Shown here: piece by piece, positions 1-64,000 of the stretch
Layout: each line of letters opens with the position of its first letter
Position numbering within the stretch: the stretch's first letter is position 1
Source: a bacterium
GTDB taxonomy: Bacteria > Planctomycetota > Planctomycetia > Planctomycetales > Planctomycetaceae
Direction of reading: 5' to 3'
Assembly: GCA_016124895.1 (NCBI GenBank)
Contig: WGMU01000019.1
Coordinates: 62,001 to 126,000, forward strand
Length of the DNA: 64,000 bases
Translations under genes and position numbers: made by a program
The notes under the pieces: model-generated
Database searches by the model: none
Told to the model about the DNA's origin: nothing
Seen by the model: the letters and a program-made list of their open reading frames with translations, nothing else

Positions 1-2
1 TG

Positions 3-878
<876 letters not shown>

Positions 879-1037
879 GATGCCGCGCTTCATTTCGGCG
901 GAATCGGCGGAAAGTCGTGCTTGGCGCGGCTGCGAACGGTCCTGATCGAAGCGTGTGAGCGGCGAAACTCAGTCGGCGATTGTGACGGCTGCGTGGCTGG
1001 CTGCGAGCTTCGCCGGCCCTCGCCCGTCCCGCAGAAT

Positions 1038-1066
1038 GCCCTCGCTTGGCGAGGGTGTTTGCTTTT
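1038..1066 (+). terminator. Rho-independent terminator after tgt
   Basis: CCCTCGC (1039-1045) and GCGAGGG (1049-1055) form a perfect 7-bp stem with a TTG loop, followed by an interrupted T tract. It probably separates tgt from yajC. The rest of the 302-base gap 879-1180 holds no gene I can support. Confidence 0.6.
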
Positions 1067-1180
1067 CTGCGGAACGGAAAGAATCGACGAGAACTCCACC
1101 GAACCGGTCTATCGAGAGCAAACGGACTGATCGGAAACTGCCCGTCCGCACCGCTCAACGAACCTGTAAAGCGATCGCTG

Positions 1181-1546
1181 ATGAATTCGTTGCTTGCCAG
1201 TCTGACCCTGCTCGCGGAAGAGCCCGTGCCTGACGCTGCCGACCAGCCGCCGCCAATGGGCCAGATGTTTATCCCGCTGATACTGATGGCCGTCGTCTTC
1301 TACTTCCTGATCCTGCGTCCGCAGACGAAGGAGCGGAAGAAGCACGATCAGATGGTTCGCGAACTGAAGAAAAACGACCGTGTGGTCACGGCGGGCGGAA
1401 TCGTTGGCACCGTTGCCAACGTCACGCCGGACTCGAATGAGATCACGATCAAGATTGACGACAACACTCGGATTCGCGTGCTGAAGTCACACATCAGCGT
1501 GGCGGCACCCGAACCGAAAGATTCCAAAGATTCGAAGGAGTCGTAG
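1181..1546 (+). CDS. yajC: Preprotein translocase subunit YajC
   Basis: Small single-span accessory subunit of the SecDF-YajC complex of the inner membrane. From the chosen ATG it is 121 residues, normal for the family. The single transmembrane segment FIPLILMAVVFYFLILRPQ is followed by the typical cytoplasmic RPQTKERKKH stretch and the VVTAGGIVGTV core, and ends in a charged Lys/Asp/Ser tail. The frame is open further upstream to 1046, but that extension has no family resemblance, so 1181 is preferred although its ribosome binding site is weak. It lies directly before secDF. Confidence 0.93.
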   Translation: MNSLLASLTLLAEEPVPDAADQPPPMGQMFIPLILMAVVFYFLILRPQTKERKKHDQMVRELKKNDRVVTAGGIVGTVANVTPDSNEITIKIDDNTRIRVLKSHISVAAPEPKDSKDSKES

Positions 1547-1591
1547 GCTGCCTCCCAATGCGCCGCGGTTCCCATCCTGAATGACTCAAAA

Positions 1592-1609
1592 GGTGCGTCA
1601 GGACGCACC
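1592..1609. repeat. Small palindrome GGTGCGTC-AG-GACGCACC
   Basis: A perfect 8-bp inverted repeat with a 2-base centre sits between yajC and secDF. Its half-site GACGCACC also occurs inside the 23-bp inverted repeats that bound the RAYT transposase gene near 37.1-37.7 kb, so it may be a REP-type unit of the same family. It could also act as an intercistronic RNA hairpin. Confidence 0.5.
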
Positions 1610-1631
1610 CTACTCAGTTAAGGATTCATCA

Positions 1632-4600
1632 ATGCTCTGGCTTCTGGCACAGCAGGTGGAGCAGTCCGCTCAGGCACAGCCGCAGACTCAGTCAGCTTCC
1701 GGCTGGCTGATTTTCTGGCTGATTCTGGCCGTCATTTTCCTGCCGTACATCCTGGGATCAGTCCTTGCCAGCGTGCTGAAACTCAAGCAGTTCAGCAACC
1801 GTTTCGGGACAATCCTGTTCGCGCTGGCTGCGACACTGGTTCCCGTCGGTTATCAGCTCGGTAGCGGCAAGGAGTTCAAGGACTGCTTCCGTCTGGGCAT
1901 CGATCTGAAGGGCGGCACCAATCTCGTCTATCAGGTTGACCACGATCGTCTGAAGAAGCAGGAAGCGAAAGAGGGCGAAGCGAAAGACCTCGGTCGGTCG
2001 CTCAACAATATGGTCGGCGCGATTGCCCGCCGCGTGAACCCGTCAGGTACCGAAGAAGTCACCGTGCGAACTGTCGGTGCCGACCGGATCGAAGTCATCA
2101 TTCCGGGAGCCGATCAGGCTTACACGGAAGAGATGAAGGCGCGGATTACGAAGCTCGGGACGCTGGAGTTTCAGATTCTGGCGGCGGAAGAGAGCCCTGA
2201 GCATCGCGAATGGATTCGCGAAGCCCGCGAACTGCCCGCAACTCTGACAGACACAGATATCCTGTCGAATGGAATCGTCGTTGCCCGGTGGGTAACGGTG
2301 GCGGAAGGTGAATCTGTCGGTGCCGGTGGCGGCGAGTTGCTGCGAGGCCTCGTACGTGAAGTCACCACGAAGAATTCCGACGGCGAAGACGTTAGCGTGC
2401 AGCAGGCTCTGGTTGTGTTGACGCCGAAAAGCGACGAAGTCACAGGCGAGTTTCTGACGCGGGCGACCGAACAGCAGGACCCGCAGACCGGGCGAATGGT
2501 TGTCGGATTCCGCTTTAATCAGACCGGAGCCAACCGCTTTGGCCGACTGACCGAGAAGTACCGACCGACGGATGCCGAGCAGAAGTACCGCCTGGCCGTG
2601 CTGCTCGACGGCAAAATCCAGACGGCCCCCGCGCTGAACGAACCGATCTACGGTCAGGGGCAGATCAGTGGCAACTTTACGCGTGAGGAGGTGCGGCAGC
2701 TTGTCGATGTGCTTAATGCTGGTGCTCTTGACGTCCCGCTCAACACGACACCAATCAGCGAATTCACCATCAGCCCGCTGCTCGGGGCTGACGTCCAGAA
2801 AAAGGGTGTCACCGCGATCTCGATCTCCGCGATCCTCGTTGTCGCCTTCATGGCGGTCTATTACCTGAAGGCCGGGCTGATCGCGGTCCTGTGTCTGTTG
2901 ATGAACCTGGTCCTCATCATGGGCACGATGATCTTCGTGCAGGGAACTTTTACGCTGCCTGGCCTTGCCGGTCTGGTCCTGACAATCGGTATGGCCGTCG
3001 ATGCGAACGTGCTCATCTTCGAGCGCATGCGCGAAGAACTCGCCCGCGGAGCAAGTGTCCGCATGGCCGTGCATAACGGCTTCGACAAAGCCTTCAGTGC
3101 AATTGTCGACTCGAACATCACCACGCTGATCGTCGCAGTCATCCTGTTCATGATCGGTACCGATCAGGTGAAGGGCTTCGCGGTCACGCTGTTTATCGGC
3201 ATCGTGATGAGCATGTTCTCGGCCCTGTACTTCGGCCGGACGGTCTTCGAAGTGCTCGATCAGAAACGCATTCTGAAGAAATTGCCGATGCTCTCGCTGG
3301 TTAAGTCGCCCAGCATCGACTTTATCGGCAAGCAGAAGCTGGCCTTTGCATTCTCTGGCTTGCTGATTTTCGCCGGTCTGGCCACGTTCTTTTCCCGCGG
3401 CGATAACAATCTCGACATCGATTTCCGTGGCGGCACGATGGTGACGTTCGAGTTTGAAGAGCCGCACGCGCTGACGGAATTCCGCAGCCAGCTCGAAGAA
3501 AAGTTCGATTCAAGCATCACGGTCGAACGTCTGACGCTGGAAGGTGAATCTCAGCAGGCGGATGCCGGTCGCCGCTGGCGTCTGAGGACCGTCAATGACA
3601 AAGCCAAAGACGTTGAAAACGGTGTCGCGGAAGCACTCAGCAGCATGGCTTTGAAGAAGGTCACACTGACTGCTGGCGATGTCACTCCAATTGCCGACGC
3701 GGCTGACACAACAGGCGCCGACGCTGCCGAAGCAAAGCCCAGATCGGCGTTCGCAGGTGGTCTGCAATCGTCACTCAAATTCAGTGATGAGATTTCGCTG
3801 GTGACCGCTGTCGAAAACCTCAACGACGCCATCAAAGCTCTGCCGGACTCCCAAAGCCGTTATCCCGAACCATCGGCTCTGTACCGTCTCACCGGGACGG
3901 CCGGAAAAGGAGTCAATGCGGAAGAAGGACAGGTTAAGACCTATAATGAAGTGCTCCTGGAAGCTCGCCCCGACGGCCTGACGGAAGCGGATCTCAAGGC
4001 AGCGCTCAGCTCAGTCGAGCACAAGATGGCCACGACGCCTCTGTTCGAGGAAGTGACAAACTTCTCACAGTCGGTCGGTGGAGAAATGCAGGAGCAGGCG
4101 ATCCTCGCGATGGTGTTAAGCCTTGCGGCAATCATCGTCTACATCTGGCTGCGTTTTCAGCGAGTCACGTTCGGCTTTGCGGCCGTCGCCGCGCTCGTAC
4201 ACGACGTCGCTGTCGTACTCGGATCTGTGGCGCTGGCTGCGTCAGTCAGCGGGTCTGGAATCGGATCACTGTTCGCATTCAACGACTTCAAAATCAACCT
4301 GCCGATGATCGCTGCTTTTCTGACGATCGTCGGATATTCGCTCAACGATACGATCGTCATCTTCGACCGGATTCGAGAAGTTCGCGGCAAGAACCCATCG
4401 CTGACAACGGACATGATTAACGTCAGTTTGAACCAGACTCTGTCGCGGACTCTGCTGACGTCGTTCACCACGTTTATCGTCGTCGCAATTCTGTACGCGT
4501 TCGGTGGCGAGGGCATTCACGGATTCGCGTTCTGCCTGCTGGTCGGAGTCATCATCGGAACCTACAGCTCGATCTACGTCGCCAGTCCGATTCTGCTGTG

Positions 4601-4652
4601 GCTGATGAATCGAGCGAACCAGCGCCCCGCAACGGCACCAGTGCAACGTTGA
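1632..4652 (+). CDS. secDF: Fused protein-export membrane protein SecD-SecF
   Basis: Proton-driven ancillary translocase that pulls exported proteins through SecYEG. About 1006 residues in one chain, the size expected for a SecD-SecF fusion. The N half has a first membrane segment, the SecD signature DLKGGTNLVYQV, a periplasmic P1 region, and five clustered membrane spans with GMAVDANVLIFERMREE. The F half begins near residue 560 with DIDFRGGTMVTFEF and has its own periplasmic part and spans with GYSLNDTIVIFDRIRE. The ATG at 1632 is chosen because it starts just before the first hydrophobic segment; the open frame back to 1581 reads through the small palindrome and is unlikely to be translated. 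Probably co-transcribed with yajC. A strong terminator follows. Confidence 0.96.
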   Translation: MLWLLAQQVEQSAQAQPQTQSASGWLIFWLILAVIFLPYILGSVLASVLKLKQFSNRFGTILFALAATLVPVGYQLGSGKEFKDCFRLGIDLKGGTNLVYQVDHDRLKKQEAKEGEAKDLGRSLNNMVGAIARRVNPSGTEEVTVRTVGADRIEVIIPGADQAYTEEMKARITKLGTLEFQILAAEESPEHREWIREARELPATLTDTDILSNGIVVARWVTVAEGESVGAGGGELLRGLVREVTTKNSDGEDVSVQQALVVLTPKSDEVTGEFLTRATEQQDPQTGRMVVGFRFNQTGANRFGRLTEKYRPTDAEQKYRLAVLLDGKIQTAPALNEPIYGQGQISGNFTREEVRQLVDVLNAGALDVPLNTTPISEFTISPLLGADVQKKGVTAISISAILVVAFMAVYYLKAGLIAVLCLLMNLVLIMGTMIFVQGTFTLPGLAGLVLTIGMAVDANVLIFERMREELARGASVRMAVHNGFDKAFSAIVDSNITTLIVAVILFMIGTDQVKGFAVTLFIGIVMSMFSALYFGRTVFEVLDQKRILKKLPMLSLVKSPSIDFIGKQKLAFAFSGLLIFAGLATFFSRGDNNLDIDFRGGTMVTFEFEEPHALTEFRSQLEEKFDSSITVERLTLEGESQQADAGRRWRLRTVNDKAKDVENGVAEALSSMALKKVTLTAGDVTPIADAADTTGADAAEAKPRSAFAGGLQSSLKFSDEISLVTAVENLNDAIKALPDSQSRYPEPSALYRLTGTAGKGVNAEEGQVKTYNEVLLEARPDGLTEADLKAALSSVEHKMATTPLFEEVTNFSQSVGGEMQEQAILAMVLSLAAIIVYIWLRFQRVTFGFAAVAALVHDVAVVLGSVALAASVSGSGIGSLFAFNDFKINLPMIAAFLTIVGYSLNDTIVIFDRIREVRGKNPSLTTDMINVSLNQTLSRTLLTSFTTFIVVAILYAFGGEGIHGFAFCLLVGVIIGTYSSIYVASPILLWLMNRANQRPATAPVQR

Positions 4653-4683
4653 GTGTTCAGCATCCGTCAGAATGACTGATCTG

Positions 4684-4716
4684 AACCCTGCCACTCTCTG
4701 GAGTGGCAGGGTTTTT
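4684..4716 (+). terminator. Rho-independent terminator after secDF
   Basis: CCCTGCCACTC (4686-4696) pairs perfectly with GAGTGGCAGGG (4701-4711), extended by two A-T pairs, with a 4-base loop and a TTTTT run. It ends the yajC-secDF unit. I see no gene between here and 4971. Confidence 0.92.
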
Positions 4717-4970
4717 AGTTGAACAGCAATTGTTCGAGTGAAAACGCAGCGGCACGACTCAACCGACTCCGCAGTAATCACGGACGGAAACCCGGTCAGA
4801 ATTCCTGCGGACCCCACCTCGGATTGCCGGGACACGCTTCCAGAGTCTGTCAGATCTTCAAGCCCGGACAGCCGGGACTGAAGGCACACGCGAAGGAACT
4901 CTTGAGGCTCCACTCGCAGCTTCAGCCAGGTCCCGGCCACCCGCGTCGAAATTCATGACCTGAGTGATCA

Positions 4971-5687
4971 CTACTCTGTTTTCGTTCCGACCAGCTCGAT
5001 ATCGAAGATCAGCGTTTCGTGCGAGCCAATGTTCGGCGGAGCGCCGCGTTCGCCATAGGCCAGGTCGGACGGGATAAACAGTCGCCAGCGGTCGCCGACT
5101 TTCATCAACTGCAGCGCTTCGGTCCAGCCTTTGATGACGCCACCGACAGGGAAGCTGATCGGACGGTCGCCCTCCGTCGGCGTTTCTCCCTCGTACGAAC
5201 CATCGAAGATCGTGCCGTCCAGCAGTCGGCCTTTGTAGTGCGTTGTGACGGTACTCTCCGCTGTCGGCGTTTCGCCGGTTCCGGCTTTCAGGACGAGATA
5301 CTGCAGGCCGCTCTTTGTGGTTTTGACGCCGGGCTTCTTTGCATTTTCCGCGAGGTATGCCTTCCCGCGTTCCCGCGCCTTGTCTGCGGCAATCTTTCTC
5401 AGCGCTGTAACCGCTTCTCGAAACTGCTCTTCTGTGACGGCGTTTTCCTTGCCGGCCAGAGCGTCATTCAGGCCACGAATGATGAGCTGGAGGTCGATCT
5501 CGAACCCCGTTGATTTCAGATTCGTTCCGATCTGATGACCGACACCGTAGCTGAAAACCTGAGTCGGTGACGTTGGAGCGACGGCTGGCGCCGCGTTTGA
5601 TTGTGCAGGTTGAGCGGTTTGTGCCGACAGTACGGTCGGCAGGCTGAGGACCGCAAACGCGGCCAGACTGAAAAACAGCGTACGCAT
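4971..5687 (-). CDS. Exported FKBP-type peptidyl-prolyl isomerase
   Basis: Cis-trans prolyl isomerase acting on folding proteins outside the cytoplasm. 238 residues from the chosen ATG, which follows GGGAG by about 8 bases and opens with a clear signal peptide (MRTLFFSLAAFAVLSLPTVLSAQ). An Ala/Pro/Gln linker leads to an FKBP_N-like dimerisation region (SYGVGHQIGTNLKS... to about residue 120), then an FKBP_C domain with YLVLKAGTGETP, VTTHYKGRLLDGTIFD, FPVGGVIKGWTEALQLM and IPSDLAYGERGAPPNI. This is the layout of FkpA/Mip-type enzymes. The frame stays open upstream to 5903 but without a signal peptide. Confidence 0.93.
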   Translation of the reverse strand: MRTLFFSLAAFAVLSLPTVLSAQTAQPAQSNAAPAVAPTSPTQVFSYGVGHQIGTNLKSTGFEIDLQLIIRGLNDALAGKENAVTEEQFREAVTALRKIAADKARERGKAYLAENAKKPGVKTTKSGLQYLVLKAGTGETPTAESTVTTHYKGRLLDGTIFDGSYEGETPTEGDRPISFPVGGVIKGWTEALQLMKVGDRWRLFIPSDLAYGERGAPPNIGSHETLIFDIELVGTKTE

Positions 5688-6225
5688 GAAAAACTCCCGT
5701 CTGAAATGCAGCGACAACGGCGATAGCAGGTTCAGAGCGTGCCGGTCACTGGTAGGCCGCGGAGCGACCTGCGGCGAATCTCGCTGCCGGTCATCCGCGT
5801 CGGACAGGAATCTCCAAACGATCTCCCCTGGCGCGATTCTGAGCTGAAACGCCCGGTGCGTTTCGTGAAACAGGATCATAGCTGCCCTCCTCGCTGGCGA
5901 CACGGAAAGCCGCTTTCAGCAGCACCTGCTTTGTGACGCAAGTGATGCCTGCCCAGTCGATACAGACCAATCGATCCGCGTGTGCCGGTCAATCGAAAGG
6001 CGCACGTTCGACACAATCGATACAGCCTCGGAGCCTGCGATTCAGTACCTCAGTTTCGAGTCGATTGCTCAACGTCACACAGCCTGAGACGCCGAAAAAC
6101 CCAGCGTGTTACCCAATACGCCGCTGTGAAGCGGGACACTCCATTCCCGGGCCGACGCCCGGATAAGCGCAACTGGAGTGACTCACAATCGTTTCAGGTT
6201 TCAGGATTTCGAGGAGATTCCCGGG
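5688..6225. other. Non-coding gap between the FKBP gene and the Cys-rich gene
   Basis: These 538 bases must hold the divergent promoters of the two flanking secreted-protein genes. Several copies of short TCGATA/TCGATC-like words occur between about 5955 and 6030, but I cannot define a promoter or operator from them. No coding region is supported. Confidence 0.4.
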
Positions 6226-6810
6226 ATGAAGTGGACGACCCTGACCACCGCGTTCATGGTCGTAGCCGCCAGCATCAGCTCAGCTCAGGCTGGACTGTTT
6301 GGCTTTGGTGGCTCCGATCCGTCGTGTTGTGCGCCGGCACCGAAATGTGCTCCGGCGTGCGCACCGAAAGCCGCATCGTGTGCGGCCCCATGTGCTCCGG
6401 CTTGTGCGCCGAAAGCGGCCTCCTGTGCCGCTCCATGTGCTCCGGCCTGTGCGCCGAAAGCGGCCTCCTGTGCCGCACCTTGTGCTCCGGCCTGTGCTCC
6501 GAAAGCGGCCTCCTGTGCCGCTCCGTGTGCCCCGGCCTGTGCTCCGAAAGCGGCCTCCTGTGCCGCTCCGTGTGCTCCAGCCTGTGCTCCGAAAGCGGCC
6601 TCCTGTGCCGCTCCGTGTGCTCCGGCTTGTGCTCCGAAGGCCGGCTGCTGCGAATCACGTGTCAGTTGCTGCGAAAAGCGGCTCTGCATGCCGAAGCTGA
6701 ACATGCCGAAGCTCTGTATGCCGAAGCTGAACCTGCCGAAGCTTTGCCTGCCGAAGCTTGAGCTGCCGAAGCTCGGCTGCTGCAACACCTGCAACTCCTG
6801 CTGCCACTAA
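6226..6810 (+). CDS. Small exported Cys/Ala/Pro repeat protein
   Basis: No named family recognised. 194 residues with an upstream GGAG about 10 bases before the ATG and a signal peptide ending SSAQA. The mature part is a tandem array: six full copies of a 15-residue unit CAPACAPKAASCAAP and one partial copy, then a Cys-pair segment (GCCESRVSCCEKR), then six pentapeptide units of the form [M/L]PKL[N/C/E/G], and a GCCNTCNSCCH tail. Well over thirty cysteines make it a likely disulfide-linked envelope protein, given that planctomycete cell surfaces are protein-rich, but that role is inference. A terminator follows closely, so it is probably a stand-alone gene. Confidence 0.85.
   Translation: MKWTTLTTAFMVVAASISSAQAGLFGFGGSDPSCCAPAPKCAPACAPKAASCAAPCAPACAPKAASCAAPCAPACAPKAASCAAPCAPACAPKAASCAAPCAPACAPKAASCAAPCAPACAPKAASCAAPCAPACAPKAGCCESRVSCCEKRLCMPKLNMPKLCMPKLNLPKLCLPKLELPKLGCCNTCNSCCH
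6346..6642 (+). repeat. Tandem 45-bp coding repeats
   Basis: Six full 45-bp units and a 27-bp partial unit, nearly identical, encode the CAPACAPKAASCAAP repeats. A second short array of six 15-bp units follows at 6688-6777. Copy number is likely to vary between strains by slippage or recombination. Confidence 0.9.
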
Positions 6811-6834
6811 GACAGTGGAGCTGACGATTTTCAG

Positions 6835-6867
6835 CACCCGTCTGGTTTCCGGGCGGGTGTTGTTGTT
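6835..6867 (+). terminator. Terminator after the Cys-rich gene
   Basis: CACCCG (6835-6840) pairs with CGGGTG (6854-6859), extended by G-T and G-C pairs to an 11-bp stem with a TTT loop, followed by a T-rich stretch. Confidence 0.75.
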
Positions 6868-7034
6868 CCCTGGCACTGACGCAGATGCTGGCGAGTGACG
6901 GGACCGTCTGAATTCCGTCTACAGACTTTCGACGGTTCAATCAGCCAGGACTCTCTGCGGCGTTGACGACACCTGCGGCACAACCGCGACGCGGATTGTT
7001 CGCGGGCTGTGGGCATCTGAAAACGTGATCGAAC

Positions 7035-7073
7035 AAACAAGACGATCAGTCTTCCTGACTGGTCGTCTTGTTT
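7035..7073 (-). terminator. Hairpin terminator overlapping the end of the DUF1080 gene
   Basis: A 17-bp near-perfect stem (one G-T pair) with a 5-base loop. The stop codon of the minus-strand DUF1080 gene at 7046-7048 lies inside one arm. T tracts on both sides make it potentially bidirectional. Confidence 0.8.
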
Positions 7074-8671
7074 TCGTTGGAGGGGAGCAAGTCACCCGCA
7101 GACGTCTCGCCATTGCCGGCGGCATCCTCAGATGGAAACAGCACGCCGCCATTATCAACCACGTTGTCGAACGTCGGCGTCGGATCGTTCAGTTCAACAA
7201 GCGACCGCAGCTCCGAACGTTCACGATCTTCAATCCGCAGACGCGCCCACAATCGAAACGCGTACCAACAGCCCAGCGCCGCCAGTGTCAGCACAATCGC
7301 GAGCAGTCGCGGGTCAATCCCGCCGCTCAACAGACCACGCGGTTCCATGACAGGCCGATAGCGGAGCCGTTTTGTGATCACCATCGGCGCGGCCCAACCG
7401 TTTTCCTGTGCCTGATAGCCGTAAAGTTTGAAGAACCAGCCCGCAACGGACACATTGTCGATCAGCACTTCGGCACCGGGCTGCATTCGCTCATCGCGTT
7501 CAAGGCTGACAATCAGAAACGGGTTGTTGCGCGCCTGTTCGGAGTACAGCCACGCCTCCCAGTACTCCTTGATGCCGTATGCGTTTTCGCCGGCTGGGAC
7601 ACGGACAAGTTTCCGGACATGGCCTTTCAGCACGACGGTCCGCCCCTGCCAGAGAGCGGGCTCTGAAGTCATGTCATAGAACGCGGGAAACACTGACGGA
7701 GCCCGTTCTCGGAATTTCCCGTCGAGCCCGTTGGCCATGCGCTGCCTGAGAAATTCTGCGGCTGACTGCCGGACCACCAGGTCGTCCGTCTGCGCGGCCT
7801 TGTGCAGCATCGCGTAGAACGCCGGCCCCTCGTCCGCTCCCAGACCGGCAGGCTTGAATGGCTTGTCGGGATAGACCTTTGCAAACAGCGAATCCGGCAC
7901 GGCGGCCTCGCGGTACTGAGTCCATTCGACAGGCTCGTTCGGAGGCACGTCGATCGGCAGGATCGTCGGCGTTTGCAGTGCCGTCGCGGCGGCCTCGTTC
8001 AGCGTGACCAGCCGGTCTTCGGGAAATGTTTCGAGCATCAGCTTGCGGAAGCGGACTTCCTGCGGAACCTTGTTCGAGTGCAGTTGCAGTCCGATCGGTC
8101 CCTCCTGGATGCGTTCCGGCTCGGGCTCGCGCCAGTCCGAGATCAACTCGCCATTCAGTACGAAGCGGATTCGGTTGCCCTGCGCCAGAATCTCGATGTG
8201 ATTCCAGTCGTGCTGCTTCCCGGCCGCTTTGGCTTTTTCCTCGTTCTGATGAATGGAATTGCGGCCGTACAAATCCCAGAAGCCGTAATTCGACGGAAAC
8301 ATCACCAGATGACCGGCATAAGTGAACTCGTCACCGTGTTCCGGCGCGACGCGGCCCCAAAGTGCAATCCCCGAGTGCATCTCAGAGGTAACGAGCTTCG
8401 TCTCAAACGTCAGCCGGAAGTCGCTGAAACTCCCTGCGGTCAGCAGGTATGTACTGACCGGAACTTCGTCGGTGTTCCGCCCGACGATCTCACCGTCCTC
8501 GACTGACCAGAACTTTTCGTGCCCGACCCAGCCGGTCAGCGTCTCGCCATCGAAGAGTCGAATGACCTGCGAGACGCCACGTTTCGGCGGCACGACGGGG
8601 GCATCCTGCGCGGCAGCGTCCGGCACGCCGTTCAGCAGCAGGAGCAGAATCAGAACCAGGAAACCGCGCAT
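7046..8671 (-). CDS. Exported DUF1080 (3-keto-disaccharide hydrolase-like) protein with C-terminal membrane anchor
   Basis: 541 residues. A signal peptide (MRGFLVLILLLLLNGVPDAAAQ) is followed by a DUF1080 jelly-roll domain at about 35-215, with FDGETLTGWVGHEKFWSVEDGEIVGR-type opening, SDFRLTFETKL, GIALWGR, and IRFVLNGELISDW. DUF1080 proteins are abundant in planctomycetes and some hydrolyse 3-keto sugars. The remaining half, about 240-480, is a region I do not recognise, and there is one membrane span near 455-475 (LLAIVLTLAALGCWYAFRLW) with a cytoplasmic charged tail. That anchored C-terminal half is unusual for DUF1080. It is divergent from the isochorismatase-ThuA gene across a 174-base gap. 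Confidence 0.85.
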   Translation of the reverse strand: MRGFLVLILLLLLNGVPDAAAQDAPVVPPKRGVSQVIRLFDGETLTGWVGHEKFWSVEDGEIVGRNTDEVPVSTYLLTAGSFSDFRLTFETKLVTSEMHSGIALWGRVAPEHGDEFTYAGHLVMFPSNYGFWDLYGRNSIHQNEEKAKAAGKQHDWNHIEILAQGNRIRFVLNGELISDWREPEPERIQEGPIGLQLHSNKVPQEVRFRKLMLETFPEDRLVTLNEAAATALQTPTILPIDVPPNEPVEWTQYREAAVPDSLFAKVYPDKPFKPAGLGADEGPAFYAMLHKAAQTDDLVVRQSAAEFLRQRMANGLDGKFRERAPSVFPAFYDMTSEPALWQGRTVVLKGHVRKLVRVPAGENAYGIKEYWEAWLYSEQARNNPFLIVSLERDERMQPGAEVLIDNVSVAGWFFKLYGYQAQENGWAAPMVITKRLRYRPVMEPRGLLSGGIDPRLLAIVLTLAALGCWYAFRLWARLRIEDRERSELRSLVELNDPTPTFDNVVDNGGVLFPSEDAAGNGETSAGDLLPSNENKTTSQED

Positions 8672-8845
8672 CGGTTGGTTTTCCTCCGAGACTGACGAAT
8701 TCGCTCGGCCCTCGTCACAGCGGCTCAGGCAGAGCAGTGATGATACTCATCGAGCGGGCCACCTGCTTGTCGAGACGGCACGACCGAACCAGGATTCTCT
8801 TCCTGGCCCTCAAAGTCACCCGACCTGCATTCGTGAGGTGCTCTC

Positions 8846-10447
8846 ATGCTCCGTCGACTTACTGCCGCACGTTGCCTTCTCGCGCTGTTCGTTCTGGCCT
8901 CTACAGTGCCGCTCGATGTCGAAGCCGGCGATCTGAAACTCAGCTTGCGGTCACAGGTGCCCACGGCTCCGCAGAGTGGTCGATTCCACACAGTAACCCG
9001 CGACGAAACCTGGCCTGGCAACCAGACAGCAGTCATTGTCTGCGACATGTGGGATCTGCATCACTGTCTGAATGCAACGCGCCGGGGAGCAGAAATGGCT
9101 CCGCGAATGAATCAGGTGCTGAACGAAGCACGGCGGCGTGGAGCAATCATCATTCACGCACCCAGCAGTTGCATGGAGACCTACAAAGATCACCCGGCGC
9201 GCAAGCGTGCTCAGACGACGACGCGATCAGAGAATCTGCCGAACGAGATCGGCAAGTGGTGTTATCAGATTCCGGCAGAAGAGCAGGGCGAATACCCGAT
9301 CGATCAGACAGACGGCGGCGAGGACGACGATCCCCAGGAGCACGCTGACTGGGCAAAGAAACTCGCCGCGATGGGCCGCAATCCGAAGGCTCCCTGGAAG
9401 TCACAGACCGACCTGCTGACAATCGATTCCGAGCACGACTTCATCAGCGACAACGGCGAAGAGATCTGGAGCGTTCTCGAAAAGTACGGACGTCAGAACG
9501 TGATCCTCGTCGGCGTCCACACAAACATGTGCGTGCTTGGCCGACCGTTCGGCCTGCGTCAGCTTTCAAAGAACGGGAAGAACGTCGTCCTGATGCGCGA
9601 CATGACGGACACGATGTACAATCCGCAGAAGCGGCCGTTCGTGAGTCACTTCACGGGAACGGACCTGATCGTCGCTCATATTGAAAAGTGGGTCTGCCCA
9701 ACGGTCACCAGCGACCAACTGCTTGGAGGCAAACCGTTCCGGTTCGCGCACGACGAGCGCCCCGACTGCCTCATCGTGATGGCCGAACAGGAGTACCTCA
9801 CCAACGAGTCGCTGCCGAAATTCGCCCTGGCACAACTCGGCCACGACTTCCGGGTCAGTTATGTTTTCGCCAACGAAAGCGAACGTAACGACCTGCCAGG
9901 CATCAATGTACTCGCCGACGCGGACGTTCTGCTGCTCAGTGTCCGCCGCCGCGTTCTGCCTCCCGCGCAGATGGCCGTCGTGAAAAAGTACCTCGCAGCC
10001 GGCAAACCAATCGTCGGTATCCGCACGGCGAATCACGCATTTTCGCTGCGCGGCAAAACTCCGCCGGAGGGGCTCGTCGGGTGGGAATCCTGGGACGCGG
10101 ATATTTTCGGCGGCAGCTACTCGAACCACTACGGCAACGGGCCGCAGGTGACGCCAGCAATCGCTGACGGTGCGACAGAACATCCGATTCTCGCAGGTGT
10201 CGACGTCAAGTCATTACGGGGAATCGGTTCGCTGTACGTCGTCAGCCCGCTGGCGGATTCGACAACGCCGCTGCTGCTGGGAGCGATTCCTGGCAAAGCC
10301 GCCGAACCAATTGCCTGGACAAACAGAACCAGGTTCGGAGGCCGCGCGTTTTATACGTCACTGGGCCACGTCGGCGATTTCGAGCAGCCCGCATTCCAGC
10401 GTCTGTTGAAGAACGCGTTGCTGTGGGCCGTCAGCGAGACGAAGTGA
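8846..10447 (+). CDS. Exported isochorismatase-like hydrolase fused to ThuA-like domain
   Basis: 533 residues; GAGGTG precedes the ATG. A signal peptide ends near VEAG. Residues about 60-285 form an isochorismatase/nicotinamidase fold, with the catalytic Asp in VIVCDMWDLHHC and the nucleophile Cys in GVHTNMCVLGRPFGLRQL. Residues about 305-533 form a ThuA-like domain (class I amidotransferase-like fold) with ADVLLLSVRRRVLP, KYLAAGKPIVGIRTANHAF, HPILAGVD and FGGRAFYTSLGHVGDF. ThuA domains are linked to trehalose/sugar metabolism. Two separate enzyme folds in one exported chain is the notable feature; the substrate is unknown. Confidence 0.88.
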   Translation: MLRRLTAARCLLALFVLASTVPLDVEAGDLKLSLRSQVPTAPQSGRFHTVTRDETWPGNQTAVIVCDMWDLHHCLNATRRGAEMAPRMNQVLNEARRRGAIIIHAPSSCMETYKDHPARKRAQTTTRSENLPNEIGKWCYQIPAEEQGEYPIDQTDGGEDDDPQEHADWAKKLAAMGRNPKAPWKSQTDLLTIDSEHDFISDNGEEIWSVLEKYGRQNVILVGVHTNMCVLGRPFGLRQLSKNGKNVVLMRDMTDTMYNPQKRPFVSHFTGTDLIVAHIEKWVCPTVTSDQLLGGKPFRFAHDERPDCLIVMAEQEYLTNESLPKFALAQLGHDFRVSYVFANESERNDLPGINVLADADVLLLSVRRRVLPPAQMAVVKKYLAAGKPIVGIRTANHAFSLRGKTPPEGLVGWESWDADIFGGSYSNHYGNGPQVTPAIADGATEHPILAGVDVKSLRGIGSLYVVSPLADSTTPLLLGAIPGKAAEPIAWTNRTRFGGRAFYTSLGHVGDFEQPAFQRLLKNALLWAVSETK

Positions 10448-10472
10448 CAGGCATCAAGGTCTCTCGAAGAAG

Positions 10473-11978
10473 TCACTCGACGCCGATCACTCGCTCGGCG
10501 ACCGCTTCTCCCTGGTGCTGCAGCACGAGGCTGTACTGTCCAGGCGGAAATTCCGTTGGAATGTTGTACTGCCAGTCCGCCCGCAAGTGCTCCCGTGAGA
10601 CGATCTGCCCGACTTCGTGCAGCAGTTGCCGGTTGGAATCGAGAAGCTGACAGTTCAGCCAGACGTCTTCATGCGGCGGCGCCATGCTGGCCTGCACAAA
10701 GAACGGCTGACCGCGATGAACCGTCCTCTGCGTTGTGAGCAGTACACCACCGAGCATGTCCAAGCCGACATCGAAACTCAGCAGTCGATCACTGAAGAGG
10801 ATCGGCGAGTTGGGACTCATCAGCCGTTCGGCAAGCTGGGGATCAAGCTGCTTTAACGGAAACGGACCTTCGGCACGACGGAGGCCGTACGGGTCACAGA
10901 ATGACTCGGCCGCAACGCCGGCAAGCGTCGCCGTCAGCAGAATACCGATCCACACGACACCTGACGCTGCGGCGGCAGGCACACGGAAACGTGGCTGCAG
11001 TCGCTCAACGGTTGCCGCCAGTCGGCTGCTGTCCAGACGCACCGGTAATTCGCTCCAGAACTGACGGGCGAAGCCACGGACACGCAGGAAGTGGCCTTCT
11101 TCCACGTATGACAAATAGCTGGAAATCATGACTTGGGGGAACACGTACAGGCCAAGCAAAGGTGTCGTTGAAGCATGAAACATGACGCCAATCGCGAGCA
11201 TGACCCAGCGCACGACGGGTTTCCAGATGATGAACACGAAAACGATCTGCCAGACGATGGCGAAGTTCGCCATGGCGATGACCACTGCCGGATAAAACGA
11301 CAGCAGTTCACCCGCCGGGTTGTCGTTATTGACGTTCGTCATCAGCCAGTAGCGCAACTGGTCGCTGGTGAAGTACGCGTCTGTGTGCATCTTAGTACAA
11401 GCCGCACCGAAGTAGACCAGAGCGATGAAGAGCTGAATCAGACGCTGCGGCCAGATCGGGTATGCCTGCGGAAGCTGCGGGATTCCTGTCATTGAGTGGC
11501 TGTGACTGCGACGTTTCCGCCAGGCGTCGACAGACCAGATCGAACCACACTGCGAGAGACTCAGCAGCAGCAGCATGTGCGATGAGATGACTGAGTACTT
11601 CGTCATCGTGCTCACGCAGTCAAGCAGCGTGAGATACGTGTAAAGACCGCAGGCAATCAGCAGCGACGGCCGCGTCAGCCAGCCGATGCTGGCGGACATC
11701 AGGGCGACGATCAGAGCCGTCATCATGGCGACCGCCAGCGTGCCACTCGGCTCCGGTGGAAAGCCCGGCAGGTTGTAATTGATCGCCAGAGGAGCCGCGG
11801 CGCCGTCTGCCGAGAACAGTTCGCGCGCGTGGATCCAGCGCGGCAGCAGCGTCTCCAGCAGGACCAGAGGCAGCGTGATCCTCAACAGCGCCGGCCCGTA
11901 AGGCACCTGCTCCTGATAAAAGAATTCACGCACCGACACACGAAGGGAGCGACGACTGGTGATCGAAGAAACGTCCAT
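10473..11978 (-). CDS. HTTM-domain polytopic membrane protein
   Basis: 501 residues. The first 310 residues hold about seven to eight membrane spans with features of the HTTM / vitamin K-dependent gamma-carboxylase-like membrane domain: LLRITLPLVLLETLLPRW, SLLIACGLYTYLTLLD, the RLIQLFIALVYFGAACTKMH segment, MLAIGVMFHASTTPLLGLYVFPQVM. After another span (about 340-360) a soluble C-terminal part of some 140 residues is predicted outside. Known gamma-carboxylases modify Glu residues; many bacterial HTTM proteins have unknown function. It follows the gene at 12037 on the same strand after 58 bases and is probably in its operon. Confidence 0.85.
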   Translation of the reverse strand: MDVSSITSRRSLRVSVREFFYQEQVPYGPALLRITLPLVLLETLLPRWIHARELFSADGAAAPLAINYNLPGFPPEPSGTLAVAMMTALIVALMSASIGWLTRPSLLIACGLYTYLTLLDCVSTMTKYSVISSHMLLLLSLSQCGSIWSVDAWRKRRSHSHSMTGIPQLPQAYPIWPQRLIQLFIALVYFGAACTKMHTDAYFTSDQLRYWLMTNVNNDNPAGELLSFYPAVVIAMANFAIVWQIVFVFIIWKPVVRWVMLAIGVMFHASTTPLLGLYVFPQVMISSYLSYVEEGHFLRVRGFARQFWSELPVRLDSSRLAATVERLQPRFRVPAAAASGVVWIGILLTATLAGVAAESFCDPYGLRRAEGPFPLKQLDPQLAERLMSPNSPILFSDRLLSFDVGLDMLGGVLLTTQRTVHRGQPFFVQASMAPPHEDVWLNCQLLDSNRQLLHEVGQIVSREHLRADWQYNIPTEFPPGQYSLVLQHQGEAVAERVIGVE

Positions 11979-12036
11979 GTTTCTACTCGCTGAGATTGTC
12001 TGTAAATCTATCGCATCTGAAACGTTCGGGTGGTCT

Positions 12037-12666
12037 TCAGTTTGCCGACCGCAGTTCCGCCGCGCTGTTCTGTCCCTGCATTCCTGACGCCAGGATGACC
12101 TGCTGCTTTGACGGAGTCACTTCGCGTTGCAGCCGCGGATTGTTTGACACGGCCTGCTGAGCCTGAATGTCAAACCACGAGACATATCGCTGCTGCACTG
12201 TGCCCTCTCCGTCGCAGACCCAGCGGAGTTGAAACTGCGAAGCAGGATCCTGCGGGACCGGGCACAGTCTCTGTCGCAGTGGCTCGGGCAGGTTGCACTT
12301 CTTCGGCCAGACTTCTTCGTACACGAGGATCCGGCTGATCGGTTCGTGCCGTGTATGCTTCAGCACATTGATGCCCTGTCGCACTGCATGGTTGAAGAAC
12401 GGGTCGTAGTGCTGACGCGGGATGTCGCCGTATGGGTGGTACTCGCCCCACGGACCGGGCGCCAGTTCATAGAGCGTCCCGCTTTCGCCTTCGCCGACGA
12501 TATGTGTCCGCTGCTCCCAGGCACTCCAGCCGCAGAACATGTCCCACACGATGTAATAGGTCAGCGGATGACGGTGAGCATGGTACTGCAGAGCATGCGT
12601 CACGACTCCGAACAGCAGGACGCTGAGATACGCGACAATGAATCCATTCGACAGGCAGCGTTTCAT
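12037..12666 (-). CDS. Hypothetical membrane-anchored protein, partner of the HTTM gene
   Basis: Not recognised. 209 residues from an ATG preceded by GGAG at suitable distance; the frame is open upstream to 12738 but that part reads through a terminator hairpin and is unlikely to be coding. One N-terminal membrane span (FIVAYLSVLLFGVVTHALQY) is followed by a soluble domain rich in His, Trp and Pro (HAHRHPLTYYIVWDMFCGW, GPWGEYHPYGDIPRQHYDPF). The tight spacing to the downstream HTTM gene suggests the two work together. The leader carries an unexpected terminator-like hairpin. Confidence 0.8.
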   Translation of the reverse strand: MKRCLSNGFIVAYLSVLLFGVVTHALQYHAHRHPLTYYIVWDMFCGWSAWEQRTHIVGEGESGTLYELAPGPWGEYHPYGDIPRQHYDPFFNHAVRQGINVLKHTRHEPISRILVYEEVWPKKCNLPEPLRQRLCPVPQDPASQFQLRWVCDGEGTVQQRYVSWFDIQAQQAVSNNPRLQREVTPSKQQVILASGMQGQNSAAELRSAN

Positions 12667-12693
12667 CAGGAGAACTCCATCTCGAACGGGCAC

Positions 12694-12736
12694 AAAAAAA
12701 GCCCTCCGGTGCGGTTCACAGACCACTCCGAAGGGC
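12694..12736 (-). promoter_or_regulatory. Terminator hairpin in the leader of the 12037-12666 gene (possible attenuator)
   Basis: On the minus strand a 9-bp stem (12728-12736 with 12701-12709), extended by an inner 5-bp stem, is followed by seven T residues at 12700-12694, ending only 28 bases before the start codon. A second perfect hairpin (GACGCC/GGCGTC, 12756-12772) lies just upstream. No minus-strand gene lies upstream that would need a terminator here, so a conditional leader terminator is plausible. Confidence 0.6.
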
Positions 12737-12780
12737 ATTCGTCACCCGGATTCATGACGCCGACCTGGCGTCGGGCGGCA

Positions 12781-12820
12781 AGCTATGACACGTTCTCGAA
12801 GCAGGTCAACACGAAAAACG
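12781..12820 (-). promoter_or_regulatory. Possible sigma-70-like promoter for the HTTM operon leader
   Basis: On the minus strand TTGACC is followed after 17 bases by ATAGCT. The -10 box is poor; the assignment rests mainly on position, which would give a leader of about 110 bases containing both hairpins. Confidence 0.3.
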
Positions 12821-12928
12821 GATCGCATTGCGTTGTGCAGTGCAGTGCCGCGCGCCTGTGTGCCCGTTATCGCACAGATTTGAGCCGGCTTCTGCAGCAT
12901 GGGGTGCCGGCCCGCAGGACTGCCAGCG

Positions 12929-12943
12929 TGGCACATTCTTTGC
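12929..12943 (+). promoter_or_regulatory. Sigma-54 -24/-12 promoter of the ANTAR/NtrC regulator pair
   Basis: TGGCACATTCTTTGC is a full match to TGGCAC-N5-TTGC. It ends 94 bases before the start of the ANTAR regulator. A TGTGC-N8-GCACA dyad (12857-12874) is centred about 90 bases before the expected start of transcription, a usual enhancer distance. Confidence 0.85.
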
Positions 12944-13037
12944 TTTCGGTCCGGCCGACAGAATTGAGTCCGCAGCGCAGGTCGCTGCGCAGTGCCGGAC
13001 GCAGGCAATGTGTCGCAGTGAGCAGTGACAGTACGTT

Positions 13038-13625
13038 ATGGGTGAACCTCTCAAAATCGTCGTGGCCGATGACGAAGTCGACATGCGCGACTTCTACCGG
13101 TCGATCCTGTCCGGTCTGGGACACACTGTAACGGCCGTCGCCAGCACGGGCCGTGAACTTGTTGAGGCGTGTGCCGCAGAAATGCCGGACCTGATCGTGA
13201 CCGATATCCGGATGCCTGAACTTGACGGGCTCGAAGCGCTGCGTGAAATCACACGGCTGGGCCGTCCGGTGCCCGCGATTGTCGTCTCGGGGTTTCATGA
13301 CGACGAGTTCATCCAGCGGGCGCAGCAGGAGTGCGTGCTCGCTTATCTCGTCAAGCCAGTCCGGGCTTCTGATCTCGAACCAGCGATCAAGCTCGCCCGG
13401 CAGCGGTTCCGCGAGATGCAGGCACTGCAGCAACAGGCGGACGATCTGCGACAGGCGCTGGAAGACCGCAAGCAGATCGAACGTGCAAAAGGGATACTGA
13501 TGGACCGCAGCGGCCTGTCCGAAAGTGACGCCTTCAAGCGGCTGCAGAAACTGTCGAACGACCGCAATCAGAAACTCGTCGAAATTGCCCGCGCGATCAT
13601 CACGGCCGAAGAAGCATTTGCTTAA
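13038..13625 (+). CDS. Response regulator with receiver and ANTAR RNA-binding domain
   Basis: 195 residues, the AmiR/NasT type. The receiver (about 5-120) has the acidic pair VVADDE, phospho-acceptor Asp in LIVTDIRMPELDG, Ser in VVSGF, and Lys in LVKPVRA. A coiled stretch (ALQQQADDLRQALEDRKQIE) leads to an ANTAR domain with IERAKGILMDRSGLSESDA and a final helix EIARAIITAEEAF. ANTAR domains bind two-hairpin RNA elements and prevent transcription termination. A perfect sigma-54 promoter lies upstream, and the NtrC-type regulator begins 14 bases after its stop, so the two are one operon. No cognate histidine kinase is visible in the window. Confidence 0.95.
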   Translation: MGEPLKIVVADDEVDMRDFYRSILSGLGHTVTAVASTGRELVEACAAEMPDLIVTDIRMPELDGLEALREITRLGRPVPAIVVSGFHDDEFIQRAQQECVLAYLVKPVRASDLEPAIKLARQRFREMQALQQQADDLRQALEDRKQIERAKGILMDRSGLSESDAFKRLQKLSNDRNQKLVEIARAIITAEEAFA

Positions 13626-13639
13626 TATGCAGCGAGTTG

Positions 13640-15031
13640 ATGATGGAACCAGGCCTTGGATCACCGATGACTACACCCGCTGAAAAACCCATCAACCTGC
13701 TGCTCGTCGAAGACGATGACGAATTTCGCGAGACGTGCGCATTGTGGATGTCCCGCAAGGGGCACAAAGTCACTGAAGCCAGTGACGCGCACGTGGCACT
13801 GCAGCTTTGTCAGACGAAACATTTTGACGTCGCCGTCGTCGACCTGAATATGCCCGGAATGAACGGTCTGGAGTTGCTCGACCGGTTGCAGGGCGACCAG
13901 ATCGAAATGCAGGTCCTGATGCTGACCGGGCAGGCGTCAGTCGACACTGCTGTCCAGGCAATGAAACTCGGCGCGTACGATTATCTGTCGAAACCGTTTC
14001 CTCTGCCCGAGCTGGAAAAACGCTGCCGGCTGGCCTTTGAACGCGGATGTCTGCAGAAGGAAAACCAGCAGCTTAAGGCCGTCATTGAGCGAACACGACC
14101 GCCGGTGCGGATGATCGGCCAGTCTCCGCCGATGTTGCAGGTGCAGCGGCTGATCGAACGGGCAGGACCGACCGACAAAGCGATTCTGATTCAGGGTGAA
14201 AGCGGGACCGGCAAGGAACTTGTCGCCCGTGGCCTGCAGGTCTGCAGCCTGCGAGCCGATCGTCCTTTCGTCACGATTAACTGTGCTGCGCTGCCGGAAC
14301 AGCTTGTCGAAAGTGAACTGTTCGGTCACGAAAAGGGTTCGTTCACGGGAGCAACGGCGACAAAGCCCGGCCTGTTCGAGGTTGCAGACGGCGGCACGAT
14401 TTTCATCGACGAAATCGGCGAGATGCCGCTCGGCCTCCAGCCAAAGCTGCTTCGTGTTCTGGAAGACGGCTCCCTGCGGCGAGTCGGTTCACATAAGGAA
14501 CGTCGTGTCAACGTGCGTCTGATCGCAGCGACGAATCGCAACCTCGGCGAGATGGCGGCGGGAGGCAAGTTCCGCGAAGACCTGTATTACCGCATCAATG
14601 TGCTGACGATTGAACTGGCCCCGCTGCGGGAACGCGAGGGCGACGTCGATCTTCTGATCGATCACTTCCTCGGTAAGGACTGGACAATCAGTCCGGAAGC
14701 GAAGAACGCCATGCGGGCCTATCACTGGCCAGGCAACGTCCGACAGCTCATCAACGTGATCGAACGGGCGACAATTCTGGCCGAGGACGGCTGCGTGCAG
14801 ATCTGCGACCTGCCGACCGAAGTCACTGGCAACTGCGAACGGATCATGCCCGCCGCGAAGATGTTTTCCAGCTCCGAAAAGCTCGAAGACCTGGAGCGGG
14901 CGCATGTCCTGCAGGTGCTGCATTCGCACGAGGGAAACAAGGCTCGAGCCGCACGGGCACTCGGCATCCACCGCCGCAAACTCTACCGTCTGCTCGAACG
15001 CTTCGAGATTCGGCCGGAAGAGTACGCGTGA
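13640..15031 (+). CDS. NtrC-family sigma-54-dependent response regulator
   Basis: About 463 residues. Receiver domain with LLVEDDDEF, phospho-acceptor Asp in VAVVDLNMPGMNG, LTGQAS and LSKPF; AAA+ domain with Walker A GESGTGKE, sigma-54 contact loop GSFTGA (Ser for Ala at position 2), Walker B TIFIDEIGEMP, and RIAATN/REDLYYRINV-type motifs; Fis-type helix-turn-helix at the C end (NKARAARALGIHRRKLYRLL). ATGs at 13640, 13643 and 13667 are all possible; none has a strong ribosome binding site. It is the natural candidate to activate the many -24/-12 promoters of the surrounding island. Confidence 0.95.
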   Translation: MMEPGLGSPMTTPAEKPINLLLVEDDDEFRETCALWMSRKGHKVTEASDAHVALQLCQTKHFDVAVVDLNMPGMNGLELLDRLQGDQIEMQVLMLTGQASVDTAVQAMKLGAYDYLSKPFPLPELEKRCRLAFERGCLQKENQQLKAVIERTRPPVRMIGQSPPMLQVQRLIERAGPTDKAILIQGESGTGKELVARGLQVCSLRADRPFVTINCAALPEQLVESELFGHEKGSFTGATATKPGLFEVADGGTIFIDEIGEMPLGLQPKLLRVLEDGSLRRVGSHKERRVNVRLIAATNRNLGEMAAGGKFREDLYYRINVLTIELAPLREREGDVDLLIDHFLGKDWTISPEAKNAMRAYHWPGNVRQLINVIERATILAEDGCVQICDLPTEVTGNCERIMPAAKMFSSSEKLEDLERAHVLQVLHSHEGNKARAARALGIHRRKLYRLLERFEIRPEEYA

Positions 15032-15177
15032 CGGCAGGCGGCTACTCCCGAGGGCCGGAGTTGCGCAGACGTCCGACCGGTTGGGTTGAGACGTTCAGAC
15101 AAACCGTCACTCGCTGTGAGTTGCATTTCGTACACATCCAGCGCAATCAGGGTCGCTCATTGGGTGGCCGGCGCTGG

Positions 15178-15210
15178 GCGAAACCCGCGAAGGAAGCCCC
15201 GGGGTTTCGC
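15178..15210. repeat. 9-bp inverted repeat between convergent genes
   Basis: GCGAAACCC (15178-15186) and GGGTTTCGC (15202-15210) can form a hairpin between the NtrC-type gene and the convergent Usp gene. It lacks a T tract, so it resembles a palindromic repeat more than a classic terminator. The rest of the 280-base gap shows nothing I can name. Confidence 0.5.
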
Positions 15211-15311
15211 TCGTGCCTCGCTCCAACCACGGCCACTCCGATTTCCAATCATTTATCGCTGGGATGTGTACTTCGCAGCGCATGACCACTCGGACGGCAC
15301 ACTGCTCGCTG

Positions 15312-16313
15312 TCAAACCGACGGCGTTTCCTGACTGTCGCTCGCTGCAGGAAACTCGACCGGACAGACAAAGCCTTCAGGCTTAATGGCGAGAACGGAGC
15401 AGGTCAGATGGGCGAGCACTCGTTCGGCGGTATTGCCGAGCAGGATGCCACTGATGCCCGAACGGGCCTGCGTCCCCATCACGACCAGATCGATCGACAG
15501 TTTGTCGACAGTGTTGTGGATCAACTGATGCGGTGAGCCGGCTGCGATGTGACGACGCCCCGAATCGATCGACGAGTCGAGCTGCAGGCGGGTCAGAGTG
15601 TCGTTCAGTTCGCGCTCAGCATCGGCATGAACCTTCGAGCGATACTGTTCGAGATCGTTGACTGGAATGATCAGGTCGCGCAGTTCGGACTCATAGTGGT
15701 ACTCGATCACGTGGAGAATATGCAGCTCCGCCTGTAACTGCTGAGCGAGCTGGTCGCCGAGCCGGACTGCTTCGTCGGCGGTTGGTGAGAAATCCGTCGG
15801 CACAAGAATCCGCCGAACCATACCGTCCTCGACGGGCGACGTGACCCAGACGGGGCACGGGCACTTGCGCAACAGGCGTCTCCCCGTATTTCCAAGCAGA
15901 ACCCGGCCGAGAACGTGCCGACGATGACTGCCGACCAGAACGAGATCATAGTTTCCGAAGACGGCCTCACGCAGCAGCTCCATCCACGGCGTTCCGGTCG
16001 TCTGAATCCAGTTGGTGTCAATTCCCGCCTGCCGCGTCTCGTCGGTCAGGGTTGCCAGACGCTGCTCCGCCTGTTCGTACATGGCGTCGAGTAACTCGGT
16101 GTAACGCTGCATTTCGGCAAGGTGCCGGGCGTCTGCATTCAGATCAAGACACGACATCAGCGACGCACAGAACGTGACGCTCGCTGAAGTATGACCGGCA
16201 ACCCACCGCGCCTTCTCAATCGCCGACCGCGTACTCGCCGAAAGCTCCGCGCAGATCGCGCCCGATTCCGAACACAGGTCAACCCCCACAAGAATCTTCC
16301 GAAACCGTTTCAT
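15312..16313 (-). CDS. Tandem-domain universal stress protein
   Basis: 333 residues with two UspA folds. Domain 1 (about 1-160) opens [12 protein letters not shown] and ends with [20 protein letters not shown]. Domain 2 (about 170-315) opens [17 protein letters not shown] and ends with the ATP-type loop [20 protein letters not shown]. Both keep the G-x2-G-x9-G/N-like nucleotide loop in modified form. Usp proteins respond to starvation, hypoxia and energy loss. A good sigma-54 promoter lies 61 bases upstream, divergent from the beta-CASP/LOG gene. Confidence 0.93.
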
Positions 16314-16374
16314 GGTCAGCGACTCCTCTGAGAAAACGTCAGAGCTTCACTTTTTCATCCGGAGGGTCAGACGA

Positions 16375-16389
16375 GCAAGCTGTGTGCCG
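16375..16389 (-). promoter_or_regulatory. Sigma-54 promoter of the tandem Usp gene
   Basis: On the minus strand CGGCAC-ACAGC-TTGC, nine of ten consensus bases with GG-N10-GC spacing. It sits 61 bases upstream of the Usp start codon. Confidence 0.75.
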
Positions 16390-16419
16390 TGCTTCGCGAT
16401 GCCGGGATTTCGCGACGGC

Positions 16420-16442
16420 TGGATCACAATGTGCGATCCAGT
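16420..16442. promoter_or_regulatory. Possible enhancer dyad between divergent sigma-54 promoters
   Basis: CTGGATC and GATCCAG form a perfect 7-bp dyad with a 9-base spacer, placed between the two divergent -24/-12 elements at distances compatible with an upstream activator site for either. Regulator identity is not shown by the sequence. Confidence 0.4.
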
Positions 16443-16548
16443 ACGCAGAAAACAACAGACGCGTCGTTCGATATTGCCGAACAATGCCGTTACCCGTCCT
16501 TTCCGAACGAGCAATTCCAGGGAAAGGATACTCTCGTTCCGGAGACGC

Positions 16549-16563
16549 GGGCACAAACCTTGC
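16549..16563 (+). promoter_or_regulatory. Sigma-54 promoter of the beta-CASP/LOG gene
   Basis: GGGCAC-AAACC-TTGC, nine of ten consensus bases with correct spacing, 175 bases before the start codon. It probably also drives the downstream P-type ATPase. Confidence 0.75.
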
Positions 16564-16738
16564 GTTGTCAGGGCAGAACTGTGAGAGTCGCGGTCCTTGA
16601 GCTACGCATTCCGGCACGAGATCGAGTTCTGGTCCGGAGGGTATCAGCCCAGGTGATCTGGCTGAGCAACAAACACCGGCAACAGAAGGCCGCCACTCTC
16701 TTTCCTTCGCGGAGCTTCTAACGAGATTCGGAGTCGCG

Positions 16739-18943
16739 ATGAGACTGACTTTTCTGGGTGCAAACCGCCAGGTGACCGGCTCGCGATACTGTCTGGAAGC
16801 GAACGGTTCGCGCGTAATGGTCGACTGCGGGCTCGTCCAGGAGCGGGCGTTTCTCGATCGCAACTGGGAGCCGTGCTCGATCGACCCGAAGTCGTTCGAC
16901 GCGCTGCTGATCACGCACGCTCATATCGACCATCTGGGTCTGGTGCCGAAGTTCGTGAAGGACGGCTTCAAGAGCACGATCTATGCGACGCATCCGACCG
17001 TCGAGCTGGCCGACGTCATGCTCCGCGATTCCGCAAAGATTCAGGAAGAAGATGCGCACTACAAGCAGCGACGGCATCATCGTGAAGGGCGTCGCGGCCG
17101 GCATCCGGAAGTGCCACTGTACACGACTGACGACGTCGTTAAGGCACTGCCGCTGTTTGAGGGTGTTGATTATCTCGAACCGGTCCACGTGGCCAAAGGC
17201 ATCACAGCGACCTGGTACGACGCCGGACATATTCTTGGTTCGGCGATGATCGAAATCGCAGTGACTGAAGGCGGTGAGAGACGGACGATTGTTTTCTCGG
17301 GCGATATCGGCCAGCGGGATAAGCCGCTGATTCATGATCCGTCGTACTTCCGGTACGCCGATTATGTCGTCATGGAGTCGACATACGGCGACCGCGAGCA
17401 CGAGCACAACGGCGACATCGAAACGCAACTGGAAAAAATCGTCACCGATACCGTCGCCCGCGGTGGCAACGTTGTGATCCCCGTCTTCGCCGTCGAACGC
17501 GCACAGGAGCTGATGTACTACGTGAGCCGCCTGGTCCATGCCAACCGGATCCCGGACATCCCGGTCTTCCTGGACAGTCCGATGGCGTCCGACGTGACGG
17601 CCATCTTCCGCAAGCATCGAAACTGGCTCGACGACGAAACGCGGGAACTGATTCAGTCGCACGAGCCCCCGCTGCAGTTTCCGGGATTGCGGATCACACG
17701 GTCGACGGAAGAGTCGATGGAGATCAACCGGATCATCACCCCGTGCATCATTATGGCACCGGCGGGGATGTGTAACGCTGGCCGGATCAAGCATCATCTG
17801 CGGCTGAATATCGGCCGTGATGAATCGACGATCGTCTTCGTCGGGCATCAGGCAAAAGGGACGCTGGGGCGTCGCATTCTCGACGGCGAACGCGAAGTGC
17901 GGATTCACGGCCGGTCGCTCCGCGTCTATGCGAAGATCGAACGGATTGACGGTCTGTCGGCACACGCGGATCGGAACGGTCTGGTCGAGTGGCTGAGTCA
18001 TTTTGAATCGCCGCCGCGCCGTCTGTTTCTGACACACGGTGAAGAAGAATCCTCGCTGGCACTGGCGCGGACCATTCGCGACCGGCTCGGCTGGGAAGCG
18101 ACAGTGCCTGAGTATGGCAATTCGATCGACCTCGCAGATGAACCGGTGAAGCGAACGGTTCTCGTCGCGGAACCGAAACCCGCAGCCGAAATCCCAACAC
18201 CGGCAACGCCCGTGACGCTGCCGGTTTCCCGACACGATTTCGAGTTTCTCGACAGCACGGCACGGCCGGGGACGGACTTCCTCTATCAGGACCCGTGGCG
18301 GGTCTTTCGGATGCAGAGCGACACGATTCAGGGCATCGAAGTGATGGCTCGCGCGCTGGAGGGAAGACGCCGTTCAATCGCCGTGTTTGGCAGTGCGCGA
18401 CTGCCCGATAGCGATCCCGTTTACGCACTGGCGCGTGAGACCTGTCGCCGGCTCGGTGAATGCGGTTTCGTAACCATTACCGGAGGCGGGCCGGGCGTGA
18501 TGGAAGCTGCGAACCGCGGCGCTCGTGACGCCGGCACACTCTCAATCGGATTAAACATCGACCTGCCCCATGAACAGCATCTCAATCCGTACTGCGATGT
18601 CAGCTACACGTGCCGATACTTCTTTGTGCGAAAGATGCTGTTTGCCAAGTATGCCCGGGCCTTTCTGATTTTCGCGGGTGGCTACGGCACAATGGACGAG
18701 CTGTTTGAAGCGCTCACGCTGATTCAGACCGAACGGCTGGCAGGCTTTCCAGTCATCCTGATCGGCAGCGACTACTGGAATCCGCTGGTGAGCTGGCTAC
18801 GCTCGACGATGTACGCTCACGGCTGCATTTCGGAAACCGACCTCAGTCGTTTCGTCGTACTTGACTCGCCTGAAGACGTGGTCGCGGAACTCGAAGCCTG
18901 CATTTCGGATAACGGTCATACGGCGGCTGCCGCGGAAGGCTGA
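16739..18943 (+). CDS. Beta-CASP metallo-beta-lactamase ribonuclease fused to a LOG-family domain
   Basis: 734 residues in one frame. Residues 1 to about 460 are a complete beta-CASP nuclease of the CPSF73/YSH1 type: MVDCGL, HAHIDHLG, YDAGHILGSAM, FSGDIG, MESTYGDREHE, PAGMCNAGRIKHHL and GLSAHADRNGL supply the metal ligands and motifs A-C. A Pro/Ala/Thr linker leads to a LOG domain from about 510: the DPWRVFRMQ lead-in, SIAVFGSARLP, TITGGGPGVMEAANRGA, the Arg-Lys pair in FFVRKML, and AGGYGTMDELFE in place of the usual PGGxGTxxE. LOG enzymes release nucleobases from nucleoside monophosphates. A nuclease joined to a nucleotide phosphoribohydrolase suggests RNA or nucleotide salvage under stress. 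The ATPase gene follows after 34 bases. Confidence 0.93.
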   Translation: MRLTFLGANRQVTGSRYCLEANGSRVMVDCGLVQERAFLDRNWEPCSIDPKSFDALLITHAHIDHLGLVPKFVKDGFKSTIYATHPTVELADVMLRDSAKIQEEDAHYKQRRHHREGRRGRHPEVPLYTTDDVVKALPLFEGVDYLEPVHVAKGITATWYDAGHILGSAMIEIAVTEGGERRTIVFSGDIGQRDKPLIHDPSYFRYADYVVMESTYGDREHEHNGDIETQLEKIVTDTVARGGNVVIPVFAVERAQELMYYVSRLVHANRIPDIPVFLDSPMASDVTAIFRKHRNWLDDETRELIQSHEPPLQFPGLRITRSTEESMEINRIITPCIIMAPAGMCNAGRIKHHLRLNIGRDESTIVFVGHQAKGTLGRRILDGEREVRIHGRSLRVYAKIERIDGLSAHADRNGLVEWLSHFESPPRRLFLTHGEEESSLALARTIRDRLGWEATVPEYGNSIDLADEPVKRTVLVAEPKPAAEIPTPATPVTLPVSRHDFEFLDSTARPGTDFLYQDPWRVFRMQSDTIQGIEVMARALEGRRRSIAVFGSARLPDSDPVYALARETCRRLGECGFVTITGGGPGVMEAANRGARDAGTLSIGLNIDLPHEQHLNPYCDVSYTCRYFFVRKMLFAKYARAFLIFAGGYGTMDELFEALTLIQTERLAGFPVILIGSDYWNPLVSWLRSTMYAHGCISETDLSRFVVLDSPEDVVAELEACISDNGHTAAAAEG

Positions 18944-18977
18944 GCTGCTGGTCCGACACCTCACGATCGACCTCTCA

Positions 18978-21803
18978 ATGCCCGAACATCCGCAAACGAA
19001 CTGGCACTGCCAGGATGCGCTCCAGACGCTGGCCGAGATGCACACGGACAGCGATCGTGGCCTGTCAAAACTGCAGGTGCGCGAGAGGCTGCAGCGTTCC
19101 GGGCCGAATGAACTGATCGACGCAGGTGGTCGCAGTCCGTGGCGGATCCTGTGGGAGCAGTTTGCCAGCTCGATGATACTTCTGCTCGTCGCCGCCGCTG
19201 GCGTCTCAGCCATGCTGGGCGAGGTGCGCGACGCGATCGCCATCGTCTGCATCATCGTGCTGAATGCAGTGCTCGGCTTCGGGCAGGATTACCGTGCCGA
19301 GCGAGCGCTCGCGGCGCTGAAAAAACTCAGCGTTCCGCGGGTGCGAGTGAAACGCGACGGATCCGTGTCCGAAATCGCGTCGACGCTGCTGGTTCCAGGC
19401 GACGTGATTCTGGTGGAAGCCGGCAACTCGGTCCCCGCTGACTGCCGCCTGCTGATGGCATCGAATCTAAGGACGCAGGAGGCAGCGCTGACCGGCGAGT
19501 CTGATTCCGTCGAAAAGCAGACAGCCGCGTTGACCGACAGGCAGGCTCCGCTGGGCGACCGGTCCAACATGCTATGGATGGGGACATCGGTGACGTATGG
19601 ACGCGGAACCGCAGTTGTCGTCGCGACGGGGATGTCGACGCAACTCGGTCGGATCGCTGACTCGCTGCATCGCGTTGTCCCGGAGCAGACACCTCTGCAG
19701 AAACGGCTCGGGCAGTTGGGCCGTTCGCTGGCCGTTGCTGCGATTGCGATTGTCGCGGTTGTCTTTGTACTCGGCGTTGCACGCGGTGAGGCTCCGAAGC
19801 TAATGCTGATGACGGCGCTCAGCCTCGCCGTCGCCGTTGTCCCCGAGGGGCTGCCTGCCGTCGCCACCGTCGCGCTGGCACTCGGTGCGCGGCGAATGTT
19901 TCAGCGCCACGCCCTCATTCGCAAACTGCCGGCAGTCGAAACGCTCGGTTCGGTCACTGTCATCTGCACGGACAAAACGGGCACACTGACACAGAATCGA
20001 ATGACCGTGACGGTACTCGATGTCGCAGGCACGCGGCTCGACCTGCCCAACGTGCCAACGGAGTCCGATGGTCAGTTTCAATTCGATACGACAACACAGA
20101 CAGCGATCGCAGACAGTTCGACCCTGTCGCTGCTGCTGTTGACCGGAAGTCTGTGCAACGATGCCGAGCTGACTGGCGACGCTGAACGTGACGGAGTTCC
20201 CACCGTAAGCGGCGAACCGACTGAATCCGCACTGGTCGTTGCGGCAGCTTCAGCCGGGCTTGAACTGACGACGCTGAGACAATTGCTGCCGCGCGTTGCG
20301 GAGGTGCCGTTCGACTCAGCCCGCAAACGGATGACAACAATTCACCGCACAGCAGGCTCGGCTGTGACAACTCGCGGTGACGGCAGACTTTCAACGACGG
20401 AACGTGCAGCAGCACCGCTGCTCGAACTCGACGAGTCGGATGCAATTGCGCTCTGCAAAGGAGCACCCGGCAGCCTGCTCGACATCTGCAGCGACGTCTG
20501 GGTCGACGACGACGTTCGCACGCTCGACGACCACTGGAGGGAAAAGATCAATGCAGCAGGTGACGAACTGGCGGGGCAGGGGATGCGCGTGCTCGCCTTT
20601 GCGTTTCGACCTCTGGACGAAGTGCCCGCTGCCGGTCACGAAGGTGATGTCGAGCAGCAGTTGATCTTTCTCGGCCTGATGGCGCTGATCGATCCGCCGC
20701 GACCTGAAGTTCGGAACGCCGTCGCCCGCTGCCGCACGGCAGGCATTCGACCGATCATGATCACGGGCGACCATCCGCTGACGGCGCTGCAGATCGCCAG
20801 AGAACTCGGCATTACGACGTCAGATAACGATGGCTCCACAGCAGGCCCAAGTGTTCTGACCGGTCGCGAGCTGACTGCGCAAACGCCGGCAGATCTGCGG
20901 GACGGAGTCGAGCACGTCGTTGTTTACTCGCGAGTTGCGCCGGCGGACAAGCTGCACATCGTGCAGGCTCTGCAGGCAAACGGGCAGGTCGTCGCAATGA
21001 CGGGTGACGGCGTCAACGACGCTCCCGCACTGCGGCAGGCACACGTCGGCGTGGCGATGGGGATCACCGGGACGGACGTTTCGAAAGAAGCTTCCGAAAT
21101 GGTCCTGCTTGACGACAACTTCGCGACGATCGTCAATGCCGTCGAGGAGGGCCGCGTCGTTTATGACAACATCCGCAAGTTCGTTCGCTACACAATGACC
21201 AGCAACGCGGGCGAAATCTGCGTCATGCTGTTCGGACCGCTGTTCGGGATGCCGCTGCCTCTGCGCCCGCTACAGATCCTGTGGGTGAATCTGGTGACAG
21301 ACGGTCTGCCAGGACTGGCTCTGGCTGTTGAACCCGGCGAGCGGGACACCATGCGCCGTCCACCGCGTCCGCCGAACGAGCACGTGCTGGGACGCGGGAT
21401 GGCGACCGATATTGTCTGGATCGGACTGCTGATGGGCGGCGTCTCGCTGCTGGCCGGCTCATTGTTCCACAGAGCGGACGACGTTTCGATCAGCAACCGG
21501 CAACAGACCATCGTCTTTACCGTGCTGACGCTTTCGCAGATGGGTAACGTTCTGGCGACTCGCTCCGACCGCAACCTGCTCTTCCGGATTGGTCTCTTCT
21601 CGAATCCGGCTCTCGTCGCCGCTGTGCTGCTGACGTTCGGACTGCAACTGGCCGTGATCTACCTTCCGCCGCTGCAGACTCTGTTTCACACGCAGTCCCT
21701 GAGCATGTCCGAACTGGCATGCTGCTTCGTGCTCAGCACTGTTGTGTTTGCGGCGGTCGAACTCAGAAAGTGGATCTGCTTTCGAGAATCTGATCGCGCG
21801 TGA
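18978..21803 (+). CDS. P2-type (calcium-like) cation-transporting ATPase
   Basis: 941 residues, about the usual length. N-terminal cation-ATPase domain ([15 protein letters not shown]), actuator loop [10 protein letters not shown], ion-site motif [21 protein letters not shown] in M4, phosphorylation site [16 protein letters not shown]-binding region (ALCKGAPG), hinge [22 protein letters not shown], and the six C-terminal spans. The PEGLP motif fits P2A/PMR1-like Ca2+ or Mn2+ pumps; the ion is not certain. The ATG at 18978 begins a normal N terminus; the frame is open earlier but overlaps the previous gene. Likely co-transcribed with the beta-CASP/LOG gene. Mycobacterial CtpF of the DosR regulon is a P2-type analogue. 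Confidence 0.94.
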
Positions 21804-21887
21804 TAACCCGCAGCCGATTCCGCTTCTCAGCTCGAAGTCTTCCCCGGTAACGGACGCAGCAGTCCGAACGCGTCAGGAATTCGAGTG

Positions 21888-22310
21888 ATGAGTGAAGCAA
21901 GAGTTTTTCGCGGAATTGTTCGCTGGTCGGCGCGGCTGGCTGGAGCCTTGTCTGTCGGCACGCTGCTGTATTTCGTCATCGCGCATCTGATGAACCCCGA
22001 TGACGGCGGTCCCGGCCCGACACCGTCCGAATGGTTTGGTCTGACGTTCTTCCCGGCCGGCGTGATCATCGGGCTGGCACTCGCCTTCTTCCGGCCGACG
22101 GCAGGCGCGCTGCTCGCACTCGGCAGCCTGGCGATCTTTTATCTCTGGCACATTGCGGACCGCGGCCACTTTCCGACGGGCGTGGCGTTCTTTGTCTTCA
22201 CCTCACCGGCGATCCTGTTCCTGGTCAGCAGCCTGCTCGACGCCCGCGCGGCCTCGCATGATGAGTCCAACCGATACCGCGAACCCGGCCCTTCAAAAGG
22301 GACGCAATGA
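21888..22310 (+). CDS. Small four-span membrane protein (hypothetical)
   Basis: 140 residues; no function known to me. Four hydrophobic segments (about 13-30, 45-65, 70-90, 95-115) with charged N and C termini. A GTG directly before the ATG is an alternative start. It follows the ATPase gene by 84 bases on the same strand and is probably part of the same transcript, which would place it in the stress island. It resembles the small DUF7670-like membrane proteins, but I hold that match with low confidence. Confidence 0.75.
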   Translation: MSEARVFRGIVRWSARLAGALSVGTLLYFVIAHLMNPDDGGPGPTPSEWFGLTFFPAGVIIGLALAFFRPTAGALLALGSLAIFYLWHIADRGHFPTGVAFFVFTSPAILFLVSSLLDARAASHDESNRYREPGPSKGTQ

Positions 22311-22344
22311 AAAGCCGGGCCGCGGCCTCGGGACTGCGATGGAT

Positions 22345-23082
22345 TTACGTGCCGAAGAAGGGATGCGCTGTGAACCCGCCACGGCCGGCACTCTCGCGGA
22401 AACGGTGCCAGCTTTGAGCGATCCGCGCATCTTCTTCCTGCTGCAGCAGTTCGCTCAGCCAGTCGTCGGTTTCCTGCAGGCGGACGCCCAGAATTCCAGC
22501 CGCGTTCATTGCAATCTTCCACGCGACGGGACGCGATGCCTGCAGAAGTTCATCGAAGCCGGCTCGTGGGATGGCGAGCAACTCGACATCATTGACGGCG
22601 GTTGCTTCGGCCGCGTGCGAACCTCCGGAGAAGAACGAGCTTTCGCCGAAGACGTCCCGCTCACCAATCTGCATGATGTGTGCCCCGCCAACACCTGCGG
22701 ACGGCAGCCGCAGCTCGATGTCGCCGTTCAGGATGATGCACAGGCACGCGTTCTGACTGCCCTGCTCAAAAATGACATCATCCGCCGCGTAACGTCGGAT
22801 TTCTCCACAGCCAGCCAGCTCGGCCAGCTCTTCATGAGTCAGACCGTCAAGCAACGGAACCTCGTTGAGCAGCGATACCGGAATGCCGCCAGCGAGCTGG
22901 GCGGTCGGAGCAATCGGCGCGGTGTCGGCACGCTCAAGAACGACAAGAGCGGCCGGAAGCTCACCTGCTCGGGCAGCCGTTTCCAGCGGCATCTCGCGGG
23001 ATGGCTTCCAGCCGCGCACGAGCAACTGGTTAACCCTTTCGACGTTTCCTGCCGTCACAACTTCATAACGGTAAATCGACAT
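22345..23082 (-). CDS. Cyclic-nucleotide-binding-domain protein without DNA-binding domain
   Basis: 245 residues; GGGAGG precedes the ATG. An N-terminal segment (YRYEVVTAGNVERVNQLLVRGW) leads to a CNB beta-barrel at about 75-200 (LLNEVPLLDGLTHEELAEL, VIFEQGSQNACLCIILNGDIEL, DVFGESSFFSGGSHAAEATA). In the phosphate-binding cassette the Arg that normally grips the cyclic phosphate is replaced by His (SHAAE instead of xRAA), so it may not bind cAMP classically. A short helical C terminus replaces any helix-turn-helix, so a direct transcriptional role is unlikely. It has its own weak sigma-54-like element right after the hsp20 terminator. Confidence 0.85.
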   Translation of the reverse strand: MSIYRYEVVTAGNVERVNQLLVRGWKPSREMPLETAARAGELPAALVVLERADTAPIAPTAQLAGGIPVSLLNEVPLLDGLTHEELAELAGCGEIRRYAADDVIFEQGSQNACLCIILNGDIELRLPSAGVGGAHIMQIGERDVFGESSFFSGGSHAAEATAVNDVELLAIPRAGFDELLQASRPVAWKIAMNAAGILGVRLQETDDWLSELLQQEEDARIAQSWHRFRESAGRGGFTAHPFFGT

Positions 23083-23105
23083 GATTGCCTCCCGGCGCGA
23101 AGAGT

Positions 23106-23120
23106 GCTGATTACGTGCCC
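23106..23120 (-). promoter_or_regulatory. Weak sigma-54-like element before the CNB gene
   Basis: On the minus strand GGGCAC-GTAAT-CAGC: good -24, -12 reduced to the GC. The leader would be only about a dozen bases, so this is the least secure of the series. Confidence 0.4.
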
Positions 23121-23158
23121 AACGCCGGCTGCTGATGCGACGTCGGCGTTACCGTTTC

Positions 23159-23206
23159 AAAAAAGCCCAGGCACCGGAACCGGTCAACACCACCCGGATC
23201 CGGTGC
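23159..23206 (-). terminator. Terminator after hsp20
   Basis: On the minus strand an 8-bp stem (23199-23206 with 23171-23178) has an inner CCGG/CCGG pairing and can extend by CCC/GGG across a small bulge, ending in six T residues. It separates hsp20 from the CNB gene. Confidence 0.7.
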
Positions 23207-23218
23207 GGGAATGCGCCG

Positions 23219-23689
23219 TCACGACTTGATGGCGACGCGATGCGTCTTGTCGGTTTCCACCTTCGGCAGCGTGACAGTCAGCACGCCATCCCTGTATTCC
23301 GCCGCCACTTCGGACTCCTTAACGCTGCAGGGCAGAGCCACGCTGCGCTGGAACGATCCGCTCCGGCGTTCAACCCGGTGATACTTCTTCTCTTTGTCTT
23401 CTTCCTTCTTTTCTTCTTCGTGCTTTCCGCTGATGGTCAACGTGTCGCCACGAACTTCGATCGCGATGTCTTCGGCGGCCATGCCGGGCACATCCATTTT
23501 GACTTCGAGCGTGCCGTTGCTTTCCGTGAGGTCGAGCGATGGCAGTCTCTCAGTCACCGGCCATTCCGCATCCCAGCCCTCACTGAAGCGTCTGAACATC
23601 TCGTCCATATCACGACTCAGCGCACCAAAGGGATACCCGGAAAACAGACTCTGAAGACCACGCGGTCCTCGGCGAATGAGAGTAGACAT
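23219..23689 (-). CDS. Hsp20/alpha-crystallin family small heat shock protein
   Basis: ATP-independent holdase chaperone. 156 residues from an ATG with a strong GGAGGA eight bases upstream; the frame runs on upstream to 23917 but the sequence there is not family-like. The N-terminal arm (SLFSGYPFGALSRDMDEMFRRF) precedes an alpha-crystallin domain at about 48-145 (LDLTESNGTLEVKMDVPGM, GDTLTISGKHE, the acidic/Lys loop EEEKKEEDKEKK, YRDGVLTVTLPKV) and a short VAI tail motif. A sigma-54 promoter lies 102 bases upstream. HspX/Acr of the mycobacterial DosR regulon is a family relative. Confidence 0.95.
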   Translation of the reverse strand: MSTLIRRGPRGLQSLFSGYPFGALSRDMDEMFRRFSEGWDAEWPVTERLPSLDLTESNGTLEVKMDVPGMAAEDIAIEVRGDTLTISGKHEEEKKEEDKEKKYHRVERRSGSFQRSVALPCSVKESEVAAEYRDGVLTVTLPKVETDKTHRVAIKS

Positions 23690-24196
23690 GGCTAATTCCT
23701 CCATTCTGAACCCATCAGACGCCGCCTCAATCGCCCCGTGCGACCGAGACGTCTGAGTGTCGCCCTGAAGGCTCCACGGCTTGATTTCTGAGCAGAACGC
23801 GTGCCGAATCGAAAGCCGAATCGAACACTCGATGCGTGACCGACCGCGACTCACAGGCACGACCCGGCCACTGGCTGAAAGCAGTCGCCTCGATTCCCTT
23901 CCCGGTCGCAGTATCACTGTCGGAAGCAGTGGTTAAGCAGAAGCGAGGGCCGAGTGGCCACAACGAAAGACTCAAGCCAGCGTCACCAGCGGAGTGGTGG
24001 CGTGCAGTACGTGCCCTTATCCGGCCGATTCCGGAACTGTCTCGCCGCGCATTTCTGGATCGGTCCGATCCACACGTCGGTCGCAAGAGGGTTCAATGTG
24101 CCTGAAAAGCGGTCATCCAGCGTCTGCGACAGTCACCCCTCAATTTCGACGCCCAGGCTACAGTCGTCAGGGCTCTGAAGGCACTATTGAAAAGGC
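23690..24196. other. Hsp20 leader and upstream gap
   Basis: This 507-base gap holds the hsp20 leader and promoter. A 7-bp dyad TCAGACG/CGTCTGA (23715-23721 and 23750-23756) lies in the predicted untranslated leader and could fold in the mRNA. No CIRCE (HrcA) element is visible. From 23810 to 24196 I see no gene. Confidence 0.5.
23792..23806 (-). promoter_or_regulatory. Sigma-54 promoter of hsp20
   Basis: On the minus strand CGGCAC-GCGTT-CTGC, eight of ten consensus bases and correct GG-N10-GC spacing, 102 bases before the start codon. Confidence 0.7.
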
Positions 24197-24532
24197 CTAT
24201 GGCTGGCAGAGCCTTGCTACGCGGAGCTGATTGTTGAGGCTCTCAACGCCATCGAGCGGCATGACGGCTGACGTCGCCACCTGCTTGTGGTAATAGCAGC
24301 TCACAATCCCCTTCAGAGTGACAGCGCCTGATTCAACCAGAACCTCCACAGCGTGCAGTCCCCCGTAGCCGGTTTCGCGCAGCGCGGACTGTACACGGGA
24401 CGCGAGCCAATCCGGATTCGGTCCTGGGACAACCGCAGATTCATCCGCCGCTTGTTCGACAGGCAGGACATGGGGACGTGGACGGCTCAAAGACCGAGTT
24501 GTCCGTAAACCGGACATCGCCAGCGTCGTCAT
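24197..24532 (-). CDS. BON-domain protein
   Basis: 111 residues from the chosen ATG; GAG about nine bases before it. After about 45 residues without recognisable domain there is one BON domain (LASRVQSALRETGYGGLHAVEVLVESGAVTLKGIVS-type pattern, ending LRVARLCQP) with the conserved Gly of the G-x-V-x-L-x-G strand. BON domains bind phospholipid or peptidoglycan-linked ligands; many are osmotically or stress induced. No signal peptide is obvious. The frame is open upstream to 24736 but contains no recognisable domain. Divergent from the alcohol dehydrogenase, each with its own sigma-54 promoter. Confidence 0.82.
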   Translation of the reverse strand: MTTLAMSGLRTTRSLSRPRPHVLPVEQAADESAVVPGPNPDWLASRVQSALRETGYGGLHAVEVLVESGAVTLKGIVSCYYHKQVATSAVMPLDGVESLNNQLRVARLCQP

Positions 24533-24678
24533 AGAGTTCTCGCAGTTTCGGAAACGTGTCTTATTGATGCCTGTGGCAGAAGCCCGCAGATGCGATCCGA
24601 AAACGAGCAAAACTGTTCGTTCGACTTGCGCGCTATCGCACCAGTGGAGTTCTCCTGCAGGCTGAGTGGAGTCGGTCA

Positions 24679-24693
24679 GCAAAAGTGGCGCCA
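24679..24693 (-). promoter_or_regulatory. Sigma-54 promoter of the BON gene
   Basis: On the minus strand TGGCGC-CACTT-TTGC, nine of ten consensus bases, 146 bases upstream of the start codon. Confidence 0.75.
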
Positions 24694-24730
24694 CTGTCGT
24701 TTGAAAATTGAGTTCTTCGTATCCCGGATG

Positions 24731-24752
24731 CTGCAAAGCACTGCATTTGCAG
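24731..24752. promoter_or_regulatory. Dyad between the BON and ADH promoters
   Basis: CTGCAAA and TTTGCAG form a perfect 7-bp dyad with an 8-base spacer midway between divergent -24/-12 elements. It could be a shared activator site; this rests on position alone. Confidence 0.35.
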
Positions 24753-24762
24753 GGTGAAACCC

Positions 24763-24777
24763 TGGCCTGTCGTTTGC
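24763..24777 (+). promoter_or_regulatory. Sigma-54 promoter of the alcohol dehydrogenase gene
   Basis: TGGCCT-GTCGT-TTGC, eight of ten consensus bases, full -12 element, 117 bases before the start codon. Confidence 0.75.
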
Positions 24778-24894
24778 GTGCTGCTCATTCTGATTGATTC
24801 CCAGTGCCCGGTTCTCACGCAAATGTCGCCTCCAATTGAGACGCTTTGTCGACTGTGGTGATGAAAAACAGCAATGCAATTGAAGGAATAAGCA

Positions 24895-25926
24895 ATGAAG
24901 GCGATGGTGCTCTACGGGATGCACTCGCTAGCAGAGAGCGACGAGCCTCTCCGACTGGCTGATCTGCCCGTCCCTGAACCGAGTACCGGCGAAGTGTTAC
25001 TGCGCGTCTCAGTGTGCGGCGTCTGTCACACTGAGCTGGACGAAATTGAAGGCCGCACACCGCCGCCGTCTTATCCTGTCGTACCCGGCCACGAAGTCAT
25101 CGGCCGCGTCGAACGGCTCGGCCGCGGCGTCTCACTGCTGCACGAAGGGCAGCGCGTCGGCGTCGGCTGGATCCACTCGTCAAGCGGCGACGTGTTCGAA
25201 AATCTCAGCCCGCAGTTTCGAGCGACCGGACGAGACGTCAACGGTGGCTATGCCGAGTTCATGACCGTTCCCGAAGCCTACGCGTACCCGATTCCCGAGG
25301 TCTTCTCCGATGCGGAGGCGGCGCCGTTGCTGTGTGCCGGCGCGGTCGGTTACCGAGCCCTCAAGCTGACCAACCTGTGCGATGGCCAGCGGCTCGGCCT
25401 GACGGGATTCGGCGGGTCTGCGCATATCGTTCTGCAGCTTGCCAGACAGCGGTTCCCGAACTCGCCCGTTTACGTGTTCGCCCGCGACGCCGCTGCCCGC
25501 GACTTCGCCAGGCAACTCGGCGCCGTCTGGGCCGGCAATACGGATGACCGACCGCCGGAACTGCTCAACGCCATCATTGACACAACGCCCGTGTGGAAGC
25601 CGGTTGTTGAAGCGCTTGCCTGCCTGGCACCCAACGGCCGTCTGGTCATCAACGCGATTCGTAAAGAGAACCAGGACATCCAGGAGCTGACTCGACTGAG
25701 CTACCACGAGCATCTGTGGATGGAGCGGGAAATCAAAACGGTCGCCAACGTCACGCACTTCGACATCCGCGAGTTCCTGCCACTGGCCGCCGCGATCCCC
25801 ATCCGTCCGGAAGTCGAGACCTACCCGCTCGAAGCCGCCAATCAGGCACTCGTCGACCTCAAGCGTAAACCGGTCCGCGGTGCGAAAGTGCTGATCGTCA
25901 ATCCCGCAGCGACATCCAACCGCTGA
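24895..25926 (+). CDS. Zinc-binding alcohol dehydrogenase (TIGR02822-like) lacking the structural zinc loop
   Basis: 343-residue medium-chain dehydrogenase/reductase, probably oxidising alcohols or reducing aldehydes with NAD(P). AAGGAA precedes the ATG. The catalytic zinc site is intact (VCGVCHTELDE with Cys44; PGHEVIGRVERLG with His66; Cys in LLCAGAVGYRALKL). The Rossmann turn is present in modified form (LTGFGGSAHIV). The segment that normally carries four structural-zinc Cys is shortened here to WIHSSSGDVFENLSPQF (about 92-108) with no Cys at all; Ser stands at two of the expected positions. The following TGRDVNGGYAEFM is normal. The enzyme is otherwise well conserved, so it probably folds without structural zinc. 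Driven by its own sigma-54 promoter. Confidence 0.92.
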   Translation: MKAMVLYGMHSLAESDEPLRLADLPVPEPSTGEVLLRVSVCGVCHTELDEIEGRTPPPSYPVVPGHEVIGRVERLGRGVSLLHEGQRVGVGWIHSSSGDVFENLSPQFRATGRDVNGGYAEFMTVPEAYAYPIPEVFSDAEAAPLLCAGAVGYRALKLTNLCDGQRLGLTGFGGSAHIVLQLARQRFPNSPVYVFARDAAARDFARQLGAVWAGNTDDRPPELLNAIIDTTPVWKPVVEALACLAPNGRLVINAIRKENQDIQELTRLSYHEHLWMEREIKTVANVTHFDIREFLPLAAAIPIRPEVETYPLEAANQALVDLKRKPVRGAKVLIVNPAATSNR

Positions 25927-25990
25927 AATCCTCCCGAGCACAGCCAGACACCGCAGTACCGTTACGCACGCCCGGTTTCCCGCTGATACC

Positions 25991-26413
25991 TCACTGCTGT
26001 TGCTGTTCCCTGCGGATCAGTTTGTGACACTTCACGCAGGACAGCGTCATCTGCATGTAAGCGAGCGTCGCTTCGTCGATCTGTTTACGCTGCGCCCCAG
26101 ATTCAATGCCTTCCAGTGTCGTCCAGAAGACCTGCAGTTGAGTGCGGTATTCATCGGTCGGCTCGTTCGCCCATTCTTCTCGAGCAATTCGCCCCAACTC
26201 CTGCGCAGCGACCTCAAGCTGCGGATAATCCTCGCGGGCCAGGCTGGTCAGAATCTGGTGAGCGAAACGCAGCTTTTCCTTCATCACGGCCGACAGGTCT
26301 TCTTTGGGAGCCTTCTGTTTCGGCTGGTCTTTCGGCTGCGGGTCCTGAGCGCTGACAGCAAAGAAGCCGACAACAGCGATCAGACAGGCGAGTGCAATAG
26401 CGGACTTCTTCAT
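25991..26413 (-). CDS. Exported cytochrome c'-like haem protein
   Basis: 140 residues; AAGGAG precedes the ATG. A signal peptide (ALACLIAVVGFFAVSAQ) and a Lys/Pro/Gln-rich linker lead to a helical domain (LRFAHQILTSLAREDY... AQELGRIAREEW... TLEGIESGAQR) ending with one haem-binding CxxCH in LSCVKCHKLIR near the C terminus. A four-helix protein with C-terminal CxxCH fits the class II cytochrome c' family, known for binding NO and CO. It lies 72 bases after the APH/AAA gene on the same strand and is probably in its operon. Confidence 0.85.
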   Translation of the reverse strand: MKKSAIALACLIAVVGFFAVSAQDPQPKDQPKQKAPKEDLSAVMKEKLRFAHQILTSLAREDYPQLEVAAQELGRIAREEWANEPTDEYRTQLQVFWTTLEGIESGAQRKQIDEATLAYMQMTLSCVKCHKLIRREQQQQ

Positions 26414-26485
26414 AACGCTTCTCCTTTAACAGATGACGGAAACCACGGGCTGACGCGGCTGCGATCGCGGCCACATCTGAGGAAC

Positions 26486-28060
26486 TCACGACAACTTCTC
26501 CAGAACTCGCTGCAGACCGGCAGCGGTGCTGCGTTCGTCTGAAGTATCAACAACAACAATCTGGCTCGATGGTTCGTGCTCGATTCCGGTATCCCGACGT
26601 CGTTGCTGCTGCAGTACAGCAACGTTCGCATCCGAAGCGTCGTGGTCTGACTGTTCGCGCACCGCAACTCGTGCCGTCAGAACGTCGTCCGGAGCCGAAC
26701 ACGCAACGATCAGAAACGGCACGCGCAGTTCCACTGCGAGCTGCCGGAACGGTTCTCGCTTATCAGCCGACAGGAACGCCGCGTCGACAACGACTGGAAA
26801 CCCGGCCGCAATCACTGTTCGTGCCAGCTCGATCAGTCGGTCGTATGTGCGGGCATTGGCCTCGGCCGAGTACAGCTCTGCCGCCGCTGTTCCGGTCACA
26901 CGGTCTGTTTCGTCCAGACCGAACAGCCGCTTCCGCTCAACATCCGACCGAATCCGAATTGCCGCGCTGCGTTCGAGAATCTGTTCGGCGAAGTGTGTTT
27001 TCCCACTGCCCGAAAGCCCGTGCATGATCAGCAGAGCCGGGGGTGATCGCTCGGCATCGTGGTCAGCAACGGACAGATACATGCCAAATTCGCGGCGCAG
27101 TGTCCGGCGCTGCAATTCCGACGGCATGTCGCCGCTGAGCCGGATCAGGTCGACCTTTGCCCGCACCATCGCTCGATAGACCAGATAAAACCGCAGGACC
27201 GCGAGGCCCGCATAATCGCCAGTCCGCTCAAGATACCGATTGAGCAGCCGCCGCGCGAGCTGCGGCTCGCCGTGCTCTTCGAGATCCATGACGAGGAACG
27301 CGATCTCGCTGATCACGTCACTCCAGCGAAAGCCCGCATTGAATTCCACACAGTCAAACAGGCACGGCCCGGTGTCGAGTTCGACGATATTCCCAAGATG
27401 CAGATCACCGTGGCACTCGCGGATAAAGCCGCCGTTTCGCCGTTGTTCAAAGACACCACTCAGTCGCTCAGCCTCTGTCTGCGTCCATTTCCGCAAGTGT
27501 CGAATCTCGCCCGAATACGCTGCTTCGTCACCTGCGTGTTCCTCGATCGAAACAAAATTCGCCAGCGCGTCGCCCCGGATGCCGTCTGCCCGGCCATAAG
27601 GCGAGTCAGTCTCGGCGGCCTGAAGCGACAGATGGAAATCGGCGATGCGTTCCGCCAGCGCGTCAATCTGCAGAGGCTCAAGCCGTCCCGCGACGACAAT
27701 CCGCGACAGCAGTCTCTCGTCATCAAAGCGGTGCATTCTGACCGCATACTCGATCGGCTCGCCATCGCCGCCGATACTTGGAGCCTCCCCATTGCCAGAG
27801 ATCGGGACAACGTCGAGATACAGTTCAGCCGCCGTCCGCCGGTTCAGTCGCAGCTCTTCCTCGCAGAAGTGCTTTCGCTTTGCGAGCGTCGAAAAATCCA
27901 GAAAGTCGAACCGTACCGGCTTCTTGATCTTCCAGGCGAAGTCGCGTGTCAGCAGGACCCATGAAATATGAGTTTCAATCATGCGCACCGCCTCCGGACG
28001 ATCCGGCCAGATTGCCGGATTCTGCAGCGAGTCGATCCGGATTGCGGTCCGCGTGCTCAT
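26486..28060 (-). CDS. Fused APH-like kinase and AAA/P-loop kinase (COG2187-COG0645)
   Basis: About 524 residues from the chosen start; ATG 27 bases upstream and GTG at 28147 are alternatives. The N-terminal part (about 1-330) is an aminoglycoside-phosphotransferase-like domain with Lys in AWKIKKPVRFDFLDFS, Brenner motif HGDLHLGNI and metal motif FDCVEFN. The C-terminal part (about 345-520) is a small P-loop kinase with Walker A MHGLSGSGKTHFAEQ and SDVERKRLFG, resembling gluconate-kinase-like ATPases. The same fusion is Rv2004c of the mycobacterial DosR regulon, whose function is unclear. A sigma-54-type promoter sits 53 bases upstream, divergent from the 28305 gene. Confidence 0.9.
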   Translation of the reverse strand: MSTRTAIRIDSLQNPAIWPDRPEAVRMIETHISWVLLTRDFAWKIKKPVRFDFLDFSTLAKRKHFCEEELRLNRRTAAELYLDVVPISGNGEAPSIGGDGEPIEYAVRMHRFDDERLLSRIVVAGRLEPLQIDALAERIADFHLSLQAAETDSPYGRADGIRGDALANFVSIEEHAGDEAAYSGEIRHLRKWTQTEAERLSGVFEQRRNGGFIRECHGDLHLGNIVELDTGPCLFDCVEFNAGFRWSDVISEIAFLVMDLEEHGEPQLARRLLNRYLERTGDYAGLAVLRFYLVYRAMVRAKVDLIRLSGDMPSELQRRTLRREFGMYLSVADHDAERSPPALLIMHGLSGSGKTHFAEQILERSAAIRIRSDVERKRLFGLDETDRVTGTAAAELYSAEANARTYDRLIELARTVIAAGFPVVVDAAFLSADKREPFRQLAVELRVPFLIVACSAPDDVLTARVAVREQSDHDASDANVAVLQQQRRRDTGIEHEPSSQIVVVDTSDERSTAAGLQRVLEKLS

Positions 28061-28113
28061 CCCGTCAGTTCGCCCGATAAAAGACATCGTTGATTGAGCT
28101 AAAGATTCCGCGA

Positions 28114-28129
28114 GCAAACTCAATGCCGC
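28114..28129 (-). promoter_or_regulatory. Sigma-54 promoter of the APH/AAA kinase gene
   Basis: On the minus strand CGGCAT-TGAGT-TTGC, eight of ten consensus bases, full -12 element. Position is certain to within one base. Confidence 0.65.
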
Positions 28130-28239
28130 GTCGGAAAAGAGCCGCACCGCCGCCTTTCATTTGCCCTCAGAAGGGTGTTCAGCTTCCCCGCGCAGACGCG
28201 TTGAGACCCGGTTATGCTTGGCGCTGAATTCGAACATCG

Positions 28240-28254
28240 TGGCATCGCATTTGC
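28240..28254 (+). promoter_or_regulatory. Sigma-54 promoter of the 28305-29102 gene
   Basis: TGGCAT-CGCAT-TTGC, nine of ten consensus bases, 50 bases before the start codon. Confidence 0.8.
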
Positions 28255-28304
28255 CAAGAGGTTCACGCAGCGCGTCGGGCAGCCTTGGAAGCAGGGAACG
28301 AAAC

Positions 28305-29102
28305 ATGAGTGACACGCCGTCAGCGACAGCTCGCGGAGGTGATTTTCGAGTAGCCGTGTTCAGCCGCGGTGACGATATCGAGGCAATGGCTGCAGTGCTC
28401 AGCGAATCGCTCGGGTTGAATCGAGTCGATGCGAAGATTCATGCCGCACATCTGCCCGGACTTCTCGCAGACAGACTGACAAACGAGCAGGCTGAAATCG
28501 TCGTCGCTGCAGTTCGCCAGCTCGGCGTTGCCGCTGCTGCGGTCGCACAGTCCGACGTTCCGCAACTCAATCATCCGGAGACGATCCATCGTGCCGCGTG
28601 TCTCGACGACGGCCTGGAGATCATCGGACTCAGCGGCGCCCGTTCGGGATTCATCGCCTGGCCGGATCTCGAATTCATCAGCGTCGGATACGTGCCTCTC
28701 GAAGGCGCCCATCATTACGCGCCCGAATCGCCCGTCGTCCTGCACAGTGCGCCGCACGAGGTCGAGGAGCAGTCAGAGGGAGTCGCCGTCAGCGGCCCGG
28801 TCTGCTGGTTTATCGCCAGGAATCCACAGCGTATCTACTTTCTCAATCACAGCCGGATGAATTACGACTACCTCGCCGATCGGAAGTCGTCATCCGCCGC
28901 CGCCAACTTCTCGGAATTCCTGACAGACCTGACGGGCTCGGCCACGACGGCTTACCTGACGCCGGCAACGCGCGCGATCCTCCATCACGGCTCGGCCAGC
29001 GACTACCTCTTTAAGGACGCTGAACAGTTCAAACAGGCGACGATCCTGCAGTATCTCCTGCATACTACGGTCGCCGCCGCTCAGTTACCTGAACACAGTT
29101 AA
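28305..29102 (+). CDS. Hypothetical stress-island protein with ClpS/L7-L12-like N-terminal pattern
   Basis: Not recognised as a named family. 265 residues; AGGGA precedes the ATG. Residues about 12-80 show a repeating beta-alpha pattern (FRVAVFSRGDDIEAMAAVLSESLG..., HAAHLPGLLADRLTNEQAEIVVAAVRQLGVAAAAV) like small ferredoxin-like or L7/L12 C-terminal folds that end with removal of an acidic/hydrophobic helix. The rest (about 95-260) alternates beta strands (LEIIGLSGARSGFIAWPDL, VCWFIARNPQRIYFLNH) and ends with helices. No signal peptide or membrane span. Its own sigma-54 promoter ties it to the island, so it is a good candidate for an unknown stress protein. Confidence 0.75.
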   Translation: MSDTPSATARGGDFRVAVFSRGDDIEAMAAVLSESLGLNRVDAKIHAAHLPGLLADRLTNEQAEIVVAAVRQLGVAAAAVAQSDVPQLNHPETIHRAACLDDGLEIIGLSGARSGFIAWPDLEFISVGYVPLEGAHHYAPESPVVLHSAPHEVEEQSEGVAVSGPVCWFIARNPQRIYFLNHSRMNYDYLADRKSSSAAANFSEFLTDLTGSATTAYLTPATRAILHHGSASDYLFKDAEQFKQATILQYLLHTTVAAAQLPEHS

Positions 29103-29133
29103 GCACTCTTCCAGCGGCAGTTCGGCAGTTCCC

Positions 29134-29148
29134 CGGTACGCAATCTGC
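29134..29148 (+). promoter_or_regulatory. Weak sigma-54-like element before the single-domain Usp gene
   Basis: CGGTAC-GCAAT-CTGC, seven of ten consensus bases with correct GG-N10-GC spacing, 67 bases before the start codon. Confidence 0.45.
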
Positions 29149-29215
29149 TCGATTTTGAGTACGGGGTCGGCAGTCAGAGGTCTCGGACAACGTCATTTGA
29201 GCACGGAGAAACAGC

Positions 29216-29653
29216 ATGTTACCGCGATTCAAAAACGTTCTGGTTCCAGTCGACTTTGCCGAGAAGAACTGGGCGGCGCTGGATGTCGCGTTTGAAATCG
29301 CCGTCAATAACAAGGCCGCCGTCACTCTGCTGCACGTCATCGAGACGATTGACGAAGGTGACCTGGACGCCGATCCGGACGTTACCGAGTTCTACCGCCG
29401 GCTGAAGCAGCGGGGAAAACGCGAACTCGAAACCATGGGCCAACGTTTTGTCGAAGCCGGCATTGAGGTCCACGAGAAGATTCGCTTTGGCAAGCGAGCC
29501 CCCGAAATCGTGGCGTACGCGGCCGAACACACCTCTGACCTGATCATCATGAGTTCGCATCCGCTGCGCGAATCAAATCCAGCGGCGAGCCTCGTCACGC
29601 TCAGTTATCAGGTCTCGCTGCTCTGCTCGTGTCCGATCCTGCTGGTCAAGTGA
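29216..29653 (+). CDS. Universal stress protein, single domain
   Basis: 145 residues, one UspA fold: opening FKNVLVPVDFAEKNWAALDVA, middle LHVIETIDEGDLD, and AEHTSDLIIMSSHPLRE. The glycine-rich ATP loop is missing: after SSH the sequence runs PLRESNPAASLVTLSYQVSLL rather than G-x2-G-x9-G-S, so it probably does not bind ATP and belongs with UspA/UspE-like forms. The membrane protein gene follows 86 bases later on the same strand. Confidence 0.92.
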   Translation: MLPRFKNVLVPVDFAEKNWAALDVAFEIAVNNKAAVTLLHVIETIDEGDLDADPDVTEFYRRLKQRGKRELETMGQRFVEAGIEVHEKIRFGKRAPEIVAYAAEHTSDLIIMSSHPLRESNPAASLVTLSYQVSLLCSCPILLVK

Positions 29654-29739
29654 GGTCGCGGCCAAACCCTGTCTGCACGACACGGCAGCCTGACTCTGCA
29701 GTGCGGAATGCGACCGATTGACCAGCCTGGAGTACCCTG

Positions 29740-30534
29740 ATGCCGGACCCGTCTGGCGGATCCCTCACCAACCCCGAAGACAAGCTCGACGCCGCGGAGC
29801 TGACCGCCTCGCTGGACAAGGCCGAAGAGCGGCTATGGCTGCGGCATCGCGCGATCTGGTGGGCAACCCTGGCTGGACCGCTGCTGATTACCATCGCTCT
29901 GCTGGTAACAGTTTTTGTAGCTGCCGGAGCTGACTTCACTCAACGTCTGCTGACGACCGCGCTGTCTGGTCTGTTTCTGTTTGGTCGTTTCATCATCCTG
30001 GCGGGGCACGATCCGGAAGTGGCGCGAGTGACAGGCGGTCTCAGCTCACCGCAGTTGTTCGTGATGGTCACATATCTCGATGTGATTGTCGCCGTGACGC
30101 TGATTTTCCATACGGGCTTTCTATTTCACCTGCCATGGTTCGGGTCACGAGCGACCGCATTCGTCGCCGATGGCCGCTTCCTGATCCGCTCGCACCCCTG
30201 GATTCGTCGCACAACGTTCCTGGGACTGGTGCTGTTTGTCGCCATTCCGCTTGCCGCCATGGGCAGCGTGGGTGGGACGATCCTCGGCCGAATGCTGGGC
30301 GTCACGCGGCTGCGCATCTTCCTGGCGATTCTGTTCGGCAGCCTGCTGGGTAACAGCGTGATGTGGCTCGGATCTGACTTGATTAACCACTTCGTCGACA
30401 AGCACCATCCGGTTGTTCGTTTCGGCGGAATCATCCTCATACTGACGCTGATCGGTGCGATCGAATTTTTCTATCGCCGGGCCAAACGAACCGACTCGAA
30501 ACACTCCAAATCATTGTTTTCGAAAAACGGTTGA
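29740..30534 (+). CDS. COG2426-like small multidrug export family membrane protein
   Basis: 264 residues. After a charged cytoplasmic N terminus of about 40 residues there are six or so spans (WWATLAGPLLITIALLVTVFV, LLTTALSGLFLFGRFIIL, LFVMVTYLDVIVAVTLIFHTGFL, FLGLVLFVAIPLAAMGSVGG, and two more) and a Lys/Arg-rich C end. The re-entrant pattern PLAAMGSVGGTILGRMLG followed by FGSLLGNSVMWLG fits the Sm_multidrug_ex/COG2426 family, whose substrate is not firmly established. It is probably co-transcribed with the preceding Usp gene. Confidence 0.75.
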   Translation: MPDPSGGSLTNPEDKLDAAELTASLDKAEERLWLRHRAIWWATLAGPLLITIALLVTVFVAAGADFTQRLLTTALSGLFLFGRFIILAGHDPEVARVTGGLSSPQLFVMVTYLDVIVAVTLIFHTGFLFHLPWFGSRATAFVADGRFLIRSHPWIRRTTFLGLVLFVAIPLAAMGSVGGTILGRMLGVTRLRIFLAILFGSLLGNSVMWLGSDLINHFVDKHHPVVRFGGIILILTLIGAIEFFYRRAKRTDSKHSKSLFSKNG

Positions 30535-30610
30535 CGACGCTTTTGTATGCCGCCTGCTATAACTCGCGTGCTGATCCGCACGACTGTGCCGTGTTGACAC
30601 GCGACTGTCT

Positions 30611-30619
30611 GGGGGGGGG
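30611..30619. repeat. Run of nine G residues
   Basis: A homopolymer lying 16 bases upstream of the -24 element of the next Usp gene. Slippage here would alter the spacing between promoter and upstream sites. Confidence 0.7.
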
Positions 30620-30635
30620 CACAGCAGTCGGAGTG

Positions 30636-30650
30636 TGGCATGGCTTTCGC
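30636..30650 (+). promoter_or_regulatory. Sigma-54 promoter of the third Usp gene
   Basis: TGGCAT-GGCTT-TCGC, eight of ten consensus bases, 116 bases before the start codon. A CGTGC-N6-GCACG dyad (30567-30582) is centred about 88 bases before the expected transcription start. Confidence 0.65.
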
Positions 30651-30766
30651 TTTTCTCACAGTTGATGGCGAGTGGGTCGACGCTCCCCCGCTGGACTGGA
30701 CACGAGACCGCGTTTCTGGATGTGAACTCAGATGGCTCACGCATACTCGCGAAAAAGGAAGGTGTC

Positions 30767-31207
30767 ATGAGCTGGCTACCCAAAAAGACCGTCCTGGTCC
30801 CCACCGACTTTTCCGAACCGTCAGCCGATGCCGTGCATACCGCTCTGGAACTGGTCGAATGCGGGGCCGATGTTCACGTCCTGCACGTACTGCAGCCAAT
30901 TGAGCATAACGCTCCCGAAGTTCTTTTCGGCGATCTCGACGACGATACCCGCCGGGATAAAGCCGGGCAGTTTCTGGCCGACTTCCTGAAGCGTCATGGG
31001 ATTAACGGCGTGACCAGGATCATCCGCATCGGCGACCCCGGCCTGGCAGTTGCCGAGTACGCTGCGGAGAACAACGCTGACCTGATCGTCATCCCCTCGC
31101 ACGGCCACCACGGACTGCGTCGCATCCTGCTGGGCTCCGTCGCCGAACGCATCATCCGCCATGCGGAATGCCCAACGCTGATCCTGCGCCGCAAGGACCA
31201 CGACTGA
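30767..31207 (+). CDS. Universal stress protein, ATP-binding type
   Basis: 146 residues from an ATG preceded by AAGGAAGG; the frame upstream to 30635 is untranslated leader. One UspA fold: KTVLVPTDFSEPSADAVHTAL, VHVLHVLQPIE, and an intact nucleotide loop PSHGHHGLRRILLGSVAERIIR with the G-x2-G-x9-type pattern. It is therefore the ATP-binding kind, unlike the single-domain Usp at 29216. Last recognisable member of the sigma-54 island. Confidence 0.94.
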   Translation: MSWLPKKTVLVPTDFSEPSADAVHTALELVECGADVHVLHVLQPIEHNAPEVLFGDLDDDTRRDKAGQFLADFLKRHGINGVTRIIRIGDPGLAVAEYAAENNADLIVIPSHGHHGLRRILLGSVAERIIRHAECPTLILRRKDHD

Positions 31208-31456
31208 CACTGCTGCCGCTGGCCACAGTCAGAAACACGTCCGAACTTTAGTTTTCGGAATCAGCCAGCCGTCGGTGTGACAGTTCAAAGCGAACCAGCC
31301 TGCTGGATGCGTCACGATTTGCCTCAACGTGAAACGTGATCTTTGCCGAACGAATCCCCGGAGAGAATAATTCGCCGCCGCGACATTCAATGTGGTGTCT
31401 GAGGCGTTTCGCGAGCGAGCGATCATCCAGGCAGCTTGACGGCTGATGAGGCGACG

Positions 31457-32794
31457 ATGCTGACGATTCAGGGACAACAAACAGCATCTCAGGATTTCTG
31501 CGACCGGCTTGCCCGTCGGAAATTCCTGCAGATTGGAGCACTGGGTACGCTGGGACTGAGTCTGCCTGGGCTGCTGAAAGCTGAACACTCGACGGGACAG
31601 ACAGGCAAGTCCGTGATCCTCGTCTGGATGCATGGCGGACCATCGCAGCTCGACATGTACGATATGAAGCCGCTGGCTCCGGCTGAGTACCGAGGAGCGT
31701 TCTCGCCAGTCGCGTCGACGCTGCCGGGTCTGGATGTCTGCGAACTGTTGCCCGAGCACGCTCGGGTCATGGACAAATGCACGATCGTCCGCAGCTTCTC
31801 ACACAACAACGGAGACCACTGGGCCGCCGCTCACTGGATGCTGACCGGCCGGCTGGGAGCGACCGGAGCCGACCGACCGCCGCGGCATCCGTCGATGGGC
31901 GCCGTCGCGGCGCATCTGCTCGGGCCGACGCAGAACGGATCACTGTCCAACGTCAACATGAACGACGGCGGCTTCGGCTATCACGGCGGAGCGTGGCTCG
32001 GCGTCAACTACAACCCATTCCGATACGGCGAATTCAGCTACGGCAACGAAGCCGGCCGACTGCCAACCGGCGACCACAAAAGCTTCTCACTGGTCGACGG
32101 GCTGTCCGAGCAGCGGATGATGAATCGCATAGGCCTGCAGCAGCAGCTCGATCAGTTGAAACGGCGGATCGACAGTAATCGGACGTTCGATGCGCTGGAC
32201 GCAGTTGATCAACAGGCGCTGGACATCGTGCTTTCCGGCCGCGTCCGCAAAGCGTTCAACGTTGACGAAGAAGACTCAACGCTGCGTGAGCGTTACGGCT
32301 CGGGCTGGGGCGAACAGGCACTACTGGCCCGCCGGCTGATCGAAGCAGGCGTCCGTTTTGTGTCGCTGAACACCGGCTACTTCGACGATCACTCGAACAT
32401 CGAGAACGCTCTGCGTGACAAGCTGCCGCGGCATGACAAGGCCGTCGGTGTTCTGATACAGGATCTCGCCGACCGGGGAATGCTCGATGAAACACTGGTC
32501 GTTGTCGCTGGCGAGTTCGGCCACACACCGCGGATCAACGGCAACGCCGGACGCGATCACTGGCCTCAGGCGCAGAGCCTACTGTTCGCTGGCGGCGGAT
32601 TCCGACACGGGCAGGTCGTTGGCAGTACAAACTCGAAAGCCGAATACCCGACATCGCGTCAGATCGGCGTCGAGGACTTCTGCGCAACAGTGTTCCACTC
32701 ACTGGGACTGCAGATCAGCGATCAGATCACCGATCTCGCCGGCCGCCCGACCAACCTGGTCCCCGGCGGTCAGGTCATCCGCGAACTGCTGTAG
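31457..32794 (+). CDS. DUF1501 protein with Tat-type signal
   Basis: 445 residues. A twin-arginine-like signal (LARRKFLQIGALGTLGLSLPGLL) is followed by the DUF1501 sulfatase-like fold: VILVWMHGGPSQLDMYDMKP, MHG/GGPS metal-site region, SFSHNNGDHWAAAHWMLTGR, VAGEFGHTPRINGNAGRDHW and a C-terminal DFCATVFHSLGL. DUF1501 proteins are hugely expanded in planctomycetes and usually pair with DUF1549/DUF1553 proteins; no such partner is adjacent here. ATG 31457 follows GAGGCG; a TTG at 31436 is the alternative. The 249 bases upstream show no sigma-54 element. Confidence 0.9.
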   Translation: MLTIQGQQTASQDFCDRLARRKFLQIGALGTLGLSLPGLLKAEHSTGQTGKSVILVWMHGGPSQLDMYDMKPLAPAEYRGAFSPVASTLPGLDVCELLPEHARVMDKCTIVRSFSHNNGDHWAAAHWMLTGRLGATGADRPPRHPSMGAVAAHLLGPTQNGSLSNVNMNDGGFGYHGGAWLGVNYNPFRYGEFSYGNEAGRLPTGDHKSFSLVDGLSEQRMMNRIGLQQQLDQLKRRIDSNRTFDALDAVDQQALDIVLSGRVRKAFNVDEEDSTLRERYGSGWGEQALLARRLIEAGVRFVSLNTGYFDDHSNIENALRDKLPRHDKAVGVLIQDLADRGMLDETLVVVAGEFGHTPRINGNAGRDHWPQAQSLLFAGGGFRHGQVVGSTNSKAEYPTSRQIGVEDFCATVFHSLGLQISDQITDLAGRPTNLVPGGQVIRELL

Positions 32795-32860
32795 CGATCC
32801 CTTCCAGGCGAGCGTTTCAAGCCTGAACGTGTCACAGAAGTCGCGAAGACTTTCGTCAAT

Positions 32861-33724
32861 TCACGACGACAGACCGATCGGCTGGTTGTCGATCAACCTC
32901 GTTGTGCCAACGCGGGCGGCGATCAGGGCGACCATTTCACTGGTCGCTTCGTCGAGGTCTTCCAGCGAATGACTGTCAGCGATCGTGGCGTAATCGAGCG
33001 TCAGCCCCGGCGTAGCGGTCAGGTGCTCGATCATCCGTGCGCGGGCCTCCGCGGGAGACTGGCCGTCGTCACACAGCGACTGCTCGGCGATCTTCAGTGC
33101 CTGCGACAGTGCCAGCGCCGTCTGACGTCCTTCTGTGCTGAGGTAAGCGTTGCGGCTGCTCATGGCCAGACCGTCCGGTTCACGGACCGTCGGGCACGTG
33201 CGGATTCTGACCGGGACGTTGAGGTCGGCGACCAGGTGCCGGATCAGAAGCTGCTGCTGATAGTCCTTCTGGCCGAAGAACGCGACATCGGGCAGCACCA
33301 TGTTAAACAGCTTCAGCACGATCGTCGTCACGCCGCGAAAATGTCCCGGTCTGTGAGCACCTTCGAGCACTTCCGACAGACCCGGCACTTCGACAAATGT
33401 CGCATTGGCGGTCGGATAAACGGTCTCGACCTCCGGGTTGAATACGAGATCGACACCCGCGGCCCGACACTTCGCGAGGTCAGCTTCCAGCGGACGCGGG
33501 TACTTCGCGAGGTCTTCGCTCGGCCCGAACTGCGTCGGATTGACGAAGATGGTCACAACGACAAAGTCGGTCTCGCGCCGGGCGGCTTCAACAAGCGACA
33601 GATGCCCGTCATGCAGCGCCCCCATCGTCGGCACGCAGCCGATCGTTCTGCCGTTCTGTCGAGCGTCGCGCACGGCAGAACGCAGGTCGTTAATCGATTG
33701 AACCGTGGCGAAGGAGTGGGGCAC
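32861..33724 (-). CDS. panC: Pantothenate synthetase
   Basis: Joins pantoate and beta-alanine with ATP to give pantothenate, the coenzyme A precursor. 287 residues, normal length, apparently with a GTG start. Key motifs: CVPTMGALHDGHLSLVEAA (HIGH-type), FVNPTQFGPSEDLAKYPR, HRPGHFRGVTTIVLKLFNMV, FFGQKDYQQQLLIRHLV, and MSSRNAYLS (KMSKS-like). The last residues end RLIDNQPIGL as in most PanC. Convergent with the DUF1501 gene. The upstream gap to the LOG gene holds a palindromic repeat. Confidence 0.97.
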   Translation of the reverse strand: MPHSFATVQSINDLRSAVRDARQNGRTIGCVPTMGALHDGHLSLVEAARRETDFVVVTIFVNPTQFGPSEDLAKYPRPLEADLAKCRAAGVDLVFNPEVETVYPTANATFVEVPGLSEVLEGAHRPGHFRGVTTIVLKLFNMVLPDVAFFGQKDYQQQLLIRHLVADLNVPVRIRTCPTVREPDGLAMSSRNAYLSTEGRQTALALSQALKIAEQSLCDDGQSPAEARARMIEHLTATPGLTLDYATIADSHSLEDLDEATSEMVALIAARVGTTRLIDNQPIGLSS

Positions 33725-33736
33725 AGAGGATGCCTC

Positions 33737-33805
33737 CCGTAGGGCCGGTTCCCAACCGGCCGGTACACATTTTCGGCCGGTCGGAACCGGTCCTGCGGAC
33801 TACGG
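33737..33805. repeat. Palindromic intergenic element (CCGTAG...CTACGG)
   Basis: The ends CCGTAG (33737-33742) and CTACGG (33800-33805) are inverted. Inside, GGCCGGTT-CCC-AACCGGCC (33743-33761) is a perfect 8-bp hairpin, and a second GGCCGG/CCGG-rich arm follows. It resembles REP/MITE-like units that recur between genes in planctomycetes; copy number elsewhere in the genome is not known to me. Confidence 0.6.
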
Positions 33806-33815
33806 ACGCGAGACG

Positions 33816-34943
33816 TTACCCGAACCGCGGATCGGGTTCGAGGTCCGTGTTGAGGCGGTCGATGAGCTGTCTCAAGCGGCCGATGTGCCGACGGTCGAAA
33901 CGCATCCGCAGTCGCGGCAGGTGGCTGATGTGCGTCTCGTCGCTCTCGAATTCGTGCGTCGCCGACTTCTCGATGCGTCCCCGTGCCAGCAGGTCCTTGA
34001 AATCGTCGGTAAGCTGTTCGACGTACTCGTCCGACGGTTCGGCCCGCAGGCGCAGGACCAGACGATCGCGGATGTAGCGCATACTGTCATAGACGCGGTA
34101 AAAGTTCATGATCTCGTTGTAGGCCTCGTCAAGATCGTCGGTCACCAGAAACAGCGACATATCCTCAGGCGAGATCAACCCGGCCTCCAGAAACTGGCGC
34201 TCGACAAACTTCTGCCACTCTTTCCAGTACGACCCGCCCGGCTCGTCGATAAACACGATCGGCATCATGTCGCGCTTGCCGGTCTGGACCAGCGTCAGCG
34301 TTTCAAAGGCTTCGTCCTGAGTCCCGAAGCCGCCGGCAAACAGCGCGATCGCGTGAACCTCTTTGACGAACAGCAGCTTGCGCGTGAAGAAATACCGCAG
34401 GTTGATGAGCTTGCGGTCGCCCTCAATCACGGGATTCGCCCGCTGCTCGAACGGCAGCATGATGTTCACGCCCATCGCCATGTCGCGGCCGGCGCCGACG
34501 TGAGCCCCCTCCATGATGCCGCCACCGGCGCCGGTCACCACCATCCAGCCGGCATCGGCGAACAGCCGGCCGAAGTTCAACGCGTGCTGATACGCCGGTG
34601 CCTCGGACGGCGTGCGGGCCGAGCCGAACACCGTCACCTTCTTCGTCAGCCGGTAGTGAGAGAAGATCTTGAAGGCGTAGCGCAATTCACGCAGCGACCG
34701 CGAGAGAATCTTCAGATCGCCGATCGCGGTCTCGTCCTGTTCGAGCTTGTCGATCGTCGAGCGCAGGTCATTCAGCAGATCGTCCCGCGTGATGGGGCCG
34801 TGACGTCTGCCACGCCGCTGCGCCTCGTGCGTGCCTTCGTCGGCTGGCAGACTTTCGTCATCATCAGGACCAGCCTCGCCGGAGAGGTCAAACCCGGACC
34901 AGGACTGAGTAATGTCCGTGTCCGGGCTGTGGGGATCATCCAT
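33816..34943 (-). CDS. LOG-family Rossmann protein with long N- and C-terminal extensions
   Basis: 375 residues from the chosen ATG (ATG at 34964 is possible). An acidic N-terminal region (about 1-90) precedes the LOG domain at about 95-270: [35 protein letters not shown], the Arg-Lys in FFTRKLLF and [14 protein letters not shown], again with AGG for PGG as in the beta-CASP fusion. The C-terminal 110 residues ([22 protein letters not shown]..., [20 protein letters not shown]) are helical. LOG enzymes act as nucleotide phosphoribohydrolases. It is upstream of panC on the same strand; the STAS gene precedes it by 59 bases. Confidence 0.9.
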
Positions 34944-35002
34944 GAGGAAACCTCGCAGTCGCACGTTGATTCGTCAGGAAACCGGCGACCGGTCCAGTCC
35001 GC

Positions 35003-35368
35003 TCAGCCGGCGAGCGCTTCCAGCGCCTCTTCCCGTGTATCGTAAATCGCCCACAGGGTGTCGAGCGCCGTAATTCTCAGCAGTTCTTTGGCCAGATCGG
35101 TCGCTCCGCACAGGACCAGTTCCCCGCCGGCACTCTTGACCAGTTTGTGACACCGCAGCAGCAGTGCGAGAAACACCGACCCGAAGTAGCTGACCTCGCT
35201 GAGGTCGAAGACGACCATCGGAACTTCCATCTCGCGCATCGGCGTCATAATGACTTCCGCCGCCTGTTCGACGAGGTCCCATTTGAGGTTTTCGATATCG
35301 CTGGCTGGCGTGATGACAACCGTGTTGCCGTGCCAGTTGAGTTCAAAGGTTTCGTTAAAGTCCGACAT
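35003..35368 (-). CDS. STAS-domain anti-sigma factor antagonist-like protein
   Basis: 121 residues from the chosen ATG. One STAS fold: [46 protein letters not shown] with Ser at the position usually phosphorylated in SpoIIAA-like proteins (VSYFGS), and [22 protein letters not shown]. Such proteins release sigma factors by binding anti-sigma kinases, or act in other switches. No kinase partner is adjacent. The frame extends 12 residues upstream ([12 protein letters not shown]), which is an alternative start. Confidence 0.88.
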
Positions 35369-35470
35369 GCTGCGCTTCCGTGGTGCCCGAGTGCGGTCTG
35401 CCATCGACCGGCAATTCCGATCGTTGAAGGCGAGGAAACTATCAGGTCACGGATTGGCGGAGAAGCCGGG

Positions 35471-35929
35471 TTACTCGCCCGGAGTATCTGCACTCAGAGT
35501 GCTGCCCGGACGTTTCAGCACCAGTCCAGCCGCCAGGGCAAAAACGAGGTAGGCAGGCAGGTCGACGAACGGGAACCAGGCCGGGTGAGGGAGCGACGAG
35601 AGATTGATGATCCCGCACGCTGTGAAGAAGATCCCAACAATGAGAGCCGGTGCCGTAGAACGCCGGCCCGAGATCAGCATGGCGACAAGCGCGCCAACCA
35701 TGCAGCCGAGGCCGTGGCACACAGTCGCCAGCAGAAACGCACCGGCGGGCAGAGTACCAAACCACTCCTGCAGCCGCGTCACGTTCTCAGGCTCCTGACT
35801 CATGAAGTCGACGCCCTCAGGCACCGGGTAGACGAAGGCGCTCAACATGTGCAGGCCCATCATCACAACCATGCCAACCACGATTCCCGCCACGACACCG
35901 AGCACACTCAGGATGATTCGCTGGATCAT
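35471..35929 (-). CDS. Four-span membrane protein (hypothetical)
   Basis: 152 residues, not recognised. Four hydrophobic segments: IILSVLGVVAGIVVGMVVMMG, LPAGAFLLATVCHGLGCMVGALV, APALIVGIFFTACGIINLSSL and LPAYLVFALAAGLVL, with a soluble loop after the first. The C terminus (KRPGSTLSADTPGE) is polar. It lies about 100 bases upstream of the STAS gene on the same strand; a functional link is not shown. Confidence 0.75.
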   Translation of the reverse strand: MIQRIILSVLGVVAGIVVGMVVMMGLHMLSAFVYPVPEGVDFMSQEPENVTRLQEWFGTLPAGAFLLATVCHGLGCMVGALVAMLISGRRSTAPALIVGIFFTACGIINLSSLPHPAWFPFVDLPAYLVFALAAGLVLKRPGSTLSADTPGE

Positions 35930-36300
35930 GGATCACATTCTTTCAATCCCGAGACAATTCGGCCTGCGCCGCCATTGCAGCGTTACCTCACCAGTTGAGC
36001 TCAAAGGTTCTACTGAAAGTACAGAAACTATCAGGTCCCCCACCACCGTAGAAGCCGACTTATGTGGCTGGGAAATCCAATTCAGTTCCAGCCGCGCGAC
36101 TGTCGCCATCGAGTCAAGAAGTTCGAACTGCTCACGGACCGATACGGCATTACTCTGACTTGCAGGTACGCCGTCGACTGTCGCATGTCGCTAACTGGTC
36201 ATGACTTATTAACCACACAGGACGTTGACAGGCCATGTCCAGCATCGGATAAACCGAAAGAGCCGTTCGTGTTCTGGATCGAACTGGATATTGTCTTGAT
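35930..36300. other. Gap upstream of the orphan gene
   Basis: This 371-base stretch between a minus-strand and a plus-strand gene shows lower GC from about 36050 onward, like the following gene. I see no feature I can name in it. Confidence 0.4.
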
Positions 36301-36948
36301 ATGTCAGAGGTCGCCTTAGTCGTGACGCCACGCATGCATCTCGAGTTCGCATCGGCCTCACCGGTCGCCGCCATTCTGCGTCGAGGCCCAACGAGTTGGG
36401 TGCGGCTTCTTGCATGGAACACACTGACTGATGTGATCGAAGCTGGTTCCTGGTTTCATGGCAGAATCTCCGACGACGGATGCAGTGTCTCTCCCGATGG
36501 GAAGTTATTTGCCTATCGGGCCACGAAGTACCATGGGCAAAAGACTCGCAGTGTTGATTACGCATGGACAGCCGTCAGCAAACTTCCGTGGTTGACTGCT
36601 TTGGCGTTGTGGCCGCAATCAGGAACTTGGGGCGGGCGAGCAAAGTTTGTTGACAACAGGTCCCTCATTATCGATTGCCCCCACTGGGAGTCATTGGCGA
36701 CAAATGACCGGTTACCTGAAGGATTTGTGGTTTATCCAAGGTGGATCGGTGTCGGTGCGCCAGAACAATCTCTACCGTTGGTGCCGACTTCGGAGGCCTC
36801 ATTTGATGGAACGAATGGAGTCGATCCCCTTGGTCGAAGTTTTGAATACGTTGATGGCAGGATAGAACGCGACGGCCAGGTCATTGTTGACCTACAGGCT
36901 ATGGTGCCAGAGCCTCAACGTGCTCCCGAATATGCCTACACTTGGTGA
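36301..36948 (+). CDS. Orphan hypothetical protein with atypical base composition
   Basis: 215 residues, no family recognised and no clear ribosome binding site. The sequence is Trp/Pro-rich with beta-type segments (GRISDDGCSVSPDGKLFAYRATKYH, RAKFVDNRSLIIDCPHWESL, RSFEYVDGRIERDGQVIVDLQ); the first looks like a beta-propeller-style SPDGKLFAY strand. No signal peptide or membrane span. Its GC and codon use are visibly lower than its neighbours, and it sits next to a RAYT transposase, so recent acquisition is likely. Such proteins often come from polymorphic or immunity-type gene pools, but nothing here proves that. Confidence 0.65.
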   Translation: MSEVALVVTPRMHLEFASASPVAAILRRGPTSWVRLLAWNTLTDVIEAGSWFHGRISDDGCSVSPDGKLFAYRATKYHGQKTRSVDYAWTAVSKLPWLTALALWPQSGTWGGRAKFVDNRSLIIDCPHWESLATNDRLPEGFVVYPRWIGVGAPEQSLPLVPTSEASFDGTNGVDPLGRSFEYVDGRIERDGQVIVDLQAMVPEPQRAPEYAYTW

Positions 36949-37062
36949 AGCGACGTAACCAGTGCCGCCAAGCTTTGCAGGGTGTGTCAAGTCGGCACGT
37001 TGATCTTTGAGTAGCGTCGACTGACTGTGCGGTGCCGAATGGTCTTGTCGCGTCGATCAACT

Positions 37063-37085
37063 CTGGCCGGCGCCGACGCACCATC
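37063..37085 (+). repeat. Left inverted repeat of the RAYT unit
   Basis: 23 bases containing CCGGCGCCGACGCACCATC. It is the inverted counterpart of 37666-37688 with one mismatch and lies just before the RAYT start codon. Confidence 0.8.
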
Positions 37086-37103
37086 CCTCTCAAGGAGAAT
37101 CCC

Positions 37104-37658
37104 GTGCCGGACTATTGGCGGTGGTGCGTGGCAGGCGGGGCGTTCTTTTTTAAGCTGGTTACGTGCGAACGGCGGCGATTCCTGATCGAGGAACTTCCGC
37201 GACGCTATCTTCGCGAGGCCATTGCGACTGTTCGCCGTGATTTCCCCTTCGAGATCGTTGCCATTGTGCTGCTGCCCGACCATCTGCATACAGTCTGGAC
37301 ACTGCCTCGCGGCGATGATCGCTACGCCACTCGCTGGCGACGCATCAAGGAAGAGTTCACCGAAACGTATCTCGCTGACGGAAGCGTGGAACTGCCTGTT
37401 TCGGAAGCGCGCCGCAAACGTAATGAACGCGGAGTCTGGCAGCGACGGTTCTGGGAGCATACCGTCCATTACGAGGATGATCTCAAACGCTGCGTCGACT
37501 ACATCCACTGGAATCCGAAGAAACGCGGTTATGTGACGCGTGTTCGTGACTGGGAGTTTTCAACATTTCACCGGCTCGTCGAGCGCGGCGAATATGATCT
37601 CGATTGGGGTTCGGCCGATCCGGTCTCCGAGTTTGATTCAGCGGAGTGGGGCGAATGA
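37104..37658 (+). CDS. REP-associated tyrosine transposase (RAYT, Y1_Tnp)
   Basis: 184 residues. GTG at 37104 is chosen because a perfect AAGGAG lies seven bases upstream and the protein then opens MPDYWRWCVAGGAFFFKLVT, the typical RAYT start. The HUH metal motif is LLPDHLHTVW, the catalytic Tyr lies in CVDYIHWNPKKRG, and KEEFTETYL plus WQRRFWEHTV are family segments. RAYTs are single-copy domesticated IS200/IS605-type transposases that mobilise REP sequences. The gene is framed by 23-bp inverted repeats only 18 bases before and 7 bases after the coding region. Confidence 0.93.
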   Translation: MPDYWRWCVAGGAFFFKLVTCERRRFLIEELPRRYLREAIATVRRDFPFEIVAIVLLPDHLHTVWTLPRGDDRYATRWRRIKEEFTETYLADGSVELPVSEARRKRNERGVWQRRFWEHTVHYEDDLKRCVDYIHWNPKKRGYVTRVRDWEFSTFHRLVERGEYDLDWGSADPVSEFDSAEWGE

Positions 37659-37665
37659 ACAGCGC

Positions 37666-37688
37666 GATGGTGCGTCGGCGCCGGTCAG
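37666..37688 (-). repeat. Right inverted repeat of the RAYT unit
   Basis: 23 bases starting GATGGTGCGTCGGCGCCGG, inverted relative to 37063-37085 with one mismatch, seven bases after the RAYT stop codon. Confidence 0.8.
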
Positions 37689-37793
37689 TCAAAAGTTCCT
37701 GGCGTTTGCTGGTGCGTGAGTTGCTGGAGCATTGAGACCTTTCAGACGGACGGCTTGACAGCACCCTACGTCATTGCTGCACGGGAGATACCA

Positions 37794-38222
37794 ATGTCGG
37801 CGAAGAAGGCTGTGAGTAAACGTGCTCATGCAAAGGGCACGACCAGGAATGCCACGAAGAAAAAGGCGGCGCGGCCTCGGACGGCGAAGGTGGACGGGGA
37901 AAACGCCGTGCTGGCGAACCTGGCTGAGATGCCGCAGCCGGATCGTTCGCTGGGCGAGCGGCTTCATGCGATTATCAAAGCCGCCGCGCCGGACCTCGTG
38001 CCGAGGCTCTGGTACGGGATGCCTGCGTATTCCAAAGACGGCAAGGTCGTCTGCTTCTTCCAGAGCGCGGCGAAGTTCAAAACGAGATACGCGACGCTCG
38101 GCTTCATGCACGAGGCCAACCTCGACGACGGCGCCCTGTGGCCGGTTGCTTTCGCACTGACGGACCTGACCGCCGCCGAAGAGGCGAAGGTCGCCTCGCT
38201 TGTGAAGAAAGCCGTGAGCTGA
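37794..38222 (+). CDS. DUF1801 (YdhG-like) protein
   Basis: 142 residues; GGGAGA precedes the ATG. A Lys/Arg/Ala-rich N-terminal tail (about 1-32) looks like a nucleic-acid-binding extension, and is followed by a DUF1801 domain: [50 protein letters not shown], then [24 protein letters not shown]1801 folds like frataxin/YdhG; function is not settled. It ends near the convergent pspA gene, separated by a MITE-like repeat. Confidence 0.88.
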
Positions 38223-38235
38223 AGCGGGTGACCTT

Positions 38236-38350
38236 CATTCTCGATCTCATGCTCTGCGTGGGAATGTCCGCGCCACCGCTCTGCGGCGATTCCGGATGCG
38301 GAGCGCCCCTGCCTGGCGTTCTCACGCAGAGCGTGGGAACGAGAAGAATG
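38236..38350. repeat. MITE-like inverted repeat (GCTCTGCGTGGGAA family)
   Basis: The left arm CATTCTCGATCTCATGCTCT... and the right arm ...CGTTCTCACGCAGAGCGTGG... are imperfect inverted copies about 31-34 bases long, enclosing about 50 bases that themselves pair (CCGCTCTGCGGCG, GCGGAGCGCC). The element lies between two convergent genes. Units built on GCTCTGCGTGGGAAC are common intergenic repeats in several phyla. Confidence 0.75.
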
Positions 38351-38534
38351 TGGACTGAATTCCTGCGAACCCAGCTACGGCAAACAGCGGCAGGGTCAAT
38401 CGCCAGGAAGCTTTATCGTGCCGGCGTGTCGGCTGCGAGGGACGCGAATGCGGTCGATCTGCCACCAGGAGTGCAGAAGCTGCCGGACGACCTTGAGCAA
38501 GCTTCGAAACGCACGTGAAGTCGACGGCAGCATC

Positions 38535-39218
38535 TCAGGCCTCCTGGGCGGCGAGCTGTTGTTTCAAGGACTCGAATTCCGACTGCAGGCGGTCGCGGCG
38601 TTCGTCGGCGGCGAAGCGGCCGGCGAGTTCTTCCGCGTCCGGGTCGCGTCCGTCGAGTCGGTCGCGGGCTTCGCTCAGTGCTTCCGCGCGGTCGACGCGT
38701 TCTTCCAGACGAGAGAACTCGGCGAACGCTGACGAACTGCCTGCGTGGTCGAGGGCCTTGTTGATTCGCTCGGAAGACTCCGCCCGAGCGAGCCGCGCGA
38801 CGAGCAGCGTCCGCTTGTGCCGCGCCTGTCGGATGCGGTCTTCAAGTTCGCGATACGACGTCTGCAGACGCTCGACCTGCACGCGCTGCGTTTCGTAACC
38901 GGTTTCGAGCGTTGCGACGCGCTCCTCGCACCGCAGCTTCTGATCGAGCGCGTCCTTCGCCGCCGATTCGTTGCCGCGCTGAATCGCCGAGTGAGCCCGG
39001 CGCAGCCAAGTGTCGATCTCGCCGCGTGCGGTTTCGATCTGCTTCGAGAGCTGAATCTCGTCCGCAACAGCAGCCGCCACGGATTCCCGCACGGCGGCGA
39101 GTTCCTCCTCCATGTCGCAAATGAGCTGATGCAGCATCCGCTCGGGGTCTTCGATCTTTTCCCGCAACGACGAGATGCTGGTTTTCATGACGAGCGTGAA
39201 GCGGTCGATGAGTTTCAT
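38535..39218 (-). CDS. pspA: PspA/IM30 family membrane-stress protein
   Basis: 227 residues, normal for PspA/Vipp1, which coats and stabilises stressed inner membranes as ESCRT-III-like polymers. It starts with a short amphipathic helix (MKLIDRFTLVMKTSISSLREKIEDPERML), then long coiled-coil helices (QLICDMEEELAAVRESVAAAV..., CEERVATLETGYETQRVQVERLQTSYRELEDRI) and a Glu/Arg-rich end. AAGGA precedes the ATG. It follows the giant membrane protein gene by 88 bases on the same strand, probably as one transcript. No pspF-type gene or sigma-54 promoter is seen immediately upstream of the operon. Confidence 0.92.
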   Translation of the reverse strand: MKLIDRFTLVMKTSISSLREKIEDPERMLHQLICDMEEELAAVRESVAAAVADEIQLSKQIETARGEIDTWLRRAHSAIQRGNESAAKDALDQKLRCEERVATLETGYETQRVQVERLQTSYRELEDRIRQARHKRTLLVARLARAESSERINKALDHAGSSSAFAEFSRLEERVDRAEALSEARDRLDGRDPDAEELAGRFAADERRDRLQSEFESLKQQLAAQEA

Positions 39219-39306
39219 GGTGGTAATCCTTGAAAGGGAACAGGGAATCGCGAGAAGGGAGCAGCAAAACAGCCGGACCCAGTGCAGCGAGTTCCGGCAG
39301 CCGGGA

Positions 39307-42300
39307 TCAGTTCCAGGTTTCGAGTTCCGCCGCGAGCAGGCGGACTCGCTGCTGCAGCAGTTCGCGGTGGCGTTCGCACCAGGCGGCCAGGCCGATCACC
39401 AGCAGGCCGAGGCTGATGCCGGCGATCCACAGAATGCTCGGGTTGTCGATGCTGCCTCGAACGACCATCGCGATCAGGTCGGCGGCAAGAAACGCCGTGC
39501 CCGTATACATGAGGGCTCGAATGCGGAGACCCATCGCCAGCAGCGTGATGCCGACAGCCGCGACCATCAGCGTGAAGAGGTGCAGCCAGCTCCCGCCGAC
39601 AATGTGAAACGTCGGCGAGACCAGAATCACCAGAGCCCCGACGTAACGCAGCGGGTTGAGCGTCTTCGCCGGCAGTTCGTTCCGCAGCAGTTCAACCAGA
39701 CCCAGCAGCGAGATGCCCAGCGGGATCATGAAAAACTGCGGGTCGGTCCAGCTCAGCTCGTTCCACAGCAAAGCGAACGCGACGTTCAGAATCACCGCCG
39801 AGCCAACCAGCAGGCCGGAGCTTTTCCGTTCGAGCCCACGCCAGAAATAGAACGCCGCCGCAAGCAGCAGCGCGAAGCTGTTCATGCCCAGCCAGATCGA
39901 CACGCTACCCGCAATGTGTCGGCCAAGTCCGATCACTACAGTCAGCGCCGGCAGGCAATGTCCGGCCAGAGCCAGCGGCCCGCTCAGCACTTGCGTACGT
40001 GGCGACCGTTCCGCCACATGAGCGATCACCGCAGCGGCGAATCCGGTTCCGAGCACCGCGAACATGCTCAGTCCGCTGCCGAACGAGATGACTCCGCACA
40101 GCGCCAGATAACTGACGCCGAGCGTGATGATCGCTTCGGTCAGCCAGACGTGCTCGGTCGCGGACAGGCTGTTCTTTGAGTCTCGAACAGCTTTGTTTGC
40201 GAGCGATGGCTGCTCGACGGGGATGAACGCCCCATTACCGGTCGGCAATTCGATCGACGACCCGTTCGACAGACGCAGCGCCGACAGAACGGCATCAGCA
40301 GCCAGTGTCAGAAACGTCGCAGCGGCGAACGCGGCTTCCAGTCCGGTCAGCTCCGTTTCCAGAGAGAACAAAGCCGCGAGCAGTGCCGCACTCGCCACGC
40401 ACTTCAGCAGCATTCGATGCACGACGATCAGCTCGGTGATTTCGTGACAGCCGCGCCATAGCGTCTTCTGCCAGCCGAGAGCCAGAATGGTTGCCGCCAG
40501 CGCGACGGGGATTGCCACTGGAGCGAACGCTGTCAGCGTGACGTCGAGCAGCGAGTTCAGTGTCGGGCAGCAGCACTGAATCAGCACGCACAGCAGTTGC
40601 CAGTTGACGAGCATCAGTGCGAGCGCCCGCATCGTCGTCTGCCGTCGCACGGCAGCGAGGATCAGCAACCCGGTCAGAGCAATTCCGCCAGCCACTCGGA
40701 TCGGTGTGCTGAAGACGAGCAGCGAAGCCGTTGCCGTCAGAGCGAGGATCGACAACGCCGAGGACATCAGCGTGATGCGCGTTGACTCGCTCAGCAGCCG
40801 CGGGGACCGGGCGGTCAGAACGGTCAGCAGAGACACGCCGCTCCACACAGCCGGCAGCCAGGCAAAAACGGCTTCGCGACCGAACAGTTCGACACTCGCA
40901 GCCCCGACGGTTGTCTGCAGTCCGCTCCAGCCGAGCACGATCAACCATTGCGCCTCAAACCGGCGCGACGCGTCGAACGCCCACAAAACAGCGGCCACAG
41001 CCGGGAACCACAACTCGAAGGATATGCCCATCGCGAGCGTACTGAGCCAGTTCGGAAGCAGCACGCCGGTCGTGATGAGCAGCATCGCCGCGAAGGAAAT
41101 CCGTCGCGCTGGCTCGGCAAACACTCCGAGCACAGGACCGCGGAGCCACGGTCCGCTCAACCACAGCAGCGTCTGGATCGCCGTGACCAGAGTGATGATC
41201 GCCGTCAGCGACCAGCCAGCCACCAACGCCAGCACTCCTGAAGCGACGCTTGCAAAACTCAGCGCGAGTTCCGGGACGAGCTTCCGTCGTTGCACGATTG
41301 CGTGTGCGAACAGAGAGACCACGATCAACCCGCCGGACAACGGTGCGACTTCGGGCAGATGCAGAAACGCGCTGATGAGCCAGCCGCCAGCGATCGCCAT
41401 CAGCGTCAGCAGCGACGTCAGGCTGCAAAGCTGAGTCGCGCCTTCCCGTTGCTTGACTGGCAGCCAGCGAGCAACGTGGCGATCAATCAACGAGCCAGGA
41501 AACAGCAACAGTCCAGACGCGACGGTCAACGGCAGCAGTGGCAACTCGGAATGCGGAGCGACCAGCAGGACGGTTGTCAGAAACGTCGTGCAGCTCAAAG
41601 CCGCTCCGCACCATGCGGCGACGCCGAGACCGATCGCCGTGCGACTGCGGAACAGCGACGCGTGCAGAGCGAACAATGCCACCGACGCAAGGCTCACCGG
41701 GAAGATCGCTTTTGCGTGCGTCAATGAGACAGTCAGCAGCAGCGTGCCGAGTCCGATCGCAAAGTGCATCAGCGGGGCAGCGAACAGGGCGCGATCGCGT
41801 CGTGCCAATTGTTTCGCCAGGACAGTCAAGCCGGCCAGCAGAGGGAAGTACGTCAGTCCGTAAAACGCAATCGGCAGTCGAGCTTCGTGGACGGCGGTCG
41901 CGCTGTGTTCGACAAGCTGCCGCGCGAGGTCGCGGAAAAAAACCGGTGAACTCTGATACGCGACCAGAACGGCAGCGAGCATTGCCCAGACGAATGCTCG
42001 GTTCTGCGTGCGATGAGCGACGATGCCGAGCAGGAGTGCGGCGAGCGTTGCTGTCGGGACGAGGGCCACTCCGTGCGGAAAGTTCAGCGCGGACAGACAG
42101 AGGCCCGTCGCGGTCAGGGCCAGGCCGAGAAAGATCGGCAGGACGATGCTCCACGGCAGCGGGCGTTCGAGCTGGCCATGCGCCTGCAGAAAGACGCGGG
42201 TCAGTGAGTCGACGGCCAGCAGCACAGGGATCGCGGTCAGCACGCAGCCAAAGCCGATCCACTCGTACGAAATCCGGGACGCAAGGCTGCTTGCAAACAG

Positions 42301-42948
42301 CGTCAGATACTGACCACACAGCAGCAGGATCGGAAAGAAGCCATAGATGCGTGGCAGACGGTACTCCTCAGTCAGCCAGAAGACGTGCCGGTTGACTTTG
42401 ATCGCTCCGATAGCGAATACCGCCCACAGCAGCAGAGCGACCCAGACGGCGGCAGTCGTTGACACGGCTGGCAGCACAGCAGCGGCCAGACACAGCGTGC
42501 AGTAACTGACCAGAAACGTCGGTTGCGATGATCTCAGCAGATGGCGAAAGACGCGTCCGGCGGCGAGAAATGCGAACACGCTGTTCGCTACCATCACTGC
42601 CAGTGCGGTCGCGTGCGTAAGAAAACCGTCGACGTGAATCCAGCGCAGAACGTGAAAACTGAGAGGGATCAGCAGCACGGTCAGCGCCATCAGACCAGTG
42701 CCGGTTTTCCGCAGGCCCAGCGAGTGAAAACTGATCTGTCCGGCGACGTGAATGCCTGCGGTATAACCCAGCAGGATCAGCGACTTCCACAGTGGCGTGC
42801 AGGTATCCCAATGCGACGTGACGAGCATCAGCGACGATCCCAGCAAGATCATGATGCCGACGCCGAGCATCCATTTGATGCTCTGCTCCTGAAAGAACAC
42901 TTCGAGGAACCGACCGAACAGAGACCGCTGTTCGCTGCTGGCACTCAT
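39307..42948 (-). CDS. Giant polytopic membrane protein upstream of pspA
   Basis: 1213 residues, not recognised. After a short cytoplasmic N terminus (SASSEQRSLFGRFLEVFFQEQ) the chain is an almost unbroken series of hydrophobic helices, roughly 35-40 by eye, with short charged loops and only one longer polar loop near residue 900-930 (ELPTGNGAFIPVEQPSLANKAVRDSKNSL). It ends with a cytoplasmic basic/amphipathic helix (WCERHRELLQQRVRLLAAELETWN). The size and span count recall actinobacterial SCO7613-like or DUF2157-like proteins, but I cannot claim homology. Position directly before pspA suggests a role in membrane integrity or as the stress sensor or client. Confidence 0.85.
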   Translation of the reverse strand: MSASSEQRSLFGRFLEVFFQEQSIKWMLGVGIMILLGSSLMLVTSHWDTCTPLWKSLILLGYTAGIHVAGQISFHSLGLRKTGTGLMALTVLLIPLSFHVLRWIHVDGFLTHATALAVMVANSVFAFLAAGRVFRHLLRSSQPTFLVSYCTLCLAAAVLPAVSTTAAVWVALLLWAVFAIGAIKVNRHVFWLTEEYRLPRIYGFFPILLLCGQYLTLFASSLASRISYEWIGFGCVLTAIPVLLAVDSLTRVFLQAHGQLERPLPWSIVLPIFLGLALTATGLCLSALNFPHGVALVPTATLAALLLGIVAHRTQNRAFVWAMLAAVLVAYQSSPVFFRDLARQLVEHSATAVHEARLPIAFYGLTYFPLLAGLTVLAKQLARRDRALFAAPLMHFAIGLGTLLLTVSLTHAKAIFPVSLASVALFALHASLFRSRTAIGLGVAAWCGAALSCTTFLTTVLLVAPHSELPLLPLTVASGLLLFPGSLIDRHVARWLPVKQREGATQLCSLTSLLTLMAIAGGWLISAFLHLPEVAPLSGGLIVVSLFAHAIVQRRKLVPELALSFASVASGVLALVAGWSLTAIITLVTAIQTLLWLSGPWLRGPVLGVFAEPARRISFAAMLLITTGVLLPNWLSTLAMGISFELWFPAVAAVLWAFDASRRFEAQWLIVLGWSGLQTTVGAASVELFGREAVFAWLPAVWSGVSLLTVLTARSPRLLSESTRITLMSSALSILALTATASLLVFSTPIRVAGGIALTGLLILAAVRRQTTMRALALMLVNWQLLCVLIQCCCPTLNSLLDVTLTAFAPVAIPVALAATILALGWQKTLWRGCHEITELIVVHRMLLKCVASAALLAALFSLETELTGLEAAFAAATFLTLAADAVLSALRLSNGSSIELPTGNGAFIPVEQPSLANKAVRDSKNSLSATEHVWLTEAIITLGVSYLALCGVISFGSGLSMFAVLGTGFAAAVIAHVAERSPRTQVLSGPLALAGHCLPALTVVIGLGRHIAGSVSIWLGMNSFALLLAAAFYFWRGLERKSSGLLVGSAVILNVAFALLWNELSWTDPQFFMIPLGISLLGLVELLRNELPAKTLNPLRYVGALVILVSPTFHIVGGSWLHLFTLMVAAVGITLLAMGLRIRALMYTGTAFLAADLIAMVVRGSIDNPSILWIAGISLGLLVIGLAAWCERHRELLQQRVRLLAAELETWN

Positions 42949-43302
42949 GCTTCACCTGCTGTCGCTGCCGGGGGAATGACACGGCGGACGGCGATTGGAT
43001 CGATCACCGGCGTCGGTGGGGCAGTGCCGTTCAGCAGGCCCGGCCGCTCGACGCACGCCTCAGAGCGTGAGCGAATCCGGAGATATCACGCGCGAATCTG
43101 AAAATCCGGCGATGCGAAGCGTCTCGCGTTTCAGTCGCCCACGAGCGACTTATGAAACGCGTGGCACACCCAGTGCTTCAGCCGCTAGGCGGACCACTGA
43201 TACTGCTGGAAAAGAAGATCAGATCGGGTGAAATACAGATCAGGCTACGCCCTTCGCAGCTCAGGGAGTGCCACCTCGTTGAAAAATGAGCGAGGCTGCT
43301 TG
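42949..43302. other. Gap upstream of the giant membrane protein gene
   Basis: These 354 bases hold the promoter region of the pspA operon and the end of the minus-strand DUF1501 gene's downstream flank. I searched for a -24/-12 element in the pspA direction and saw none. A long hairpin lies at 43125-43161. Confidence 0.4.
43125..43161. repeat. Long intergenic hairpin
   Basis: CGCGTTTCA (43125-43133) pairs with TGAAACGCG (43153-43161), and inside it GTCGC (43134-43138) pairs with GCGAC (43145-43149). There is no T tract on either strand, so it looks like a palindromic repeat or protein-binding site. Confidence 0.6.
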
Positions 43303-44643
43303 TTACACCAGGCCGTCGATGACTCGGCCGTCGTTGACGATCTTGACCGGCCGGCCTTCAGGGGTGTGGAATTCGTGTTCGGGGTCGATGCCCAGGCAGT
43401 GGTAGAGTGTGGCGGCTAAATCTTCGGGGCCGACGGGGTCGGAGTCGGGGTGTTCGCCACGAGGGTTGGTAGCGCCGATGACCTGGGCACTCTGCAGACC
43501 GCCACCAGCCAGCAGGATCGTGTTTGCCGGTCCCCAGTGATCGCGGCCCGCGGACTTGTTCACGCGCGGCGTGCGGCCGAACTCGCCCATCACACAAACC
43601 AGCGTCGTGTCGAGCAGGCCGCGTTCGTCGAGATCGGTCAGCAGCGCGGGCAGGCCCGTATCCAGATGCGGCAGCAGGTCGTTCTTCAGCACGTCGAAGT
43701 TGTTGTAGTGCGTGTCCCAGTTCGTATGGTCGATCGTGACGCAGCGTACGCCGGCTTCGACCAGCCGCCGTGCCATGAGACACGATTGTCCGAGCGAGTG
43801 CCGACCGTATCGCTCGCGCATTGCGTCGCTTTCGGCCTGAATGTCGAAGGCGATCTTTGTCGCTGGTGACGTGATCAGGTCAAACGCCTTCTGCTGAAAC
43901 GTCGTCAGCGCGCGGGTGCCGCTGTTGGCGGTGATCTCGGCCTTCTTCTGGAAACGGTCGACGACACTCATCAACTGCCGGCGGTTGTTCATTCGCGTCG
44001 AGTCAATCGCCAGAGGCGGGATCAGGTCCGGTACTTTGAAGTCCGGCGCGTTCGGGTCAGCCTCGACGACAAACGGTGCGTACGACGAACCGAGATAGGC
44101 CGAGCCGCCCGAGTTGTGCATCTTCGGCAGGCAGACGTACGGCGGCACGGAACCACGCGGGCCAAGCACCCGCGAGATGATTGAACCATGCGACGGGTAA
44201 TGGTTGTTCGGCTTGAGCCCGCCGTTGAAGCCGGCTCGCGGGGCGTAACCGGTCAGCATGTAGTGGTCGGCCGGTCCGTGTCCGGAATCGTGATGTGTGA
44301 AATTGCGAACCAGCGAGAAGAGATTCGCGGTCCGCGCGAGCGTCGGAAGATGCTCGCACAACTGCATTCCCGGCACGGCGGAGTCAATCGGGTTGAACTC
44401 GCCGCGAAACTCCGGCGGCGCCTGAGGCTTCAAATCCAGCGTATCGATCGTTGCCAGTCCGCCCTGCAGGAACAGGATGATCAGCGAGACACCGTCTTTT
44501 GACCGGCTGACCCGACCATGCGACGCGGCGTCGGCGGCCAGAATCTGAGGCAGACCGATGGCTCCGCCGAGCGACGCACCGAGGCCAACACGCAGAGCAC
44601 TGCGGCGATTCATCCCGTCACAGAAGGGGCGTTGAGACTGCAT
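43303..44643 (-). CDS. DUF1501 protein with Tat-type signal
   Basis: 446 residues from the ATG preceded by GGAG (ATG 12 bases upstream is the alternative). Tat-like signal MNRRSALRVGLGASLGGAIGLPQIL, then the DUF1501 fold: GVSLIILFLQGGLATIDTLDLKP, LVRNFTHHDSGHGPADHYMLTGY, VTIDHTNWDTHYNNFDVLKNDLLPHLD, VCVMGEFGRTPRVNKSAGRDHWG and a C-terminal LYHCLGIDPEHEFHTPEGRPVKIV. It shares the family with the protein at 31457 but the two are only distantly alike. No DUF1549/DUF1553 gene is adjacent; the only one in the window is at 60.7-63.8 kb. Confidence 0.93.
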   Translation of the reverse strand: MQSQRPFCDGMNRRSALRVGLGASLGGAIGLPQILAADAASHGRVSRSKDGVSLIILFLQGGLATIDTLDLKPQAPPEFRGEFNPIDSAVPGMQLCEHLPTLARTANLFSLVRNFTHHDSGHGPADHYMLTGYAPRAGFNGGLKPNNHYPSHGSIISRVLGPRGSVPPYVCLPKMHNSGGSAYLGSSYAPFVVEADPNAPDFKVPDLIPPLAIDSTRMNNRRQLMSVVDRFQKKAEITANSGTRALTTFQQKAFDLITSPATKIAFDIQAESDAMRERYGRHSLGQSCLMARRLVEAGVRCVTIDHTNWDTHYNNFDVLKNDLLPHLDTGLPALLTDLDERGLLDTTLVCVMGEFGRTPRVNKSAGRDHWGPANTILLAGGGLQSAQVIGATNPRGEHPDSDPVGPEDLAATLYHCLGIDPEHEFHTPEGRPVKIVNDGRVIDGLV

Positions 44644-44776
44644 GGCGAACTCCACGGTCGGTGCTTCGAAAGGTGAATCTCGAACTGGTTCGATTAAGGC
44701 CAGTTGGTCTAACAGAAGTTGAGAAGAGAACGAAGGGGACTCTCAGAATTGAAATCGGCCGGGCGTTCGCCTGCGA

Positions 44777-45466
44777 TCACGGATTTGCTGGAACGCTTCC
44801 AGCCAGGAACGCACTGGTCCGCGGCAGCCAGACTTTATTCCCGGCAGTTTCCTCGGCAGCCAGCAGGCCGCGCAGCGTTGCAACGTCGGCTTCAGTATCG
44901 ACATCGAACCAGAGCGGCAGAAGCGCGAGCCTCAGGTTCAGTGAGCGCGCGCGGGCGACGGTTTGATGCAGTACGTCGGAAGTGCTCCAGAAGATGCCGT
45001 CGAAGATGCGGCGGGACTGCGGCGAGGAACCTCGCAACGCGACGAGCCAGTAACCGCCATCGGCTGCCGGGCCGAGGACAACGTCATGAGTTTCAAGCAG
45101 CGACCAGGCTCGTTCGAACGAACCGTTCGGCAGATTGGGACTGTCCGAGCCGATGAGCACGACTCGGTCGGCGGGCTCGCGGCACCAATGCTCAAAACAC
45201 GCTGCCATGCGTCCGCCGAGGCTGGAATCCGGCTGCGGCCAGAGCAGCCAGCCTCTGACAGCTTCCGCAAACCAGCGCTGGCTTTCGTCCGTCGACGGCG
45301 AGTAAGCAACGACGCGCTGATCGCCTTCATTAGCAAATCGCTCGAACTGGTCACGAAGGAAGCACTCATAAAGCGCAGCCGCGCGTCCTGGCCCCCAGCT
45401 CGCGGCAAGGCGGGTCTTGACCTGGCCGGGGATCGGCTGTCTGCCGAACAGAACAAGAGTTTTCAT
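44777..45466 (-). CDS. TIGR04282 family glycosyltransferase-like protein (DUF2064)
   Basis: 229 residues with a GT-A-like nucleotide-sugar fold: opening TLVLFGRQPIPGQVKTRLAASWG (family signature K-P-x-P-G-x-V-K-T-R-L with Gln for Lys), VVLIGSDSPNLP for the metal/nucleotide site, DVVLGPAADGGYWLVALR, and a DVDTEADVATLRGLL end. Members are often linked to arsenosugar or polysaccharide modules; no such partner is adjacent here. The ATG has only a weak upstream purine stretch. Confidence 0.9.
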   Translation of the reverse strand: MKTLVLFGRQPIPGQVKTRLAASWGPGRAAALYECFLRDQFERFANEGDQRVVAYSPSTDESQRWFAEAVRGWLLWPQPDSSLGGRMAACFEHWCREPADRVVLIGSDSPNLPNGSFERAWSLLETHDVVLGPAADGGYWLVALRGSSPQSRRIFDGIFWSTSDVLHQTVARARSLNLRLALLPLWFDVDTEADVATLRGLLAAEETAGNKVWLPRTSAFLAGSVPANP

Positions 45467-45724
45467 AGGAACTGCAATTGAGAACGGTGGTCAGTGACAG
45501 AACTCAAAACTGTAGCCGGCAATGCCCGGCAAAATTCTGGCCCTCAATAGTCCTGGTTTTGAGGCCCGCGAATCACACGACGTCCGCGGACGATTACAGA
45601 GCATTTGTGTGACTGGCAACATTGGCGAACAGTGTCTTCTTTCAGCGGCGAGTCGCTTGTCGGGAGATCGGGTGTTCCGCGATGCTCCGGCGTTGTCGGC
45701 CTTCTCTGTATAAAGGGTGATTCC

Positions 45725-46279
45725 GTGTTCCCGACGCTGGAAACCGAACGGTTGCGGTTGCGGATGTTTGAGGCGTCCGACTTTGAAGCCTACGCCGCCA
45801 TGCAGGCGGACTCGGATGTGATGGAGTTTCTCGGTGACGGCGTACCGCGGTGCCGCGACGACGCCTGGAAGCATCTCGCGACGATGATCGGACACTGGCA
45901 TCTGCGCGGCTATGGGTTCTGGGCTGTCGAAGAGAAATCAACGGGCGAACTCATCGGACGCGTCGGTCACTGGAATCCGGAAGGCTGGCCGGACTTCGAA
46001 GTCGGCTGGATTCTCCGCAGTCAGTCGTGGGGCAAAGGTTACGCGACCGAAGCCGGTGGCGCGGCACTCGATTACGCATTCGAGCAGATGGGGCGTGACA
46101 GAGTCAGCAGCGTGATCCGCGTTGGCAACGAGCGATCAGTCAACGTGGCGACGAAGCTCGGCGAGACGCTGGACCGTGAGGAAATCGTGATGGGTCAGCG
46201 CTGCTGGATTTACGCGATTACCCGCGATGTCTGGGAAGCGCGACGCGATCATGTTCCCGGCAGGCGTCGTTTCGATTGA
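45725..46279 (+). CDS. RimJ/RimL-type GNAT N-acetyltransferase
   Basis: 184 residues from a GTG preceded by AGGGTGA; the frame upstream to 45605 lacks family similarity. GNAT fold with opening LETERLRLRMFEASDFEAYAAMQ, FWAVEEKSTGELIGRVGHWNPEGW, acetyl-CoA loop LRSQSWGKGYATEAGGAAL (Q/R-x-x-G-x-G/A), and VIRVGNERSVNVATKLGETLD. The substrate is unknown; related enzymes acetylate ribosomal protein N termini or small molecules. Confidence 0.92.
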   Translation: MFPTLETERLRLRMFEASDFEAYAAMQADSDVMEFLGDGVPRCRDDAWKHLATMIGHWHLRGYGFWAVEEKSTGELIGRVGHWNPEGWPDFEVGWILRSQSWGKGYATEAGGAALDYAFEQMGRDRVSSVIRVGNERSVNVATKLGETLDREEIVMGQRCWIYAITRDVWEARRDHVPGRRRFD

Positions 46280-46318
46280 CAGGCAGGATGCTTATCCCGC
46301 GGGCGAAGGGGCACTCGA

Positions 46319-48295
46319 TTGAGCACTCGATGGACAACGTGGAACGAGCACGCCTGGCTGCAGCACGTGGAGGACGGCACCGCGACGATGCAACTGGCCG
46401 ATCGGTTGCTCAGTCAGGTGGCGACATCGACATCCGGTGCCGATTACCTGACGCACGTGCTGCCGGATGTCGCGTCTGAATTCGCGGTGCAATGGGCGGC
46501 GATCGTGGATCGCTGGCCGCAGTGGCGGATTCGTGCAGAGTTCGGCCGGCAGCCGTTCGATCATCTGCCGGTGCGGTTCATTGAAGAGGTACTCGATCGC
46601 GAAGCCGGTGGACTGACGACGGACACAGAAAAAGACGGCTGGGCGCTGCTCAACGTGCCGCTGGCGACCGACTCGCGGCAGCAGACGGTCCTGGCTCTCG
46701 CTGGCCGCCGGCTTGAACTCGACGATCTCGCACGAAGTGTCGCCATCAGCCGAACACTGGCAACGAGTCTGCTGCTGGCTGAACGACTTGGACGACTCGC
46801 TCATAAGGAAATGCAGCTTCGCGAAACGCTGCGCGTCGCGTACCGGCTGTCGGAGATCTTCGAGACGGTGCCACTGCTGGAGGCTCTGGCCGAAGAGGCG
46901 ACGCGTCTGCTGAAGTGCGACCGCGCCAGCATCTTCATCTGGGATCGCCCGGAGCAGAAGCTGCTGGCGTGTCCGGCGCTCGGCGTTGAGGGCCGGACGC
47001 TGTATCTGCCTGACAATGTCGGCATTGTTGGTGCGGTGATTCAGAATGGCGAGTCCATCCGCGTCGACGACGCTTACGAAGACGAGCGGTTTAATCGAGC
47101 CGTTGATCGTGAAACCGGTTACCGCACGCAGAGTCTGCTGTGTGTCCCGCTGCTCGACGGCGACGGCCGGCTGATCGGCGCGTTTCAGGGCATCAACAAG
47201 CTCGACGGCCTGTTCGATTCCGACGACGAGGACATCCTCGGGCAACTGGGCATTCAGGCGGCAATCGCACTGCGGAATACGCGCGAGCGAGAGCGGCTCA
47301 TCCGGACGCATCGGCAGTTGACCGAGCAGATGGCGAGCCGCGTTCGGATCATCGGCGACAGTACGGCTACTGAAGCGGTGCGGGAAAAGATCGAGCGGCT
47401 GGCGCCAACCGACCTGCCGGTGCTGATTCTCGGTGCAAGTGGGACTGGTAAAGAGGTCGTCGCTCAGTCACTGCACTATCGTGGACCGCGGTGCGACGAG
47501 CCGTTTGTCGCGGTCAACTGTGCGGCACTGACGGAGACGCTACTCGAAAGTGAACTGTTCGGCCACGAAAAGGGAGCGTTCACGGACGCCAGCGCGACTC
47601 ACAAAGGCAAGTTCGAACTGGCAGACGGCGGGACGGTGTTCCTCGACGAAATCGGAGATATGAGCCCCGGTGGCCAGGCGAAACTGCTGCGCGTGCTCGA
47701 ACAGAAAGTCATCACACGCGTCGGCGGAAGCCAGACGATCCCGGTCAATGTCCGGATCGTTGCGGCAACAAATATCAACCTGGCCGAAGCGGTGCGCGAG
47801 AAGCGGTTTCGGGAGGACCTCTATTACCGTCTGAATGTCGTGACGCTCGAACTGCCTCCGTTGAACGCGCGGCCGGACGATATCGTGCCGCTGGCCGAGT
47901 TCTTTCTGCGGCAGTTCTGCCCGCAGGCACGACGCCCGGTGCTGGAACTGAGCGACGACGCAGTGCGGCGACTGAAGACACACGCCTGGCCGGGCAACGT
48001 TCGCGAGCTGCGGAATCTGATGGAACGTGTCGCGTTCCTGAGTTCCGGCGACCGCGTCGAGGAAGTGGACCTTGCGTTTGTGCTGAGTCCATTGAAAGAG
48101 GAGCAGCAGATCGAGGCCGGAGTCGACTTCGGCCTCACGGATGCGACCACGCGCTTTCAGACGCAGTACATCGAACGGGCAATTGAACGGAGTGGCGGCA
48201 ATATGAGCGAAGCCGCCCGGACGCTCGGTCTGCATCGCTCGAATCTTTACCGCAAGATGAAGCAGCTTGGAATGAACGTCCCCGACGAACGCTGA
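46319..48295 (+). CDS. GAF-domain sigma-54 activator with altered GAFTGA loop
   Basis: 658 residues from a TTG start (in-frame ATG at 46388 is an alternative). The first 160 residues are a divergent sensory region, followed by a GAF domain at about 190-330 ([45 protein letters not shown]). The AAA+ domain has Walker [13 protein letters not shown], contact loop GAFTDA in place of GAFTGA, Walker [22 protein letters not shown], and ends in a Fis-type helix-turn-helix ([21 protein letters not shown]). GAFTGA contacts sigma-54, so the Gly-to-Asp change may weaken or alter that contact. A small-molecule or redox signal is likely for the GAF domain. Confidence 0.93.
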
Positions 48296-48630
48296 CTGAA
48301 ACCACCGCCGCGCGTGCTTTCCCGGTCTTTCAAATCGCCGAATCTCTGCCGCAGGGCGAAGTCGCGCACCCCGCACAACGCGCACGTCGTGACAGTTGTG
48401 ACGAGCTGCTGCATTCGGCCCTCCGACCGAATGCTCCTTTCGATCGCGCCCAGGCGGACGTACCATGAACCGGCCGGGCGCTCCACACTTGGCCCATCGG
48501 GGACTCTCATCTTTTCCGGCCGGCCTCACATCTCTGCATCATGTCTGTTCCGCATCACTGGACTAAACGCTGCTTCCGTCACTCCGGGTGCCAGTATCGC
48601 GCGATTGTCCTGTCGACTTTCGTGCGGTCG
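48296..48630. other. Gap upstream of the first giant exported protein
   Basis: No gene is supported in these 335 bases, apart from a possible longer N terminus of the next gene from an ATG at 48541. I see no clear promoter or -24/-12 element. Confidence 0.35.
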
Positions 48631-51600
48631 ATGCGCTGGCGTCTGGCGGTGATGCTGCCCTTGTTGCTGACCGCGCTGACGCAAAATGTTTTCGCCTGGC
48701 AAGGCGGCTCCACAGGTGCGTCGAAGTCCGAACCGGCAACAGCAGCAGCGGAACCGGCGAAGAATCAGCCACGTACGGAGACTCAGCCCGCGCCGAACAC
48801 TGACACGGTCATCGTGCTCGATAAAAACGGGAACCCCGTTGAAGTTCCTCTGGGACCGACGTGGGAGGAGTATCTGAAGTTCGTGCGCGAGCGAAGTCTG
48901 CCGGCAGTGGGCAGCCTGCCGGACTTCTACATCGCGCGACTGCAGTTGACCGGACAGGTCAACGTCGAGGACGCCGTTGCCAGTCTTGAGATTGAAGCTC
49001 TGATCCGTGTTCTTGCTGAAGAACGGACGGTCGATATTCCGTTGCGACTGGCTGAAGCGACGCTGCGTGACCACAGCTACTCTGGTCCCGGCACGCTGGC
49101 GTTTGTTCCGACCGAGCGGAATAACGGCATTGTCTGTCGGCTGCTCGGCGCCGGTGAGCACACCATCCGACTCAAGACGCTTGTTGCTGTTCGCAAAACG
49201 GGAGACACATCGCGACTGCAGTTGTCGCTGCCGCCCTGCCCGCAGAGTGAATTGACACTGACGATCCCGGGCGAACGGATCGTCGTGCGAGGCGACACCA
49301 CCAACGGACGGACGGAATCGACGACGCAGACTGACGGGACAACGCGCATTCGCGCTTACGGGCTGGGCACCGCGGTCGATCTGTCCTGGCAGGAACTTTC
49401 CACGCGAGCCGAAGTCCGTCCGGAAATTGCCGTCACGTCATTCGTGTCCGTGATGCTGGATCCCGACGGCGCTGACATCGACGCCGAACAGACGATCGTT
49501 GCGACTCGCGGCAACTTTGATCGACTGACCATCGAGATTCCCGCCGGATTCAATCTGCGATCACTGACGAGTCCGACGCACCCTGAAATTCAGTACGAGC
49601 AGCCTGAGTTTCCGCGCGTACCGATTCAGTTTGCGGGACCGACGGCCGGACCCGTCAAGCTCACCTGGTCGCTGTACTCCGTGACGGCCGCGGGTGAGAC
49701 CGCCGGCCCGGAGACGCAAACCGACAACGCGGTCATTCCGTTCGAGCTGCAGGGATTTCGTGTCGAGGAGGCGTCACGGCACGAAGGCTTTCTGCGTGTC
49801 GGTGTACCGGAGGGATTCCGCCTGAATGCACCGCGGCCAGACACGGCCGGCCGGACACCGCAACTGCAGCACGCGCGGCTGAGTTCATTTCAGCCGGAGC
49901 TGATTGGGCGACGGTCTTCAGGAGCGGATGGCTCGATGGAAGTCTGGCGAATTCTCGATCCTGGATTCCGTGCCGGTTTCCAACTGGAGCGGATCGAACC
50001 GGGCTACCTTGTTGAGCCGCGTTATTCGCTCACCTGCAACGACCGACTCATCGAACTGACGGCCGCATTCGACGTCAGCGTTTACCGCGGCACATTGCAG
50101 AAGCTCGATCTGTTATGGCCTGAATTTCAGAAACAGAAATGGCGTGTGGAAGTCGCGGGTTCGCCCGTCGATATCGAACTGCAGCTTCCCACAGCGAGTT
50201 CCGACGAGCCGTCACGTCAGAACGACCTGCTGGGAATGGTCCTGACCGAACCCAGATCGAAAACACATGGAAAATGGACCATTGAGTTGACCTGCCGGGC
50301 ACCCGTACCGGAAGCCGGTAAGCCGTTTCCATTGAATCTGCCGCAAGTCGACGTCGCTATTGAACGACTGCGATCGCCGCTCGTTCGAGTCACCAACGAA
50401 CGCAACATCGAGAGCACCCTGACTGCGGCACGCGGCACCGTCGCGCACCTGATTCCCGATGAGTCGTCTGACAATTCGGCGAGCAACGTCCCAGCCAATC
50501 TGCAGCCACGTGTCTGGGAAATCGATTCGCCGTCGATTCAATTCGACGTGACGGTTTCCGCTCACGAACAACAGGTAACCTGCTCGCCCTCTGCGACGCT
50601 GCGTTACGACAACGATCGCTTTGAAGTCGTCCAGCGGCTGGACTATTCGGTGATGTACGAACCGCTGTCGCGCGTCCGTGTCGATATTCCATCCGAGATT
50701 GCAGACGCGACAATCTCGCAGGCGGAGTTCTGGCTGAGCATCCCGAACAGCGACGATCGGCAGAAACTGGTCTCCGTCGGAACGGGACTGCAGCTTGGCG
50801 AAACCATTCAGCGTTCTCTGCAGCTCCCGGAATCGATGTGGGGTCGGTTTTCGATCATCTGCGAGTATTCCGTGACGGCTCCGGATTTGACAGCGGCACC
50901 GGCGGGAGCGGTCAGTGAAGTGCCGCTCATTCAGTCGGCGGATGCCGTTGCAAAATCAACACGCGTCGAGATTCAGGCCCCGGCGAATGTCGAGCTGCAT
51001 CTGCCGACGGAAACCTGGCAGCCGGAACTGTCCGTCGGCCGCTTTCCCGCATGGATTGCTCAGGGCGGTCAGCAACGACTGCAGGTCGAAGGGCAGTCGT
51101 CAACTGGTCGCGCTTCAGAACGATTTGCCGTGCAGCGAGCTGCGCTGCAGACGCAGTTGTTCCGTAATGGCTCAAAAACGAACGCGGCGTATCTGATCGA
51201 AGGCGACGTTTCGTGGCTGTCAATCACATTTCCCGACAACTGCAATCTGGCCTCGATTGAGGCCCGCTGGGATGGTGAACTGCTGCCGGCCGAAGCAATT
51301 CGCCTGCTTCCCGACTCAACGCACTCGTTACGGTTTGATCTGCAGGTTGAGGACGACGCTCCGGCGCACACTCTTCAGATCAGATATCAATCGCTGGACG
51401 GTGCGGACTTCAGCCCGTTTACCAGCCTGACCATCCAGCCGCCGCGGTTCTCAAGCGACGTGCTGCTGTCTGAATCCGTCTGGGAAATCACGCTGCCTGA
51501 AGATCAGTACGTCTTTGTGTATCCGGAAAACTGGGCTCCCCAGATGCGCTGGCAGCGCGACGGCGTGGTCTGGAAGCGTCAACCAGTCGGTGCAGTACCG

Positions 51601-52092
51601 ACGGTCTGGGCCGCAGCAGGATCGTCTGGAGCAGCCAGTCCACGTGACGAGTTCGGCGGCGCCGACGGGTCGATAGTGCCGTATCGTTTCAGCGCCTTCG
51701 GGCATCAGCAGCCGCTGGTCATCCAGTCGATGAGCCGGCCGGCAATCGTGATGGCCGGAACCGGTCTGGCGCTGGCGATCGGTCTGGTTCTGCTCCGCAT
51801 TCCTGCAACCAGGCACGTGCTGACGCTGCTGGTTCTGACGTTTGCCATCTCGGTGGTCGGACTATGGCATCTGGAATCGCTGCAGCTTCTGGCTCAGCCG
51901 GCCGTCTTCGGGCTGTTGCTTGCCGGCGTCGGAACACTGATCGATGCGCGAGCCCGGCAGAAGCAGAAATCGTCATACGTGGCGTACACGTCCCCCAGCG
52001 ACTTTGTCGTTCCCGGCTCATCCGTCGTGGACATCATGCAGGAAGAAACTCGAACCAGTCCGCGTCGAACCCCGGACGCGGCCGGAGCCTGA
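48631..52092 (+). CDS. Giant exported beta-rich protein with C-terminal three-span anchor (1)
   Basis: 1153 residues from the chosen ATG, which opens directly with a signal peptide (MRWRLAVMLPLLLTALTQNVFAW); ATG at 48541 would add 30 residues. No named domain recognised. A Thr/Ala/Pro/Glu-rich linker is followed by about 950 residues of alternating short beta strands, typical of stacked Ig-like or jelly-roll modules (for instance VTSFVSVMLDPDGADIDAEQ, NFDRLTIEIPAGFNLRSL). Near residue 1036-1110 there are three closely spaced membrane spans (IVMAGTGLALAIGLVLL; VLTLLVLTFAISVVGLWHL; PAVFGLLLAGVGTLI), then a short cytoplasmic tail. The larger gene begins 154 bases later in the same direction and repeats this plan. 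Confidence 0.88.
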   Translation: MRWRLAVMLPLLLTALTQNVFAWQGGSTGASKSEPATAAAEPAKNQPRTETQPAPNTDTVIVLDKNGNPVEVPLGPTWEEYLKFVRERSLPAVGSLPDFYIARLQLTGQVNVEDAVASLEIEALIRVLAEERTVDIPLRLAEATLRDHSYSGPGTLAFVPTERNNGIVCRLLGAGEHTIRLKTLVAVRKTGDTSRLQLSLPPCPQSELTLTIPGERIVVRGDTTNGRTESTTQTDGTTRIRAYGLGTAVDLSWQELSTRAEVRPEIAVTSFVSVMLDPDGADIDAEQTIVATRGNFDRLTIEIPAGFNLRSLTSPTHPEIQYEQPEFPRVPIQFAGPTAGPVKLTWSLYSVTAAGETAGPETQTDNAVIPFELQGFRVEEASRHEGFLRVGVPEGFRLNAPRPDTAGRTPQLQHARLSSFQPELIGRRSSGADGSMEVWRILDPGFRAGFQLERIEPGYLVEPRYSLTCNDRLIELTAAFDVSVYRGTLQKLDLLWPEFQKQKWRVEVAGSPVDIELQLPTASSDEPSRQNDLLGMVLTEPRSKTHGKWTIELTCRAPVPEAGKPFPLNLPQVDVAIERLRSPLVRVTNERNIESTLTAARGTVAHLIPDESSDNSASNVPANLQPRVWEIDSPSIQFDVTVSAHEQQVTCSPSATLRYDNDRFEVVQRLDYSVMYEPLSRVRVDIPSEIADATISQAEFWLSIPNSDDRQKLVSVGTGLQLGETIQRSLQLPESMWGRFSIICEYSVTAPDLTAAPAGAVSEVPLIQSADAVAKSTRVEIQAPANVELHLPTETWQPELSVGRFPAWIAQGGQQRLQVEGQSSTGRASERFAVQRAALQTQLFRNGSKTNAAYLIEGDVSWLSITFPDNCNLASIEARWDGELLPAEAIRLLPDSTHSLRFDLQVEDDAPAHTLQIRYQSLDGADFSPFTSLTIQPPRFSSDVLLSESVWEITLPEDQYVFVYPENWAPQMRWQRDGVVWKRQPVGAVPTVWAAAGSSGAASPRDEFGGADGSIVPYRFSAFGHQQPLVIQSMSRPAIVMAGTGLALAIGLVLLRIPATRHVLTLLVLTFAISVVGLWHLESLQLLAQPAVFGLLLAGVGTLIDARARQKQKSSYVAYTSPSDFVVPGSSVVDIMQEETRTSPRRTPDAAGA

Positions 52093-52246
52093 TGCGGCCG
52101 TTGATGACGGAACCTGGTGCAATCGCTGCGGCGTGCCCGACAGCCTTCTCGCCGATCGTTCAATTCAGAATGTGTCGTGTACAGTCAATGGGTCCACTTA
52201 CTCGGCGACAGTCACAGTCTGTGGCTGCTGCAGCGTTTGAATAGAA

Positions 52247-55200
52247 ATGCGTATCTGCAATCGACTGACCCTGCTACTCATACCAGTCGGAATCGTCCTG
52301 GCGATTCTGATCGGCGGTTCGAGGTGCGCGGTGGCGGAAGACGTCGCTCCGGCAGTGCGGCACCGTTTCGTACCTGCCGATCATCCGGAGCTGTGGCCTG
52401 ATGCTGCGACGATGGACTGGGTTCCGGTCAAGCGTTCTGAACTCGATCAACTCATACAGCAGGTTCGTAGTCTCCGATCAGAACAGCGGACGATCCCGTT
52501 CAACAAAGCGACCTACTCAGCGACATTCGACCCGGCGTCGCTGACGCTGAAACAGGGCACGGCCACACTGCGGTGCTCATCAAATCTCACCGCGGGATCG
52601 ACAGTTGCCTGCGTTCCTCTGAATCTTTCCATCGGTGAGCCCGTCTGGGAGGTCAACCGGGCACCCGCCATATTCGGAGCCGTTCCGACGGGCGAACACT
52701 TTCTGGTGATCGCTGATGACAGTCGTTCGCTGCAGTTCGACTGGCAATTAACCGGACTGCAGCGGCTTAGCGGAGTTGAGTTTCTATTGCGTGTTCCTGC
52801 TGCCGTTGCGTCGACGTTAACTCTGCAGGTTCCGCAGGGCTGGTCGCTCACCGCATCTGCCGGCACAGTGACTCGCTCGCGAGTCACTGGCGGTCCGCTG
52901 GCCTGGCAGGTCGATCTGGGCCGGCGCACGGAAACCCGCTTGCGGCTGATCGAACCGGGTCAGTCCGCGTCCAGTCAGCAAAACGAGCCGACAGCAGTGA
53001 GTCTCAATTCGCGGTTTGAGATCACCCCATTGGTTGTCGAAGCGTCGACGGAAGTCAGTTTTGAGTCGCTCGCGGCAAATGCCCGCAGTCTTGATCTGCA
53101 ACTCGCCGAAGCCTGGCAGATTCGTTCGGTCGAACGATCGTCCGGTGGTTCGGTCACGTGGCAGGATCTCGGACCGACTGGTGGCCTGCGTCGGCTGCGC
53201 ATCGAAATCCCGGTAGGAGCAACTGCGGCTGATCGCGGATTTGCGGTCAACGCGTCGCTGCCAGTTCAGCGTGGTGCGAAACTGCAACTCGCAGCACCTC
53301 GGCTGTCTGATGCAGTTTTGTTTGATGGTCGATTACTCGTGTCTCTGGGACCACCGTTCACGCTGCAGGAATACGCGACGGTCGGGCTCGGTCAGACGGA
53401 CGTGTCGGTCGAATCCGGCAATGGTGGCCGAACAGTGATGACGTTTCAGCAGTTCGCCGCCGACGCGTACGTCAGCTTGAGTCTGCGTGACGATGCTTCC
53501 AGCCGAGCGCGACTGGTCAGCATTCGCGAGTTCTCTGTCGGCCGGTTTGACCTGAACCCGCCCGAATTTCAGGCCGACCTGCAGGTCACAGCGCGTTCGC
53601 GCGAAGTCTTTTCGCTGGAAGCATTCGTGCCCGCTGGATGGGAACTGACGCGCGTGACTCACCGCGTCGCGGCGGGACTTCAGATCGATCTTCCGTGGCG
53701 GGTGTTGCGTTCACAGGCCGACGGTCCGGGCCGCTTGCTGATCAGTCTGCCCGACGGTGTGGAAACCGGCAGGCCGGCATTGCTCCAGATTTCTGCGCAG
53801 CACGTCCATTGGTCGCGTGAAACCACGCCCACTCTGCCGGCACTGTTCCCTGACATCAATGCACTGACGTCGATCACAACCGCCCTGGTCAGTCCTGCAG
53901 GAGAGAGCGCGGCCAGTCCGCGCATCGACGGCTTTGAACCCGTCGAACGAGCAGTCACGTTGCCGCGCTTTGCCTGGGCACCGTCGGCCTCAGGACTGGA
54001 AAACCTCATCGCATCGCTGCACACGGTTGACTACTGGGAAAACGCCGAACACCTGGCCGCATTGACTGTCCGCTGGCCGGTAGCCAGTGAACTCTCAAGT
54101 GAAACAAAGGGCGAGCCCGCGGGTGCCTCTTCTGTCCAGCATGCCGCCGGCCAGAAACAGCCTGTCACAACAACGGCCGGTAATTCGTCGTCTGCAACAG
54201 CCAGTGCGGACAACAGCGTTCAGATGCAGCAGCGAAGCGGCGCTGTGTCGAGCGAACCGCTGCGTTCGGTCGTGAAGACGAGACTGGAGTCGTTTGTCGC
54301 GCCCGGATACGACGGACGTGATCTGCACCGGATGAGCTGGCAGTTTGCGTACGCGGTTCCAGCCCGCAGCATTTCGCTGCAGCTTCCTGAAGGAGCGGTC
54401 CTGCTCGAAACACTCTGGAACAGTCAGACGCTGGGAGCGACGGTCAACGGCGATCGCTGGACGGTTCCGGTACCGGAAACAGCGGCCGGCGATACGCTGA
54501 GTGTCAACTACACATTGAAGGCGCGGGACATTTATCTGCGGGACACGATCCGCGTCGGCGTGCCTGAGTTCAACGCGATCAATGCGTCGTTTGAATGGAT
54601 CCTGCATCTACGGAAGGGATACGCGGCAGTCTCTCTGTCGGAGGAGATGACGCGGCTGGATACCGCACGTTCGGCCGGCTGGCTGCGCTGGTTCTTCGGA
54701 CCTCTGGCACGCGGCTCAGCCAGTGACTGGTTCAATCCTTTCCGTCTCGATGACTGGCGCGGCGTACTGCGACAGGAAGCTCCGACAGCCGCAGCAGACA
54801 ACCTGCAGAACGCGGACGCGGAGCCTGGTCGCGCGGCCGGGATTCGGCTGCGACGCGACTGGAACACGGTCCAATCCGTTTCCGGCGTCGTTCCTAAGTC
54901 ACTTTCAATTCACGTCTGCCGGGTCGATCGCCTGAACGCACTGGGCTGGTTTGTTCTCGTCACAAGCTGCCTGATCGGCGTTCTGCTGAGGACCTTCCGC
55001 GTCAGCAGTCGTAACCGGATTGGTCTGATCTGGCTGAGCGGGTGCCTGGCCGCAGCGATGCTTGTCCCCGACCGCTATGCCGAACTTGTTGGTGCAGCCA
55101 TTCTGGGAACGGTCATTGCGACGCTGCTGCCACGCTCACTCGTGCGTCCGGAACGGAAGGCTGATGACGACCTCTCTTATCCTCCGATGTCGTCAACAAT

Positions 55201-58200
55201 CGCGTTGCCACGTGGCAAAGTGACAGGACTCGCCACCCTGTTGATCGCAGGTGCCGTAGCTGTCTTCGCTGCACGAGCCGTCGCGCAGAACACTCCCGCG
55301 GCGCTGCCCGATCAGATCGATATTCTGCTGCCATATCCCGGAGAACGGTTTGACCCGCGGGCAGAACCGCCGACCGTCGTCTACGTCAATGCGTCGGTTC
55401 TGCAGGCGCTGCAGCAGACAGCGACCGCTGCGCCTGACCCGCCGAAGGTTCTCGTGGCGCAATCAGTCTGGGACGGCATTATCGATCGCAATTCGCACTC
55501 CAGTGTCCAGGGCCGGCTGACCGTCGCCATTGCGAAAACGGCGGGACCGGTAATCGACGTCCCGGTTCCGGCCTCGCTGGTTGATCCGGAATCGAATGTT
55601 CTGCTCGATGGTCAGCCCGTCAGAACCCTGCCCGGCTTTGACGGCGGATCGCTGCTGGTTCCCAATCCCGCGCACAGACAGCAGGCTGATCCAACTGACA
55701 GCCCGGACCCTGAGCAACTCGACCGTTCTGCAACGCCAGAGAACAACCGTCCGGGATCGCCTCCGCTGCCCGAAACGGCCACCGTTGATCCCGCACAGAT
55801 GACGTCAGAACGACAAGCCGCAGAGATTCGGCCGGACACAGGCGCCGATTCAACCTGGAGCCTTCACACAATCGAATTCCGGTTGCGTCCGGAGATTCGT
55901 GCTTCTCAGGAACGTCGTCAGTTTGAGCTGCCGGTTACTCCGGTCTCCCGTTGCGGATTCAAGTTGAAGTTCGAAGTTCCGCCTGCAGTCGTTCGCAGCG
56001 TCAACGGCCGGAGCATCAAGCTTCAGAAAGACGGAACGATCACGCTGCAGCCGGGCGCCGTCAGTCGCATTGGACTCGACTGGCCAACCGGCGCAGCATC
56101 GTCCGCGCCGATCACCGTTCGTGCAGATGTTCGCTCATCTGCCGAGATTTACACGGGACGAATCCTGCGGCAGACACTAGCGCGTTACGTTCCGGCCGAC
56201 GGCACTTCGGTGAGCCAGGTTGCCTGGAAACTGCCACACCAGATTCGGCTCGACCGGCAACAGATTCGTGCCGCGCGACTGGTCGATGTCTCGATCCAGC
56301 CACAGCCGGATCACACACTGGTCACGCTCGAGTTTGAGCCGCCTCACACAGCGGCGTTCAATGTCATGATGAACTGGCAGCAGATTTCCAATGATGCGAC
56401 GGGCTCTCCGGTCATTCAGTGGGAAGGACCGGTGTCGCCGCAGCGTGTTCCGACAAAGTTGACCGTCAGCAGCCACGTCGCCGGTCTGAAGGCTGCTCCT
56501 GGGTTCAGCCTGTCCAATCAACTTGTCCAGCTCTCCGAGCAGTCACGGGTCAGCAGCGACAGCTTTCTGGATCTGTGGCCTGACAATGAACGGCCGCGTT
56601 CACCGCAGATTGCCCTGCGCATTCCGGATCGTGATCGAACAGCACTGCCTGCTGAGATCGTTCCAATGCAGGTTCAACGCGCAGTGCGACAGAACCTCGA
56701 TGCCCGCATTGGCCCGGCATTGATTCGCTGGACACTGTCCGCGGAGATTGAAACGAGCAACGCACCCGCCTTTCTGCACGAACTGATCATCCCGGAAAAG
56801 ATTCGTATCGACTCTGTTTCGCTGCAGCGCGACGAGGTCGACCGTCTCAGCCACTGGGAGCGCCGCGACGACCGGCTATTCCTCTTTCTTCGCGATCGTT
56901 CGACGGGTATCCAGAATGTAACGATCGAAGGCCGCCAGCGATTCGACCAGCAGAAACCGATTGCCGTCCCCACTGTCAGCGTCGTCGGTTCTCAACTGCT
57001 GGCTAACACATTGCAGGTTTACAGCCAGCCGGGCATCCGTGCGATCGTGCATGGCGCAGAGGCAATCGGCAGTGTACCGGTCACGAACGTCGCCGACGCG
57101 ACAGCCGCCAATGGTTACTCCGGCCAGTTCCGGCTGATCGAGAACAATCGGGCGAACATCGAACTGCAGACAGTTCGCGATGAGCACCCCTTGAAGTGGC
57201 TCGGCATCCTCGACCTCTCGCCAGAGGGCCAGTTGACTCTGGAACTGGCGATCGGTGTCTCGACGACCATGCCCCGCGACTGGACGATCGAATTGCCCGA
57301 GTGGATCGCTGACGATGCCGCGATCCTTGAAATCGACGGAATGGATAACGTCTCGTCGAGCGAATCGTTGTCCGCAGAACTCGACGGGCATCTGCTGCGC
57401 CTGACCGTCGCTGCACCGGCACCGGAACCCAGCCGTCTGCGCGTCAGGCTGCCGGTCAAACCATCGCTGCTTGACGCGACAGTTCTGGGGCAGCCATTGA
57501 GACTGACACCGCCCGTCTGCAACGAACTCGCGCAGATACCCGCCGCGATTTACTCTCGACAGGGCGCGCAGCGGCTTGAGATCACTGGCCAGTTGATTTC
57601 CGACGCACATCAGCAGCAGCTTGCGAATCTGTTCGACGCGGCCGTCGAGCCCGTCGGCGTGCTGCAGTGGGATACGTCGACTGCGGCTTCGATCGAACCC
57701 GCGACGGCGTCGATTCTCCCGGCCATCGTGCTGCATTCGGTCCGTACCGGAGGTCAGGTGGCTCAGATCTGCCGCACGCGTATTCTGCTCGGATCGGATG
57801 TCGCGTCACTGCAGATTCGCTGGCCGGCTTCGATTCAGCCGGTTTATGGACGCATCGACGGACAACTGCAGCCATCGGACTCTGGAACCAGCAGACCCGA
57901 TAACGTCCAGACTTCCGCAGGCGATCGTGTCGAACGGATCGAACTGCCACCGCAGAATGCGGTGCATTACCTCGAATTCCTGTGGCAGCCAGCGCCGGTC
58001 TCTGATTCACTTAAGATTCGGCGCGAGACCGTGAGTTTTCCCGTCGTGAAACTGAACGAGCCAATCGGACAGTTTGTTGAGATCATTCCGGCAGCAGGAG
58101 TGAACATTCTGCCGAACCAGGCCACAACCAGTGTTAAAGGAAACCGGGTCGCGCTGCTGGAACAACTTGGTCCGTGGCAACGTTATGCAGACGGTTCGTC

Positions 58201-58687
58201 GTCGTTGCTGCCTGGTGCGCGCCAGGCGCTGGCAGCACTGCTGGCAACGAGTCAGGCCGCCTCGCTGCTGCACGACGTCATTCTGGCGAACAGTGACGAT
58301 TCAGCAGACGACCTCGCAACGTCCAGTGAACCAGTTCCGTCTCCAAAGGCGACCGTTACTGGCGAGTCGCTGCTGCTGCGTACGACTCCGCAGGGAGACG
58401 TCACTGTCTGGCTGATCGACCGGCATCTGGATCTGGTGCTGCTGTGTATTCTCGTCGGACTCGCAGTTGTCGTGCCGATCCTCAAGTTCTTCAGCCTGGA
58501 GTTCGGCGAACGTCTTGCAGAAAAGCCGGCGCTGTCGCTGCTGCTGCTGGGCGGCGTCTGGTGGTGCTGCCTGCAGGGCAGTGCTGTCGGCTTCGGTCTA
58601 CTGCTGGCAGCTCTCGCCTGGCGAGCCGCACAGTTCGTCGTTCCGCGACGTTTCCGCCGACAGCTCCGCATTACGCCGACGCAATGA
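52247..58687 (+). CDS. Giant exported beta-rich protein, apparent double-length module (2)
   Basis: 2146 residues, not recognised. A signal peptide (LTLLLIPVGIVLAILIGGSRCAVA) opens a beta-rich extracytoplasmic region to about residue 890, then three membrane spans (about 895-965: WFVLVTSCLIGVLL; LIWLSGCLAAAMLV; LVGAAILGTVIATLL). At about 992-1015 comes a second signal-like hydrophobic segment ending ARAVAQ, then another beta-rich region of about 1030 residues and three final spans (from about 2058: LVLLCILVGLAVVVPIL; LSLLLLGGVWWCCL; GFGLLLAALAWRAA). The chain therefore reads as two copies of the plan of the preceding protein. Both genes probably form one operon. A role as cell-surface or periplasmic scaffold is inference. 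Confidence 0.88.
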   Translation: MRICNRLTLLLIPVGIVLAILIGGSRCAVAEDVAPAVRHRFVPADHPELWPDAATMDWVPVKRSELDQLIQQVRSLRSEQRTIPFNKATYSATFDPASLTLKQGTATLRCSSNLTAGSTVACVPLNLSIGEPVWEVNRAPAIFGAVPTGEHFLVIADDSRSLQFDWQLTGLQRLSGVEFLLRVPAAVASTLTLQVPQGWSLTASAGTVTRSRVTGGPLAWQVDLGRRTETRLRLIEPGQSASSQQNEPTAVSLNSRFEITPLVVEASTEVSFESLAANARSLDLQLAEAWQIRSVERSSGGSVTWQDLGPTGGLRRLRIEIPVGATAADRGFAVNASLPVQRGAKLQLAAPRLSDAVLFDGRLLVSLGPPFTLQEYATVGLGQTDVSVESGNGGRTVMTFQQFAADAYVSLSLRDDASSRARLVSIREFSVGRFDLNPPEFQADLQVTARSREVFSLEAFVPAGWELTRVTHRVAAGLQIDLPWRVLRSQADGPGRLLISLPDGVETGRPALLQISAQHVHWSRETTPTLPALFPDINALTSITTALVSPAGESAASPRIDGFEPVERAVTLPRFAWAPSASGLENLIASLHTVDYWENAEHLAALTVRWPVASELSSETKGEPAGASSVQHAAGQKQPVTTTAGNSSSATASADNSVQMQQRSGAVSSEPLRSVVKTRLESFVAPGYDGRDLHRMSWQFAYAVPARSISLQLPEGAVLLETLWNSQTLGATVNGDRWTVPVPETAAGDTLSVNYTLKARDIYLRDTIRVGVPEFNAINASFEWILHLRKGYAAVSLSEEMTRLDTARSAGWLRWFFGPLARGSASDWFNPFRLDDWRGVLRQEAPTAAADNLQNADAEPGRAAGIRLRRDWNTVQSVSGVVPKSLSIHVCRVDRLNALGWFVLVTSCLIGVLLRTFRVSSRNRIGLIWLSGCLAAAMLVPDRYAELVGAAILGTVIATLLPRSLVRPERKADDDLSYPPMSSTIALPRGKVTGLATLLIAGAVAVFAARAVAQNTPAALPDQIDILLPYPGERFDPRAEPPTVVYVNASVLQALQQTATAAPDPPKVLVAQSVWDGIIDRNSHSSVQGRLTVAIAKTAGPVIDVPVPASLVDPESNVLLDGQPVRTLPGFDGGSLLVPNPAHRQQADPTDSPDPEQLDRSATPENNRPGSPPLPETATVDPAQMTSERQAAEIRPDTGADSTWSLHTIEFRLRPEIRASQERRQFELPVTPVSRCGFKLKFEVPPAVVRSVNGRSIKLQKDGTITLQPGAVSRIGLDWPTGAASSAPITVRADVRSSAEIYTGRILRQTLARYVPADGTSVSQVAWKLPHQIRLDRQQIRAARLVDVSIQPQPDHTLVTLEFEPPHTAAFNVMMNWQQISNDATGSPVIQWEGPVSPQRVPTKLTVSSHVAGLKAAPGFSLSNQLVQLSEQSRVSSDSFLDLWPDNERPRSPQIALRIPDRDRTALPAEIVPMQVQRAVRQNLDARIGPALIRWTLSAEIETSNAPAFLHELIIPEKIRIDSVSLQRDEVDRLSHWERRDDRLFLFLRDRSTGIQNVTIEGRQRFDQQKPIAVPTVSVVGSQLLANTLQVYSQPGIRAIVHGAEAIGSVPVTNVADATAANGYSGQFRLIENNRANIELQTVRDEHPLKWLGILDLSPEGQLTLELAIGVSTTMPRDWTIELPEWIADDAAILEIDGMDNVSSSESLSAELDGHLLRLTVAAPAPEPSRLRVRLPVKPSLLDATVLGQPLRLTPPVCNELAQIPAAIYSRQGAQRLEITGQLISDAHQQQLANLFDAAVEPVGVLQWDTSTAASIEPATASILPAIVLHSVRTGGQVAQICRTRILLGSDVASLQIRWPASIQPVYGRIDGQLQPSDSGTSRPDNVQTSAGDRVERIELPPQNAVHYLEFLWQPAPVSDSLKIRRETVSFPVVKLNEPIGQFVEIIPAAGVNILPNQATTSVKGNRVALLEQLGPWQRYADGSSSLLPGARQALAALLATSQAASLLHDVILANSDDSADDLATSSEPVPSPKATVTGESLLLRTTPQGDVTVWLIDRHLDLVLLCILVGLAVVVPILKFFSLEFGERLAEKPALSLLLLGGVWWCCLQGSAVGFGLLLAALAWRAAQFVVPRRFRRQLRITPTQ

Positions 58688-58759
58688 CGGTAACACGGGC
58701 TTCATTTCGTTCAATGCCGCGGCCGCACTGCGAACAACGCACTCACAAGCGAGTTGACC

Positions 58760-59638
58760 TCAAAGCAGTCCGCGCAAATGCTCTTTCAACGCGGCGCCGT
58801 AATCAGGATCGGCCAGAGCAAACTCGACAAATGATTTGAAATAGCTCTCGTAATTGCCGATATCGAACCGCCGCTCGCTTGCCGGCAGCGTCATGCCGAC
58901 ACCCTTCGCGCCACGTTTGAGCAGAATCCGGATGGCGTCGGTCAGTTGAATTTCGCCGCCCTTGCCGGGCTCGGTTTCGTCGAGCGCTTCAAAGATCGCC
59001 GGGCTGAAGACGTACCGAGCCGCGACTGCCAAGTGACTCGGCGCCTCGTCGACCGACGGTTTCTCAATCAGGTCGGCCAGCTCAAATCGTTCGCCTGCTG
59101 CACCCCGAGGGTGTGCGATCCCGTAGCGAAACACTTCCGACCGGTCGACCTCTTCAAAGGCGACGACAATGTCTGCACCCGACGATTCAAACTCGTCGGT
59201 CATCCGTCGCACGATGTCCGACTGCGCGTTGATTCCGATGATCGAATCACCGAGTGCCACGACGAAGTTCTGACTGCCGATCAGCGATCGCGAACACAAC
59301 ACCGCGTGCCCCAGCCCAAGCTGCCGCCGCTGACGCGTGTAGAAGTACTCGATGTCCTGTCGCTCGAACGCAAGTTGCTGCAGTTCGTCTTCGCGGCCAG
59401 TCTCGCGGAGATAGTTGATCAATCGCTCGTCGAAGTCGAAATGGTTTTCGATCGACGTCTTACTCGCGCCGGTGATGAACAGCAGCTTGCGAATCCCGGC
59501 CTGAGTCAGCTCTTCGACAACATACTGCACGACCGGCTTACGCCCGACCGGCAGCATCTCCTTCGGCTGCGATTTCGTCGCGGGCAGCAACCGCGTTCCG
59601 TGACCAGCAACCGGGACAACAGCAATATCGATGGGCAT
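58760..59638 (-). CDS. galU: UTP-glucose-1-phosphate uridylyltransferase
   Basis: Makes UDP-glucose for envelope polysaccharides. 292 residues, normal length. The nucleotide loop AGHGTRLLPATKSQPKEMLPV is typical (His replaces Leu after Gly), followed by PVVQYVVEELTQAGI, FITGASKTSIENHFD, GLGHAVLCSRSLIG, FVVALGDSIIG and a C-terminal KGVGMTLPASERRFDIGNYESYFKSF. The start ATG is at 59638. It stands alone, convergent with the second giant gene. Confidence 0.95.
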   Translation of the reverse strand: MPIDIAVVPVAGHGTRLLPATKSQPKEMLPVGRKPVVQYVVEELTQAGIRKLLFITGASKTSIENHFDFDERLINYLRETGREDELQQLAFERQDIEYFYTRQRRQLGLGHAVLCSRSLIGSQNFVVALGDSIIGINAQSDIVRRMTDEFESSGADIVVAFEEVDRSEVFRYGIAHPRGAAGERFELADLIEKPSVDEAPSHLAVAARYVFSPAIFEALDETEPGKGGEIQLTDAIRILLKRGAKGVGMTLPASERRFDIGNYESYFKSFVEFALADPDYGAALKEHLRGLL

Positions 59639-59775
59639 CGAGAATCAGCTTTTCGTCTGTGTCAGGGAAAATCACGCTTCACTTCGATTAACACTCAGCC
59701 GCAGGCGCCGGCCACTCTCAGCTTACGATGTCTCTGGTAGCCGGCGCGCGGCTGGGCATTAAACGAGACCGTGGA

Positions 59776-60684
59776 TTACGAGCACAGCTCGCGCAACTGC
59801 TTAATGTATTCCGGAATCTCTTCCCGTGGTTTGCCTTCTTCGTATTCGAGCACGACGTAGCCGCGGTAATTCGCTGCCTTCAGAATTCTGACCATTCGTG
59901 GCAGATCCGCCGGCTGCTTCTGACCCTTCGCCGTCACAGCGACTTTGATCTGAGCGTTGATGGCGTACGGAGCAATTTGCTCAAGATCACCGTACGGATC
60001 GTCCGTCTGAAAGTTTCCGCTGTCGTAGTTGATGCCGAACCACGGCGACTCTTTGACGCGTTTGACGATGGCCAGCAACTGCTGCGGTGTGGCAGTAATG
60101 CCGCCGTGATTCTCCAGAGCGAGGAAGACGCCTTTCGTTGCGGCGTAATCGAGGCATTCGTTGATCCCCGCGACGCAGCGGTCGAGTGCCACTTCTTCGG
60201 TGTCTCCCTTCGCAACTTTACCGGCGAAGATGCGGATCACTGGAGCACCGAGCATCGCGGCGTGATCGATCCAGCGTTTACAGAGATCAATCTGCTCGGT
60301 CCGCTTCTCACCCTCGGGCACGCAGAAGTCGTTGCCGATCGCCGTTCCGGAAACATCGAGTCCCAGACGGAAGCAGCGCTGCTTGAGGCTCAGCAGGTAC
60401 TCGGACGATTCCTGAGTGAAGTAGTAGGACGTCAGCTCGGTGCCGTCGAGATCCAGTCCAGCGCAGTAATCGATGAAATCCTCGAGCGTCATCTCGCCGG
60501 ACTGACTGCGACCCGGTCGCGGCAGAAAGCGGTTAAACGAGTACGCAGCAAGCGAAAGCTTCATGTACGACGTGCCGTTCCGCGACAGTGGCGCGGCGGC
60601 CTGCCCATCTCGCAGAGTCAGTCCGGAAGCGACGGCGGCCGCACCAGCAGCCAGAAACGATCGGCGTGAGAAATCACTGGTCAT
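59776..60684 (-). CDS. Tat-exported sugar phosphate isomerase/epimerase-like TIM-barrel protein
   Basis: 302 residues from the ATG (TTG one codon upstream is possible). Tat signal SDFSRRSFLAAGAAAVASGLTL. The AP endonuclease 2/xylose isomerase-like barrel follows: LSLAAYSFNRFLPRPG, DYCAGLDLDGTELTSYYF, GAPVIRIFAGKVAKGD, FLALENHGGITATP with the metal-binding Glu, WFGINYDSGNFQTDDPYGDLE and YVVLEYEEGKPREEIPEYI. Planctomycetes encode many exported members, probably for sugar or cyclitol catabolism. It begins 18 bases after the stop of the PSD1 gene and is clearly co-transcribed with it. Confidence 0.92.
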   Translation of the reverse strand: MTSDFSRRSFLAAGAAAVASGLTLRDGQAAAPLSRNGTSYMKLSLAAYSFNRFLPRPGRSQSGEMTLEDFIDYCAGLDLDGTELTSYYFTQESSEYLLSLKQRCFRLGLDVSGTAIGNDFCVPEGEKRTEQIDLCKRWIDHAAMLGAPVIRIFAGKVAKGDTEEVALDRCVAGINECLDYAATKGVFLALENHGGITATPQQLLAIVKRVKESPWFGINYDSGNFQTDDPYGDLEQIAPYAINAQIKVAVTAKGQKQPADLPRMVRILKAANYRGYVVLEYEEGKPREEIPEYIKQLRELCS

Positions 60685-60702
60685 CAATGGTCCTTTGCGT
60701 TG

Positions 60703-63700
60703 TCAGTTCCGCGTGATGAACTCGTCCAGGTTGAGCAGGATTCGCGACGTCGCGATCCACGCCGCATATTCGGCCGGTGTAACACCGTCGGGAGACTGGT
60801 CACCGGCAAGCTGCTTCGTGTCGGCGTCGTGCGACTTGTACCAGTCCCGAGCCGACTGCAGCAGTGAATCGATCTCATCAAGCTCCGTCTTTGAGGGTGG
60901 CCGGGCGACACACAGCCGGAATGCCTGCGTCAACCGCTCGGCATCCGATGAACCGGTTGCCGCCAGCAGCCGCTTCGCAAATGCGTGAGCCGTCTCGGTG
61001 AAGACCTCATTGTTCAGCAGAATCAGTGCCTGCAGCGGGGTATTCGACGCCTGACGCTGGAAGCAGGTTGTGTTTGCATCGGGACAGTCGAACGAAACCA
61101 GGTTCGGATGCGGCGAAGTTCGCTTGAAGAACGTGTACATGCCTCGGCGATAACGATCCTCGCCCTTGCTGTCCTGCCACTTGAAATTGCCCGCGTAGCT
61201 GAGTTCGGCGACGCCCGGCGGCAACGGCGGAAAGACGCTCGGGCCGCCGACTTTGTCGGACAGAAGACCGCTCACCGACAGGCACAGGTCGCGCACGATT
61301 TCCGCTTCCGCCCGAATCCGATTCTGCCGGCAAAGCAACTGATTTGTTGGATCTTTCGCCTGCAGATCGTCGCGGTGATTCGAACTTTGTCGATAAGTGG
61401 CCGATGTCACGATCAATCGAATGAGGTCCTTGCGGCTCCATTTCAGCGTCGATCGAAACTCGTTCGCCAGCCAGTCGAGCAGCAGCGGATGAGTCGGCGG
61501 TTCGCCGCGGACACCGAAGTCGTTGACGGTCGGCACGATGCCGCGGCCGAATAAATGCTTCCACACATGGTTGACCGTGACTCGCGGCGTCAGCGGATTG
61601 TTATCCGAGACCAGCCAGCGGGCCAGGTCGAGCCGGTCGCGCGATTCGTCGCGCGGCCGCAGTTCCGGCAGAACGGTCAGCGACGCCGGAACAATCTCAC
61701 GATCGGTCAGCGGTTCGAGGAACTCGCCGCGACGGAACACGTGCGTCGTCCGCGGATTGCTCGTCCGCTGCGTCACCACGCGAACCTGCATGTAAGGTCG
61801 CTTTGGTTCGGCAGCCTTCTGTTTCTCGATAGAGGAAAGCAGTTTCGCCGTGCTCTCGTGCCGCGTCGCAAACCAGTCGATCAGACGAGTGGACTGCTTC
61901 GCGTCGCGCTGATCGGCGGCGACATCAAGGATTGCCAGAACATCGGCCGGAATCCCATCGCGCGGATCGGTCCCCAATCGCAGCGAAACGCGGAAACGGC
62001 CGATCGTGTGCTGACCTCCGTACTGCTGATCGAGTACCACCTGCAGGCGGGTCTTCTCTGTCACGGCGACCGGTGACTGAAACAGAAACTCCGCCGTGTG
62101 CGACTCAGCCATTTTGGGCGAGACAGCCCAGCCAGTCGTTGCCGGCTCGCCATCGAAGGCGTTCTCTGGCGGGAACTTCTCCTGAGCGAAGTCGGCCGTC
62201 GCCGAACCCAGCGCGATCTTGTCTTTCGCCGCGAGTTTCTCGACCTCGCCCGCGTAAACACGAAGATCGCTCAGCACAAAGTTACCGTTCTGCATTCGAC
62301 CGGCGCCCTTCGACGGGAGCCGCTCGTCCGGAATCGTCTCGATCTTCAATCCGGAAGCCGGCAATGCAGAATCGAGTTTCGGCAACTGCAGTTCCAGCGT
62401 GTACTTGTCCTTATCCGGCGTCGCTCCTTCGACGAGATACGAGCCGTCGTCCTGCCGCACGAACTTCGCCTTCGAGGTCGCCTGCACTTCGTCGAACGTC
62501 AGGACCTGCCACTCGATGGGTTGTGAGTCAGTTGCGGCAAGCTGCGTGCGAAATTCGGCTTCCCACCCGGCCAGTGCCGGAGCGAGCTTTGCCTTCTCTG
62601 CATCAAACTCGCTCTGCAGTTCGGCCAGCTTCGCCGACCAGGCAGCGTGGTCCGTTTCGTATTTCGCGAGTGCCTCGTCCGAGATCGGCACGTCGGTGTT
62701 CGTCTCGTCGCCGTTATTAAAGAACGCAAACAGCCGGTAGTATTCGCGCTGCGAAATGGCGTCGTACTTGTGCGAGTGGCAGCGGGCGCAGGTCAGCGTC
62801 AGGCCAAGCCAGACGGTCGCAGTCGTCTCGACGCGATCGAAGCACGCTTCAACGCGAAACTGTTCCTGATCGGTACCGCCTTCGGTGTTCGTCAGCGTCT
62901 GCCGGTGAAAGGCCGTCGCCAGCCGCTGCATGTCGGTCGCGTTCGGCAGCAGGTCGCCAGCGAGCTGCTCGACGGTGAACTGATCGAACGGCATATCGCG
63001 ATTCACCGCGTCGATCACCCAGTCACGCCAGCGCCAGGCATTCGGCCGGGTTCGGTCTTTCTCGTACCCGTCCGAGTCCGCATAGCGGGCCAGATCGAGC
63101 CAGTGCCGCCCCCAGCGTTCTCCGAAGTGCGGCGACTGCAGCAGGCGATCGACGAGCTTCTCATACGCGTTGGCTGACGAGTCGTTCACAAACGCGTCGA
63201 CGTCTTCAATCGACGGCGGCAGCCCCAGCAGATCGAGATACAGCCGCCGCACCAACGTGTACCGATCCGCTTCCGACGATGGCGTCAGCCCGACCACCTT
63301 GAGTCGTGCCCGGATGAACGCGTCGATCGGATGTAACGCTCCGGTTTTCTTCAGCGGCGGCGGTGGCGAAGCCAGCGGCTGATACGCCCAGTGATCGTTT
63401 CCGGCAGCGACATCGTCAGCACTCGCCGGCCAGTCCGCTCCCTGCTCGATCCAGCGTTTCAGGAGAGTAAGTTCTGTTGCGCTGAGCGGTTCTCCTTCCG
63501 GCGGCATCCGCTTCTCAGGATCGTCAGACGTCACACGTTCGAGCAGCTCGCCCTCGCCGCTCTTGCCCGGCACGATGGCGTACCCCGAATCGCCGCCCTC
63601 GAGCGCCACACTGCCCACATCGAGTCGCAAACCGCCTTCCTGAGCGTCGGCCCCGTGACACTCGACACACCGCTTCTGCAGCAGCGGTTTGATCTGGCGT

Positions 63701-63798
63701 ACAAAGTCGACCTTTTCGCCCGACGGTTCAGCGGCAGCCGCGGGCACCGTCAGACCGAGCAGCGTCGCGGCGAGAATGATCGACCGTCGCGTTGCCAT
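60703..63798 (-). CDS. Exported PSD1-type protein with cytochrome c domain (PSCyt1, DUF1549, DUF1553)
   Basis: 1031 residues. A signal peptide ([18 protein letters not shown]) is followed by a PSCyt1 domain with haem motif [14 protein letters not shown] and the downstream Met region [15 protein letters not shown]. DUF1549/PSCyt2 at about 155-365 has [38 protein letters not shown] and a second haem-type motif [12 protein letters not shown]. A Glu/Ala/Lys coiled stretch and a jelly-roll-like insert lie at about 370-650. DUF1553 at about 700-990 has [14 protein letters not shown] and [23 protein letters not shown]. These planctomycete proteins are thought to oxidise or degrade polymers; the real reaction is unknown. 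The operon partner is the TIM-barrel protein. Confidence 0.93.
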   Translation of the reverse strand: [1031 protein letters not shown]

Positions 63799-63834
63799 GA
63801 TCAGCTCCGTTTCTCATTTCGAGGTGGGCAGGTT

Positions 63835-63973
63835 CTGACGCAAAGCCGCGAAGACGCAAAGGAGCGCAAAGTTGGAGATGAGCATTCGCACGTGACGTCC
63901 GACTTAATTGCAGGCTCTCTGATTGTTATTGTTTTTCTTTGCGAACCTCTGCGTCTTCGCGACGTTGCGTCAG
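63835..63973. repeat. MITE-like inverted repeat (GACGCAAAG family)
   Basis: The arms 63835-63871 and 63937-63973 are 37-base inverted copies with about five mismatches (left arm begins CTGACGCAAAGCCGCGAAGA), enclosing 65 AT-richer bases. Units built on CGCAAAG/CGAAGACGCAAAG words are widespread bacterial intergenic repeats. It lies upstream of the PSD1 gene, about 37 bases from its start codon, and could influence its promoter. Confidence 0.8.
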
Positions 63974-64000
63974 CTCAGCGTTTGCCGCGTTTCATGCGGC

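Follow-up and report, generated by a model that had tools for sequence, protein, structure and literature searches.

A planctomycete stress island best read as an Nmp-type oxygen-limitation regulon, with DosR-like gene content and control unlike that of DosR

Related systems and the genes of the island

In Myxococcus xanthus, the NmpRSTU system is reported to consist of a protoglobin kinase, a double-receiver protein, a receiver-kinase hybrid and an NtrC-like activator that works with sigma-54, and it has been proposed to act under limiting oxygen (PMC11841059, PMC6211767). Planctomycete homologues of NmpS, NmpT and NmpU have been noted previously (PMC6211767). In Mycobacterium tuberculosis, the DosR/DosST regulon, which belongs to a hypoxia-tied two-component system, is described as containing several Usp-type genes, the alpha-crystallin Rv2031c, the transport protein Rv1997 and Rv2004c (PMC5309233). 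Within the Planctomycetia, a predicted sigma-54 regulon over-represents Usp (COG0589), IbpA-type chaperones, the NtrC-type COG2204 and COG3707, and the part of that account available to us describes no enhancer, oxygen sensor or island (PMC12316311).

The island studied here spans positions 12929 to 31207 of a window, by which we mean the whole stretch of 64,000 nucleotides that was analysed, from a genome of the Planctomycetaceae (GCA_016124895.1, contig WGMU01000019.1). An ANTAR/NtrC regulator pair lies at its edge, as the original prediction had it: a REC-ANTAR response regulator (13038..13625, plus strand; Pfam; 90% in the same-genus genome G001), of the family that we take COG3707 to be, and an NmpR-like, NtrC-type activator of REC-AAA+-HTH_8 architecture (13667..15031, plus; Pfam and orthologs). 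Pfam further identifies a tandem-domain universal stress protein (15312..16313, minus; two Usp stretches), a beta-CASP metallo-beta-lactamase/LOG (lysine decarboxylase-type) fusion (16739..18943, plus), a P2-type cation ATPase about 35 bases 3' of the latter gene (18978..21803, plus; also by NCBIfam), a DUF7670 protein (21888..22310, plus), a cyclic-nucleotide-binding-domain (CNB) protein (22345..23082, minus), an Hsp20/alpha-crystallin small heat shock protein (23219..23689, minus), a BON-domain protein (24197..24532, minus; start codon of our choosing), a zinc-type alcohol dehydrogenase (ADH; 24895..25926, plus), an APH-AAA_33 kinase fusion (26486..28087, minus), two more universal stress proteins, the 29216 Usp (29216..29653, plus) and the 30767 Usp (30767..31207, plus), and a small multidrug export-type membrane protein (29740..30534, plus; PF06695). 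A small protein at 25991..26413 (minus) carries a CVKCH haem motif, read in the sequence, and may be the cytochrome c' named in the original prediction; a Pfam search gave no match for it, and relatives at 25-34% recur in the islands of other genomes. The product of the 28305 gene (28305..29102, plus) is without Pfam or NCBIfam match, and its model (pLDDT 83.5) gave weak fold matches throughout (best Foldseek E 0.009), with an N-terminal part that would weakly resemble the L7/L12 C-terminal domain or ClpS.

The proposed likeness to the DosR regulon holds for the gene families and not for the regulator, which is NtrC-type. Usp, Hsp20, P2 ATPase and APH-AAA are identified by Pfam, and their correspondence to the M. 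tuberculosis genes is partly presumed, Rv1997 being taken as a P2 ATPase and Rv2004c as an APH-AAA protein. DosR is a NarL/LuxR-type regulator and the sensor of its system a GAF haem kinase, whereas the island encodes REC-ANTAR and REC-AAA-HTH_8 regulators with sigma-54, and the sensor of the planctomycete relay would be a protoglobin kinase. The DosR box, entered as a general consensus, gave 0 matches with up to three mismatches (0.00 expected).

Sigma-54 promoter elements

All eleven GG-N10-GC elements that had been proposed for the island are found in the sequence, to within about one base of where they had been placed, and rpoN is present in the genome, with one match. Counted by eye against TGGCAC-N5-TTGC, nine of the eleven match at least eight of the ten bases, the element of the ANTAR-NtrC operon (12929..12944, plus) being perfect and those at 23106 (minus) and 29134 (plus) matching seven. 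Scored with a matrix whose values were set from the general consensus, elements precede the tandem Usp (16374..16389, minus; score 16), the 30767 Usp (30636..30651, plus; 14.4), APH-AAA (28113..28128, minus; 13.9), Hsp20 (23791..23806, minus; 13.5), BON (24678..24693, minus; 13.5) and the 28305 gene (28240..28255, plus; 12.3). Sigma-54-like elements stand before the beta-CASP/LOG gene (16549..16564, plus) and the 29216 Usp (29134..29149, plus), both with score 11.3, and weak ones before ADH (24763..24778, plus; 8.7) and CNB (23106, minus; below 8). The statement that each element is intergenic and directed at a gene is good for eight of the eleven, or nine with the BON gene added by hand, and the rest are weaker. 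From element to start codon, the distance is about 24 to 175 bases with the starts that we prefer.

It might be argued that GG-N10-GC matches of this kind occur by chance where intergenic DNA is GC-rich, and the plain consensus is in line with this. With up to two mismatches it was found 38 times in the window against 31.9 expected, which is no enrichment, and with one mismatch it occurs at 188 places in the 8.13 Mb of the genome, 3 of them in the island, whereas the backwards pattern gives more, 344; the latter genome-wide count is uninformative by itself. As the plain consensus was not enriched, it was replaced by counting directed intergenic sites, and the sigma-54 signal emerges only if a match must be intergenic and directed at the next gene. 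With genes from our own caller and a score of at least 11, the island has eight such sites in 3,459 intergenic bases (nine if the BON gene, missed by the caller, is added by hand), the window outside the island has one in 6,232, and control stretches of the same genome have seven in 52,037 (fifteen stretches of 20 kb, 300 kb altogether, hand-picked after part of the genome's consensus matches had already been listed). The eight sites of the island compare with 0.47 expected (Poisson p 3.6e-8), 17-fold over the rate of the genome. This enrichment and the conservation of the kept cores described below leave the chance-match explanation strongly disfavoured, and we regard it as very improbable. 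The assertion that nothing comparable lies elsewhere in the window is nearly right, the exceptions being 37710(+), with score 12.6 and directed at a DUF1801 gene, and 43162(+), with score 15.4 and directed at no called gene.

Comparison with G001 shows conservation for part of the set. Six elements are kept, namely those of the ANTAR operon (11 of 11 core positions), the tandem Usp (counterpart CGGCATACCGCTTGCA), Hsp20 (16 of 16 bases identical), APH-AAA (CGGCATTGGGTTTGCT at equal distance), the 28305 gene (9 of 11) and the 30767 Usp (8 of 11), but those of beta-CASP and CNB are not. In G001 the BON gene is relocated and no ADH was seen; the 29216 gene is outside the G001 contigs compared. Over seven promoters, 55 of 77 core positions are identical versus 822 of 1,732 flanking positions (p 3.7e-5), a count made on six island promoters plus that of NmpU, each with a G001 element, leaving out beta-CASP and CNB, and in which two of the seven are misaligned and were counted as they fell. 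The idea that all eleven elements are functional is unsupported, given that the CNB and beta-CASP elements are not conserved and those of ADH and CNB are weak; nevertheless, sigma-54 wiring is supported for most of the island.

A palindromic enhancer upstream of the promoters

A new palindromic enhancer, TGTGCGAATTCGCACA, is present upstream of such sigma-54 promoters in many planctomycetes. It is of the type TGTGCG-N4-CGCACA, in contrast with the GCGCA-N5-TGCGC of M. xanthus, and lies mostly 60-200 bases upstream; the published NmpR site occurs here 54 times where 107 would be expected, which is no enrichment. The pattern was derived by EM from 21 upstream regions, of which the window supplied 10, G001 7 and G007 4, with only four shuffles per width and with a different, unconvincing pattern at width 20. 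A first matrix, built on eight seeds of which four came from the window (including the 12861 and 30567 sites), gave 51 matches at score 11 in 17 ortholog loci outside the derivation set, 17 of these matches being near sigma-54 sites where 1.2 would be expected; in another 15 loci, either more distant or flanking, 5 of 89 matches (score 9) were near such sites, with 0.72 expected. A second matrix, from 25 sites hand-picked in the 17 ortholog loci, was applied to 37 unused loci, where 16 of 49 matches, in 12 loci, are near sigma-54 sites; the expectation is 0.77 by area and 2.05 among intergenic matches, and permuted matrices gave at most 3 in 100 and 2 in 200. The 37 loci were drawn from 80, none having a long identical stretch in common with earlier loci, after exclusion of L265, L266 and L290, which repeated earlier genomes, and of 40 mostly non-planctomycete kinase-only matches.

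In the window the enhancer copies are degenerate. The second matrix finds five intergenic matches with score of at least 8, and the best four are upstream of island promoters: the palindrome CGTGCTGATCCGCACG of the 30767 Usp (30567..30582; PWM 16.7, the best of the window, identical in G001), the UAS-like palindrome TGTGCCCGTTATCGCACAG of the ANTAR-NtrC promoter (12859..12877, plus; matrix match 12861-12876; PWM 12.3 with the matrix from other genomes), whose half-site spacing is wider than the consensus, another UAS-like palindrome, ahead of the ADH promoter (24627..24642; PWM 9.9), and a weak UAS-like site common to the divergent Usp and beta-CASP promoters (16430..16445; PWM 8.9). The window test is partly circular, because the eight seeds of the first matrix include four window sites. 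With up to three mismatches the consensus enhancer shows no over-representation in the window (48 found, 62.4 expected), and with up to two it occurs at 269 places of the own genome versus 438 for the backwards control, with no perfect copy. A composite enhancer-promoter pattern was also tried and discarded: its four places in the own genome (two in the island; three for the backwards control) are no evidence because its shape had been taken from those two island places, and over 59 genomes it gave four matches versus two for the control, two of the four at islands already in training.

Six of the eleven promoters (CNB, Hsp20, BON, APH-AAA, 28305 and 29216) are without an upstream enhancer at score 8. 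This would suit a loose general-stress cluster, whose sigma-54 promoters are served by several unrelated activators and in which the ANTAR/NtrC pair merely lies nearby without being in command; Usp and small-heat-shock-type genes have indeed been reported as enriched under sigma-54 in Planctomycetia (PMC12316311). Against it, the same gene families are preceded by the enhancer in many genera, as is the regulator itself, and we judge such a loose cluster to be quite unlikely. In relatives, the enhancer is accompanied by a sigma-54-like element, at a score cut lowered to 7, upstream of genes of the Usp, APH-AAA, P2 ATPase, small-multidrug-export, haem-motif, CBS and NtrC types, and this pairing before the same families persists despite differing gene order. 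Nine APH-AAA-centred loci of other genomes (L200-L208) have no regulator match, so APH-AAA is not always in this regulon; a directed sigma-54 site precedes the gene in L207 only, the gene being uncalled in L206.

Regulator, kinases and the proposed relay

In our opinion, the island is probably the local part of a regulon under its own NtrC-type activator, which would be the NmpR-like output of a planctomycete NmpRSTU-type oxygen-sensing relay. The role of the activator as likely driver, already suggested in the original prediction, is supported. Three things had gone unnoticed there, namely the enhancer, the partner kinases (protoglobin and hybrid) of this genome and of relatives, and NmpRSTU as published, and these lead to a likelier identity and to an oxygen-sensing mechanism. 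Likened by domain architecture and by the published description, the module has a REC-AAA-HTH regulator, a protoglobin kinase and a receiver-HisKA hybrid, whose partnership is presumed. Gene linkage and domain architectures, like the promoters and the enhancer, were computed directly. In relatives, the regulator adjoins protoglobin and hybrid kinases, the protoglobin kinase being linked in G007, G018, G033 and others. An NmpT-like double-receiver gene is absent beside the kinase pair of the own genome (G000:C34), occurs at 37% in a second own set (G000:C121) and is found in 19 of 29 NmpU loci. Unlike in M. xanthus, the module includes an ANTAR response regulator, as a recurrent extra in 14 of 29 NmpU loci, with relatives of the REC-ANTAR protein at 44-59% in NmpU operons, and the targets seen here are a stress set of Usp, Hsp20, APH-AAA, P2 ATPase and beta-CASP/LOG. 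A full-text search within one literature collection found no paper joining the ANTAR domain with globin-coupled proteins. A paralogous regulator (G000:C35, 53%) was not taken further, because GAGCG-type palindromes are seen around it.

The signal deserves separate consideration. The protoglobin-HisKA-HATPase and REC-PAS-HisKA-HATPase kinases of the own genome are encoded together and are orthologous to the G007 pair (66% and 73% identical), yet they are unlinked to the island, with kinases and regulator at separate loci, unlike in M. xanthus. Moreover, the genome has five protoglobin matches, of which four are in frames some 400 residues long or longer. NtrC-type matches number at least 28 (101 candidates, 28 of them scored), and some promoters could therefore be served by another activator. 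In some relatives (L114, L117) the kinase adjoining the regulator has PAS and no globin. All this would accommodate a sigma-54/NtrC stress regulon whose signal is not oxygen, the regulator answering to a different, ZraSR-like kinase (for metal, redox or starvation) and the protoglobin kinases acting on other regulators. However, in G007, the closest regulator match outside the genus among the matches scored, the kinase pair is divergent from an 83%-identical regulator over an enhancer common to both, and of the 29 NmpU loci whose downstream sequence was long enough, 10 also contain an NtrC protein with 50% identity or more; we consider a signal other than oxygen rather unlikely. The globin-coupled kinase AfGcHK of Anaeromyxobacter (PDB 5ohe) aligns with the own protoglobin kinase (E 1.5e-25), its Tyr45, Leu68 and His99, presumably haem-pocket residues, falling on Tyr, Leu and His; the solved chain is the globin domain only, and the oxygen response of the planctomycete kinase is predicted.

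Following the oxygen-sensing reading, the NmpU-like soluble protoglobin-haem kinase and the NmpS-like receiver-PAS-kinase hybrid (G000:C34) would read oxygen, and upon its drop the hybrid would phosphorylate the NtrC-type regulator. The latter would assemble on TGTGCG-N4-CGCACA-type enhancers and open RNA polymerase-sigma-54 at its own operon's -24/-12 element and at those of the Usp, Hsp20, BON, APH-AAA and 28305 genes; the beta-CASP/LOG-P2 ATPase operon and ADH are more doubtful targets. We infer the phosphotransfer, oxygen as signal, the transcription and the role of the ANTAR protein, which would probably provide a second output, at the RNA level, from the same operon. ANTAR antiterminators go with hexaloop RNA hairpins in target leaders. 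A simple scan for the general features of such hairpins found none in ten island leaders, and Rfam gave no match in the part of the window from 8 to 40 kb; the ANTAR targets may lie elsewhere. More tentatively, and as a possibility that we would not call probable, the relay may be forked in Planctomycetota, with the globin kinase/hybrid pair feeding both the NtrC activator (sigma-54 starts) and the ANTAR protein (terminator read-through), which would jointly control a DosR-like dormancy set by convergence.

The island is best read as a planctomycete Nmp-type oxygen-limitation regulon, and an unlabelled stress cluster thereby becomes a circuit open to testing, for which a likely sensor, regulator, enhancer and promoters can be named, in a phylum with little-studied gene control. 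A hypoxia-type response appears to be assembled from parts other than the tuberculosis ones. If this is true, planctomycetes, in which homologues of NmpS, NmpT and NmpU were already on record, would gain a regulator together with its enhancer and target set, and an ANTAR protein would join such relays. Actinobacteria and planctomycetes would then have placed nearly the same survival set under low-oxygen control via unrelated machinery, and the gene set would matter more than the switch.

The island and its sigma-54 promoters

The stress island spans about 12.86 to 31.21 kb of the window, which is part of contig C52 of a planctomycete genome of 8.13 Mb in 195 contigs. According to Pfam, one edge of the island is formed by a REC-ANTAR protein (13038-13625) and an NtrC-type activator (13667-15031), followed inward, in order, by a tandem Usp, a beta-CASP/LOG fusion, a P2-type ATPase and a DUF7670 protein, then by a cyclic-nucleotide-binding (CNB) protein, Hsp20, BON, a zinc ADH and a small CVKCH-motif protein, and in the last stretch by an APH-AAA fusion, an unannotated protein, a Usp, a small-multidrug-export-type protein and a third Usp. 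In G001, the sole same-genus genome available for comparison, the island is divided among five contigs.

A MITE-like element at 15130-15271 has terminal inverted repeats perfect over 10 bases, and its middle (about 15159-15239) matches short sequences in dozens of places in G001 and another genome, G015. The beta-CASP/LOG fusion is whole in these same two genomes among the matches listed; its beta-CASP part (gene 16739-18943) reaches 416 bits against the NCBIfam type VII CRISPR Cas14 model, far under the 800-bit cut-off. The sigma-54-linked gene at 28305-29102 has matches in 19 of 59 genomes, and the AlphaFold model of its protein (pLDDT 83.5) has an N-terminal part with a weak likeness to ClpS and to the C-terminal domain of L7/L12, at a best E of 0.009.

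All eleven sigma-54-like elements of the original prediction are present in the sequence. A plain consensus scan of the whole window gave no enrichment (38 found vs 31.9 expected). Directed sites were defined as intergenic, aimed at a gene at most 250 bases away and scoring at least 11 with a matrix whose values were typed in from the known consensus. The island holds 8 of them, the remainder of the window 1 and same-genome controls (300 kb) 7; 0.47 were expected in the island from these controls (p 3.6e-8), which were hand-chosen after part of the genome's consensus matches had been listed. The sigma-54 observation is real and not due to chance.

The element is kept in G001 for the ANTAR, tandem-Usp, Hsp20, APH-AAA, 28305 and 30767-Usp promoters. 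Taking these six with the promoter of the own NmpU-type kinase gene, the two genomes agree at 55 of the 77 core positions and at 822 of the remaining 1,732 (p 3.7e-5), a count that is biased upward by omission of promoters with a lost element and that retains, as they fell, two of the seven promoters misaligned by the aligner. No kept counterpart was found in G001 for the CNB and beta-CASP elements. The proposed wiring was right about sigma-54 and its activator and over-counted the promoters. Beyond the island, a good sigma-54-like element (37710-37725) lies ahead of a DUF1801 gene (37794-38222), and a strong intergenic match, TGGCACACCCAGTGCT, at 43162-43177 has no called gene in its direction.

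A palindromic enhancer and its putative targets

A palindrome near TGTGCGAATTCGCACA was recovered by expectation maximization (EM) from 21 upstream regions, of which 10 came from the window, 7 from G001 and 4 from G007, another genome. It beat 4 shuffles per width at widths 16, 18 and 22; at width 20 a different pattern emerged. A first matrix was built from eight sites, four of them from the window. At a score of at least 11 it gave 51 matches, near-perfect palindromes being common among them, in 17 loci around regulator orthologs of other genera (295 kb), and for 17 of the 51 an intergenic sigma-54 site follows 20-200 bases downstream, with 1.2 expected. A second matrix, of 25 sites hand-picked from that listing, was applied to 37 loci out of a set of 80 retrieved afterwards by protoglobin kinase; in these 37, no long identical stretch in common with the earlier loci was found. 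Of its 49 matches, 27 are intergenic and 16, spread over 12 loci, are near sigma-54 sites, against 0.77 expected by area and 2.05 among intergenic matches; permuted matrices gave at most 3 near-site matches in 100 permutations and 2 in 200.

Within the window, the top two second-matrix matches are at 30567 (score 16.7) and 12861 (12.3), with further ones ahead of island promoters at 24627 (9.9) and 16430 (8.9). The mean score of the eleven promoters is high relative to random intergenic places outside the island (p 0.0003) and to any places (p 0.004). Some circularity enters this test, since four of the seed sites of the first matrix came from the window. Six of the eleven promoters lack any site that reaches a score of 8, and neither the window nor the own genome is enriched in the exact consensus. 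The own-genus sites seem to be degenerate or respaced.

The regulon in other genera was listed by requiring enhancer and sigma-54-like element jointly, with the element cut reduced to 7. Both occur at the NtrC gene itself, Usp genes, APH-AAA (locus L117), beta-CASP/LOG (L193), divergent P2 ATPase and small-multidrug-export genes (L194), a haem-motif gene (L119, L120 and L121), a CBS gene (L114) and pyruvate phosphate dikinase (L121). An ATP-synthase alpha/beta-family subunit gene (L115, 5564-7015) is preceded by a sigma-54 element and a pair of strong enhancer matches, which suggests that an ATPase may belong to the regulon of genome G016. Gene order varies among genera, and therefore the promoter logic outlasts synteny. 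No regulator was found near nine APH-AAA homologs in other genomes, and only one of the nine has a directed sigma-54 site. The gene set of the regulon is not fixed across genomes.

Putative sensor kinases and the ANTAR regulator

The regulator ortholog of G007 is 83% identical to that of the island, and divergent from it, with an enhancer common to both, lie Protoglobin-HisKA-HATPase and REC-PAS-HisKA-HATPase genes. Genome G018 has a single-receiver protein in addition to the kinase pair; in G033 the order is protoglobin kinase, double receiver, hybrid kinase, ANTAR regulator, NtrC regulator. The own-genome pair is on contig C34 (66% and 73% identical to the G007 pair). A sigma-54-like element, TGGCATCGGATATGCG (score 9.8), stands before the own protoglobin kinase gene and is kept in G001 as TGGCACCCGATATGCG (10.8). 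DUF4405 and globin (PF00042) genes (locus L256, 8422-9462), downstream of a sigma-54-like site, precede the own NmpU/NmpS genes, and G001 has similarly sized genes and a similar site. Tyr45, Leu68 and His99 of AfGcHK, which we take to be haem-pocket residues, align with identical residues in the own protoglobin domain (numbering counted by hand); the match to AfGcHK (PDB 5ohe) has an E of 1.5e-25.

The own genome also contains a second kinase/double-receiver/hybrid set (L255, 10071-13091, contig C121) and an additional globin kinase (L254, 9931-11118, contig C100). Paralogous NtrC regulators (52-53%) in L131 (contig C35), L094 and L095 apparently go with a different, GAGCGATATCGCTC-like palindrome, and a globin kinase is near the paralog in L131 and L094.

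Among 46 loci examined, 39 have a protoglobin kinase by the chosen cut-off, 29 of them with more than 3.5 kb downstream. In these 29, the gene run after the kinase includes a double receiver in 19, a hybrid kinase in 20 and an ANTAR regulator in 14; an NtrC protein at least 50% identical occurs anywhere in the locus in 10, and 14 have a Usp. In this group ANTAR domains are rare, being carried by 8 genes in 6 of the 25 genomes. Five of these genes are in Nmp-type operons or adjoin the NtrC regulator; a further one adjoins an ADH gene with 66% identity to that of the island, another adjoins a receiver-kinase gene (33% to NmpS), and the last is close to a BON gene that has a sigma-54 site. Since no ANTAR hairpin was found in the island leaders, it is from gene linkage that we infer the ANTAR regulator to be a second output of the relay.

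A probable Nmp-type regulon

The same parts list, of regulator, protoglobin kinase, receivers and hybrid kinase, is that of NmpRSTU of Myxococcus xanthus. According to PMC11841059, NmpU autophosphorylation is heme-dependent, hypoxic induction of mxan_4236 depends on NmpR, and NmpR targets include Usp, a CBS protein and a P-type ATPase, together with cbb3 oxidase. That Planctomyces sp. SH-PL14 has homologues of nmpSTU, and other species have NmpU/NmpT, had been noted earlier (PMC6211767). We do not claim membership in NmpRSTU proper, because a test for the published NmpR binding site came out negative. The proposed likeness to the DosR regulon holds for gene content and extends to nothing else. 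On present evidence, the island system works like NmpRSTU, and the identity with the best support is that of an Nmp-type regulon, probably one for oxygen limitation.

Follow-up and report, generated by a model that had tools for sequence, protein, structure and literature searches.

A beta-CASP RNase joined to a LOG domain

The window analysed here, a stretch of 64,000 nucleotides, contains one frame of 734 codons without a stop (16739-18943, + strand) in which a beta-CASP ribonuclease is followed by a LOG-family domain. This fusion gene lies within an island of approximately 18 kb of stress and regulator genes. The features of the island are as follows, with the basis of each in brackets:

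12929..12943, +: exact sigma-54-like site TGGCACATTCTTTGC, upstream of the regulator pair (consensus scan)
13038..13625, +: response regulator with ANTAR domain (Pfam)
13637..15031, +: NtrC-type sigma-54 activator with receiver domain (Pfam, NCBIfam)
15312..16313, -: tandem universal stress protein (USP), divergent from the fusion (Pfam Usp, twice)
16375..16389, -: sigma-54-like site CGGCAC-N5-TTGC, toward the divergent USP gene (comparable site in L064)
16549..16563, +: sigma-54-like site GGGCAC-N5-TTGC, toward the fusion (comparable site in L063 and L064)
16739..18943, +: fusion gene, 734 aa, beta-CASP RNase and type-II LOG (one frame in eight species)
16739..18133, +: metallo-beta-lactamase/beta-CASP/RMMBL RNase module, residues 1-465 (Pfam, TTHA0252 alignment, structure)
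16916-16933, +: HAHIDH motif, residues 60-65 (alignment to TTHA0252)
18134..18274, +: variable linker, residues 466-512, predicted disordered (pLDDT <50 for 471-513)
18275..18904, +: type-II LOG domain, residues 513-722, with lead-in helix 521-539 (DPWRVFRMQSDTIQG) (Pfam, NCBIfam, model)
18674..18700, +: AGGYGTMDE active-site motif, residues 646-654 (mapped to CgLOGII)
18978..21803, +: P-type Ca-ATPase-like gene, 34 nt downstream of the fusion (Pfam, NCBIfam)
22345..23082, -: cyclic-nucleotide-binding-domain protein (Pfam)
23219..23917, -: Hsp20 (Pfam)
24197..24736, -: BON-domain protein (Pfam)
24679-24693, -: sigma-54-like site at the BON gene (consensus scan)
24895..25926, +: zinc alcohol dehydrogenase, adh_fam_2-like, just below cut-off (Pfam, NCBIfam)

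Pfam domains Lactamase_B_6, Beta-Casp (E 1.8e-39) and RMMBL were found within residues 1-457 and Lysine_decarbox/LOG at residues 588-717 (E 9.5e-31), and the NCBIfam model TIGR00730 matched residues 546-719 above its cut-off (123.2 vs 96.35). In a sequence search of solved structures, the best match of the RNase half was RNase TTHA0252 of Thermus thermophilus (PDB 2dkf/3iek; E 3.2e-86, residues 1-463), and those of the LOG half were the type-II LOGs 5zi9, 5wq3 and 1wek (E 2e-66 to 1e-55). AlphaFold2 gave a pLDDT of 60 from eight sequences; we instead used an 80-sequence alignment of relatives, with two plasmid rows left out, which gave a mean pLDDT of 90.4 and low confidence only at residues 471-513, 515-517 and the last residues. 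In VIA-align superpositions of this model, residues 1-465 covered all 431 residues of TTHA0252 (Z ~50, 1.7 A) and residues 514-725 aligned with 206 residues of the type-II LOG 5wq3 (Z 30.0, 2.0 A). Given the latter superposition, which begins at residue 514, the lead-in segment corresponds to the N-terminal hexamer-forming helix of type-II LOGs (521-539 in the model), a helix that shapes hexamers in CgLOGII and TtLOGII (PMC5379747). The sequence and model together describe an intact TTHA0252-type beta-CASP module and an intact type-II LOG, predicted to be tethered by a flexible linker of 40-90 aa. A preliminary description had read a full set of beta-CASP nuclease motifs and a full LOG domain, including its lead-in segment, in this one frame, and both readings are upheld by the domain models, the TTHA0252 alignment and the superposition on 5wq3.

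The active-site residues of both enzymes are present. Beyond the HAHIDH motif, alignment to TTHA0252 located H164, D189, E213, H353, S407, H409 and H433, so that the beta-CASP signature is complete (HxHxDH, motif 3 His, motif 4 Asp, motifs A-C and the final-motif His). TTHA0252 residues H61, S378, H380 and H400, for which mutant structures exist, correspond to H62, S407, H409 and H433 of the fusion. In the LOG half, R155, K156, T175, D177 and E178 of CgLOGII align with R631, K632, T651, D653 and E654 (PMC5379747); E654 is the catalytic Glu, the catalytic Arg631 lies upstream of AGGYGTMDE, and D653 is the type-II Asp. The mapped catalytic positions of the RNase (including H60, H62, D64 and H65) and of the LOG are invariant in eight of eight fusions; the preliminary description had raised loss of catalytic residues across homologues as an objection, and none was seen.

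The LOG motif deviates at one position from the strict PGGxGTxxE, as the window's clade carries AGGYGTMDE, in which A646 replaces the proline. This change is confined to the window's subclade, since L035 and L065-L067 have PGG, and it counts against the functional reading that we favour below. It need not inactivate the enzyme, because CgLOGII contacts phosphate through main-chain Gly/Phe/Gly and a Thr side chain (PMC5379747). Because the curated TIGR00730 cut-off is passed despite the AGG, we regard the C-terminal half as a LOG-family domain whose motif deviates and whose activity is putative.

Comparison with characterised relatives places each half in a known family. TTHA0252 matches the whole RNase half and has the same catalytic residues, but it is a stand-alone protein without a LOG domain. 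The type-II LOGs CgLOGII (5WQ3), TtLOGII (1WEK) and 5ZI9 share the lead-in helix, the catalytic Arg and Glu and the type-II Asp, whereas they are stand-alone hexamers with a PGG motif. PpnN (YgdH), a nucleotide 5'-monophosphate nucleosidase, belongs to the same reaction class and is likewise linked to stress (PMC6717881), yet it has PAG1/PAG2 gating domains and no RNase; the fusion scores 25.3 bits against the PpnN cut-off of 450. The nearest named beta-CASP families in NCBIfam are aCPSF1/FttA and Cas14 of type VII CRISPR. The former has N-terminal KH domains, and the fusion matches its model only from position 175 (326 vs 580 bits); the latter has a CRISPR-specific C-terminus, and the fusion reaches 416 bits against an equivalog cut-off of 800.

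Stress genes and sigma-54-like sites around the fusion

The preliminary description had linked the fusion to stress, and the gene content around it (USPs, a Ca-ATPase, Hsp20, an alcohol dehydrogenase and an NtrC-type regulator) agrees with this. The Ca-ATPase-like gene is likely co-transcribed with the fusion; its listed start at 18978 is an in-frame ATG, and an earlier TTG lies at 18861. The order USP, fusion, Ca-ATPase is kept in L063 and L064, where the fusion and Ca-ATPase frames overlap, and TBK1r lacks the USP and Ca-ATPase neighbourhood. Other orthologous loci hold PPK2, a formate transporter and dehydrogenase, CBS proteins, glycogen-branching-like enzymes, DeoC and a Na/Pi transporter. 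A ribose-phosphate-consuming enzyme was not recognised in the window's island, no Rfam family matched in the window, and the open-access literature yielded nothing usable on a described USP/Hsp20/RNase cluster. The true start of Hsp20 is probably downstream of the listed one. Beyond these genes, the window encodes at 26486-28147 (-) a protein that combines APH kinase-like with AAA_33/zeta-toxin-like domains; the corresponding islands of L064 and G458 also encode it, at ~59% identity.

We scanned for sigma-54-like sites using the consensus TGGCAC-N5-TTGC, with GG and GC (GG-N10-GC) required. The island contains five sites where 0.77 would be expected, and the other 45.5 kb of the window contain two where 2.8 would be expected. 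Two of the island sites face outward within the 425-bp gap between the USP gene and the fusion; this divergent pair recurs in L064, and L063 has one site facing the fusion. The fusions of L034, L065, L066 and L067 showed no such site upstream, and the promoter region contains no repeats. These consensus matches make it likely that, in the window's clade, the fusion is under sigma-54 control with the neighbouring NtrC-type protein, and the whole island may form one sigma-54 regulon. A further sigma-54-like site lies at 28240-28254 of the window, upstream of island genes. Separately, L064 has seven sigma-54-like sites compared to 0.7 expected, and more occur upstream of island genes in L064 and L254.

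Distribution of the fusion and of unfused gene pairs

The same domain order, for which the preliminary description proposed a database search, occurs in frame in eight species: the window genome, L034/L062, L035, L063, L064, L065, L066 (an Aporhodopirellula aestuarii isolate) and L067 (TBK1r, a closed chromosome). The preliminary description had raised a stop or frameshift between the domains as an objection, and none of these species has one. A genome search found the fusion in five of 170 Pirellulaceae genomes, and it is restricted to one clade of this family. Among the fusions, the domains are 64-89% identical compared to 23-72% for the linker, which also varies in length. Codon-change counting, where dS was not saturated, gave dN/dS values of 0.09-0.18 for the RNase half and 0.04-0.16 for the LOG half, and strong purifying selection, as judged from these sequences, maintains both halves.

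The fused proteins form one clade in the trees of both the RNase and the LOG halves. In the nearest outgroup, G406, the RNase that comes next in the tree (L036) and a nearby LOG lineage (L102) are separate genes on different contigs, which is likely the state before fusion. The fusion is not indispensable, given that it has been lost or has decayed in three loci. One of these, L068, keeps the RNase and a linker stub with the LOG gone. Of the other two, positions 8001-9490 of L070 (Stieleria sedimenti) hold an RNase with a deletion and a frame change and no LOG, and 1387-2013 of L104 (G517) hold an internally deleted remnant without the residues equivalent to 427-554; the breakage in both could be decay or assembly error. 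Besides the fusion, the window genome contains a stand-alone beta-CASP gene and two stand-alone LOG genes, which makes the fusion supplementary to the housekeeping set. A second LOG-like protein (382 aa, motif AGGFGTQDE) is encoded at 33816-34964 (-) of the window, ~15 kb downstream of the fusion, and scores just under the TIGR00730 cut-off; frames of 340-490 aa similar to it occur in most Pirellulaceae genomes searched.

A phage origin was considered and rejected, since the phage records contained either the RNase half alone or a LOG as a protein of its own, and no joined pair was seen in them. Such records include three human faecal sequences deposited as bacteriophage (MT837678, MT835706 and MT838758), which encode a stand-alone beta-CASP protein ~43-44% identical to the RNase half, and Synechococcus phage S-CAM7, which encodes a predicted LOG protein.

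Separate beta-CASP and LOG genes also adjoin in other bacteria. On a Hoeflea plasmid the RNase gene comes first and overlaps the LOG gene by 4 bp; on an Aureibacter plasmid the RNase is again first, with the LOG 82 nt apart; and on a Sulfitobacter plasmid the LOG comes first, with the RNase 41 nt apart. Among ~140 non-fused loci from four phyla, a LOG lay within 1.5 kb of the beta-CASP gene in 10, compared to ~0.37 expected from random placement with three LOGs per genome assumed; the probability calculated on this basis exaggerates the significance, since the loci are relatives rather than independent samples. By group, the counts were four of 26 in Alphaproteobacteria, three of 30 in Chloroflexota, three in Planctomycetota and none of 30 in Bacteroidota. 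In a LOG-centred survey of one alphaproteobacterial LOG subfamily, the RNase adjoined in seven of 30 loci, in five of them with a 4-bp overlap. Adjacency of beta-CASP and LOG genes is far above chance, and the pairs, often overlapping by 4 bp, span Alphaproteobacteria, Chloroflexota, Bacteroidota and other Planctomycetes. The two genes are nevertheless usually unlinked, and this, with the absence of pairs from the Bacteroidota sample of 30, counts against the functional reading that we favour.

The paired RNases fall in several parts of the RNase tree, and the sister RNases L125 and L156 differ in which gene comes first; both orders occur among unfused pairs. Although the tree summary gives one change for adjacency, this value contrasts adjacent with fused rows only; in the drawn trees, adjacent-pair rows stand at several places among stand-alone rows. 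In the LOG tree, the LOGs of alphaproteobacterial pairs fall in a different clade from the fused LOGs, and those of Aureibacter and G928 belong to yet others. Because the pairs are scattered in the RNase tree, draw on differing LOG clades and occur in both orders, linkage most likely arose more than once. The fusion is, in sequence terms, the Rosetta-stone form of this recurrent pairing, and on that argument the two enzymes would work in one process.

Two further arrangements were observed. In G121 (L249, 5693-10393), cydA, cydB, beta-CASP and LOG genes are consecutive on one strand, with the pair directly behind cydAB, an order that would link an unfused pair to a microaerobic oxidase. In six Chloroflexota genomes (G552, G877, G895, G904, G961 and G977), the beta-CASP match begins only at residue ~124; this short-match form lies ~5-13 kb from a LOG on the same contig in several genomes.

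A proposed route from RNA to free bases and ribose-5-phosphate

We tentatively favour, at somewhat less than even confidence, a model of stress-induced 5'-3' RNA decay to 5'-NMPs, from which the LOG half would then yield base and ribose-5-phosphate. A machine that commits RNA to these products is favoured because the product of the RNase would be the substrate of the LOG. Both activities have precedent: TTHA0252 is a 5'-3' exo-RNase (PMC4229858), AMP is hydrolysed by type-II LOGs, TtLOGII among them (PMC5379747), and BpLOG accepts AMP, GMP and CMP (PMC6864091). In this model, oxygen, energy or starvation stress would act as the trigger, and the island's NtrC-type regulator would probably switch on expression through the putative sigma-54 promoters, together with the USPs. 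The RNase half would trim RNA 5'-3', and might also cut internally, releasing 5'-NMPs beside the LOG active site. The lead-in helix would probably gather six RNase arms around a LOG core, where each NMP would be split into free base and ribose-5-phosphate instead of being re-phosphorylated. Hydrolysis of the NMPs would make RNA decay irreversible, with the ribose carbon passing to central metabolism and the bases to salvage.

NMP salvage through PpnN (PMC6717881) and ribose salvage from RNA in yeast (PMC4039369) both matter under stress. The yeast enzymes Phm8 and Pnp1/Urh1 follow a like logic, in which RNA breakdown feeds ribose phosphate in starvation (PMC4039369), but they are unrelated, use a nucleoside route and comprise several proteins. 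Several considerations count against the model, among them the lack of a recognised ribose-phosphate-consuming enzyme in the window's island and the loss or decay of the fusion in L068, L070 and L104. In addition, more genes respond to loss of TTHA0252 during log growth than during stationary phase (PMC4229858), and the substrate choice of a LOG is not readable from sequence, BpLOG having a link to 6-O-methylguanine (PMC6864091) and CgLOGII one to cytokinins (PMC5379747). The preliminary description had proposed coupled RNA degradation and nucleotide breakdown, or nucleotide signalling. The proposed coupling gains independent support from the recurrent separate gene pairs in other phyla; direct support for signalling was not found.

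It had also stated that the fusion was not known from described systems. Consistent with this, we found no report of a beta-CASP protein with a phosphoribohydrolase, nor of the pairing in fused or adjacent form, in the open-access literature; an earlier mention elsewhere is possible. What appears to be new is the recurrent adjacency of the genes and their fusion, each half being a known family. Both enzyme families are common and have so far been studied apart, and the fusion and pairs give bacterial LOGs, beyond cytokinins, and TTHA0252-type RNases a testable role in which the LOG acts on RNase products. If this is true, bacteria possess a dedicated pathway through which RNA is turned over to fuel and free bases rather than to nucleotide recycling. 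More broadly, though we regard this as doubtful, beta-CASP and LOG could constitute a widespread RNA-dismantling module that converts RNA to bases and ribose-5-phosphate under stress, with NMPs handed over directly in one hexameric particle, fused in Pirellulaceae and encoded by translationally coupled operons elsewhere.

The strongest rival, albeit an unlikely one, uses the same parts for clearance of modified or damaged nucleotides: the LOG would remove the base from prenyl, methyl or oxidised NMPs arising from RNA decay and so bar them from the NTP pool, with cytokinin-type bases from tRNA as a possible product. The location in a stress island suits this reading, as do the activity of characterised type-II LOGs on cytokinin nucleotides (PMC5379747) and the finding that BpLOG yields 6-O-methylguanine and alters oxidative stress sensitivity (PMC6864091). 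However, unmodified AMP or GMP is also a substrate of these LOGs, and no gene for tRNA modification was seen next to the fusion.

It is improbable that the LOG serves as a sensor or regulator, with nucleotide or alarmone binding controlling the RNase, or mainly as a hexamer scaffold with hydrolysis secondary. PpnN does provide an alarmone link for LOG-like enzymes (PMC6717881), and the hexamer-forming helix is conserved in the fusion. Yet Arg631 and Glu654, for which a pure scaffold would have no need, are unchanged in every fusion; the protein lacks the gating domains of PpnN, with the PpnN model far under its cut-off; and a pair encoded by two separate genes would offer no scaffolding in cis.

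We consider it similarly improbable that the fusion merely fixes the stoichiometry of independently working stress enzymes through co-expression, without substrate transfer. The long disordered linker means that the active sites need not face each other, and the parts are separate in G406 and the LOG lost in L068, but the repeated independent, often translationally coupled pairing suggests a shared pathway. Finally, an assembly or annotation artefact, conceivable for a window from a 195-contig assembly, was rejected as having a negligible chance, since in-frame orthologues occur in the finished TBK1r chromosome, in the Aporhodopirellula isolate and in several independent MAGs.
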